Shown in pieces: positions 1 to 39,675 of a stretch of 39,675 bases of DNA; within the stretch, counting starts at the first letter, position 1; the number at the start of each line of letters is the position of its first letter. Source of the stretch: an uncultured Limosilactobacillus sp. (GTDB lineage: Bacteria; Bacillota; Bacilli; Lactobacillales; Lactobacillaceae); assembly GCA_944327195.1 (NCBI GenBank), contig CALVGV010000022.1:1-39675 (forward strand), written 5' to 3'. The position numbers and the translations under genes were made by a program. The notes below the pieces were generated by a model, which saw nothing but the letters and a program-made list of their open reading frames with translations, was not told the origin of the DNA and made no database searches.

Positions 1-12
1 ACTCATAGAAAA

Positions 13-69
13 ATCCCTCCATGATGACGTAGAAATGAGTTTTCATTCCTTCGTCCACCATAGAGGGAT
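13..69. repeat. Long imperfect inverted repeat (nested hairpin) at the left edge
   Basis: The outer arms ATCCCTC (13-19) and GAGGGAT (63-69) pair perfectly. Inside them ATG/CAT, GACG/CGTC and AATGA/TCATT pair in nested order, separated by small symmetric bulges. No reading frame is supported here. It could be part of the 3' end of an upstream gene, a small mobile palindrome or a structured RNA. Without the sequence to the left I cannot choose. Confidence 0.5.
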
Positions 70-80
70 CATAGCAGCGT

Positions 81-110
81 GGAGCCTTGCTCCCGGCCGC
101 TTTTTTTGCC
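81..110 (+). terminator. Possible intrinsic terminator of a gene left of the window
   Basis: A short hairpin GGAGC-ctt-GCTCC is followed after a few bases by a run of seven T. The stem is only five perfect pairs and the T-run is offset from it, so this is a weak call. It would end transcription coming from upstream before coiA. Confidence 0.3.
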
Positions 111-157
111 TTTCCGGGAAATTTTCTCCTTATCCACAGGGTAAATTTTGGCCAATT

Positions 158-165
158 TACGTATA
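158..165 (+). promoter_or_regulatory. Possible competence-type promoter box upstream of coiA
   Basis: TACGTATA at this position differs by one base from the streptococcal ComX (cin-box) core TACGAATA. Transcription starting about 7-10 bases downstream would still include the SD sequence AGGGGGTG (175-182) of the preferred coiA start. Seen: the octamer and its spacing. Inferred: control by a ComX/SigH-type sigma factor. Confidence 0.35.
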
Positions 166-188
166 TATAAGGGTAGGGGGTGAAAAAG

Positions 189-1259
189 TTGAAACAAGCA
201 CTCGATTCCACCGGCCGGCTGGTTGCCGCCAGCCAGGCCCGGGGCGGGCAGGACTATCACTGCCCGGATTGCGGCCGGGCCGTCCGCCTGTGCCGGGGCA
301 AGCAAAAGGGGGCCTACTTTGCCCATTGCCGGGGGGGCACCGCCCTTCCCGGCGAAACCGCTCTTCACCAGCGAGGCAAGCAGCAGTTGGCGGCCTGGGC
401 GCACTCGCGGGGCTGGCAACCGCGCCTCGAGGTCTACCTGCCAGCCATTCAACAGCGGGCCGATCTGCTGGTCACGATCAGGGGCCGCCAGGTGGCGCTC
501 GAATTTCAGTGCAGCGGCCTCAGTTGCCAGCGGCTGGCCGCCCGCAACGCCGGCTACCGCCAGCTGGGGATCCACCCGGTCTGGCTGCTGGGGCCGGCCT
601 ACCGCCGTTCCCTCCGGGCCGCCAAGCGGGCCCAGTTCACCCAGTTACGCGGGGGCCGGCCGGTGCTGTTGTACTGGCAGGTTGAGACCGGGCGGCTCCT
701 GGTGGAGGAGGGGCGGATCGCCGCCCAGGCGCAGCCGGTGGTCGGCGACAGCCTCCGCCAACTCGCGCGGCTGCGCTTCGGCCTTTCGCAAACCGCCGCC
801 GGCCGTCGCCTGCAAACCCGCCTCTACCAGGCCGGCAAGGCGGCGGCCACCTGCCCGCTGGTTGCCCACTGCCGGGAAAGCGACTGGCCGCTCGTTGCCG
901 GTCCCCTCTTTTACTGGCACCTCAACCAGTTGCTTTGGCTGACCACGGTAGCGCCGGGGCACCGCTGGTCCGGGGCGGCCTGGGAGGCGGCGGTGAGCGC
1001 GCAGACGCCCTGGCTGCCCTTGCCCTGCCTGCAGGCCGCCCAGGTGACCAACCTGCGTCGCCAGCTGATTGCCGCCTGGACGAGCGAGCTGGTTGCCGCC
1101 GGCATCCTGGCGCGCCAGCCCGCCGGGGTTTGTCTCCGCCAGGCGCCGGTTTGGTTTCCCGACCTGGTCAGCAAGCAGGCGGCCCTCCAGCGGCTGCAGG
1201 GCAAAAAAGCGGGGTGGTCCGCCGAAGCGAACCACCCCGCAGGGGAGGAGCCGGATTAG
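189..1259 (+). CDS. coiA: Competence protein CoiA
   Basis: CoiA is a competence-induced protein needed for recombination of incoming single-stranded DNA during transformation. The protein has the family layout: an N-terminal zinc-binding segment with Cys25-x-x-Cys28 and a later FAHC motif, then a nuclease-like PD-(D/E)xK core with RAD (Asp92) and LEFQC (Glu105, Gln107), and a poorly conserved helical C-terminus. I prefer the TTG start at 189 over GTG at 180. It has an SD AGGGGGTG ending six bases upstream and gives the usual family start M-x-x-A-L-D. For the GTG the same bases overlap the start codon. Length 356 aa is normal. The stop abuts the stop of the convergent spxH with no gap, and the last codons contain the spxH terminator hairpin. 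Function in this strain is inferred from the family. Confidence 0.88.
   Translation: MKQALDSTGRLVAASQARGGQDYHCPDCGRAVRLCRGKQKGAYFAHCRGGTALPGETALHQRGKQQLAAWAHSRGWQPRLEVYLPAIQQRADLLVTIRGRQVALEFQCSGLSCQRLAARNAGYRQLGIHPVWLLGPAYRRSLRAAKRAQFTQLRGGRPVLLYWQVETGRLLVEEGRIAAQAQPVVGDSLRQLARLRFGLSQTAAGRRLQTRLYQAGKAAATCPLVAHCRESDWPLVAGPLFYWHLNQLLWLTTVAPGHRWSGAAWEAAVSAQTPWLPLPCLQAAQVTNLRRQLIAAWTSELVAAGILARQPAGVCLRQAPVWFPDLVSKQAALQRLQGKKAGWSAEANHPAGEEPD
1203..1240 (-). terminator. Intrinsic terminator of spxH, inside the 3' end of coiA
   Basis: Arms GCGGGGTGGT (1209-1218) and ACCACCCCGC (1231-1240) form a perfect 10-bp stem. On the minus strand it is followed by six T (plus-strand A-run 1203-1208). It is read after the spxH stop at 1260 and lies completely within the coiA coding sequence. 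Confidence 0.85.
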
Positions 1260-1901
1260 TTAGTCGTTGCTGGCCGTGATGATCTTGAAGCGGCGGCGGT
1301 TGTTGCCGAAGGTGGCCGCCAGGTCCTGGGGGGAGTCGATCGCCTTGAGGGTCCCGTTATCGAGGAATTCGCACAGCGAGGCGTAGTCGAAGTCGGGGAT
1401 CAGGATCCCGTAGTCCGGGCCACTGGTGTCGAAGACCACCGCCGAGGCAGTTTGGGTGACGCCGAGTTCGTTGGCCATCTTCTGATCGGCGGAGAAGGCC
1501 TGCTTGGCCAGCGGCGATTCCCGGTCGGCCAAGAACATTTCCAAATCCAGGCCGGCCTTGGCGGCAACCTCCTTGATCAGGGCCAGCGAGTAGGGGCGCT
1601 GGTGCTTGATCAGCTCGCCCTGGAGGTAGAGCAGGTAGCGCCGCCCCCGCTTGCCCCCCTGGAAGAGGGCCGCCTTGTAGTCGAGGCTCACCTGGTAGAG
1701 GAGGTGGGAAACCCGTTGCCGCTGGCGGCAGTCGAGCTGGTAGCGGGTGAGGGTGTCCTCGATCGTCTGCATTGTAATCAGGGGAACAAACTGGTAGTTG
1801 AGCTTGGTGGCCTGCAGGTCCCGATCGATCCGCAGGACGTCCTGTTCGCAGTGGTAGCACTGCATTCCCAAGGGGTTTACAAAGAGGTGAATTTCGAGCA
1901 C
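1260..1901 (-). CDS. spxH: ClpXP adaptor SpxH (YjbH), DsbA/thioredoxin-fold family
   Basis: SpxH/YjbH proteins bind the regulator Spx and deliver it to ClpXP for degradation, so they set the thiol-stress response. The N-terminus has a beta strand with NPLG followed by Cys15-Tyr-His-Cys18, the redox CxxC pair of the DsbA-like fold; the rest is the usual helical insertion domain. The GTG start at 1901 is chosen because GGAGGAG (1908-1914) lies six bases upstream. A TTG at 1916 would sit in the SD itself. The 213-aa length fits the family. It is monocistronic, divergent from relQ and convergent with coiA. In many lactobacilli a CYTH-domain gene lies between this gene and relQ; it is absent here. 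Confidence 0.88.
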   Translation of the reverse strand: MLEIHLFVNPLGMQCYHCEQDVLRIDRDLQATKLNYQFVPLITMQTIEDTLTRYQLDCRQRQRVSHLLYQVSLDYKAALFQGGKRGRRYLLYLQGELIKHQRPYSLALIKEVAAKAGLDLEMFLADRESPLAKQAFSADQKMANELGVTQTASAVVFDTSGPDYGILIPDFDYASLCEFLDNGTLKAIDSPQDLAATFGNNRRRFKIITASND

Positions 1902-1953
1902 GGCCGGCTCCTCCAATCGTCAGCTTTTTTCCGGAATCCCGGTTTCTGTTGTT

Positions 1954-1982
1954 ATTTTGGCAAAGGGGGGCCGGTTTGTAAA
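1954..1982 (-). promoter_or_regulatory. Promoter of spxH
   Basis: Read on the minus strand, TTTACA (1977-1982) and CAAAAT (1954-1959) are separated by 17 bases and point at the spxH start at 1901. The -10 matches consensus at four of six bases. Confidence 0.5.
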
Positions 1983-2013
1983 GTAATTCGTCCCGGCCGC
2001 CGACCGGAAGCGG

Positions 2014-2042
2014 TTGGCCGGATTTTCCCCCCTAACTATGAT
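2014..2042 (+). promoter_or_regulatory. Promoter of the relQ-nadK-rluD operon
   Basis: TTGGCC (2014-2019) and TATGAT (2037-2042) are separated by 17 bases. The relQ start follows about 70 bases downstream. The divergent spxH promoter lies about 30 bases away on the other strand. Confidence 0.6.
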
Positions 2043-2112
2043 AAAATGAATGCTAGTGACTAAGTCCGGCCGTGCTTGACGGGCGCGATTCGGAAGCAAG
2101 GGAGCGAGAGTA

Positions 2113-2778
2113 ATGGTTGAAAATTGGCAACACTTTTTACTGCCTTACCAGCAGGCGGTTAATGAATTAAAGGTCAAGCTCCGCGGAATGCGCAAGCAGT
2201 TTGAGGACCAGGCCCAGCACTCACCGATCGAGTTTGTGACCGGCCGGGTCAAGCCGGTTGACAGCATCCAGGAAAAGATGGTTCGCCGCCACGTTCAGGC
2301 CGACCGCCTCGAGCAGGACATGCAAGACATCGCCGGCCTGCGGATCATGTGCCAGTTCGTCGAGGACATCTACGTCGTCGTCGATCTCCTGCGCCAGCGC
2401 AGCGACATGACGATCCTCGAGGAGCGCGACTACGTGACCAACTTCAAGCCCAGCGGCTACCGGTCCTACCACATCGTCATCGAGTACCCGGTTCAGCTGA
2501 CGACTGGCGAGAAGCGGATCCTGGCCGAAATCCAGATTCGCACTTTGGCAATGAACTTCTGGGCAACGATCGAGCACTCCTTGAACTACAAGTACGGCGG
2601 CACCTTCCCGGCCGACGTCAAGGACCGTCTCCAGCGGGCCGCCAGCGCCGCCTTCAAGCTCGACCAGGAAATGTCGGAGATCCGCGAAGAAATTCAGGAG
2701 GCACAAACGATCTTCTCCTACAACCGCCAACCAAAACCGACCACAAAGGAGGACGACGATGAAAGTCGCGATTTATAG
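2113..2778 (+). CDS. relQ: Small alarmone synthetase RelQ (GTP pyrophosphokinase YjbM)
   Basis: RelQ transfers pyrophosphate from ATP to GDP or GTP to make (p)ppGpp in the cytoplasm, without the hydrolase, TGS and ACT domains of long Rel. The 221-aa protein carries the RelA/SpoT synthetase signatures in order: [22 protein letters not shown], the [11 protein letters not shown] segment and EIQIRT followed by [12 protein letters not shown]. The C-terminal helix is charged, as expected for the tetramerising tail. The stop lies 20 bases inside nadK, so the two are translationally coupled. The link of alarmone and NAD(P) metabolism through relQ-nadK-rluD gene order is typical of Firmicutes. Confidence 0.93.
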
Positions 2779-3565
2779 TTCCACCACCCAGGAATCGCAA
2801 CGGCTCAAGCGGATGATTATCCAGGGGCTGGAGCAAAACCAGATTGAATACGACGAGGAGCACCCGACGGTGGTGATCTCGATTGGGGGCGACGGCACCC
2901 TCTTGTCGGCCTTCAACCACTACCAGGACCAGCTTGATTCGATTCGCTTCGTCGGCATGCACACTGGCCACCTCGGCTTCTACACCGACTGGCGGACCTT
3001 TGAGGTCTTCGACTTGATCGAGAGCCTCAAGAACGACAGCGGCCAGTCGGTTTCCTACCCGCTCCTCAACGTCGACGCTAAGTTCTCCGACGGCACCAAG
3101 AAGCACTTTGTGGCCCTCAACGAGTCGACCATCCGCGACATGGTCAAGACGATGGTCTGCGACGTCTACATCAACGCCGAGCTCTTCGAACGCTTCCGCG
3201 GCGACGGCCTCTGCATTTCCACCCCGACCGGGTCGACGGCCTACAACAAGTCGGTCGGCGGGGCGATCATGGACCCCAAGATCGTCGGCTTCCAGTTGGG
3301 GGAAATGGCTTCGCTCAACAACCGGGTCTTCCGGACGTTGGGCTCGCCGATCATCTTCGGCGCCGACGCTGTCTTGACCTTGCGGTTGAACGACGACTCG
3401 ACGGCGGTTCTCTCCTGCGACCGCACCCAGCTGATGCTCGGCAACACCCGCCACCTGATGGAGTTGACCTACTCGGTGGCCAAGCAGCAGATCAAGTTCG
3501 CCAAGTTCCGCCACACCAACTTCTGGCTGCGGGTTAAGGACTCCTTCATCGGGGGCGAATCATGA
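2759..3565 (+). CDS. nadK: NAD kinase
   Basis: The enzyme phosphorylates NAD to NADP and is the only source of NADP in most bacteria. The 268-aa protein has the diagnostic GGDGT motif near residues 43-47, the NES motif (ALNEST) and the glycine-rich segment [14 protein letters not shown] used for nucleotide binding. An SD (AAAGGAGG) lies inside the end of relQ just ahead of the ATG. Its last bases overlap the start of the pseudouridine synthase gene (ATGA). Length and motifs are complete. Confidence 0.95.
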
Positions 3566-4470
3566 TCTTTTCCTGGACCCTGGCCGCCGACCAGCCGCGC
3601 AAGCTCCGTTCGGCCCTCAAGGGGAGGGGGGTGACCTCGTCTCTGATCAAGGTGGCGATCTTTCACGGCGGCCGCCTTTTGATCGACGGCCAGGCCGCCT
3701 GGGCGATCGACCAGGTCGAACCCGGCCAGACCTTCGGCATCGACCTGCCCCCCGAGCAGGCCAACGACCAGGTCGACCCCTGCGACCTGCCCTTTACGAT
3801 TGCCTACGAGGACGCCGACTTCCTGGTGATCAACAAGGCGGCCGGGGTGGCGACCGTTCCGGCCCACAACGTCCCGGTCCAGGACAGCCTGGTCAACCGG
3901 GTCAAGGCCTACTACCTGCGCCAGGGCTACGAGAACCAGGTCACCCACGTGGCCACCCGGCTGGACCGCGACACCAGTGGACTGGTGATCTTTCCCAAGC
4001 ACCGCTTCGCCCACGCCGTCTTGGACCGCCAACTGAAGGCCCACCAGGTCTTCAAGCAGTACCAGGCGATCGTCGGCGGGCCGGTGGCCGCCCACGGCTA
4101 CCTCGACGCCCCGATCCAGCGCGACCCGAACTCCTTCGTCAAGCGCCAGGTGGGGCCGGGCAAGGCGGCGGTGACCGAGTACTGGCGCCAGCAGGAAGGG
4201 CCAGCCGCCAGCCTGGTGAAGATTCAGCTCCACACCGGCCGCACCCACCAGATCCGGGTCCACTTCGCCTGGCGGGGGACGCCGCTCTTTGGCGACGCGA
4301 TGTACGGCGGCGACTGCACTTCCTTGCAACGCCAGGCCCTCCACTGCCAGCGGGTCCGCTTTTATTCGCCCTTCCTGGGCAAGGCAATCACGGTCACTGC
4401 CCCCCTGCCTGAGGACATGCGGCTTCTCGAGGCGGCCCTGGGCTGGGACGAAAAAAACGGCCGGGAATAA
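3562..4470 (+). CDS. RluD/RluA-family pseudouridine synthase
   Basis: The protein isomerises uridine to pseudouridine in RNA, probably 23S rRNA; the exact target cannot be read from the sequence. The catalytic motif [12 protein letters not shown] places the active aspartate at about residue 135. Further family blocks are the [17 protein letters not shown] segment ([12 protein letters not shown]) and LFGDAMYGG. The first 60 residues look like a degenerate S4-type RNA-binding domain. It starts on the nadK stop (ATGA overlap) and ends in a hairpin terminator. This is the third gene of the relQ operon, the position of Bacillus yjbO. Confidence 0.9.
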
Positions 4471-4487
4471 TTCCCAGCCGTTTTCAA
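4451..4487. terminator. Bidirectional terminator between rluD-like gene and lactonase gene
   Basis: Arms AAAACGGC and GCCGTTTT with inner GGGAA/TTCCC form a hairpin that overlaps the stop codon at 4468-4470. It has T-rich ends in both reading directions, so it can end both convergent transcripts. Confidence 0.85.
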
Positions 4488-4498
4488 ATTGGAATGAC

Positions 4499-5521
4499 CT
4501 ACCACTGCTTGACGCAGACCGGTTCCGGGCAGGCAACGTCCTTTTGCAAAAGGGTCAGCTTGCCGGAGGCGGCATCCCGCTTGTAGAGGGTCAGGTTATC
4601 GCTGTTTTGGTTGGAGGCAACCAGGTAGCCTTCGTCCTTTGAGAGGTCGAAGTCCCGCGGGAAGTCCCCCTCGGTGCTGATCGACTGGACGTGCTTTACC
4701 GTGCCGTCGGCCTGAACGGCGAAGACGGCGATTGTGTTTTCCCCCCGGTTGGAGGTGTAGATGAACTTGCCGTCCGTTGTCAGGTGAATGGCGGCCGCCC
4801 CGTTGTGGGCCGTCCAGTCGGCCGGAATCGTCTTGATCGTTTGGACGTGGCTGAAGCTGCCGGACTTGGCGTCGTACTTGAGCACCTCCAGCTGGCTGGA
4901 GAGTTCGCCCAGCAGGTAGGCAAACTTGCCGTCGGTTGAGAAGGTCAGGTGGCGGGAACCGAAGCCGGCCTCGGATTGGTAGCGCGACTTGGCGGCCAGC
5001 TTGCCGTCCTCGGTCAGGTCGTAAACCACGACCAGGTCCATCCCGAGGTCGCAAACGACCAGCCGGTGGTCCGGCGTTAGGTCAGCGAAGTGGGGGTGGG
5101 GACCGTCTTGTTCCGGCTGCGGGCCGGTGGCCCCTTCGTGGGTGACCGAGTCGGTCTTGGTCAGCTTGCCATCGGCGCCCAGCTTGTAGACGTCGATCAC
5201 CGCCGTGTGGTAATTGGCCACGAAGAGCAGTTGGTAGTCGGCGTCGTAGCCCACGTAGGCCGGTGGGGAGCCGGCGCCGAGCGCCTTGTCGAGCAGGGTG
5301 GCGTGGTCGCCGTCAATTGCGTAGGTGGCAATCCCGCCCCGGTCGCCTTCCTGGCGCACGGCGAAGACTTGCTTGCCGTTGGTTTGCAGGTAGGACGGCT
5401 TTTCGGAGTCGGCCACCAGCCAGGTGGCAGATAAGCGTTCCGTTTGGGTATCGAGGGTAACACCGTAAATCCCCTTGCTGGACTTCTTGGTGTACGTCCC
5501 CATCATAAACTTTTCCGTCAA
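4499..5521 (-). CDS. Lactonase family protein (6-phosphogluconolactonase, YkgB/Pgl beta-propeller type)
   Basis: Members of this seven-bladed beta-propeller family hydrolyse 6-phosphogluconolactone in the oxidative pentose phosphate pathway. The 340-aa product shows the repeated blade signatures (for example GTYTKKSSKGIY at the start, TSNRGENTIAVF and VASNQNSDNLTLY near the end) and the His-containing stretch PHPHFADLTPD. The TTG start has AAGGAGG eight bases upstream. The gene is monocistronic and convergent with the pseudouridine synthase gene. Substrate is inferred from the family; other lactonases are possible. Confidence 0.85.
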   Translation of the reverse strand: MTEKFMMGTYTKKSSKGIYGVTLDTQTERLSATWLVADSEKPSYLQTNGKQVFAVRQEGDRGGIATYAIDGDHATLLDKALGAGSPPAYVGYDADYQLLFVANYHTAVIDVYKLGADGKLTKTDSVTHEGATGPQPEQDGPHPHFADLTPDHRLVVCDLGMDLVVVYDLTEDGKLAAKSRYQSEAGFGSRHLTFSTDGKFAYLLGELSSQLEVLKYDAKSGSFSHVQTIKTIPADWTAHNGAAAIHLTTDGKFIYTSNRGENTIAVFAVQADGTVKHVQSISTEGDFPRDFDLSKDEGYLVASNQNSDNLTLYKRDAASGKLTLLQKDVACPEPVCVKQW

Positions 5522-5553
5522 GTGTAGGACCTCCTTAATCTGTTACCTTCCTA

Positions 5554-5562
5554 TCATAGCAC
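5554..5562 (-). promoter_or_regulatory. Extended -10 promoter of the lactonase gene
   Basis: On the minus strand TGCTATGAT gives a TATGAT hexamer (plus positions 5554-5559) preceded by the TGn extension. No convincing -35 is visible, which is common for extended -10 promoters. The transcript would begin just upstream of the AAGGAGG site. Confidence 0.5.
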
Positions 5563-5592
5563 AGAAAACCGGTTTCGCTAGCCGGACGAGAA

Positions 5593-6477
5593 ATGAGGCA
5601 TTATAAATTGAAGAAACGTGAACTGGCGGCCCGCTGGGTGGCCGCCCACCAGTCGTTATTGGCCTGCCCGATTTGCCAGGCCGGCTTTGAAGCGGTCACC
5701 GACCAGGGGCTCCGCTGCGCCAACGGGCACCAGTGGGACTTCAACCGGGCTGGCTCGGTCCACTTCTTGACCGGAGCCAGCAGCGAGAACGCCTACGACC
5801 GCGAGATGCTGGCCGCCCGCCGACGGGTCCTGGCCGCCGGCCTCTTTGACTCGATCATCGCCGCCGTCGCCAAGGAGCTGCCGGCCGCGCCCCAGCGGAT
5901 CATCGACGTCGGTACCGGGGAGGGGACCCCGCTGGCCCGGCTCAACCAGGTCCGCGGCGAAATCGACACCCTGACCGGCTTTGACATCTCCAAGGTCGGT
6001 GTCCAGCTGGCCACCCAGCTGGCCCCGGACCAGCTCTTCTTCTCGGTGGCCGACCTGCGCCACCTGCCCTTTGCGACCGCCAGCTGGGACCTGGTGCTGG
6101 AGCTCTTCTCGCCGGCCGACTACGCCGAGTTCGACCGGGTGCTGGCTCCCGGCGGCCGGCTGATCAAGGTGGTGCCGACCGGCGACTACCTGCGTGAGCT
6201 GCGCGCCCTCCTCTACCCGGCCGGGGATGCCCACCGTCACTACGATAACCACCTGGTCAAGGAGCGCTTCCTGGCCCGTTTCCCGGGGGCCCGGGTGGTG
6301 CCGGTCCGGGCCGCCTTTGCCCTCCCGGCCGCCTTGCGGGCCGACCTGGTGGCGATGTCGCCTCTGCATTGGGGCCAGGCGGCGATGGAACCGAACGCGG
6401 CCGGCCTGGCTTCGCTTTCGACGGTCACGTTGGCGGTCGAATTGCTAATTGCAGAAAAATCGGCCGGGAATTATTGA
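5593..6477 (+). CDS. RlmA-type 23S rRNA (guanine-N1-) methyltransferase
   Basis: The family methylates a guanine in 23S rRNA helix 35 (G745 in RlmA-I, G748 in RlmA-II) using S-adenosylmethionine. The sequence has the N-terminal zinc ribbon Cys-Pro-Ile-Cys (residues 25-28) and CANGH (Cys42, His46), then the SAM-binding motif IIDVGTGEGTPL and a class I methyltransferase core to residue 294. The ATG at 5593 has only a weak SD. A TTG at 5608, with GAGG eight bases upstream, would give a start MKKRELAARW closer to relatives, so the true start may be 15 bases later. Whether it is the type I or II enzyme is not clear. Confidence 0.82.
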   Translation: MRHYKLKKRELAARWVAAHQSLLACPICQAGFEAVTDQGLRCANGHQWDFNRAGSVHFLTGASSENAYDREMLAARRRVLAAGLFDSIIAAVAKELPAAPQRIIDVGTGEGTPLARLNQVRGEIDTLTGFDISKVGVQLATQLAPDQLFFSVADLRHLPFATASWDLVLELFSPADYAEFDRVLAPGGRLIKVVPTGDYLRELRALLYPAGDAHRHYDNHLVKERFLARFPGARVVPVRAAFALPAALRADLVAMSPLHWGQAAMEPNAAGLASLSTVTLAVELLIAEKSAGNY

Positions 6478-6501
6478 AATCTTAACTGATTGTGCTAGAA
6501 T
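6474..6501 (+). promoter_or_regulatory. Promoter of the trmL leader
   Basis: TTGAAA (6474-6479) and TAGAAT (6496-6501) are 16 bases apart, and the -10 has a TGC extension. The -35 overlaps the stop codon of the upstream methyltransferase gene. Transcription would start near 6508, giving a leader of about 125 bases before trmL. Confidence 0.7.
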
Positions 6502-6507
6502 AATTGT

Positions 6508-6614
6508 CAGAAATCGTTTAGCAAGTGACATCGATCGGCGTCGTTGGTGCTTGCTAAAGAGCACTTCACTAAAGCAGCGTTTCGCCGTGCCCACACCGAG
6601 ACCCTGCTTTTTTT
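6508..6614 (+). ncRNA. Candidate structured leader or small RNA ending in a terminator, upstream of trmL
   Basis: The perfect arms TTTAGCAAG (6517-6525) and CTTGCTAAA (6550-6558) form a 9-bp stem. Parts of both arms can pair elsewhere: GTGCT (6547-6551) with AGCAC (6560-6564), and AGTGA (6524-6528) with TCACT (6566-6570). The leader ends in an intrinsic terminator (6573-6614) before the trmL SD. Either trmL is controlled by attenuation or a small RNA is made from its own promoter. I do not recognise a known riboswitch or T-box here: no T-box motif is present. Confidence 0.45.
6573..6614 (+). terminator. Intrinsic terminator in the trmL leader
   Basis: AGCAG at 6573-6577 pairs with CTGCT at 6604-6608. 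The inner part GTTTCG/CGAGAC and GTG/CAC also pairs, giving about 14 pairs with a few mismatches. A run of seven T follows. It lies 20 bases ahead of the trmL start codon. Confidence 0.7.
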
Positions 6615-6633
6615 GTTTATTAAAGGAGAACAA

Positions 6634-7140
6634 ATGACCAACCACATCGTACTTTTTGAACCTCTTTTCCCGGCCAACACCGGCAACATTGCCCGCACCT
6701 GCACCGGCACCAACACCGTCCTGCACCTGATCAAGCCGCTGGGCTTTGCCACCGACGACAAGCACCTTAAGCGGGCCGGCCTCGATTACTGGGACAAGGT
6801 GAAGGTGGTTTACCACGACGACCTGCCGGCCTTCATGGCTAGCATCGACCCCAGCCAGCTCTATTTGGTGTCCAAGTTCGCCAACCGCGACTACAGCCAG
6901 GTTGACTACACCACCCCGGGGGACCACTACTTCCTCTTTGGTAAGGAAACGACCGGCCTGCCGGAACCCTTCATGCGCAAGTACCCGGAAAAGGCGATCC
7001 GGATTCCGCAAAACGACGAGAACATTCGCGCCCTCAACCTGTCCAACAGCGCGGCAATCGTCATCTACGAGGCCCTGCGCCAACAGGCCTTCCCGCACCT
7101 GAGCCGGGTGCACCACTACGACCACGATAAACTGAAGTAA
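6634..7140 (+). CDS. trmL: tRNA (cytidine/uridine-34 2'-O-)-methyltransferase TrmL
   Basis: TrmL methylates the ribose of the wobble nucleotide of certain tRNA-Leu isoacceptors. The 168-aa product is a compact SPOUT (knotted) methyltransferase. It has the N-terminal LFEPLFPANTGNIART block, the FGKETTGLP loop and the C-terminal SAM-binding knot IRIPQNDENIRALNLSNS. The ATG at 6634 follows AAAGGAG at good distance. The frame is open further upstream, but that part overlaps the terminator and is not conserved. ftsK follows 12 bases later, probably in the same transcript. Confidence 0.9.
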   Translation: MTNHIVLFEPLFPANTGNIARTCTGTNTVLHLIKPLGFATDDKHLKRAGLDYWDKVKVVYHDDLPAFMASIDPSQLYLVSKFANRDYSQVDYTTPGDHYFLFGKETTGLPEPFMRKYPEKAIRIPQNDENIRALNLSNSAAIVIYEALRQQAFPHLSRVHHYDHDKLK

Positions 7141-7152
7141 AGGGGCGAGACG

Positions 7153-9474
7153 ATGGCACAAAAGAAAGCAAGCAGCCGCCGGCGCAAGCGCCAACCGGCC
7201 CGCGGCAAGCAGGACCAACGCCTAGCCCGCCACCTGGGCGGCCTGCTGGTCCTCCTCCTCTTGATCGTTGGCTTTTGCCAGCTGGGGCTGATCGGCGAAA
7301 TCGTCGTCGACTGCTTCAAGCTGATTGGCGGCCAGAGCGCCTGGGCCCTAATGGGGATCAGTGCCTTCCTCGCCCTCTGGGTGATGATTTACGCCCGCCT
7401 GCCCAAGCTGGTTCCCCACTTCTTCTGGGGGTTGCTGCTGGCCTACCTGGGCTTGGCCCTGGTCCTACATGCCCAGATGTTTGGCCAGCTGAGTGTCCAC
7501 TCCCACTTTGCCCTGACCACCTGGAATAACCTCAACCGGGCCCTCTTCAACGGTGATTCGACCGTCCTGATCGGCGGCGGGATGGTCGGGGCGGCGGTCT
7601 ACAGCCTGGCCTACCTCCTGCTCAACCAGCTGGGGGCGCTGGCCCTGGGCTGGCTGCTGATCGTGGTCGGGGTGGTGGTCTTCTTCCGCCTTCCCTGGCA
7701 GGAACTCTTTCCCTTCCTCCAGCACCTCTTGGCCGGCATCGCCCACCTGGTGAAGGAGGGGGCGGCCGCCGGCAAGGCCCAGGCCGCCCAGCCGCGGCGC
7801 CAGCGGACCAGGCGCCGGCCGGGCTGGTTGAGCCGCCTCTTCAAGCCGCGGCCAAGCGCCCCGGCTGACAGTGCCGATCCAGCGGTAAGCGCGCCGGCAA
7901 GCGCCAGTCCGGCCCCCAGCGCGGCCGAGGCGGCCCCGGTAGCGGCCAGCCCGAAGCCAGCGGCGCCAAAGATCAACGTCGCCGCCCCGCTGAAGAGCGA
8001 GGAGCCGGCAGCAGAGGAGGCGGATTCGGCCAGCCCCGCTTTTGCGACCGGCCCGGTTGATGACGACGACTACCAACTGCCACCGACCAGCCTGCTGACC
8101 CCGGTCGGCAGCACCGACCAGAGTCAGGACCTGCAGGCAATCAAGCAAAACACCCGGACCCTGGCCGCCACCCTGGCCTCCTTCGGGGTGGAGGCCACCG
8201 TTGAAAACGTCAACCTCGGCCCCTCGGTGACCGAGTACGAGCTCAAGCCTGCCACCGGGGTCAAGGTGGCCAAGATTACCCACTTGGCCGACGACCTCGC
8301 CCTTGCCCTAGCCGCCAAGGGGATCCGGATCGAGGCACCGATCCCTGGCAAGTCCTTGGTCGGGATCGAGGTGCCCAACCAGGCCCCGGCGACGGTCGGC
8401 TTCAAGGACCTGATTGAGGCGATGCCGCCGTCGAACCACCCGCTCGAGGTGCCGCTAGGCCGGGCGGTCAACGGCGAGGTGGTCACCGCCGACCTGGCCA
8501 AGATGCCCCACCTGCTGATCGCCGGGGCCACCGGGAGCGGGAAGTCGGTGGCGATCAACGTCATCTTGACCAGCCTGCTGATGCGGACCAAGCCCAGCCA
8601 GGTCAAGCTCCTGATGGTTGACCCCAAGCGGGTGGAGCTGAGCGTCTACAACCAGATCCCCCACCTGCTGAGCCCGGTTGTCTCCGACCCGAAGAAGGCT
8701 GCCAAGGCCCTGGCCAAGGTGGTGGCCGAAATGGAACGCCGCTACGAGCTCTTTGCCAGCTTCGGCATCCGCAACCTGGCGGGCTACAACGCCGAGGTCA
8801 AGGCCCACCCTGAAGAGGACCAGGCGCCGCTGCCGCTGATTCTGGTGATCATCGACGAACTGGCCGACCTGATGATGACCGTCTCCAAGGAGGTCGAGGA
8901 TTCAATCGTCCGGATTGCCCAAATGGGCCGGGCGGCCGGGATCCACATGGTGATCGCCACCCAGCGGCCCTCGGTCGACGTCATCACTGGGCTGATCAAG
9001 GCCAACGTGCCGTCGCGGATCGCCTTCGCCGTTTCCAGCGGGATTGATTCGCGGACGATCCTTGACGCCAACGGGGCCGAAAAGTTACTCGGCCGCGGGG
9101 ACATGCTCTTCCAGCCGATCGACAAGAATAAGCCCCAGCGGATCCAGGGGGCCTTCATTTCCGACCAGGACGTGGAGGCGGTCGTCGACTTCATCAAGGA
9201 GGAGCAACCGGCCGACTACGACCAGCAGATGGTGGTCACCGACACCGAGATTGCCGAGGAAGAGGAGCACGAGGGCCAGGACCCGCTCTTCGACGACGCC
9301 CTGGCCTTCGTGATCGACCAGCAGCGGGCCTCGACCTCGATGATCCAGCGCCGCTTCCGGATTGGTTACAACCGGGCGGCCCGCCTGATCGACGACCTCG
9401 AGCAGCAGGGCTACGTGGGCCCGGCCAACGGGGCCAAGCCGCGGGAGGTCTACCCGGACCGGCCGGAAGGGTAG
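7153..9474 (+). CDS. ftsK: DNA translocase FtsK/SpoIIIE
   Basis: The membrane-anchored ATPase pumps chromosomal DNA through the closing septum and helps dimer resolution. The N-terminal 180 residues contain four or five hydrophobic helices. Residues about 200-310 form an Ala/Pro/Ser-rich linker. The motor domain has Walker A GATGSGKS near residues 458-465 and the Walker B segment [14 protein letters not shown]. The C-terminal 65 residues are the winged-helix gamma domain ([20 protein letters not shown]) that reads KOPS/SRS sequences. Length 773 aa is usual for lactobacilli. The gene ends in a strong terminator shared with the DUF4044 gene. Confidence 0.95.
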
Positions 9475-9487
9475 ATAATGAGAACGC

Positions 9488-9524
9488 AAAACGGGGGACC
9501 CGGAATTTTCCGGATCCCCCGTTT
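9488..9524. terminator. Bidirectional terminator after ftsK
   Basis: AAACGGGGG and CCCCCGTTT arms with inner CCGGAA/TTCCGG form a long hairpin with A/T ends on both sides. It lies between the ftsK stop (9474) and the stop of the convergent small gene (9540). Confidence 0.85.
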
Positions 9525-9539
9525 ATCATTTGTTTTGGT

Positions 9540-9659
9540 TTAAAGCAAGCCCAGCGAGGCCACCGCCGTGAAGAGCAAGGAGCCGAGCATGGCGATCAGC
9601 ATCAGCCAAACCGCGATCATGGTAATTTTTTGAAACCGGGTCTTTTTCTTCTTTTGCAT
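9540..9659 (-). CDS. DUF4044 small membrane protein (39 aa)
   Basis: The product begins MQKKKKTRFQKITMIAVW and continues as a single hydrophobic helix to the end, TAVASLGLL. This matches the short DUF4044 proteins of lactobacilli: a basic cytoplasmic start followed by one membrane segment. Its function is unknown. AAAGGA lies seven bases upstream of the ATG, and a promoter TTGACC-17-TACACT precedes it. It is divergent from DUF3397 and convergent with ftsK. Because it is so short, automatic gene calling can miss it. Confidence 0.8.
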   Translation of the reverse strand: MQKKKKTRFQKITMIAVWLMLIAMLGSLLFTAVASLGLL

Positions 9660-9695
9660 GGAACCGTCCTTTGCTTTTTAAAATTAGTCCTCCCT

Positions 9696-9724
9696 AGTGT
9701 AATTAATCGGCGGCAAAAGGTCAA
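9696..9724 (-). promoter_or_regulatory. Promoter of the DUF4044 gene
   Basis: On the minus strand TTGACC (9719-9724) and TACACT (9696-9701) are separated by 17 bases. The -35 lies within about 15 bases of the TAGAAT -10 candidate of the divergent DUF3397 gene, so the two promoters are interleaved. Confidence 0.6.
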
Positions 9725-9771
9725 ACGACGTGGTAGAATTCAGGGGATAGCTTTGGAAAGGGGGTGTTGGG

Positions 9772-10113
9772 ATGGACGGAAAAAGACTCTTAATCGAGGG
9801 CGGCATCGTGGTCGCCTACTGGTTGATCGAGCGGCTGATCGGCCGCCTCTTCCACCGCCGCCGCTGGCACCTGAACTGGCTCTGGGCCCTGCTCTTCATG
9901 GCCCTCGCCGAATGGAACCTCGGCTTCTACTGGTTTGCCTACCCGCTGATTGGCTGGATGGCCGGCGGGATCATCCTGGTCTTTGTTCAGCTGATCGCCC
10001 GGCGCGAATTCCTCTACCGCCGCTACTGGCCGGCCTTCTGGCGCCTCTCCTTCTTCTACTCGGTCCTGGTGCTAATCGCCTCGCTGGCCCTGACCAACCT
10101 GCCGCAGCCCTGA
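9772..10113 (+). CDS. DUF3397 family membrane protein
   Basis: This 113-aa protein has about four hydrophobic segments with Arg-rich turns (HRRRWH near residues 28-33 and RREFLYRRYW near 77-86). It matches the DUF3397 proteins that sit just upstream of mraZ in many lactobacilli. AAGGGGGTG lies six bases before the ATG, and TGGTAGAAT about 35 bases upstream could be an extended -10. No biochemical role is known. Its position next to the division cluster hints at an envelope function, but that is inference only. Confidence 0.75.
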   Translation: MDGKRLLIEGGIVVAYWLIERLIGRLFHRRRWHLNWLWALLFMALAEWNLGFYWFAYPLIGWMAGGIILVFVQLIARREFLYRRYWPAFWRLSFFYSVLVLIASLALTNLPQP

Positions 10114-10230
10114 TCGCCCCCCTGGCGTCGGCGGTGGGCGGCAAGGGCACTGGTGGGAAAGGTCGCCTCGTGAAAAAGGGCACGAGGCGGGATCAGTGAG
10201 TACTCAATTGAAAAAATGATCATAAATAAC

Positions 10231-10362
10231 GAGGAAAATTTCGCTCCCCTTGGCAAGTAGCGAGCAGATAACTTAAGCAAGGCTTAATAAAGGGGAGTGC
10301 GAATGCAAATTCGATTAAACCGGCGTTTGGAAACGGTATCTCGGGGGAGATATCGTTTTTTT
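10231..10362 (+). ncRNA. Candidate structured RNA ending in a terminator upstream of mraZ
   Basis: A long outer stem pairs CTCCCCTT with AAGGGGAG, extended through CG/CG and AATTT/AAATT with small bulges. It encloses a hairpin TTAAGC-aag-GCTTAA. Downstream, AAAC (10317-10320), GTTT (10325-10328) and AAAC (10331-10334) can pair in alternative ways, the last one being part of the terminator stem. The structure ends before the mraZ promoter. It is therefore either the 3' end of the DUF3397 transcript or a separate small RNA. I do not recognise a known family. Confidence 0.4.
10331..10362 (+). terminator. Intrinsic terminator upstream of mraZ
   Basis: AAACGGTATCTC (10331-10342) pairs over 12 positions with GAGATATCGTTT (10347-10358), one pair being G-T, around a GGGG loop. 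A run of seven T follows (10356-10362). It isolates the division cluster from upstream transcription. Confidence 0.85.
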
Positions 10363-10392
10363 AATTTCCGCGGAGTGAATTTGGGAAATGAC

Positions 10393-10422
10393 GTGGTGGG
10401 AAGTGGGGGATTGTGGTAGACT
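10393..10422 (+). promoter_or_regulatory. mraZ promoter with three MraZ-type operator repeats
   Basis: GTGGTG (10393), GTGGGG (10403) and GTGGTA (10413) start exactly 10 bp apart, so all lie on one face of the helix. MraZ of other bacteria binds short tandem GTGG/TGGG-type repeats in front of its own operon. The third repeat overlaps an extended -10, TGGTAGACT (10414-10422). Binding there would block the promoter, giving autorepression of the cluster. Seen: repeats and spacing. Inferred: MraZ binding. Confidence 0.75.
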
Positions 10423-10454
10423 TGACATGTGATCTGGAGGGGAGGCGAGCGCCC

Positions 10455-10883
10455 GTGTTCATGGGGGAATTTAATCACACGATCGATTCCAAGGGCCGCC
10501 TCATCATTCCGGCAAAGTTTCGGGCCGCACTCGGCCCCAAGTTTGTGATCACCCGGGGGATGGACCAGTGCCTGGCCGGCTACCCGCTCAGCGAGTGGGA
10601 AGAGCTTGAGGCCAAGCTGGCCCAGCTCCCGACCACCAAGAAAAACGTCCGTCGCTTCGTCCGCTTCATGTATTCCGCGGCCCAGGAGGCCGAGTTCGAT
10701 AAGCAGGGGCGGGTGAACATATCGCCAACCCTCCTCAACTACGCCCAGCTCAGCAAGCAGTGCGTGGTGGTGGGGGTAGCCACCCACTTTGAAATTTGGG
10801 ATCAGGTCAGTTGGCAGGACGATCAGCAAGCGGCGGCCGCCGATTTTGCGGCGGTGGCCGAAGAAATTGACTTTGATTTTTAG
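10455..10883 (+). CDS. mraZ: Transcriptional regulator MraZ
   Basis: MraZ is a double-AbrB-fold DNA-binding protein that represses the division and cell-wall operon of which it is the first gene. The GTG start at 10455 gives MFMGEFNHTIDSKGRL, the standard family N-terminus, with GGGAGG nine bases upstream. Both DxKGR-type signatures are present: DSKGRLIIPAKFR in the first half and DKQGRVNISPTLLNYA in the second. The 142-aa length is normal. Three candidate operator repeats lie in its promoter. Confidence 0.93.
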   Translation: MFMGEFNHTIDSKGRLIIPAKFRAALGPKFVITRGMDQCLAGYPLSEWEELEAKLAQLPTTKKNVRRFVRFMYSAAQEAEFDKQGRVNISPTLLNYAQLSKQCVVVGVATHFEIWDQVSWQDDQQAAAADFAAVAEEIDFDF

Positions 10884-10892
10884 GGGGCCCCG

Positions 10893-11852
10893 ATGGAGTT
10901 TAAGCACACGACCGTATTGTTGCACGAAGCCGTTGCCGCCCTGGCGATTAAGCCGGGCGGGACGTACGTTGACGCAACCTTGGGTGGTGGCGGCCACAGC
11001 GGCTTGATTGCCAGTCAATTGGGCGCTGGCGGGCACCTCTATTCCTTTGACCAGGACCAGGTGGCAATCGACTACAACCAGCAGCACCTGCAAGCGGAAA
11101 TTGCCGCCGGCAAGGTCAGCCTGGTGAAGGCCAATTTCCGCCAGCTCAAGGCGGCCCTGGCCGCCCGCGGGGTGAGCGGCTTCGACGGGATCGTTTACGA
11201 CCTCGGCGTTTCCTCCCCCCAGTTTGACGACGCCGCCCGCGGCTTCTCCTACCAACACGAGGCGCCGCTGGACATGCGGATGAACCGCGACCAGGCCCTG
11301 TCGGCCGCCACGGTGGTCAACGACTGGCCCTACGCCGACTTGGTGCGGATTCTTTCCCGTTACGGGGAAGAGCACTTCGCCAAGTCGATTGCCCGGGCGA
11401 TCGAACGCCACCGGGCCCAGGCCCCGATCAAGACGACGACCGAACTGGCTGAGATCGTTAAGGAAGGGATTCCGGCCCGGGCCCGCCGCCACGGCGGCCA
11501 CCCGGCCAAGAAGAGCTTCCAGGCCATCCGGATCGCCGTTAACGACGAGCTGGGGGCGCTGGAAGAGTCACTCGACCAGGCCCTCCAATTGGTCAAGCCG
11601 GGCGGGCGGATCGCGGTGATCACCTTCCAGTCCCTGGAGGACCGCCTGGTTAAAACCATGTTCAAGGAACGCACCAGCCTGCCCGACCTGCCGCCGGGCC
11701 TGCCGGTGATTCCGGCGGAGAGTCAACCCGACTTCCGCCTGGTTAATAAGAAACCGGTCTTGCCGAGCTCGGCGGAGCTAGCGGCAAACCACCGCGCCCA
11801 CAGCGCCAAGTTGCGGGTGATTGAACGAATTTCACAGCAGAGCAAAGAATAG
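10893..11852 (+). CDS. rsmH: 16S rRNA (cytosine(1402)-N4)-methyltransferase RsmH (MraW)
   Basis: RsmH methylates C1402 of 16S rRNA in the decoding centre. The 319-aa protein begins [16 protein letters not shown] and has the SAM motif [12 protein letters not shown]. It also has the family blocks [37 protein letters not shown] and the C-terminal [14 protein letters not shown]. It follows mraZ by nine bases and overlaps nothing. It is the conserved second gene of the cluster. Confidence 0.95.
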
Positions 11853-11865
11853 GAAAGTGGTTGGA

Positions 11866-12225
11866 ATGGATGCAAATACGGCCCGGCAGTTAGCGCCCCG
11901 TCAGGAACCAAAAGTAGAAACGCACGTGCAACCGACCCCGGTTTCGGCCAAGGTCCCGGTCTCGAAATTTGAAATCTTACTCTGCCTCGTGGCCAGCCTG
12001 GTCCTGGGGTGGATGGTAGTCAACCTGATTTCGGCCAAGATCACCCTCAACGCCAAGCAGGAACAGCTGCAGGCGGTCCAAACCAAGGTTTCAAGCGTCA
12101 ACAGTTCCAACACCAGCATCCAGCAAGAAATTGCCGAGTTAACCAGCCAGTCCCACCTCAAGAAGGTGGCGCAGAAGTACGGCTTAACCGATGCCAATTC
12201 AAGCGTAAGGAACGTCAACAATTAA
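11866..12225 (+). CDS. ftsL: Cell division protein FtsL
   Basis: FtsL is a small bitopic membrane protein that forms a divisome subcomplex with DivIB and DivIC. The 119-aa product has a hydrophilic start of about 35 residues, one membrane helix (ILLCLVASLVLGWMVVNLI) and a periplasm-side coiled coil (LNAKQEQLQAVQTKVSSV and on). The ATG at 11866 gives MDANTARQLAPRQ. The frame is open upstream, but only within the end of rsmH. Identification rests on topology and position because FtsL sequences diverge strongly. Confidence 0.88.
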   Translation: MDANTARQLAPRQEPKVETHVQPTPVSAKVPVSKFEILLCLVASLVLGWMVVNLISAKITLNAKQEQLQAVQTKVSSVNSSNTSIQQEIAELTSQSHLKKVAQKYGLTDANSSVRNVNN

Positions 12226-12226
12226 C

Positions 12227-14383
12227 ATGAAAGTGCCACAGTCTCCGAAACGAACGGTAAAAGGGGGCGGCGACCACAATCACCGGGCCTTTGGCTTTGG
12301 CCTCTTCGTGATCACGGTCTTGCTGTTCTCCCTGTTTATCGTTCGTTTTGGCTATATCGCAATTTTTAAAGATATTAATAACCATAATTTGAAGACGGCG
12401 GCCCAACGAATGTATACCAGCACCCAGATTATCACCGCCAAGCGGGGGACGATCTACGACGCCGACGGCAATGCTCTGGCCGAGGACACCAGCCGCTACA
12501 CCCTGGTGGCCGTCCTCAGTCATTCGATGAAGACCACCAGCGGCAAGGCTGAGTACGTCACCAACAAGGCCAAGACGGCCAAGGTGCTGGCCAAGTACAT
12601 TGACCTCTCGGAGGCCCAGATCAAGAAGCGGCTCAACACCAAGAACGCCTTCCAGGTCCAGTTCGGGACCGCCGGCAGCAACCTCTCGGTGGCAACGATG
12701 GAGAAGATCAAGGCCCAAAAGCTGCCCGGGATCACCTTCACCAAGACGGCCTCCCGGGTTTACCCTGAGGGGCAGTTTGCCAGCCAACTGATCGGCCTGG
12801 CCACCGCCAAGACCACCAAGAGCGGCACCAGCAAGCTGGTCGGCCAGTTCGGGGTCGAGGCGGCCCTCAACAAGATCCTGACCGGGGTCAACGGGCTCAA
12901 GAAGTCGATCAACGACGTCTACGGGACCCAGCTGGCCGACTCGTCCAGCTCCGGCCGGGCGGTCAAGAACGGCTACAACATCACCACCACCCTCGACAAC
13001 GCGGTCCAGCACGAGCTGGAAACCCTGGTGTCCAAGGTCAACAAGCAGGCCAACCCCGAATCGCTGACCGCGGTGGTGATGGAGGCCAAGACCGGGAAGA
13101 TCATCGCCGCCACCCAGCGGCCGAACTACAAGTCGAGCTCGCCGTCCTGGACCAACGCCCTGGTCCAGTCGACCTACGAACCGGGCTCGACGATGAAGGT
13201 GCTGACCCTGGCGGCGGCGATCGATTCCGGCCACTTCAACCCGAACACGACCTACTCCTCGGGGACCTGGTCGCTCGGCGGCGGGAAGATCACCGACTGG
13301 TCGCAATCCGGCTGGGGGACGATCACCTACCTCGAGGGCCTCTACCGCTCCAGTAACGTCGGCTTTGCCCACATCGAACAGGACATGGGCTCGTCGACCT
13401 GGAAGAAGTACCTCAAGCGCTTCGGGATGTTCAAGAAGGTCAACGTCTACGGGATGAACGGCGAACAGGCCGGCTACGCTCCCTTCAAGGGCTCGCTTGA
13501 GCAGGCCAACACCGCCTTCGGACAGGGGATCACCGTCAACGTGATGGAAATGATGCAGGCCTTCTCGGCGATCGGCAACAAGGGGAAGATGATGCGCCCC
13601 TACTGGATCAGCAAGGTTACCGACCCGAATACCGGCAAGGTGATCAAGAAGATCAAGCCAACCACCGTCGGCCACCCGATTTCGGCCAAGACGGCCAAGA
13701 AGACCCTCAAGTACCTCCAGGGGGTCATCTACAACAAGAACGGGACCGGGACCGCCTTCAAGGTGAAGGGCTTTAAGATCACCGGGAAGACCGGGACCGC
13801 CCAGATCGGGAGCTCCAGCGGGTACGAGAGTGGCTCTTACAGCTACGTTTACTCCTTCGTCGGCTTCGCGCCGGCCAAGAACCCGAAGTACATTATCTAC
13901 GTGACGATGCGCAAGCCAACCAAGGTTGATACCTCGGCCGAAAAGACGATGGCCAAGATCACCACCCCGATTCTCAAGAACCTCCTGGAGAAGCAAAAGC
14001 TCAAGAGTGAGGGCGAGCAGGGGGTCGTCACGGTGCCAAACCTAATCGGCAAGTTGATCAGCGCGGCCCAAAAGGCGGTCACCAACAAGAAACTGGTGGC
14101 GGTCACCCTTGGCGATGGCAGTACGGTCAAGAAGCAGTCGCTTGCCGCCAAGCAGAAGGTGACGATCGACAACCGGGTCCTCCTCTACACCGGGGGGACG
14201 GTCAAGATGCCGGACCTGTCCGGCTGGTCGCAGGCCGATGTCAGCCGCCTGGCCCGGATGCTCAACCTGAAGCTTTCTAGCTCGGGCGGCGGCTACGTCA
14301 GCGGCCAGAGCATCAAGAAGGACACGGTCGTCAAGGCCGGGCAAACCCTGAAGGTGACCTACAAGGAAAAGACGAGTAATTAA
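12227..14383 (+). CDS. Division-specific penicillin-binding protein with PASTA domains (FtsI/PBP2x type)
   Basis: This class B transpeptidase cross-links septal peptidoglycan. A short cytoplasmic tail and one membrane helix (about residues 25-46) lead into the pedestal domain. The transpeptidase has the three active-site motifs: Ser321-Thr-Met-Lys324, Ser375-Ser-Asn377 and Lys521-Thr-Gly-Thr524. Two PASTA repeats follow (about residues 600-718: VPNLIGK and MPDLSGWS starts), as in PBP2x-type enzymes. The 718-aa length is typical. It starts one base after the ftsL stop. A structured repeat separates it from mraY. Confidence 0.93.
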   Translation: MKVPQSPKRTVKGGGDHNHRAFGFGLFVITVLLFSLFIVRFGYIAIFKDINNHNLKTAAQRMYTSTQIITAKRGTIYDADGNALAEDTSRYTLVAVLSHSMKTTSGKAEYVTNKAKTAKVLAKYIDLSEAQIKKRLNTKNAFQVQFGTAGSNLSVATMEKIKAQKLPGITFTKTASRVYPEGQFASQLIGLATAKTTKSGTSKLVGQFGVEAALNKILTGVNGLKKSINDVYGTQLADSSSSGRAVKNGYNITTTLDNAVQHELETLVSKVNKQANPESLTAVVMEAKTGKIIAATQRPNYKSSSPSWTNALVQSTYEPGSTMKVLTLAAAIDSGHFNPNTTYSSGTWSLGGGKITDWSQSGWGTITYLEGLYRSSNVGFAHIEQDMGSSTWKKYLKRFGMFKKVNVYGMNGEQAGYAPFKGSLEQANTAFGQGITVNVMEMMQAFSAIGNKGKMMRPYWISKVTDPNTGKVIKKIKPTTVGHPISAKTAKKTLKYLQGVIYNKNGTGTAFKVKGFKITGKTGTAQIGSSSGYESGSYSYVYSFVGFAPAKNPKYIIYVTMRKPTKVDTSAEKTMAKITTPILKNLLEKQKLKSEGEQGVVTVPNLIGKLISAAQKAVTNKKLVAVTLGDGSTVKKQSLAAKQKVTIDNRVLLYTGGTVKMPDLSGWSQADVSRLARMLNLKLSSSGGGYVSGQSIKKDTVVKAGQTLKVTYKEKTSN

Positions 14384-14716
14384 CGAAGCGGGGCCAGGGG
14401 GGCCTCCGGGAAGCAACTGCCGGGACCCTAACGGTAGCGGCCTTCCCACCGGGGATCCTCCCATCGTGCAGGAATACCGGAGTGGCAGTGGTACCACCTG
14501 GCCGGAGCGGGGGAGACCCGGGAGCTCAGGGGTGAAATTGTTCTTGGCGATTCATCGCCTAGAACAAGGCCGAGCTTGAAGACCCGGGACGGGGCTTCAA
14601 GTCGTGCCCACCCCGTTCCAGTCTCCCGGCAAGCTCCCCCGCGGAGGCCACACACCAATAATCAGAACGACGTAAGGAGAAACCGGGAAAGCCCGGTCAA
14701 GTTGAGAGGAGATAAC
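14384..14716. other. Gap between pbp and mraY holding structured repeat D
   Basis: No gene is supported in this 333-base gap. The first 100 bases (14384-14486) are GC-rich with short inverted pieces. A GGTGGTACCAC-like palindrome stands at about 14487-14496, then the repeat core (14500-14649), then the mraY SD GAGAGGAGAT. A reading frame open through the repeat into mraY (from 14576) is not a credible N-terminus, because MraY normally begins near 14717. Confidence 0.7.
14500..14649 (-). repeat. Structured intergenic repeat, copy D
   Basis: In copy D the outer stem pairs CGGGGGAG with CTCCCCCG and CCGGGAG with CTCCCGG. The next stem pairs GGGGTG with CACCCC. Inside are two hairpins: TTCTTGGCGAT/ATCGCCTAGAA and GCTTGAAG/CTTCAAG. 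The end motif GCGGAGGCC matches the other copies. It has the same orientation as copies B and C (31.55 and 34.89 kb) and is opposite to A and E. It lies inside the division cluster, presumably in the pbp-mraY mRNA. Confidence 0.8.
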
Positions 14717-15685
14717 ATGAATACCAATTACCTGTTGTGGGGATTCGGCGGCCTGGTGCTGTCCTTCCTGATTACCTTTTTGCTGATGCCCAAGCTGATC
14801 GCTTACTTCCGGGCAAAGAAGGAAGGGCAACAAATCCGTGAGGTCGGCCCCACCTGGCACCAAAAGAAGGCCGGCACGCCGACGATGGGGGGGATCCTCT
14901 TCATCATCAGCACGGTGATCGGGGCGCTAGTGGCCGCCCTGGCAACCGGCCTGCTGACGCCGACGATGGGGGCCCTGCTCTTCACCCTGGTCATCTTTGG
15001 CCTGATCGGGATGTGGGACGATAGCATCAAGATCTTCCACCACCAAAACGAGGGTTTCAAGCCCTGGCAAAAGTTCCTCGCCCAGGTGGTTGCGGCGATG
15101 ATCTTCACCGCCATCTACCAGCACGAGGGCTTCCAGATGGGCTTTGGCGCAATGGACCTCGGCTGGGCCTACGGGCTGTTCATCATCTTCTGGATGGTTG
15201 GCTTCTCCAACGCGGTTAACCTGACCGACGGCCTTGACGGCCTGGTCGACGGGCTGGCAACGGTCTCCTTTGCCGCCTACCTGGTGATTGCCGTCGTGCA
15301 GGGGCAGGGCGAGGTTGCCCTCTTCTGCCTGGCAATGATCGGCGGGCTGCTGGGCTTCTTCCGCTACAACCACAAGCCGGCCAAGATCTTCATGGGTGAC
15401 ATGGGTTCGCTGGCCCTCGGCGGGAGCCTGGCGGCGGTGGCCCTGCTTCTTCACCACGAGTGGTCCCTGCTTTTGATCGGAATCATCTACGTGATCGAAA
15501 CGGCCAGCGTGATGCTCCAGGTGGCCTCCTTTAAGACCACCGGGAAGCGGATCTTCAAGATGACCCCGATCCACCACTCCTTTGAAATGAGTGGCTGGAG
15601 CGAGTGGAAGATCGACATCAACTTCTGGCTCTTCCAACTGGTGGTCAGCGCGATCACCGTGGCGGCAATTCTTTACATGGCATAG
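14717..15685 (+). CDS. mraY: Phospho-N-acetylmuramoyl-pentapeptide-transferase MraY
   Basis: MraY makes lipid I by moving phospho-MurNAc-pentapeptide from UDP to undecaprenyl phosphate at the cytoplasmic membrane. The 322-aa protein has about ten membrane helices and the signatures [16 protein letters not shown] (active-site aspartates near residue 98), [15 protein letters not shown] and the late [11 protein letters not shown] loop. The ATG at 14717 has GAGAGGAGAT three bases upstream and gives the normal length. The repeat in its leader may influence its translation or mRNA stability (inference). Confidence 0.95.
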
Positions 15686-15704
15686 ATAAGGTGGCAATTA
15701 AACA

Positions 15705-17075
15705 ATGAAAGACATTCAGACCTACCAAGGGAAGAAAGTACTGGTAATCGGCTTTGGGATTAGCGGTATCAACGCTGCCAAGCTGATGGTGAAGCTCGGC
15801 GCGACGGTAACCGCCACCGACCAAAAGCAACAAGAAGAAGCGGTGATCGCCGACCTGCAAGCGGCCGGGATCACCACCATCACCGGGGAGAACCCGCTCT
15901 CCTTGGCCGACGAAGGCTTCGACTACGTGATCAAGAACCCGGGGATACCCTACGACGCCCCGCTAGTGGCGGCCTTCGTCAAGAAGGGGACGCCGATCAT
16001 CACCGACGTTGAGGTGGCCAGCCAGATCCTCGCCGGCCACCTGGTCAGCGTCACCGGGAGCAACGGCAAGACGACCACCACTTCCCTGATCCAGGCCATG
16101 CTGGCCAAGGGGCTTTCCGGGCGGGTGGAATACGCCGGCAACATCGGTGTTTCCTTCGCCAAGGTTGCCCAGGAGCTGGGCGAAGCCGACACGGTCGTGA
16201 CCGAGCTGTCGAGCTTTCAACTCTTGGGGGCCCCGACGATCCACCCCCACGTGGCGGTGATCACCAACATCTTTGAAAACCACCTCGACTACCACAAGAC
16301 CCGCGAAAACTACATCAACGCCAAGCTCAACATCACCCGCAACCAAACTAAGGATGACTACCTGGTGATCAACTGGGACCGCGACGAGTGGCAGCAGCTG
16401 GCCAACCGGACGGAAGCCACGGTGATTCCCTTTTCGCGGCTGAACAAGTCCCACGCCGGGGCCTACGTGGAAAACGATACTTTCTACTGGCAGGGTGAGG
16501 AGATCATGCCGGTGGCCAAGCTCCGCCTGATCGGGCCGCAAAACATTGAAAACGCCCTGGCCGCCATCGCCGCCGCCAAGCTGAGTGGGGTTGCCAACGA
16601 GGTGATCGTCAGCGTGCTGACGACCTTCGCCGGCGTCCGCCACCGCCTCCAGTTCGTGATGGACTACCAGGACCGCAGCTTCTACAACGACTCCAAGTCG
16701 ACCGACATCGAGGCAACCGAGGTGGCCCTCCAGGGCTTCAAGCGGCCTGTGATCCTGCTGGCCGGCGGCCTCGACCGCGGCTACACCTTCGAGCGGCTGG
16801 TGCCCTACTTCAAGAAGCACGTCAAGGAACTGATCGTCTTCGGTCAGTGCAAGGACAAGATGAAGGATGCCGGCCTGGCCGCCGGGGTACCGGTCAGCGA
16901 GGCCGAGGACGCCATCGCCGCCGTGCCGCTGGCCTGGGAAAAGAGTACCCCGGGGGATGTGATCCTGCTGTCGCCGGCCAACGCCAGCTGGGACCAGTTC
17001 CCGAGCTTTGAGGTCCGCGGTGACAAGTTCATCCAGGCAGTGGAAGAATTGACCGGTCAAAAGGAGGAAGACTAA
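15705..17075 (+). CDS. murD: UDP-N-acetylmuramoyl-L-alanine--D-glutamate ligase MurD
   Basis: MurD adds D-glutamate to UDP-MurNAc-L-Ala in the cytoplasm, the second amino-acid step of peptidoglycan precursor synthesis. The N-terminal Rossmann part reads [17 protein letters not shown]. The ATP-binding loop is TGSNGKTTT. Central blocks ENHLDYHKT and GVRHRLQFV, and [11 protein letters not shown] in the third domain, are all present. Length 456 aa is complete. The stop overlaps the start of murG by one base (TAATG), so translation is coupled. Confidence 0.96.
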
Positions 17076-18178
17076 TGCGCCTAATGGTTTCTGGCGGGGG
17101 CACGGGGGGCCACATCTACCCGGCCCTGGCCCTGATTGAACGCCTCAAGCAAGTTGACCCGGACACCGAGGTCCTCTACGTCGGCACCACCCGCGGGCTG
17201 GAAAACCGGATTGTGCCGGCGGCCGGCCTCAAGCTGGTGACCTTAAAGACCCAGGGCTTCAAGCGGTCCTTATCACTCGAAAACTTCAAGACGGTCTACC
17301 TCTTCTTGAAGTCGGTTCACCAGGCCAAGAAGCTGGTCAGGGACTTCAAGCCCGACGTCGTCCTGGGGACCGGCGGTTACGTAAGCGGGGCGGTTCTCTA
17401 CGCCGCCGCCAAGCAAGGCGTGCCGACGGTGATTCACGAGCAAAACAGCGTCGTCGGGGTGACCAACAAGTTTCTCAGCCGCTACGTCGACGAGATCGCG
17501 ATCGCCTTCAGCGCCGCCAAGGACCAGTTCCCGAAGGGGAAGGTGACCCTGGTCGGCAACCCGCGGGCCCAGCAGGTGGCCAGCCAACGCGAATCGACCT
17601 TCAAGTGGTCGCAAATCGGCCTCAAGGACGACCTGCCGACTTTGATGATCTTCGGCGGTAGCCAGGGGGCCCCCAAGATCAACCAGAGCGTGGTCGAGGC
17701 CATCCCGACCTTCAACCAGCGCCCTTATCAAGTGATCTTTGCCACCGGGCAGAAGCGGTACGACAAGATCAAGCAGGCCCTGGCGGGGGTTGAGATCAAC
17801 GACAACGTCAAGGTGGTTCCCTACATCGAAGACATGCCGGCCAAGTTGCCGAAGGTGGCAGTCCTCGTTTCGCGCGCCGGCGCCACCACGATCGCCGAAA
17901 TCACCGCGATTGGGGTGCCGACGGTCATGATCCCGAGCCCCTACGTCACCGCCAACCACCAGGTCAAAAACGCCCAGGCCCTGGTCGACAAGGGGGCGGC
18001 GCGGATGATTCTGGAAGACGACCTCAACGGCGAGAGCCTGCTCAAGGCGGTCGACGACCTGATGACCGACGATGGCCTGCGCCAGCAGATGGCCGACCAT
18101 TCCAAGCAGATCGGTCACCCGACCGCGGCCGACGACCTGATTGACGTCTTGAAGAAGGCAATCGCCGACCACAAGTAG
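17075..18178 (+). CDS. murG: UDP-N-acetylglucosamine transferase MurG (lipid II synthase)
   Basis: MurG adds GlcNAc to lipid I to form lipid II on the inner face of the membrane. The GT-B enzyme shows the first glycine-rich loop [12 protein letters not shown], the second G-loop region [16 protein letters not shown], then [10 protein letters not shown] and the donor-site segment [12 protein letters not shown] in the C-terminal domain. Length 367 aa is normal. It is coupled to murD and followed after 40 bases by divIB. Confidence 0.96.
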
Positions 18179-18218
18179 CCACTAGCACCAAAGAAAACCC
18201 AGGGAAAGGAGGGACGCA

Positions 18219-19079
18219 ATGGCCCAGGGGTATCAAAACAACGACCAGCACCGCCGCTACAACGAACGGCTCGCCAAGCTCGAGGAGCGCAGCGTGCTCG
18301 CCTTGAACAGCCGCAAGAAGAAGCGACGGCCGCGGCTCAAGAAGAAGATTCCCAAGGTCAAGCACCTCCAGCGGCGGACCAACCTCCGCCGGGTGCTCTC
18401 GATCGTCCTTCCCTTTGGGCTGATCATGGCCTTTGCCATCTACCTGATCTCGCCGCTGGCCCGGATCACCACGGTCACGGTCAGCGGCAACCGCCACCTG
18501 ACCAGTCAGCAGGTCGAGGCCGCCACCAAGGTCAAGCCCGGTCGGCTGATCTGGGCAACCCTGCCGATGAGCAAGCAGCGCCTGGCGCGGATTCAGGGCC
18601 GCAACGCCCAGCTCAAGAGCGTTCAGATCAGCCTGACTGGCCTCCAGTCGGTCAAGATCACCGTCAAGGAATACGGGATCATCGGCCTGATCAAGACCAA
18701 CGGCAAGCAAAAGCTCCTGCTCAGCAACGGCCAGGTGCAGCCGGTCAGCGGCAACACGCTTGATCAGTACATCACCTACGGCGGCTTTTCCGGCCACCAG
18801 GCGATGCTCAAGCAAACCGCCGGAAACATCGCCAAGCTGTCCCCGGCGGTCCGCAACGGGATTTCCGAGGTCACCTATTCGCCAACCACCCTCGATTCGG
18901 AGCGGCTCAAGCTTTTGATGAACGACGGCAACACCGTCTACGTCAAGGTCAGCAAGCTCGCCAGCCGGATGAGCTACTACCCGTCAATCGTGGCCAACAC
19001 CAGCGGCAACCGGATTATCAACCTCGAATTTGGGGCTTACTCGTACAAGTACAGCGCCAAGGACGAACAAAATAATTAA
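18219..19079 (+). CDS. divIB: Cell division protein DivIB (FtsQ)
   Basis: DivIB works with FtsL and DivIC in the divisome at the septum. The 286-aa protein has a basic cytoplasmic region of about 65 residues (SRKKKRRPRLKKK), one membrane helix (VLPFGLIMAFAIYLI), then an extracellular POTRA domain starting ITTVTVSGNRHLTSQQVE and the DivIB/FtsQ beta domain. AAAGGAGGG precedes the ATG. There is little C-terminal tail beyond the beta domain. A possible weak terminator and a new promoter follow before ftsA. Confidence 0.93.
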   Translation: MAQGYQNNDQHRRYNERLAKLEERSVLALNSRKKKRRPRLKKKIPKVKHLQRRTNLRRVLSIVLPFGLIMAFAIYLISPLARITTVTVSGNRHLTSQQVEAATKVKPGRLIWATLPMSKQRLARIQGRNAQLKSVQISLTGLQSVKITVKEYGIIGLIKTNGKQKLLLSNGQVQPVSGNTLDQYITYGGFSGHQAMLKQTAGNIAKLSPAVRNGISEVTYSPTTLDSERLKLLMNDGNTVYVKVSKLASRMSYYPSIVANTSGNRIINLEFGAYSYKYSAKDEQNN

Positions 19080-19156
19080 GGGCCGGGTGACAATTGCTTT
19101 ACCGACCGGTTAAATCGCGGCCGGCGCCCCTTTTTGGCGGGAAAATGTGGTAAAAT
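19076..19156 (+). promoter_or_regulatory. Possible terminator after divIB and extended -10 promoter of ftsA-ftsZ
   Basis: AAGG-GCCGG after the divIB stop can pair with CCGGC and CCTT before a T5 run (up to about 19135), a weak terminator with a 3-base bulge. Just downstream, TGGTAAAAT (TAAAAT at 19151-19156) is an extended -10 without a good -35. The 140-base gap to ftsA is AT-rich at its end. A separate promoter for ftsA-ftsZ within the cluster is common in Firmicutes. Confidence 0.45.
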
Positions 19157-19221
19157 CGTTGTATGAATACTATCTAATAAAAAAACTAATTTTATATTGC
19201 ATTTAGGAGGGTTCCGCGCGA

Positions 19222-20640
19222 ATGAATAACTCACAAATCTATGTTGGTTTAGATATCGGAACCGCCTCGATTAAGGTCCTTGTCTGTGAAAACGTCAAGG
19301 GCAAGCTTGAAGTAGTGGGGGTTGGTTCCCAACCATCCGGTGGGCTGAGCCACGGGGCGATTGTGGATATCGACAAGACTGCGCACGCGATCAAGGCGGC
19401 GGTCGAGCAGGCCCGGGCGAAGTCGGGGGTTGAAATCCGCGAGGTCGTGGTCGGCCTTCCAGCCAACTACCTAAAGTTAAACGAAGTCCACGGGATGATT
19501 ACCGTTTCCGACCAGGGGCAACCCCGCGAAATCATCAACCAGGACGTGATCGACGTGGCCCACTCGACCTTGAGTCAGGCCCTGCCGCCGGAGCGCGAGG
19601 TGATCGACCTGGTCCCGCGCGACTTCGCCGTTGACCAGTTCCGCGGGATCCAGGATCCGCGCGGGATGGCCGGGGTGCGCCTCGAGTTGTGGGCAACCCT
19701 GTACTCTGGTTCCAAGACGATCGTTCACAACACCAAGAAGGCAATCGAGGCGGCCGGGCTGAAGATGGCCGACCTGGTTGTCAGCCCGATTGCCACCGGC
19801 TTCAACTTGCTGTCGGACGGCGAGCAGGACTTCGGGACCCTCCTGATTGACCTGGGGGCCGGGCAAACCACCACCAGCATCATCCACGATCACCAGCTCA
19901 AGTTTGCCTACGTCGACCCCGAGGGGAGCAAGTTTGTGACCAAGGACATCTCGACCGTCCTCAACACCTCGCAAAAGAACGCCGAGCGCCTCAAGCTGGA
20001 CCACGGTTACGCCCAGGCGGCGGCCGTTGAAGACGACGTTCAGCTGGCCGTCGACGTGGTCGGCAAGAGCCAGCCGGTCAACTACACCGAACAGTACTTG
20101 GCCGAGATCATCGAGGCCCGGATGCGGCAAATCTTCCGCCGCGCCAAGGACCGCCTCGATGCAATCAGCGCCCCGGACCTGCCGGGGGGCGTCGTCCTCT
20201 TAGGGGGCGGGGCGGCCCTGCCGGGGATCAAGGAACTGGCGAGCGAATACTTCTCCGGCACCATCCGGGTGGTTGTGCCGGAGCAAATGGGGATTCGCCA
20301 TCCGGGCTACGCCACCGTCCTTTCGCTGACGATGTACGAAAACAGCCTGAGTGACGTGACCCGATTGATCAAGCAAACCCTCCACGAGGGCGGCCTGATC
20401 ACCAGTCCCCACCAGCAGGCGGCCAACGTCAACCAACCATTGACCGCGCCTGCTCCGCGCCCGCAAAAGCGGCCGGCGGCCCCGAAGCGGCCCCGGATGG
20501 CCCGGCCAACCCCGCGCCCGCAAGCCGCGCGGCCGGTGAACGCCGCCAGCGAACAGCCAAAACCAACGCCAACTCCCCGGGAGAAACCGGCGAAGAAGAG
20601 CGGCGGCTTTAAGGGCTTCTTCAGTAATTTCTTTGATTAA
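19222..20640 (+). CDS. ftsA: Cell division protein FtsA
   Basis: FtsA is an actin-like ATPase that tethers FtsZ filaments to the membrane. The start has the phosphate-1 motif [25 protein letters not shown] is the phosphate-2 motif and [12 protein letters not shown] the adenosine motif. The 1C domain lies between. After about residue 395 a Pro/Ala/Lys-rich linker leads to a short C-terminal amphipathic helix ending [11 protein letters not shown], the expected membrane-targeting sequence. AGGAGGG lies ahead of the ATG. ftsZ follows 23 bases later. Confidence 0.96.
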
Positions 20641-20663
20641 CTAACGACGGAGGAACACTTTTT

Positions 20664-21950
20664 ATGGATAACGTAACCAGCACTGACCAGATGGACTTGA
20701 AGGGCGCCAGCATCAAGGTAATTGGGGTCGGCGGTGGCGGTGGGAACGCCGTCAACCAAATGATCAATGAAAAGGTGAAGGGTGTCGACTTCATCGTGGC
20801 CAATACCGACTTGCAGGCTCTCGATGGCTCCGCGGCGCAAACCAAGATCCAACTGGGGCCGAAGCTGACCCGCGGGCTCGGCGCCGGCTCCAACCCGGAA
20901 GTGGGGAGCAAGGCCGCCCAGGAAAGTGAATCCCAGATTTCCAAGGTCCTGGAAGGGGCCGACATGGTCTTCGTTACCGCCGGAATGGGCGGCGGGACCG
21001 GGACCGGGGCCGCTCCGGTGATCGCCAAGATCGCCAAGGACTCCGGCGCCCTGACCGTCGGCGTGGTTACCCGGCCCTTCTCCTTTGAGGGGAGCCGGCG
21101 GGCCAAGTTGGCCGAAGAGGGCTTGGAACGGCTGAAGAAGAGCGTTGACACCCTGATCGTGGTGGCCAACAATCGCCTCTTGGAAATGATCGACAAGAAG
21201 ACGCCGATGATGGAGGCCTTCAAGGAAGCCGACGACGTCCTTCGCCAAGGGGTTGAGGGGATCTCCGACTTGATCACCAACCCGGGGTACATCAACCTCG
21301 ACTTCGCCGACATCCGCCACACGATGACCAACCAGGGGGCCGCCCTGATGGGGATCGGTTCCTCGACCGGCGAAAACCGGGCCAGCGAGGCCACCAAGAA
21401 GGCGATCTCCTCGCCGCTGCTTGAAGTTTCGATCGACGGGGCCGAACACGTCCTGGTCAACGTTACCGGGGGCAAGAACCTGTCAATGTTTGAAGCCCAA
21501 GAGGCCTCGAGCGTCATCCGCCAGGCGGCCAACACCAACGTTGACATAACCTTCGGGATGGCAATGGACGACAACTTGGGCGACGAAGTGCGGGTAACCG
21601 TGATCGCCACCGGGATCGACAAGCAAAAGCAAGAACAACGCCAGGCGGCCCAGGCAAGCAGCCAGGAACCGGTAACCCCGGCGGAACCGGCCCCAGAGGC
21701 AAGCGAAAGCAGTGCTTCTGAAGGCACCGGTGCCCCGGCGGCCGACCCGACGCCCGCTCCGGCCAAGGAAGACCCCTTCAGTGGCTGGGACGAGGACCTC
21801 GGCGCTTCCTTGAACAGTAGCCGGCGGGAACCAAGTTTTAACAATGTTGAAAAGCCGGACTTCAGCGTGCAAGACGACAGCTTGACCAAGGTTGACGACG
21901 GCGGCGAAGACCTGTCGACGCCGGCCTTCTTCAAGAACCGTCGCAAGTAG
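20664..21950 (+). CDS. ftsZ: Cell division protein FtsZ
   Basis: FtsZ is the tubulin-like GTPase that forms the division ring. The nucleotide-binding residues are visible: [13 protein letters not shown] at the start and the tubulin signature [12 protein letters not shown]. The T7 loop [11 protein letters not shown] is also present. After the globular part (about residue 320) comes an acidic, Ala/Pro/Glu-rich linker. The C-terminal peptide is [18 protein letters not shown], the site for FtsA and SepF binding. The 428-aa length is normal. Confidence 0.97.
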
Positions 21951-21982
21951 GCTGAGTCGGGTGGCAAAAAGGGGGAATTGGA

Positions 21983-22414
21983 ATGGCCGGAAAGTTTTTT
22001 AGCAATTTCTTTGGGATCAGCGACGAACCAACGGCCCGGGAGTATTACGCGCCCGAGAAGCCGGCGACCCCGGTCCCGGCCGCACCGCAACCCGTGGTGA
22101 AGCAAAACAACAAGGTGGTTGCCATGCAAAAGAGCCGGCAGACCCGGGTCAACCCGGGCAAGATTGCCCTCTTTGAGCCGCGGATTTACAGTGACGTTCG
22201 CGGGATTGCCAAGCAGATCCTGGCGGGGGAAGCGGTGATTGTCAACTTCACCCAACAGGACCCGAAGACGGCCGTCAAGACGATCGACTTTTTGAACGGG
22301 GTTGTCTTTGCGATTGACGGGCAAATCAAGCGAATTGGCGAGCAGATTTTCCTGTGCACGCCGAAGAACTATGAGGTGAGTGGGCAGAGCGTGGCCGACC
22401 TCCACCGTGACTAG
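21983..22414 (+). CDS. sepF: Cell division protein SepF
   Basis: SepF binds the FtsZ C-terminus and the membrane and shapes FtsZ bundles. The N-terminal amphipathic helix (FFSNFFGI near residues 5-12) is the membrane anchor. A flexible Pro-rich part follows, then the conserved domain ALFEPRIYSDVRGIAKQIL with GEAVIVNFTQ and DFLNGVVFAIDGQI. Length 143 aa is typical. In many relatives the PLP-binding gene ylmE stands between ftsZ and sepF; it is missing here. The stop codon touches the first base of structured repeat E. Confidence 0.94.
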   Translation: MAGKFFSNFFGISDEPTAREYYAPEKPATPVPAAPQPVVKQNNKVVAMQKSRQTRVNPGKIALFEPRIYSDVRGIAKQILAGEAVIVNFTQQDPKTAVKTIDFLNGVVFAIDGQIKRIGEQIFLCTPKNYEVSGQSVADLHRD

Positions 22415-22691
22415 CTCCGCTCCGCGAAAAGCAGGGCTGGAACGCTGCGTGGCCTCCGGGGAGTAGCTTCCGGGAGACTGGAACGGGGTGGGCACAACTT
22501 TGAGCCTCCAAGGAGTCTCAAAGTTTGGCCTTGTTCTAGGCGATAAATCGCCAAGAACAATTTCACCCCTGAGCTCCCGGGTCTACTCCCCTCCGGCGGT
22601 GGTACCACTGCTACTTTCCGTCGGTGGAGGACGGTTAGCTCCAGGTTGCCGGGAATTTCACCCCTGAGCCCTGTTTTCGCTCCGCTCCGGG
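22414..22691 (+). repeat. Structured intergenic repeat, copy E (one element nested in another)
   Basis: The inner element (about 22451-22596) pairs GGGGAGTAG (22458-22466) with CTACTCCCC (22583-22591), and GGGGTG with CACCCC. It encloses hairpins AACTTTGAG/CTCAAAGTT (22496-22525) and TTGTTCT-GGCGAT/ATCGCC-AGAACAA (22531-22560). An outer pair of arms, CGAAAAGCAGGGCT at the left and AGCCCTGTTTTCG at the right (about 22668-22680), carries the end motifs CTCCGCTCCGCGAA and TTCGCTCCGCTCCGG of copies A-C. So one element appears to sit within another. The orientation is as in copy A. Confidence 0.75.
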
Positions 22692-22809
22692 TGGTACCAC
22701 TGCCGCCGTTGGTTTCTCTTCGGTTAACGGCTACAACGGTTACATGTGTTAACCATTATTGATCTACGGACCACCCTCAGCACTCTCACCACCCCAAAGG
22801 AGGAATTTG
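22692..22809. other. Leader of yggT downstream of repeat E
   Basis: GGTGGTACCAC follows the repeat here (about 22690-22700) and again inside it (about 22599-22608). Further on, GGTTAAC, GGTTAC and GTTAACC recur within 35 bases and can form a hairpin. No promoter is clear. The AAAGGAGG at 22796-22803 is the yggT SD. Confidence 0.5.
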
Positions 22810-23079
22810 GTGATAACTTTTCTTGTTTGGCTCTTGCGGAACCTGATCGAGCTCTACACCACCGTGATCGTGATTTGGTGTGTGCTCACCTGGTTCCCGG
22901 GGGCGCTCGAATCCCGGATCGGGCAGTGGCTCACCAAGCTGGTTGGGCCCTACCTCGAATTCTTTGAACGAATCATTCCCCCGCTGGGCGGCGTCAGCTT
23001 TGCCCCGGTGGTGGCGGTGCTCGTTCTGTGGTTTGCCCAGTCCGGGGTTAGCTTCTTAGGACAACTGCTTGGGGGATAG
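22810..23079 (+). CDS. YggT family membrane protein (YlmG)
   Basis: YggT proteins have two or more membrane helices and are linked to division or envelope stability in several bacteria; the molecular role is unknown. The GTG start at 22810 has AAAGGAGG at six to seven bases and gives MITFLVWLLRNLIELYTTV, the usual beginning. The signature WFPGALESRIGQWL and the segment PYLEFFERIIPPLGG follow, then a second helix. The product is 89 aa. Upstream codons in frame belong to the leader. Confidence 0.88.
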   Translation: MITFLVWLLRNLIELYTTVIVIWCVLTWFPGALESRIGQWLTKLVGPYLEFFERIIPPLGGVSFAPVVAVLVLWFAQSGVSFLGQLLGG

Positions 23080-23084
23080 AAATC

Positions 23085-23867
23085 GTGACAGGTGACTTGC
23101 GGCAACATTTTCGCCCGGATGAGGGGCCCTTTCTGGACCAGGTGGAAGACTGGCTGGCCCAGGCGCAAAACGAGTACCGGCCGGTGCTAACCGACTTCGT
23201 TAACCCGCGGCAGCGCTACATCGCCGCCACCCTGGTCAACCGCCAGGACGAGGTCAAGCTGGCCCACTTCGGCGGCTACCCGCAGGCCGAGATGCAGCGG
23301 CTCCTCTTTTATCCCAGCTACTTCCAGCCGCAGGCCACCGACTTTTCCCTCGCGCTTTTGGAGATTGACTACCCAACCAAGTTCTTGACCCTCCACCACC
23401 GCCAGGTCCTAGGCACCCTGATCGGCAGCGGGCTGACCCGGGCGGCCTTTGGCGACATCCTGCGCGAAGAGCTGCGCTTTCAGGTGGTGGTCAAGCTGGA
23501 GCTGGCCAGCTACATCCAGCGCGAGGTCACCCGGGTGGGCAAGGCCAAGGTGAAGTTCAAGCCGGTTGACCTGGCGGAAGTTGTTCACACGGCGGTCGAC
23601 TGGGAGGAGTTGGCCACCACGGTCGCCGGCCTGCGCCTCGACGCGGTGGTGGCCGCCGGCTTCAACTACTCCCGCAACCGGGCCAAGCAGCTGGTCGAAC
23701 ACGGCCAGGTGCGGGTGAATTGGGCAACCATTGACCGCCCCGACTACGAGTTGGCCGTCCACGACCTGTTGTCGGTCCGCCACGCCGGGCGGATCAAACT
23801 GGTGGCGGTGGGCGACCGCAACCGCAAGGATAAACTGCGGGTACAACTAGCAATTGTGAATGCATGA
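23085..23867 (+). CDS. ylmH: S4-domain RNA-binding protein YlmH
   Basis: YlmH is an S4-domain protein found in the division cluster; relatives bind ribosomal RNA and help rescue stalled large subunits. The first 170 residues form the YlmH-specific domain, with FVNPRQRYIAATLVNR and LIGSGLTRAAFGDI. The C-terminal S4 domain covers about residues 183-245 (RLDAVVAAGFNYSRNRAKQL, then GQVRVNW). It has a GTG start six bases after the yggT stop. Length 260 aa is normal. Confidence 0.9.
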   Translation: MTGDLRQHFRPDEGPFLDQVEDWLAQAQNEYRPVLTDFVNPRQRYIAATLVNRQDEVKLAHFGGYPQAEMQRLLFYPSYFQPQATDFSLALLEIDYPTKFLTLHHRQVLGTLIGSGLTRAAFGDILREELRFQVVVKLELASYIQREVTRVGKAKVKFKPVDLAEVVHTAVDWEELATTVAGLRLDAVVAAGFNYSRNRAKQLVEHGQVRVNWATIDRPDYELAVHDLLSVRHAGRIKLVAVGDRNRKDKLRVQLAIVNA

Positions 23868-23882
23868 CTGGAGGAAATTAAG

Positions 23883-24587
23883 ATGACGTTAACGGCCGAA
23901 GAAATTACGAGCAAGAAGTTTGAAACCAAGATGCGGGGCTACAACCCGCACGAGGTGGAAAGCTTCCTGCAGGAAGTGGCCACTACGGTTACCAGCCTGG
24001 TGGAAGAAAACCACGAGCTGAGTGAACAGGTGAAGGCCAATGAGGAAAAGCTGAAGTACTTCACCGACCTCAAGGACTCACTGAACAAGTCGATCCTGGT
24101 TGCCCAAGAAGCCGCCGACAAGGTGAAGGGCAACGCCAAGAAGGAAGCCGAAATCGTGGTTCGGGAAGCCCAAAAGCAGGCCACCGACATCGTTTCGGAG
24201 GCCAACGACAAGGCCAATGCCGCGATCGAAAACGCCGCCAGCCAAACCCGCAAGTTGACGACCGAAACCAACGACCTGAAGAAGCAGACGCGGATCTTCC
24301 GGCAACGGCTCCAGGTAATGCTCGAATCGCAGCTCGAAGTGGTTAAGAGCAACGACTGGGACGAACTGCTCAAGAACGATGACCTCAGCCAGTACGACGA
24401 AATCGAGAAAATCTTGGGGTCGCGCCTTGACAAGGTTTCAAACGAGAGTGTAGAATCAACGGCAACCGATGCCCAACCGGCTAGTACTGATGCCGAAGCC
24501 GAAGAAGCAACCCCCAGTTCCGCCGCGCAATCCGCGGGGGAAACGGTGGTCATCTTCCCGGAAGCAGCGGAAAAGCCGCAAGACTAG
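23883..24587 (+). CDS. divIVA: Cell division initiation protein DivIVA
   Basis: DivIVA is a curvature-sensing coiled-coil protein that marks poles and septa. The N-terminal lipid-binding domain has TAEEITSKKFETKMRGYNPHEVESFL, matching the family signature. From about residue 30 to 150 the sequence is a long coiled coil (heptads rich in K, E, A). The last 60 residues are acidic and Ser/Thr/Ala-rich. GGAGG precedes the ATG. Length 234 aa is usual for lactobacilli. It ends directly before the isoleucine T-box. Confidence 0.95.
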   Translation: MTLTAEEITSKKFETKMRGYNPHEVESFLQEVATTVTSLVEENHELSEQVKANEEKLKYFTDLKDSLNKSILVAQEAADKVKGNAKKEAEIVVREAQKQATDIVSEANDKANAAIENAASQTRKLTTETNDLKKQTRIFRQRLQVMLESQLEVVKSNDWDELLKNDDLSQYDEIEKILGSRLDKVSNESVESTATDAQPASTDAEAEEATPSSAAQSAGETVVIFPEAAEKPQD

Positions 24588-24596
24588 GGGAAAAAC

Positions 24597-24822
24597 ACGT
24601 AAAACAATGACGAGGACGGGCAGGCGCCAGCGGATGGTAGCGAGTCGACGAACGGTGAAAGGTCGATGATCCAAGGCCCCTGTAAATCACCCTCGAGCGG
24701 ACGGCTGACAGGTAGGCCGCCCCGGTTCATCACCGTTACCAAATGACCGAGTCCGGCCTGGCCGGAAAACGAGGGTGGTACCACGAAAAAAGCTTCGTCC
24801 CTTTTGGGATTGAAGCTTTTTT
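24597..24822 (+). promoter_or_regulatory. T-box leader of ileS (isoleucine-responsive)
   Basis: A T-box senses uncharged tRNA-Ile and lets transcription read through to ileS. The T-box motif GAGGGTGGTACCACG is at 24771-24785, directly before the terminator. A Stem I-like region (about 24600-24690) contains GGTGAAAGGTC followed by a probable specifier codon ATC at 24669-24671, which decodes isoleucine and fits the downstream gene. The start of the element and its promoter are not precisely determined. Confidence 0.9.
24785..24822 (+). terminator. T-box intrinsic terminator before ileS
   Basis: AAAAAAGCTTC pairs with GAAGCTTTTTT around an inner CCC/GGG pair, and the stem runs into the T-run. 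The T-box motif immediately upstream would compete by forming the antiterminator. Confidence 0.9.
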
Positions 24823-24862
24823 CATTTTCGTCATGGGTTTTGCAACATAAGGAGGAAGAGCG

Positions 24863-27655
24863 ATGCGCGTAAAGGATACGCTGAACCTGGGTAAGACCAA
24901 GTTCCCGATGCGGGGGAAGCTTCCCCAAACCGAGGGCCAACGAGAACAGCTCTGGGAAGAAAACAAGGTTTATCAGCAACGACAAAAATTGAATGAGGGC
25001 AAGCCAACCTTTGTCCTCCACGATGGTCCCCCGTACGCCAACGGGAACATCCACGTTGGCCACGCAATGAACAAGATTTCCAAGGACTTCATCGTCCGCT
25101 ACAAGTCGATGACCGGCTACCGCGCCCCGTACGTTCCCGGCTGGGATACCCACGGGTTGCCGATTGAACACCAACTGACCAAGTCCGGTTACGACCGCAA
25201 GCAGATGTCGACCAGTGAGTTCCGTGACCTCTGCCGCGACTACGCCCTCGAACAGGTCAAGAAGCAAATGGCCGGCTTCAAGCGCCTCGGGGTGAGCGGC
25301 GACTGGGACCACCCGTACCTGACCCTCCACAAGGAGTTTGAGGCCGCCCAGATCAAGGTCTTCGGCGCCTTTGCCGAGAAGGGCCTTCTCTACCAGGCCA
25401 AGAAGCCGGTTTACTGGTCCTGGTCGTCGGAATCGGCCCTGGCCGAAGCCGAGGTTGAGTACCACGACGTCGTAGCCAAGACGGCCTTCTTCGCCGAACA
25501 GGTCAAGGACGGCAAGGGGATCCTTGATCAAGACACCTACCTGGTAGTTTGGACGACCACCCCGTGGACGGTGCCCGCTTCCGAGGCGGTGGCAATCAAC
25601 GCCGACTACGAGTACGTGGTGGTTAAGCCGGCCAACGACGACCGCAAGTTTGTGGTTGCCGGCAGCCTCTTGGCCAAGCTGACCGAGAGGCTCGGTTGGG
25701 AGGACGTCACCACCGTCAAGGTCCTCAAGGGCAAGGAGCTGGAAGGGGTCACCACCCAGCACCCGTACCTCGACCGCGAATTGCTGGTCGGCCTGGGCGA
25801 CTACGTTACCGACGACACCGGGACCGGCCTGGTTCACACCGCCCCGGGTTACGGGGACGACGACTACCGCTTCGGCCTCAAGTACAAGCTGCCGGTTTTT
25901 GCCCCGATCGATGACCAGGGGAAGCTGACCAAGGAGGCCGGCGAGGGCTTCGAAGGGGTCTTCTACCAAAAGGCCGACGACATCTCGCTCGAAAAGCTGG
26001 AAGCGGCCGGTGCATTGCTCCTGCAAGAACCGCTCAAGCACTCCTACCCGTTTGACTGGCGGACCAAGCAGCCGATCATCTTCCGCGCCACCGACCAGTG
26101 GTTCGTTTCGATCGACAAGATGCGCGACCAAATCCTGGCGGCTGTCGACGAGGTCAAGTACAAGCCGGACTGGGGGAAGGTTCGCCTCCACAATATGCTC
26201 CGCGACCGGGGCGACTGGGTGATCTCCCGCCAACGGGTCTGGGGGGTTCCGCTGCCGATCTTCTACGCCGAAGACGGCACGCCGATCATGACCAAGGAAA
26301 CGATCGACCACGTCTCCGACCTCTTCCGCGAGTATGGCTCCAACGTCTGGTTCGAACGCGAGGCCAAGGACTTGCTGCCGGAGGGCTTCACCAGTGAACA
26401 CTCGCCAAACGGCAAGTTCACCAAGGAAACCGACATCATGGACGTCTGGTTCGACTCCGGGTCCTCCCACCAGGGGGTCCTGGCCGAACGCGACTACCTG
26501 ACCTACCCGGCCGACCTCTACCTCGAAGGGTCCGACCAGTACCGCGGGTGGTTCAACTCGAGCCTGATTACCAGCGTGGTTGTCTCCGGCCACGCCCCGT
26601 ACAAGCAGATCCTCTCGCAAGGCTTCACCCTTGACAAGAAGGGCAACAAGATGTCCAAGTCGCTGGGGAACGTGATCGACCCGGCCAAGGTGGTTGACCA
26701 AATGGGGGCCGAAATCATCCGCCTCTGGGTAATGTCGGCCGACACCTCTGCCGACGTTCGCGTTTCGATGGGGACCTTCCAACAAATCTCCGAGGCCTAC
26801 CGGAAGCTGCGCAACACCTTCCGCTTCCTTCTGGCCAACACCAGCGACTTCAAGAAGGACGAACTGGTGGCCTTCGAAGACCGGCAAGCAGTTGATCAGT
26901 ACATGACGGTCAACTTCAACCACTTCCTGGCGGCCATGCGCAAGGACCTCGACCAGTTCGACTTCCTGACCGCCTACAAGCGGCTGATCAACTTCGTCAA
27001 CAACGACCTGTCGGCCTTCTACATGAACGTGGCCAAGGACGTGCTCTACATCGAACCGGCCACGAGTGCGGTCCGTAAGTCGATGCAGTCGGTCTTCTAC
27101 GAGATCCTGGTAACGATGGTCAAGCTGTTGACGCCGTTCCTGCCGCACACGACCGAGGAAGTCTGGGAATACATGGACGAACCGGAAGACTTCGTTCAAC
27201 TGACCGACATCCCGGACGCCAAGCACTTCGCCGGTGAAGACGAGCTGCTGGCCAAGTGGACCGACTTCATGGAGGTCCGCTCCCACGCCTTAAAGGCGCT
27301 GGAGGAGGCCCGCAACGCCAAGCTGATCGGGAAGTCCCTGGAAGCCCAGGCCACCCTCTACCTGACGCCGAGCCAGCTCGACCTGGTTAAGGGCCTGCAA
27401 AGCGACCCGGCCCTCCTGCTGGGGGTTTCCAAGCTGACCTTGGCGGCGGCCGACCAGGCATCGGAAGCGGCCGAAAGCTTCAGCGACGGCAGCGCCGTGC
27501 TGGTTGAAAAGGCGGCCGGGGCGGTCTGTGACCGTTGCCGGATGACCAAGGAGGACGTCGGCAGCGACGCCGCCTACCCGCAACTGTGCGCCCGCTGTGC
27601 CAAGGTGGTCCGCGAAAACTTCCCGGAGACGGTCGAAACCGGCCTCGAGAAGTAG
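24863..27655 (+). CDS. ileS: Isoleucine--tRNA ligase
   Basis: The enzyme charges tRNA-Ile and edits valine. The 930-aa class I synthetase has the HIGH motif as GNIHVGH near residue 60. The editing domain contains [20 protein letters not shown] is intact ([10 protein letters not shown] near residue 595), followed by the anticodon-binding domain. A C-terminal zinc site has CDRC and CARC. The start follows AAGGAGG. Expression is controlled by the upstream T-box. This placement after divIVA is the standard end of the cluster in lactobacilli. Confidence 0.97.
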
Positions 27656-27698
27656 TTTTTCCGGCGGTTTTTGCCGGAATGGTGTAAAATGGAAAAGC

Positions 27699-27733
27699 AA
27701 AAAGGCTGAGCATTATCCTCAGCCTTTTCTTTT
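27699..27733 (+). terminator. Terminator after ileS
   Basis: AAAAAGGCTGAG (27699-27710) pairs with CTCAGCCTTTT (27718-27728), and TCTTTT follows. A smaller hairpin CCGGC/GCCGG (27661-27676) lies closer to the stop codon but has no T-run. Confidence 0.9.
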
Positions 27734-27739
27734 ATCCTG

Positions 27740-27757
27740 GTGGGGGATGGCCCCCAC
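27740..27757 (+). promoter_or_regulatory. Stable hairpin just upstream of the cold-shock-domain gene
   Basis: GTGGGGG (27740-27746) and CCCCCAC (27751-27757) pair perfectly around the loop ATGG. No T-run follows, so it is not a terminator. It lies about 10 bases before the SD AAAAGGGGG of the next gene and would be in its leader if transcription starts upstream. Confidence 0.45.
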
Positions 27758-27780
27758 GCTAATTAAAAGGGGGAATTCAC

Positions 27781-27990
27781 GTGCTGGGCACGGTAAAATC
27801 GTTTGATCGCGCCAAGGGCTGGGGCTTCATCACGGTTCCGGATGAGGGCGACGTCTTTGTGCACACCCAGGCCATCGCGGCCCCGAGCCGCCCCTTGATG
27901 GCCCCGGGGGCGACGGTGGAATTGGTAATGGTGATGGGGGCCCGCGGTTGGCAGGCCGCCCACGTTAAGGTAAAGGCGGTGCAAGAATGA
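27781..27990 (+). CDS. Cold-shock-domain protein, divergent CspA-like
   Basis: The 69-aa product is a single OB-fold cold-shock domain. It begins LGTVKSFDRAKGWGFITV, containing the RNP1-like KGWGFI, and has RNP2-like DVFVHTQAI. It is more divergent than housekeeping CspA: GFGFI is replaced by GWGFI and the second half is unusual. The GTG start has AAAGGGGG seven bases upstream. The stop overlaps the start of the Nudix gene (ATGATG). Nucleic-acid binding is expected; cold induction is not shown. It heads an operon of metabolic genes, which is an odd setting for a cold-shock protein. Confidence 0.82.
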   Translation: MLGTVKSFDRAKGWGFITVPDEGDVFVHTQAIAAPSRPLMAPGATVELVMVMGARGWQAAHVKVKAVQE

Positions 27991-28544
27991 TGGAATTTGA
28001 AGAAAAGGTTCAAGCCACTAAGCCGGTCTTTTCCGGCCACCTGATCGACGTCGAGGTCCAAACGGTTGTCACCCCCAAGGGGCAGGAAGCCACCCGCGAG
28101 GTCGTTCACCACGCCCCGGCGGTTGCCCTCTTAATGGTTGACGATGACGACCGGGCGATCCTGATGAAGCAGTGGCGGGCGCCGATCAAGAAGGTGACCC
28201 TCGAGGTGCCGGCCGGCAAGGTCGACCCGCGCGACGGCGGCGACCCGCAGAAGGCGGCGATCCGTGAGATGAACGAGGAAACCCGCCTCCAGGCCGCCCA
28301 CCTAAAGAAAATCAACGCCGCCTACACCTCGGTCGGCTTTTGCGACGAGTACATGACCACCTACTACGCCACCGGCCTGACCCCGGTAACGACCGCCCTG
28401 CCGCAGGACGCCGACGAGGAACTGGCGATGGTCAAGGTCACCAAGGATGAGGCCAAGGCGATGATCGAGAGTGGTGAGATCGAGGACCAAAAGACGGTCA
28501 GCGCCCTCTACTACTGGTTTGCCCAGGACGTGACCCATGGATAA
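27987..28544 (+). CDS. ADP-ribose pyrophosphatase (NudF-type Nudix hydrolase)
   Basis: The family hydrolyses ADP-ribose to AMP and ribose 5-phosphate. The 185-aa protein has the NudF layout with an N-terminal dimerising beta sheet. The Nudix box is PAGKVDPRDGGDPQKAAIRE followed by MNEET: the core REMNEET is intact, while the usual early Glu is replaced by Asp and there is a short insertion. AYTSVGFCDEYMTTYYA matches the loop after the box. Two adjacent ATG codons (27987, 27990) overlap the upstream stop. Substrate is inferred. Confidence 0.87.
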   Translation: MMEFEEKVQATKPVFSGHLIDVEVQTVVTPKGQEATREVVHHAPAVALLMVDDDDRAILMKQWRAPIKKVTLEVPAGKVDPRDGGDPQKAAIREMNEETRLQAAHLKKINAAYTSVGFCDEYMTTYYATGLTPVTTALPQDADEELAMVKVTKDEAKAMIESGEIEDQKTVSALYYWFAQDVTHG

Positions 28545-28794
28545 GGAGCCACTGACCCGGCGGGAGTACCAGGCCCGCCAGCGCCACGAACAGGAGCAAC
28601 CGGCATCGGCCGCCCCAACCAGTGATGCCCCAACGGCGGGCGAGCGGCCGACCCGCGAGGAGAGCCTCCGCCTTACCAAGGCCAAGCTGGAGGCCGAGCG
28701 GACCGCCAACTTAAAGCACCGCTTGAACCTGGTCATCCTTGGCCTGGTCGTGGCGATCGTGCTCGTGTACCTGGTACTGTTCTTTGTTGGATAG
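28537..28794 (+). CDS. Small C-terminally anchored membrane protein of unknown function
   Basis: I do not recognise a named family. The 85-aa product is hydrophilic and rich in Arg, Glu, Gln, Pro and Ala for about 62 residues (with TRREYQARQRHEQEQ and EESLRLTKAKLEAERTAN). One membrane helix follows at the very end (LVILGLVVAIVLVYLVLFFVG). The likely topology is cytoplasmic N-terminus and tail anchor. It overlaps the Nudix gene by eight bases and is followed 13 bases later by mtnN, so it is clearly part of this operon. Confidence 0.78.
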   Translation: MDKEPLTRREYQARQRHEQEQPASAAPTSDAPTAGERPTREESLRLTKAKLEAERTANLKHRLNLVILGLVVAIVLVYLVLFFVG

Positions 28795-28807
28795 GAGGAA
28801 AATTGAA

Positions 28808-29515
28808 ATGAAGTTCGGAATTATTTGCGCCATGCCCGAGGAGATCAAGGAGCTGATTGCCAAGCTGGCCGATGAAAAGGTGACCGCGTGCGGCGGTAAG
28901 GACTACCACGCCGGCACCCTGAGCGGCCAGGAGGTCGTCTTGGTTGAGTCGGGGATCGGCAAGGTCGAGGCGGCGCTGACCGCCGAGCATTTGATCGTCG
29001 ACTTCGGCGCCGACGTGGTGATCAACTCCGGTTCGGCCGGTGGGATCGGGGCCGGACTGAAGGTTGGCGACGTGGTGGTTTCGACCGCCACCGCCTACCA
29101 CGATGCCGACGTGACCGCCTTTGGCTACGACTACGGTCAGCTGCCGGGGCAACCGGCTCGCTTCGCCGCCTCGGAGAAGTGGGGCCAGGCGATTGCCGAG
29201 GCCGGCCAGCAAACCGGCCTGACGATCAAGCGCGGCCTGATCGTCAGCGGTGACCAGTTCGTCGCCAGCCAGGAGCAAATCGCCAAGATCAAGGAGCACT
29301 TCCCGGACGTCCTCTCCGCCGAAATGGAGGGGGCCGCCGTCGGCCAGGTGACCACCGACCACCAGGTACCCTACGTGGTCGTGCGGGCGATGTCCGACAC
29401 CGGCGACGAGGAGGCCAGCCAGTCCTTTGACGACTTCATCATCGACGCCGGCCGTCGCTCCGCCGCCATGCTCCTGCAACTGTTTGCCGACTTGAAGGAG
29501 GGGAAGGACGCCTAA
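28808..29515 (+). CDS. mtnN: 5'-methylthioadenosine/S-adenosylhomocysteine nucleosidase
   Basis: The enzyme cleaves adenine from methylthioadenosine and S-adenosylhomocysteine, recycling products of SAM use; it also supplies the AI-2 pathway. MKFGIICAMPEEIKEL carries the catalytic Glu12. The phosphorylase-fold glycine segment reads NSGSAGGIG. The substrate-binding block is SAEMEGAAVGQV. The catalytic Asp lies in MSDTGDEEA. GGAGG stands ahead of the ATG at 28808; the longer open frame is inside the preceding gene. The 235-aa length is normal. The stop overlaps the iscS start by one base. Confidence 0.95.
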   Translation: MKFGIICAMPEEIKELIAKLADEKVTACGGKDYHAGTLSGQEVVLVESGIGKVEAALTAEHLIVDFGADVVINSGSAGGIGAGLKVGDVVVSTATAYHDADVTAFGYDYGQLPGQPARFAASEKWGQAIAEAGQQTGLTIKRGLIVSGDQFVASQEQIAKIKEHFPDVLSAEMEGAAVGQVTTDHQVPYVVVRAMSDTGDEEASQSFDDFIIDAGRRSAAMLLQLFADLKEGKDA

Positions 29516-30669
29516 TGGCTGAGATTTACCTTGATAACGCCGCCACCACGCCGATGATCCAGCCGGTGATTGACACTTTGGTGGAAAACCTCCAGCAAAA
29601 CTGGGGGAACGCCTCGACCGGCTACGGCTACGGCCGGGCCGCCAAGCGGGTGCTGGAAGATTCCCGCCACCTGATTGCCCAGAGCATCAAGGCCAAGGAC
29701 GACGAGATCGTCTTCACCAGCGGCGGGACCGAGAGCGACAACACGGCGATCATCCAGACCGCCTTTGCCCGCCAGAAGCTGGGCAAGCACATCATCACCA
29801 CCGCAATCGAGCACGAGGCGGTCCTCAAGCCGATGCACTTTCTCGAGCAGCACGGCTTTACTGTGACCTACCTGCCGGTTGACGAGGAGGGCCAGATCAG
29901 CTTGGCCGACTTCGACGCCGCCCTCGACGACGAGACGATCCTGGTCTCGATCATGATGGGCAACAACGAGGTCGGCTCCCACCTGCCGATCAAGGAGATT
30001 GGCGAGCGGCTGGTTGACCACCAGGCCTGGTTCCACACCGACGCCGTCCAGGCCTTCGGGCTTTTGCCAATCGACGTCGATGACCTCCACGTCGACCTGC
30101 TGTCGACCTCGGCCCACAAGCTGAACGGCCCCAAGCAGCTCGGCTTCCTCTACCGCCGCCGCGGGGTGAACTTCGAGAGCTACCTCAAGGGGGGCGACCA
30201 GGAAACCAAGCGGCGCGCCGGGACCGAGAACGTGCCGGCGATTGCCGCCTTCGCCAAGGCGGTCGCCATCGACGGGGAAGCGGAGAAGGCCGAGCGCCAG
30301 AAGCGCTACTACGGCTTCAAGCAGCAGATCGTTGCCGGCCTGAAGGCGGCCGGGATCGACTTCGCCGTCAACGGCAGCCTCGACCCGGACAACCTCAACC
30401 ACGTCCTCAACCTGTGGATCAAGGGGGTCTCGACCTACGTCTTGCAGACCAACCTCGATTTGGCCGGGATCGCCGTTTCCGGCGGCTCGGCCTGCACGGC
30501 GGGGAGCCTAACCCCGTCCCACGTGCTGACGGCGATGTACGGTGAGGATTCGCCGCGGATTACCGAGTCGATCCGGGTAAGCTTCGGCGCCCTCAACACG
30601 GCAGCAGAAATCGACCAGTTTGTGGCAACCCTGGTCAAGATCGTCAAGCGGCTGAAGGAGGAAGACTAG
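29515..30669 (+). CDS. Cysteine desulfurase (IscS/NifS family)
   Basis: This PLP enzyme removes sulfur from cysteine and passes it on as persulfide. IYLDNAATTPM is the N-terminal signature. The PLP lysine is Lys202 in STSAHKLNGPK, and the catalytic cysteine is Cys327 in GGSACTAGSL. Length 384 aa fits. In lactobacilli this gene, the DUF1831 gene and mnmA are usually adjacent, and the enzyme is thought to feed MnmA in making 2-thiouridine in tRNA. Here a pair of structured repeats separates them from mnmA. Confidence 0.94.
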   Translation: MAEIYLDNAATTPMIQPVIDTLVENLQQNWGNASTGYGYGRAAKRVLEDSRHLIAQSIKAKDDEIVFTSGGTESDNTAIIQTAFARQKLGKHIITTAIEHEAVLKPMHFLEQHGFTVTYLPVDEEGQISLADFDAALDDETILVSIMMGNNEVGSHLPIKEIGERLVDHQAWFHTDAVQAFGLLPIDVDDLHVDLLSTSAHKLNGPKQLGFLYRRRGVNFESYLKGGDQETKRRAGTENVPAIAAFAKAVAIDGEAEKAERQKRYYGFKQQIVAGLKAAGIDFAVNGSLDPDNLNHVLNLWIKGVSTYVLQTNLDLAGIAVSGGSACTAGSLTPSHVLTAMYGEDSPRITESIRVSFGALNTAAEIDQFVATLVKIVKRLKEED

Positions 30670-31017
30670 ATGGAATTTCAAACGACCGGCCAGGTGCAGG
30701 GCGACAAGGACCGCTACCAACTGAGCCCAAACATCAAGCCCTACCCGCTGATGGACCTCGGCTTTGAGAAGACCAAGCGTGGCAACTACAAGTATGCCGG
30801 TTCGCTCGACCGGACCAACCCCTTCAAGCCGGCGGCCCGGCTGAAGATCGTGGTGGCCGGCGACTTGTCCGGCTTCAAGATCGAGACGGTCAACGCCAGC
30901 GGTGACCGCAAGCTCAACATTTTCACCAGCCCCCGCAAGGACGAGTTCGTCCTCCAGTACCACTTCATCCTCGACGAGATGGTGAAGCGCGAGATCTTCG
31001 TGAAGGTTGAAGGCTAA
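30670..31017 (+). CDS. DUF1831 family protein
   Basis: The 115-aa product begins MEFQTTGQVQGDKDRYQLSP and matches the DUF1831 proteins of lactobacilli, which are small alpha/beta proteins of unknown function. It starts on the base after the desulfurase stop, with AAGGAGG inside that gene. Conserved neighbourhood with the desulfurase and mnmA suggests a helper in sulfur transfer; this is inference. A terminator follows within 10 bases. Confidence 0.85.
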   Translation: MEFQTTGQVQGDKDRYQLSPNIKPYPLMDLGFEKTKRGNYKYAGSLDRTNPFKPAARLKIVVAGDLSGFKIETVNASGDRKLNIFTSPRKDEFVLQYHFILDEMVKREIFVKVEG

Positions 31018-31025
31018 GTAAGCAG

Positions 31026-31054
31026 AAGCAACGTCAAGGCGGCGTTGCTTTTTC
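31026..31054 (+). terminator. Terminator of the csp-nudF-mtnN-desulfurase operon
   Basis: AAGCAACG and CGTTGCTT form an 8-bp stem with loop TCAAGGCGG, followed by TTTT. It lies just after the DUF1831 stop. Confidence 0.8.
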
Positions 31055-31065
31055 GTTTGGGATGG

Positions 31066-31218
31066 GGCCTCCGCTCCGCGAAGTGGGCGGGACCGTGACG
31101 ATGGCGGGCCAAACTTTGAGCCCCTCCGGGTCTCAAAGTTTGGCCTTTCACTAGGCGGGAAACCCGCCAAGTGAAATTTCGCCATCTTGGCCCGCCCATT
31201 CGCTCCGCTCCGGCCCGG
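31066..31218 (+). repeat. Structured intergenic repeat, copy A
   Basis: The left end is GGCCTCCGCTCCGCGAA and the right end TTCGCTCCGCTCCGGCCC. The outer stem pairs GGGCGG (31085-31090) with CCGCCC (31192-31197), and the middle stem GATGGCG (31100-31106) with CGCCATC (31180-31186). Hairpin 1 pairs CCAAACTTTGAG (31109-31120) with CTCAAAGTTTGG (31132-31143). Hairpin 2 pairs TTTCACT and GGCGGG with CCCGCC and AGTGAAA (31146-31176). Overall this is a three-way junction. It is inverted relative to copy B. Confidence 0.85.
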
Positions 31219-31549
31219 CGTCTTTGAGCATCGCTAGCGACTGCTTGTGGCTTGGCACCAACCACTGGCGGAGCCATCACCAGTTTTCTTTACCAGAACG
31301 ATTAGTCTTTCCCCCTATTCTGGTAGCCACCCCACCTTCCCACCTAATTGCAGTGCACCGCTTGGCTACTAGGGGAAAACCAAGGTCCCTTACCACCATC
31401 GATCTCCCAATGTAATCAGTAATCTCATCGTACTCAATTGGGTAGCAGTCATTGTTACTAACCTTAGCTTCTGCCTTAAAGATGCCGTTCTGCGTCAGTG
31501 CAATCATCAGCTGCCTCTTCCGGTCACTATCTAGCCACGCCGATTGCTG
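31219..31549. other. Lower-GC segment enclosed by inverted repeats A and B
   Basis: This 331-base segment is visibly less GC-rich (about half G+C) than the genes around it. It contains only one candidate reading frame, on the minus strand, annotated separately. I see no transposase, no direct repeats at the edges and no clear promoter. Confidence 0.55.
31277..31507 (-). pseudogene. Orphan reading frame, possibly a gene remnant
   Basis: From the ATG the frame gives 76 aa: MIALTQNGIFKAEAKVSNND, then PIEYDEITDYIGRSMVVRDL. It stays open upstream of the ATG into the end of repeat B (…AWLDSDRKRQL), so it may be the tail of a longer protein whose start was lost. Its composition looks like protein and its codons are less GC-biased than those of its neighbours. 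The last 20 residues are low in similarity to any fold I know. No SD stands clearly ahead of the ATG. I cannot assign a family; an expressed small protein is possible but unproven. Confidence 0.35.
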
Positions 31550-31703
31550 CCGGGCCGGAGCGGAGCGAAAACGGGGGCCAAGATGGTGAAATTATTCTTG
31601 GCGATTTATCGCCTAGAACAAGGCCAAGCTTGAAGACCCGGGACGGGGCTTCAAGTTGTGCCCACCATCGTCACGGTCCCCCGCTTTTCGCGGAGCGGAG
31701 GCC
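31550..31703 (-). repeat. Structured intergenic repeat, copy B
   Basis: The outer stem pairs CGAAAACGGGGG with CCCCCGCTTTTCG and the middle stem GATGG with CCATC. Hairpin 2 is TTCTTGGCGAT/ATCGCCTAGAA and hairpin 1 is GCTTGAAG/CTTCAAG. End motifs match those of copy A in reverse complement. Hairpin 2 is the type found in copies D and E, and hairpin 1 the type in D. Copies A and B thus form a 640-bp inverted-repeat unit. Confidence 0.85.
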
Positions 31704-31722
31704 CTCCCACAGCCGTTTTTCC

Positions 31723-31752
31723 TTGTCTAGCCAAGCGCTTCTTTGCTACAAT
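31723..31752 (+). promoter_or_regulatory. Promoter of mnmA
   Basis: TTGTCT (31723-31728) and TACAAT (31747-31752) are separated by 18 bases, and TGC directly before the -10 extends it. It lies just outside repeat B and about 70 bases before the mnmA start. Confidence 0.7.
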
Positions 31753-31785
31753 GGTCGGTACTGGACATGCGACCTTCAATCGTAA

Positions 31786-32958
<1,173 letters not shown>

Positions 32959-33045
32959 AAAGGGTGAAAAGCCGAATTTTACCGGGAACATTAAGTTTTT
33001 TTCCGAATTTTCCCCGAAAGCTAGCCCGGCCCGGTGAATCTTTGC

Positions 33046-33051
33046 TATCAT
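33046..33051 (+). promoter_or_regulatory. Extended -10 promoter of the histidine phosphatase gene
   Basis: TGCTATCAT gives TATCAT with a TGn extension about 43 bases ahead of the start codon. No good -35 is seen. The 120-base gap after mnmA is otherwise AT-rich and contains CCGAATTTT twice. Confidence 0.45.
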
Positions 33052-33093
33052 AGACCTAGAAATTTTGGTAAAAGGATTTTTTAGGTGGACGTG

Positions 33094-33750
33094 ATGACGA
33101 AGATTTACTTTATCCGCCACGGCAAGACGGAGTGGAACAAGGAGTCGCGCTACCAGGGGGCCCACGGGGATTCCCCGCTCCTGGAAAGCAGCCTCCACGA
33201 AATTGATTTGCTGGCCAAGTCGCTGGCGGGGGTCGAATTTGCCCACGCCTACGTTTCCCCGCTCAAGCGGGCGCAAACGACGGCCAAGCGGCTCTTGGCG
33301 GACCTGGCAAGCCCGATCCCGCTAACGGTCGACGAGCGCTTGCGCGAGTTTGACCTCGGGAAGATGGAGGGGATGGAGTTTGCCGTGGTGGCCGAGAAGT
33401 GGCCCGAGATTCAGGAAAACTTCCACCGTCATCCCGACCGCTACGATGCGGACCTGGTTGGTGGCGAGAGTTTTCCGGCGGTGATTGCCCGCTTCAAGGA
33501 AGCGATCAACGAGTACGCCGCCGCCTACCCGGCCGCCAACCTGCTGGTCGTTTCCCACGGGGCGGCGCTCAACGCCGGGATTAACGGCCTCCTCGGCCTC
33601 CCCTTGGCCCATTTAAAGGACAAGGGCGGCCTCAGCAACACGTCAACCACAATCCTGGAAACGACCAACGGGCACGATTATTCGCTGGTGCAGTGGAATG
33701 AAACCGGCTACCTGCACAAGACCCACGTTGATCCAACGGATACCATTTAG
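33094..33750 (+). CDS. Histidine phosphatase family protein (phosphoglycerate mutase-like)
   Basis: The 218-aa product begins MTKIYFIRHGKTEWN, with the RHG motif carrying the phospho-accepting histidine near residue 9. It has YVSPLKRAQTTAKRLL, the acid LREFDLGKMEGM and the second histidine in VVSHGAALNAGI. AGGTGG lies five bases before the ATG at 33094; a GTG at 33085 overlaps the SD. Members are called GpmB-like but most are general phosphatases, so substrate is unknown. The TPR gene follows 13 bases later. Confidence 0.88.
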   Translation: MTKIYFIRHGKTEWNKESRYQGAHGDSPLLESSLHEIDLLAKSLAGVEFAHAYVSPLKRAQTTAKRLLADLASPIPLTVDERLREFDLGKMEGMEFAVVAEKWPEIQENFHRHPDRYDADLVGGESFPAVIARFKEAINEYAAAYPAANLLVVSHGAALNAGINGLLGLPLAHLKDKGGLSNTSTTILETTNGHDYSLVQWNETGYLHKTHVDPTDTI

Positions 33751-33763
33751 AGAGGTGGAACCA

Positions 33764-34441
33764 ATGACTGAAAAGGCAAAGAAGCAGACGGAAAAGCTCG
33801 TTCACCGCTTGGTGGAGGCGATCGACGCGGAGCCGGACAAGTTCAACAACTACTACGACCTTGGCTCCCTGCTGACGCGGCTGAAGGACTACCAGCAGGC
33901 CGAAGAACTCTTCATGAAGGCGCTGGGGATCTTTGAACCAAAGGGCGACCAGAAGGCGATCAACCTGCTCAAGTACGGGCTGGGGAACCTCTACTACTCG
34001 GTTGACCAGGTGGAAAAGGCGATCACCTACTACAACCAGATCGACGACCCGAAGATCAAGGCCGATGCCTACCTGATGCTGGCCCAGAGCTACATGAAGA
34101 AGAAGCAGTACAAGCAGGCGGTGGCCTACGGGCTGACGGCGCTGGAACTGCGGCCGAGTGATCCGGAAATTGCCCAGGTGCTGGGCGACTCCTGCCTGGC
34201 CCTCGGTGAATTTAAGCAAGCCAAGCAGTACTACGACCAGATCTTAAAGCGCCACCCGGGGCGGGCGGACACCCAGTTCAACCGCGGCCTGGTGGCAATG
34301 GCTTTGGGTGAACCGTACGAAAGCTTCTTGACCCAGGCCAAGCAGCTCGACCTCGACTACTACGAAAAGAGCGAGGCCAAGATTGCCGACATCGAGCACA
34401 CCCTGCAGCAGTTGGGCGGCAATGAAAAGGAAGACAAGTAA
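33764..34441 (+). CDS. Tetratricopeptide repeat protein
   Basis: The 225-aa protein is made almost entirely of TPR-type helical pairs, such as YYDLGSLLTRLKDYQQAEEL, AYLMLAQSYMKKKQYKQAVA and EIAQVLGDSCLALGEFKQAK. Such proteins are protein-interaction scaffolds; no enzymatic motif is seen. GAGAGGTGG stands five bases before the ATG at 33764. In many lactobacilli a TPR gene precedes recD2 directly. Here a small OB-fold gene lies between. The partner is unknown. Confidence 0.88.
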   Translation: MTEKAKKQTEKLVHRLVEAIDAEPDKFNNYYDLGSLLTRLKDYQQAEELFMKALGIFEPKGDQKAINLLKYGLGNLYYSVDQVEKAITYYNQIDDPKIKADAYLMLAQSYMKKKQYKQAVAYGLTALELRPSDPEIAQVLGDSCLALGEFKQAKQYYDQILKRHPGRADTQFNRGLVAMALGEPYESFLTQAKQLDLDYYEKSEAKIADIEHTLQQLGGNEKEDK

Positions 34442-34685
34442 ACCCGAGAGGTCATTGACGGGGGTTGTGCAAGGCGTAACCTACGTTGATGGCTTCTTTC
34501 GTATTCTGGAGGTGGCCATCGTTACCACCGGTTTCGACTGGGAAGGGACGACGATCACGGTCACCGGTAACCTGGGCCCGCTGGTGGTGGGGGACTACTG
34601 CCGCTTCACCGGCCGCCTGCAGGAAAGCAAGCGCTACGGGATCCAATTCCAGGCAAGCCGGGCGGAACGACTGCCACTGAGCTAG
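34422..34685 (+). CDS. Small free-standing OB-fold protein, paralogue of the RecD2 N-terminal domain
   Basis: From about codon 13 the 87-aa product (GVVQGVTYVDGFFRILEVAI and on) aligns without gaps to residues about 24-90 of the RecD2 encoded 0.4 kb downstream. About 30 of 66 positions are identical by eye, including GxFRIL, ITVxGxLG, VGD and KRYGxQF. So it is an isolated copy of that OB domain without helicase motifs. The start is uncertain: ATG at 34422 overlaps the TPR gene by 20 bases, while TTG at 34455 has GAGAGG only three bases upstream. It could be a single-strand-binding accessory, or a remnant of a partial duplication of the recD2 5' end. Confidence 0.65.
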   Translation: MKRKTSKPERSLTGVVQGVTYVDGFFRILEVAIVTTGFDWEGTTITVTGNLGPLVVGDYCRFTGRLQESKRYGIQFQASRAERLPLS

Positions 34686-34889
34686 AGTGCGCTTTGGGGA
34701 TGAAAGGCGGAAGTGGCGACGGAATGCACTTAGGAGCGACCAGTGATTTCACGCAGTCGGTCCGGTCAAACCAGCATCCGTCCATGAGCCGGGACCGCTA
34801 ATGATGTTGGAGCTGGAATTGAAGGGGGGCCGTAAAATTGGCTTCCAGTTGGAGATTGAAAGTAGGGGAGAACGAACGCCAATCGTTGC
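34686..34889. other. Gene-free segment before repeat C
   Basis: This 204-base segment is less GC-rich than its neighbours. It has no supported gene, though short frames are open on both strands. It lies between the small OB gene and repeat C, so it may have arrived with the repeat. Confidence 0.45.
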
Positions 34890-35042
34890 CCGGGCCGGAG
34901 CGGAGCGAAAATGCGGGCCAAGATGGCGAAATTTCACTTGGCGGGTTTCCCGCCTAGTGAAAGGCCGAGTTCTGAGACCCAGAGGGGCTCAGAATCGTGC
35001 CCGCCATCGTCACGGACCGCAATTTTCGCGGAGCGGAGGTCC
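34890..35042 (-). repeat. Structured intergenic repeat, copy C
   Basis: The outer stem pairs CGAAAATGCGG with CCGCAATTTTCG and the middle stem GATGGCG with CGCCATC. Hairpin 2 is TTTCACTTGGCGGG/CCCGCCTAGTGAAA as in copy A. Hairpin 1 is GTTCTGAG/CTCAGAA, a third sequence version that keeps pairing. Its ends match copies A and B. It ends 35 bases before the recD2 start, so it is probably in the recD2 leader. Confidence 0.85.
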
Positions 35043-35077
35043 CCCGTCCCAACGCCAAAGAATCAGAGGAGGAGATC

Positions 35078-37726
35078 ATGGCAAATTTCAACCAACCGGT
35101 GACCCACCGCGAGTCGGTGCAACCGACCGGGCCAACCAGCTTTATCGGCAAGGTCAAGGTGGTAATCTTTGAGCGCGGGCTCTTCCGCATCCTCGCCGTC
35201 CGCGTGGAGGAAACCAACTTCGAGTGGGACCAGGAAGAAATCACCGTCAAGGGCCAGCTCGGCGACGTCGTTGAGGGCGACCGCTACGAGTTCGAGGGCC
35301 GGGTGGTTGACGACAAGCGCTACGGCCTCCAGTTCGCCAGCACCGGGGCCCACGTCGTCCTGCCGCAGAACCCGGCCCAGCTGGCGACCTTCGTCAAGTT
35401 CCACGGGGTCCACCTCCACGCCCCCAAGAAGTCCAGCCAGGCCGTCTTCAAGGCCCTCGGCGACCAGGCGATGAAGCAGGTCACCGACGACCCGAACGTC
35501 CTAAAGGAGGTTGAGGGCTTCGGGATCGGCGACCAGCAACGGCTGATCGACTTCTTCACCCGGCTCGACTTCGGCAACACCACCGGCAAGATCATCCAGC
35601 AACTTAAGGGATACGGCCTCAGCGAGCGGCTGGTCAACCTGATCTTCGACCACTTTGGCGTCCAGACCCTGACCGATTTGACCAGCAACCCCTACTGCCT
35701 GGCCCAGCTGGCCGACGCTGAGCTGCCCTTCCGCCGGGTTGACGAGCTGGCCCAGCAGCACTACCAGGTGGCCGCCCTCGACCCGCGCCGGCTCCAGGCG
35801 GCGATCCTGGTGGCGGCCCGCGAGCTGACCGCCCGTTCCGGTGACAGCCACGTTGCAGACACCGTCCTCCTCCAGTTCGCCAGCCGCCTGGTGGCCGGGA
35901 TCGACCCGACGACCCTCGTTCCCCAGCTCCGCGAACTGCTGGCGGCCGAGAAGCTCAACCTGGAGGGCAACCAAGTCTACCCGGCGGCCCTCTACCAGGC
36001 TGAGCAGCAGATCGCCGACTGCCTGCACAACTTGCTGACCGATTCCGCCCTCAAGCGCCCCAGCGACCGGCGGGTGACCACCGTCCTCGACGAGATTGAG
36101 GCCGGCCTCGACTACGACTACGACGCCGTCCAGCGCGAGGCGATCACCAAGGCCCTCCAGTCGCCGGTCCTGCTCTTGACCGGGGGCCCGGGGACCGGGA
36201 AGACGACGATCGTTAAGGGGATCGTCAAGGCGACCCTGGCGCTGGATAAGAAGGCCAAGGAGGAGGACATCCTGCTGGTGGCCCCGACTGGCCGGGCGGC
36301 CAAGCAGGTGGCCCGGGTGACCGGCCTGGCCGCCTCGACCATCCACCGCCTCCTCGGGCTGACCGCCGAGGTAACGGCCGCCGACCTGGTTTCCCAAGAC
36401 GTTCCCGAGCTGGAGGGGAAGCTGCTGATCGTCGACGAGATGTCGATGACCGACCTGGCCCTCTTTGCCACCCTGATCCGGGCGGTCGGGCCGGCAACCC
36501 GGGTGGTTCTGGTCGGCGACTTCGACCAGCTACCCTCGGTCGGCCCCGGCCAGGTCTTCCGTGACCTGCTGGCGGCGGCGGAATTGCCGCAGATTCGCCT
36601 GACCAAGATTCACCGCCAGGCGGCCGACTCCTCCCTGATCCCGCTGGCGCAAAAGATCAACGCCGGCGAGGTCTCCCCGGCCCTCTTTGCCCCGGCCGAT
36701 CCCAACCGCTACCCGCACCGCCGCTTCTTTCACGCGACCCTGCCCCAGGTGGCAACCGTGATCACCCAGGCGGTCCAGCTCTACCACGACCGGCACGGCC
36801 TCTCGCTGATGGACATCCAGATCCTGGCGCCGGTCCACGCGGGCCTGGCCGGGACCCAGAACCTGAATGCCCACCTCCAGGCGGCCCTCAACCCGGAGGC
36901 GGCCGACAAGCCGGAGGTCGTCCTTGCCGCCAGCCAGCGGGTCTTCCGCGTTGGTGACAAGGTGATGCAGACGGTCAACGACCCCGACCGCGACGTCTTC
37001 AACGGCGACCTCGGCATCATCCAGTCGATTGAGGGAACTAATGCCCGCCACACCAACCGTGAGAGCAAGGCGGCCCTCAAGGTGATCGTCGACTTTGACG
37101 GCACCGAGGTTGAGTACACCCGGCCCCAGGACGTCGGCGCCCTCCAGCTGGCCTACTGCATGACGATCCACAAGTCGCAGGGGAGCCAGGCCCCGGTCGT
37201 CATCCTGCCGATGGTGGAGGACTACTTCCCACGAAACCCGGCGGCGCCGACGATCATGCGCCGCAACCTGCTGTACACGGCGGTCACCCGGGCGGCCCGG
37301 GCCCTGATGCTGGTCGGCGACCCGACCGCCTTCGTCCGCTGCGCCGCCACCGCCACCAACTATCGCCAAACCACCCTGACTGAACGGATCGAGGAGGCCT
37401 TCGGTAAGGGGGCGGGGGAGCAGTCTGAGCCCCGGCCGGCAAAGAGGACGGCGGCAAAGCCAAGCCCGCAGCCGGCCAAACCGGCCCCCGTCACCGAGAA
37501 CCCGACAGCCGGGGAGGATTCAAAGGGGGACCCGAACCTGACCACCGGTGCCGACCCGCTCCCCTTCGATAAGTCCCGCCCCCAGCCGGCCAAGCCGGCC
37601 GCTGATCCGTCACCGGTACCAACGCCAGCCCCGGCGACCGACCAGGGGCTGACCCCGGAACTGGCTGCCAGCGGGATGATTGATCCCCTGATCGGGATGG
37701 AGGGGGTCGCACCAAGCGATTTCTAG
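35078..37726 (+). CDS. recD2: RecD-like ATP-dependent DNA helicase RecD2
   Basis: RecD2 is a 5'-3' superfamily 1B helicase acting in repair and replication-fork maintenance without RecBC. The 882-aa protein has an N-terminal OB domain (residues about 20-95), a helix-hairpin-helix region and Walker A GGPGTGKTT (Lys375). LLIVDEMSMTD is motif II, VGDFDQLPSVGPGQVFRD motif III, and AYCMTIHKSQGSQ is near the end. After about residue 785 a Pro/Ala/Lys-rich tail is added. GAGGAGGAG stands before the ATG at 35078; the longer open frame runs through repeat C and is not credible. Confidence 0.95.
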   Translation: MANFNQPVTHRESVQPTGPTSFIGKVKVVIFERGLFRILAVRVEETNFEWDQEEITVKGQLGDVVEGDRYEFEGRVVDDKRYGLQFASTGAHVVLPQNPAQLATFVKFHGVHLHAPKKSSQAVFKALGDQAMKQVTDDPNVLKEVEGFGIGDQQRLIDFFTRLDFGNTTGKIIQQLKGYGLSERLVNLIFDHFGVQTLTDLTSNPYCLAQLADAELPFRRVDELAQQHYQVAALDPRRLQAAILVAARELTARSGDSHVADTVLLQFASRLVAGIDPTTLVPQLRELLAAEKLNLEGNQVYPAALYQAEQQIADCLHNLLTDSALKRPSDRRVTTVLDEIEAGLDYDYDAVQREAITKALQSPVLLLTGGPGTGKTTIVKGIVKATLALDKKAKEEDILLVAPTGRAAKQVARVTGLAASTIHRLLGLTAEVTAADLVSQDVPELEGKLLIVDEMSMTDLALFATLIRAVGPATRVVLVGDFDQLPSVGPGQVFRDLLAAAELPQIRLTKIHRQAADSSLIPLAQKINAGEVSPALFAPADPNRYPHRRFFHATLPQVATVITQAVQLYHDRHGLSLMDIQILAPVHAGLAGTQNLNAHLQAALNPEAADKPEVVLAASQRVFRVGDKVMQTVNDPDRDVFNGDLGIIQSIEGTNARHTNRESKAALKVIVDFDGTEVEYTRPQDVGALQLAYCMTIHKSQGSQAPVVILPMVEDYFPRNPAAPTIMRRNLLYTAVTRAARALMLVGDPTAFVRCAATATNYRQTTLTERIEEAFGKGAGEQSEPRPAKRTAAKPSPQPAKPAPVTENPTAGEDSKGDPNLTTGADPLPFDKSRPQPAKPAADPSPVPTPAPATDQGLTPELAASGMIDPLIGMEGVAPSDF

Positions 37727-37736
37727 CCGGGAATGC

Positions 37737-37765
37737 TTGCAATTTGCCGGCTGGCTTGTGATAAT
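37737..37765 (+). promoter_or_regulatory. Promoter of prs
   Basis: TTGCAA (37737-37742) and GATAAT (37760-37765) are separated by 17 bases, and a TGT precedes the -10. It begins 10 bases after the recD2 stop. A GCCGG/CCGGC inverted repeat overlaps it. Confidence 0.65.
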
Positions 37766-37808
37766 AAACGTGAAAATTCGTGTAATTTGAGCCCGGAAGG
37801 ATGGAAAA

Positions 37809-38789
37809 ATGAGCGAAATGAAAAATGCTGATCAGGTGCGCCTCTTTGCCTTGAACTCGAACCGGCCGCTGGCGGAGAAGATCGCCGCCCAGCTGGGGAT
37901 GCCGCTGAGCGAGTGCACGGTGAGTCACTTTGCCGACGGTGAAATTGCGGTCACGATCAACGAGAGCGTCCGCGGTTGTGAGGTTTACGTGATCCAGGCG
38001 GTTGCCGCCCCGGTTAACAGCAACCTGATGGAGCTGTTGATCATGGTTGATGCCCTGCGGCGGGCGAGTGCCAAAAAGGTCAACGTGGTGATGCCGTACT
38101 ACGGCTACGCCCGTCAGGACCGCAAGGCACGGTCGCGGGAACCAATTACCGCCAAGCTGGTGGCCAACCTGCTGGAGATGGACAAGATCGACCGGCTGAT
38201 CACCGTTGACCTCCACGCCCCGCAGGTTCAGGGCTTCTTTGACATTCCGGTGGACCACCTGATGGCGGCACCGACCCTGGTGCAACACTTCCTGGACAAG
38301 GGCTTTGGTGACGACCTGGTGATCGTGGCGCCCGACCACGCCGGGGTCAACCAGGTGCGCCGCTTCGCCGAGCTGATCGGTGGGGCACCGATTGCGATCG
38401 TTGACCAGCGCAACGACGACAACCGGGCAACCGATTCGGCCCCGATGCCGGACATGGTGATCGGTGACGTGAAGGACAAGGTGGCAATCGTGGTCGACGA
38501 CATCATCGACACCGGCCGCCGGGTGGCCACCTCGGCCAAGTTGCTGAAGCAGTTTGGCGCCAAGGAGGTCTACGCCGCCGCCACCCACGTCGTCCTCTCC
38601 GGGGAGGCCCCGCAGGTCCTGGACGATTCGGAACTGACCAAGGTGGTGGTAACCGACACGATCAACCAGCCGGCCGACCGCCAACCGGAAAAGCTGGTTA
38701 CCCTCTCGGTGGCCCCACTCCTGGCCGGTGCCCTGGCCCGGATCCACAACCACGAATCGATTCACGACCTTTACAAGTTACAAAAGTAA
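37809..38789 (+). CDS. prs: Ribose-phosphate pyrophosphokinase
   Basis: The enzyme makes PRPP from ribose 5-phosphate and ATP for purine, pyrimidine, His, Trp and NAD synthesis. Signatures are PYYGYARQDRKARSREPITA (catalytic flexible loop region), DLHAPQVQGFFDIPVDHL and the PRPP-binding loop VVDDIIDTGRRVAT. The 326-aa length is that of the class I enzyme. GGAAGGATGG precedes the ATG. It is monocistronic with its own promoter and terminator. Confidence 0.95.
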   Translation: MSEMKNADQVRLFALNSNRPLAEKIAAQLGMPLSECTVSHFADGEIAVTINESVRGCEVYVIQAVAAPVNSNLMELLIMVDALRRASAKKVNVVMPYYGYARQDRKARSREPITAKLVANLLEMDKIDRLITVDLHAPQVQGFFDIPVDHLMAAPTLVQHFLDKGFGDDLVIVAPDHAGVNQVRRFAELIGGAPIAIVDQRNDDNRATDSAPMPDMVIGDVKDKVAIVVDDIIDTGRRVATSAKLLKQFGAKEVYAAATHVVLSGEAPQVLDDSELTKVVVTDTINQPADRQPEKLVTLSVAPLLAGALARIHNHESIHDLYKLQK

Positions 38790-38806
38790 GCCGAATTCTA
38801 CTGAAG

Positions 38807-38838
38807 AAGGTCCGCACCGGGAAATGGTGCGGGCCTTT
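38807..38838 (+). terminator. Terminator of prs
   Basis: AAGG-CCGCACC and GGTGCGG-CCTT arms pair with one mismatch around GGGAAAT, and T-rich sequence follows. Confidence 0.85.
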
Positions 38839-38864
38839 CTGCTATTTTCAGGATGCTTAACTAC

Positions 38865-38881
38865 CTCTCTTTGAAAGAGAG
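38865..38881. promoter_or_regulatory. Perfect palindrome, possible operator for the surface-protein gene
   Basis: CTCTCTTT and AAAGAGAG flank a single central base. It stands about 55 bases ahead of the -10 of the following gene in AT-rich DNA, a position suited to a regulator. No known binding-site family is recognised. Confidence 0.4.
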
Positions 38882-38912
38882 AAATTCCTCCTATCGCAAA
38901 AATGATTATATG

Positions 38913-38941
38913 ATGAAATTGTCGTGAAATTAATGTATAAT
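38913..38941 (+). promoter_or_regulatory. Promoter of the surface-protein gene
   Basis: A perfect TATAAT stands at 38936-38941, with TGAAAT 17 bases upstream as a modest -35. A GAAAACGCTTTAC sequence about 20 bases downstream partly resembles a CcpA cre site but lacks two consensus positions. Confidence 0.55.
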
Positions 38942-38997
38942 TTTAATCGTAGAAATTGAGAAAACGCTTTACGTTATTAGTGGGAGGATAATTGATA

Positions 38998-39663
38998 ATG
39001 CGGGCGAAAAAAGATTTTGTTGTTATGACGGGAGTTGCGGCTGTTGCGACTGCGGGGGGCCTAATTACCACAACGACGGCCAATGCGGATACTACCCCGG
39101 CGGCATCTTCCCAAACTACTCGGGCAACAACGGGGGTAACAATTAGTGTTGACCAGGCACAAACTAACGTTAATTCTGCCAGCCAGGCCGTTACAAGGGC
39201 CCAAGCTGATGCAAGTCAAGCGGCCGCCGGGGTTACAAGTGCGACGGTTGAAGCAGGGGCGGCAGGTGATGCCTTATTACAGGCGCAGTCAGCGGCTAAT
39301 AGTGCAAGTAGGGAGGCAGTGGAACAGGCCGCTGAAATTACGTCGGGGAGTGTTAGCTACCTGGAAACTGCGGTTACAAGTGGTCAGTCGGTTGTTTCAC
39401 AAGCAACTAGCAACGTTTCGGCGGCGAGTGAGACCGTAACCTCAGCGAGTTTAGCTGCTAGTCAAGCAAAGAATGCCACTAATTCCCAAGCAAACAAAGT
39501 TAATGAAGCGCGGCAAAAGCTAACCGAAGTTCAAAACAGTCCGACGGTAAGTGAGGCACAAAGCTCAGTTGATGAGGCCTCCGCTGCTGTTACTAACTAT
39601 CTGAAACTTGAAAGCACCTTAAAGAACCAGAGCCCACGCCAGCTCTGGTTTTGTTGGCCTTAA
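38998..39663 (+). pseudogene. N-terminal part of a secreted coiled-coil surface protein, apparently truncated
   Basis: The 221-aa frame begins MRAKKDFVVMTGVAAVATAG and has a signal peptide with likely cleavage after TANA-D (about residue 31). Long Ala/Ser/Gln-rich heptad repeats follow (VDQAQTNVNSASQAVTRAQA and similar), as in SEC10/PgrA-type adhesins of lactobacilli. Codon use is AT-richer than in all neighbours. The last 11 residues (NQSPRQLWFCWP) are read through a terminator hairpin. No LPxTG anchor is present, so the gene looks cut off. The TTG at 38992 is a possible alternative start. Because the window ends 12 bases later, an assembly edge or insertion cannot be excluded. Confidence 0.6.
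39625..39655 (+). terminator. Terminator-like hairpin within the end of the surface-protein frame
   Basis: AACCAGAGC (39625-39633) and GCTCTGGTT (39642-39650) form a perfect 9-bp stem with loop CCACGCCA, followed by TTGTT. The reading frame passes straight through it, which a normal coding sequence would not. Confidence 0.65.
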
Positions 39664-39675
39664 ATTAGTTTTAGA

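Follow-up and report, generated by a model that had tools for sequence, protein, structure and literature searches.

The window, a stretch of 39,675 nucleotides from an uncultured Limosilactobacillus, carries a family of structured repeats between its genes. The original prediction described five copies, and all five were located where it had placed them, with the listed stems present in the sequence. Copy 1 (14498-14650, forward strand) is of type B, which is marked by a CTCAG/GTTCCAG internal loop, and has a penicillin-binding-protein gene on one side and mraY on the other. Copy 2, also of type B (22450-22600, reverse strand), is flanked by sepF and the YggT gene and is nested in a sixth, older copy that it interrupts. 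The 3′ part of the older copy lies at 22411-22449 and its 5′ part, together with a joining stretch containing AGTGGTACCACC, at 22601-22703, both on the reverse strand; a single merged match covers 22411-22703, and CCGGAGCGGAGCGAA is found at 22676-22690. The end motifs that had been assigned to the 22.45 kb copy belong to the older copy split around it.

The remaining copies are of type A. Copies 3 and 4 are the two halves of an inverted pair, flanked by a DUF1831 gene and a tRNA thiouridylase gene: the left half (31065-31217, reverse strand; model match and fold) is separated by a spacer of 333 bases (31218-31550) from the right half (31551-31704, forward strand; model match). Copy 5 (34891-35042, forward strand) lies between a TPR-protein gene and recD2. 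According to its sequence and fold, hairpin 1 occupies 34932-34962 on the forward strand and includes the conserved T·T mismatch, while hairpin 2 occupies 34963-35001 on the same strand, with a bulged G and an A·G mismatch. Some copies are adjoined by AGTGGTACCACC.

The constant part of the repeat, a strand some 105-115 bases long, adopts a fold with a three-way junction. Every window copy folds better than all of its 200 shuffled versions, with z-scores of -4.9 to -8.7 for RNA folding and of -6.8 to -9.3 for DNA folding (200 shuffles likewise). Among 48 full copies, 98.2% of the cells are paired, compared with 85.8% after shuffling and 35.8-50.8% when the partner strand is slid. The claim that the stems vary yet stay paired holds in this set, in which 31 of 46 pairs have changed on both sides, and all 36 core pairs show such two-sided changes somewhere. 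A tree-aware covariation test, our own R-scape-like procedure using 20 simulated alignments, gave 19 significant column pairs out of 4950, and all 19 are pairs of the structure, so that covariation exceeds the tree-aware background, as had been anticipated.

Two details of the predicted architecture had to be revised. The end motifs, taken as separate tags, form in minimum-energy folds an outer helix whose pairing is broken by GGA/GGA internal loops. Hairpin 1 had been described with an exact partner strand; instead it contains a T·T mismatch that is fixed in 85 of 86 cores. In hairpin 2 an A·G mismatch is fixed in 83 of 86 cores, and most copies also have a bulged base. The fixed unpaired parts of the core further include one internal loop. 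A three-armed fold with fixed mismatches is kept precisely while its sequence changes freely. These observations support the earlier reading that the fold is selected, either as RNA or as DNA hairpins used by a mobilising enzyme, although palindrome correction rather than selection could account for part of the near-perfect pairing.

The repeat is widely dispersed. A covariance-model search of the genome that contains the window, as had been proposed, returned 86 matches, and a 161-base query taken from one copy found 46 BLAST places in it. The folded core is present in 114 of 397 Lactobacillaceae genomes, representing 14 of 40 genera, and 14 chosen carriers hold from 2 to at least 150 copies per genome. 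In an order-level sample of 295 genomes all 11 positives were Lactobacillaceae. Four core queries against 72,556 plasmid records gave 0, 0, 16 and 0 matches, all 16 in Lactiplantibacillus. One exact pattern found no match among viral contigs, one query none among phages, and a megablast search with 6 kb of the window none in the viral, phage and plasmid reservoirs. As far as searched, the element is limited to Lactobacillaceae.

Does the repeat belong to a described family? The statement that no named family fits is supported by an Rfam scan of the window and eight loci, in which no family reached its gathering score on any copy; Rfam membership was rejected. In a permissive scan of six further loci only a neighbouring T-box exceeded its gathering score, and two micro-RNA families overlapped cores at scores far below theirs. 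The GCTCAG and GTTC motifs resemble tRNA arms, but the Rfam scans gave no tRNA match on the cores. A terminator role was set aside by inspection only, as the cores have no T-run after them and copies are placed within the division cluster, between its genes. Among titles and abstract openings, and in open-licence papers, we did not find a lactobacilli repeat of this kind described; the account of Lactobacillus johnsonii repeats, as far as available, places one family, Lac-1, within coding sequence (PMC2267715). The copies are members of a large family in lactobacilli, made up of small mobile DNA elements and apparently undescribed.

The copies have a modular layout. Close copies are inverted with their 5′ ends facing each other in 26 of 26 cases in genome G173 and in 6 of 6 in G238 (counted over 33 of its 48 places); in the genome of the window 19 of 29 close pairs are divergent and none is convergent. 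The pair is an inverted heterodimer: its two halves are on average 69-72% alike, and each half matches a core from some other pair at 91-98%. Replication-strand bias was not seen among singles in G173 (21 of 51, taking base 1 as the presumed origin). Tandem single copies were opposite in orientation to genes in 13 cases and the same in 7, a difference that we did not find convincing, given a crude gene caller that miscalled the ftsZ region.

Evidence for mobility comes from a related genus (g5), where the element ends are CTAAAGGTTGAAAG and 18 of 30 elements bounded by terminal inverted repeats have exact direct repeats of 7-9 bp, compared with 0.46% of mismatched flanks. The suggestion that the repeat is MITE-like is upheld by these terminal inverted repeats and target duplications. 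Such features do not fit an IS200-type mechanism. In the genome of the window, where the ends are uncertain, no clear duplications were found: repeats of 7 bases or more flank 0 of 16 inverted pairs (1.7% expected by chance) and 10 of 49 singles (about 10% by chance). G047, a related genome, has much shorter counterparts of two G026 stretches that hold pairs. In a separate comparison of these two genomes, a second G026 stretch was rearranged, with breaks near the copies, and was unusable as an empty site. Elements in G238 that have no core keep intact target repeats, and the core may therefore be dispensable for movement, unless its loss followed the insertion. Across the genera compared the element ends vary, while the folded internal core is common to 14 genera.

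An enzyme was sought among the neighbours. When 1717 open frames, each 80 codons or longer, were clustered, after removal of 9 duplicate loci and with the loci chosen for the transposase search set apart, no cluster present in at least 4 loci was a transposase or another candidate enzyme; the widest clusters were translations of the repeat itself and the others were ordinary genes. Searches for an autonomous parent, with the end pattern in G238 and with the end sequence in 12 genomes from the genus of G238, were negative, and terminal-repeat pairs in the loci covered were only 134-604 bp apart. Some ends lie at contig breaks, and draft assemblies are interrupted at these repeats, so that a parent may have escaped assembly. 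A Y1_Tnp hit occurs once in the genome of the window and in 31 of 50 genomes of the genus, but three of the five carriers in the genus have none (G025, G026 and G047; G025 is 92% and G026 85% complete). A RAYT/IS200 partner was rejected, since Y1_Tnp hits do not track the presence of the element. Of the suggested REP-like character, the inverted doublet layout stands and a REP transposase does not.

We consider it close to an even call that the copies are a non-autonomous mobile element of the MITE class, whose core is read as a folded DNA strand by an enzyme supplied in trans. The basic unit would be two different, equally folded modules in inverted orientation, with their 5′ ends facing and a spacer between them, and single copies appear to be halves or deletion products. 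A putative enzyme given in trans would mobilise the element. We infer that the folded single strand, as DNA rather than RNA, is read by this enzyme, or by a host factor that the enzyme uses, when the strand is extruded or exposed at replication. Reading by way of the fixed mismatches and the internal loop would allow the stems to change only in pairs. More tentatively, the core could be a distinct kind of module for folded-strand recognition, defined by the three-way junction, the fixed T·T and A·G mismatches and the CTCAG/GTTCCAG loop, which a putative Lactobacillaceae enzyme would read and which element families with differing ends would carry, typically as an inverted pair of distinct modules; we regard this as possible but doubtful.

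Could the fold work as RNA instead? Copies lie between co-directional genes, for example in the division cluster, and on this reading those in operons and untranslated regions would be transcribed with their neighbours; the junction would then be bound or cleaved, with RNase III as one example, and would tune mRNA stability, with mobility only spreading the module. RNAs that are bound by proteins typically have fixed mismatches and loops. Transcripts of Correia elements are cut by RNase III, as outlined in PMC10969869. Cross-genus cores contain 54 G·T against 16 A·C mismatches, in a set picked by a model favouring G·U, and the outer arms show 9 G·U against 4 A·C. However, in three sets taken within genomes or within the genus the two kinds are equal (G·T to A·C 16:14, 33:32 and 32:31), which is expected if the RNA strand of the copies is not selected, and wobbles make up about 2% of cells. 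Moreover, each pair places one module in sense and the other in antisense, and the orientation to genes (13 opposite, 7 same) is without clear bias. Overall, an RNA function seems unlikely, though it deserves serious consideration.

It is improbable that the stems are kept perfect by mutation rather than selection, through template switching at replication, in which one arm serves as the template for its partner. The stems are almost wholly Watson-Crick with few intermediates, G·T equals A·C within genomes, and the fold-back and deletion derivatives that occur reveal unstable palindromes, all of which would suit such a process; yet correction should erase the T·T and A·G mismatches and the internal loop, which are conserved more strongly than any other part. 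A family of ordinary REPINs, with a RAYT/IS200-type REP-associated tyrosine transposase as the mover, is very improbable despite the single Y1_Tnp hit in the genome of the window, given the carriers G025, G026 and G047 without such a hit, a core of more than 100 bases with a three-way junction, and, in one genus, terminal inverted repeats with target duplications, which are at odds with the IS200-type mechanism.

Returning to the reading as a mobile element with a folded DNA core, comparison with known systems reveals partial likenesses. Correia-type MITEs are likewise short, non-coding and dispersed, with terminal inverted repeats and target duplications as in g5, and transcripts of the lactobacilli repeat would be structured too, but its core is shared across 14 genera while the ends vary; we know of no such core described for Correia elements. 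The BOX elements of pneumococcus, a related member of the order, are also modular structured repeats, and AGTGGTACCACC stands beside some lactobacilli copies; no sequence or Rfam link between the two was found, and to our knowledge conserved mismatches and inverted heterodimers have not been described for BOX. T-box-like motifs are noted for BOX elements in a review, as far as its available part goes (PMC10969869). REPINs, as outlined in PMC3116915, are inverted doublets, mostly extragenic and present in many copies, with compensatory hairpin changes and no gene of their own. The lactobacilli repeat matches them in doublet layout, extragenic sites, high copy number and compensatory changes, and is geneless here too. 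It differs in its module of more than 100 bases with a three-way junction, in two halves of differing sequence, in its terminal inverted repeats with target duplication (one genus) and in three of five carriers having no Y1_Tnp hit. Integron attC sites keep their structure while the sequence varies, and their folded single strand is recognised via unpaired bases, according to the part of PMC2727003 available. The lactobacilli core is similarly a variable-sequence folded strand with conserved mismatched bases (85/86 and 83/86), but it has a three-way junction, inverted pairs and TIR-type transposition (g5), and neither an integron integrase nor a cassette array was observed.

The repeat occurs about 100 or more times in several lactobacilli, and here it sits within the cell-division cluster. 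The rule that stems change while mismatches stay fixed provides a handle for finding the protein that would read the fold, and opens to testing the idea that large folded DNA modules spread in bacteria through their structure and not their sequence. If the core is indeed a folded-strand module, attC sites and REP hairpins would be joined by a new class of mobile DNA that is recognised by its structure.

All five copies claimed in the original prediction are present in the window; read along the conserved strand, they lie at 14498-14650 (+), 22450-22600 (-), 31065-31217 (-), 31551-31704 (+) and 34891-35042 (+). They are all intergenic, and two lie inside a cell-division cluster. According to Pfam, the 14.50 kb copy is flanked by a penicillin-binding-protein gene and mraY, the 22.45 kb copy by sepF and a YggT gene, and the 34.89 kb copy by a TPR-protein gene and recD2; the 31.07 and 31.55 kb copies form an inverted pair, with 5' ends facing, bordered by genes for a DUF1831 protein and a tRNA thiouridylase. 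The 22.45 kb copy interrupts an older one, whose remnants lie within 22411-22449 and 22601-22703. The end motif quoted in the original prediction at 22.45 kb is part of this older, split copy. In RNA folds the end motifs make up the outer helix, which is broken by GGA/GGA internal loops. All five copies fold better than every one of 200 shuffles, both as RNA (z -4.9 to -8.7) and as DNA (z -6.8 to -9.3). At the gathering score, the window gives a single Rfam match, the 23S-methyl RNA motif (RF01065) at 6514-6615. Adjoining type B copies, those with a CTCAG/GTTCCAG loop, is AGTGGTACCACC (window 22640-22700; loci L005, L009, L010, L012, L017 and L023), which we take to resemble a T-box motif. Possible T-box motifs in BOX elements are mentioned in a review (PMC10969869).

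BLAST with a 161-base query hits 46 places in the window's own genome. As the original prediction had proposed, this genome was also searched by covariance model; the full-copy model R1, built from 48 full copies, gave 86 matches. Where fewer than 700 bases separate adjacent copies, the arrangement is divergent in 19 cases, tandem in 7 and 3, and never convergent. A second repeat of about 115 bases (GCGGTTCGCCATTCGCC ... ACTAAGTAACATTC) breaks hairpin 2 of some copies (L025:1755-1880 and L034:1375-1495, both on the minus strand); its 25-base inner motif occurs at 5 distinct loci among those examined from this genome, or 7 counting duplicates, including L018, L077 and L078.

Under strict filters, R1 matched 5 of 50 genomes of the genus: the window's own, G011 (8), G025 (20), G026 (47) and G047 (2). 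From 56 sequences of these five we built the core model R2, which, again with strict filters and at most nine candidates scored per genome, found the core in 114 of 397 Lactobacillaceae genomes and 14 of 40 genera. In an order-wide sample, 11 of 295 genomes were positive, all within this family. In fourteen chosen carriers, with up to 150 candidates scored in each, copy number ranges from 2 to at least 150 (G365 141, G315 134, G173 103, G069 68, G238 48); G196 and G201 hit the ceiling of 150 and may hold more. An exact pattern search of a named genome collection matched 10 stretches, from Levilactobacillus paucivorans, fuyuanensis, humaensis, namurensis (2) and spicheri (2), a Candidatus Levilactobacillus, a Lactobacillus metagenome assembly and Companilactobacillus suantsaicola, the last identical in sequence to a G196 stretch. 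A diverged core is present in 16 Lactiplantibacillus plasmids (e.g. L147:5000-5112 and L148:4998-5110); among three inspected, it lies near a small site-specific integrase gene in two and between IS30 transposase genes in one. We found no published description of the repeat in the open-licence literature, which does not prove its absence from print.

The stems were predicted to change on both sides together. Across 48 own-genome copies, 31 of 46 pairs show such changes and 98.2% of cells are paired, compared with 85.8% after shuffling; shifting the partner by 1-3 columns lowers pairing to 35.8-50.8%. In a family-wide alignment of 86 cores, 84 of them distinct, the corresponding values are 36 of 36 pairs and 97.6% versus 71.8%. 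We then applied an R-scape-like test in which a tree was built and each column was simulated independently along it, 20 times. Covariation exceeded the phylogenetic background in 19 of 4950 column pairs, all 19 of them structure pairs; of the remaining structure pairs, 16 did not reach significance and one was closer than the test allows. Fitting the alignment to the model biases it towards the structure, yet no pair outside the structure was significant.

Close copies are arranged as divergent pairs in 26 of 26 cases in G173, a genome in two contigs (with 51 single copies), and in 6 of 6 among 33 of the 48 places in G238. Mean identity of the two cores within a pair is 69% in G173 (7 pairs), 71% in G238 (6), 69% in G201 (4) and 72% in the own genome (12 pairs, range 64-87), whereas the best match in another pair averages 98%, 98%, 91% and 95%, respectively. 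Left and right modules are thus propagated as distinct partners, the unit being an inverted pair of two dissimilar modules. An inverted pair occupies the same intergenic place in G026 and G047 (L097:2088-2427, L085:4714-5075; flanks 82-90% identical), with modules of different subtypes.

In G238, of the related genus g5, the pair sits inside an element of 509-512 bp (six measured) with terminal inverted repeat CTAAAGGTTGAAAG, which occurs 76 times at up to one mismatch versus once for the reversed control. Shorter ones, 159-387 bp long, resemble derivatives produced by deletion or fold-back. Exact direct repeats of 7-9 bp, with a shift of one base permitted, bound 18 of 30 elements with terminal inverted repeats in G238 and its genus, compared with 0.46% of mismatched flanks. 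In the own genome, repeats of at least 7 bases flank none of 16 inverted pairs and 10 of 49 singles, roughly double the 10% expected by chance; at 8 bases or more, the count is 4 of 49 (chance 3.7%). Target duplications are therefore shown for genus g5 only. Two pair-bearing stretches of G026 are much shorter in the related G047, at 42 bases against 1052 and 387 against 990; the alignment of the first shows no precise footprint. Synteny between these genomes is broken at or near repeat copies (L090 versus G047:C1:545000-559500), as if copies had served as recombination points.

No transposase recurs beside the copies among the copy-bearing loci, and no transposase-sized element with the G238 ends was seen, several ends lying at contig breaks. 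Y1_Tnp (IS200/RAYT) matches occur in 31 of the 50 genus genomes and are absent from the carriers G025, G026 and G047.

Could the fold function as RNA? Selection on one RNA strand in the copies would lead G.U to be tolerated more than A.C. The two are equal in three sets (16:14, 33:32 and 32:31), but stand at 54:16 in the cross-genus cores, a set chosen for top scores under a model that itself favors G.U; split by score, the set gives 41:13 for the lower half alone and 12:3 for the upper. The outer arms, which lie outside the core model and are usable in 56 of 86 cores, give 9:4, and wobbles make up about 2% of cells. We read these counts as leaning towards DNA within genomes and favoring neither overall; the chief rival reading is an RNA function. 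Palindrome correction may help to make the stems perfect, yet it does not explain the kept mismatches: T opposite T in hairpin 1 (85 of 86 cores) and A opposite G in hairpin 2 (83 of 86). One internal loop, TCA facing GTTCCA, is likewise kept at 90-98% in the 86 cores; in the own genome it belongs to type B copies, and type A copies have a different one.

We prefer, as an unproven mechanism, that the fold would be read as DNA during mobilisation. There is good support for the repeat being a dispersed, structured, non-autonomous mobile element of Lactobacillaceae.
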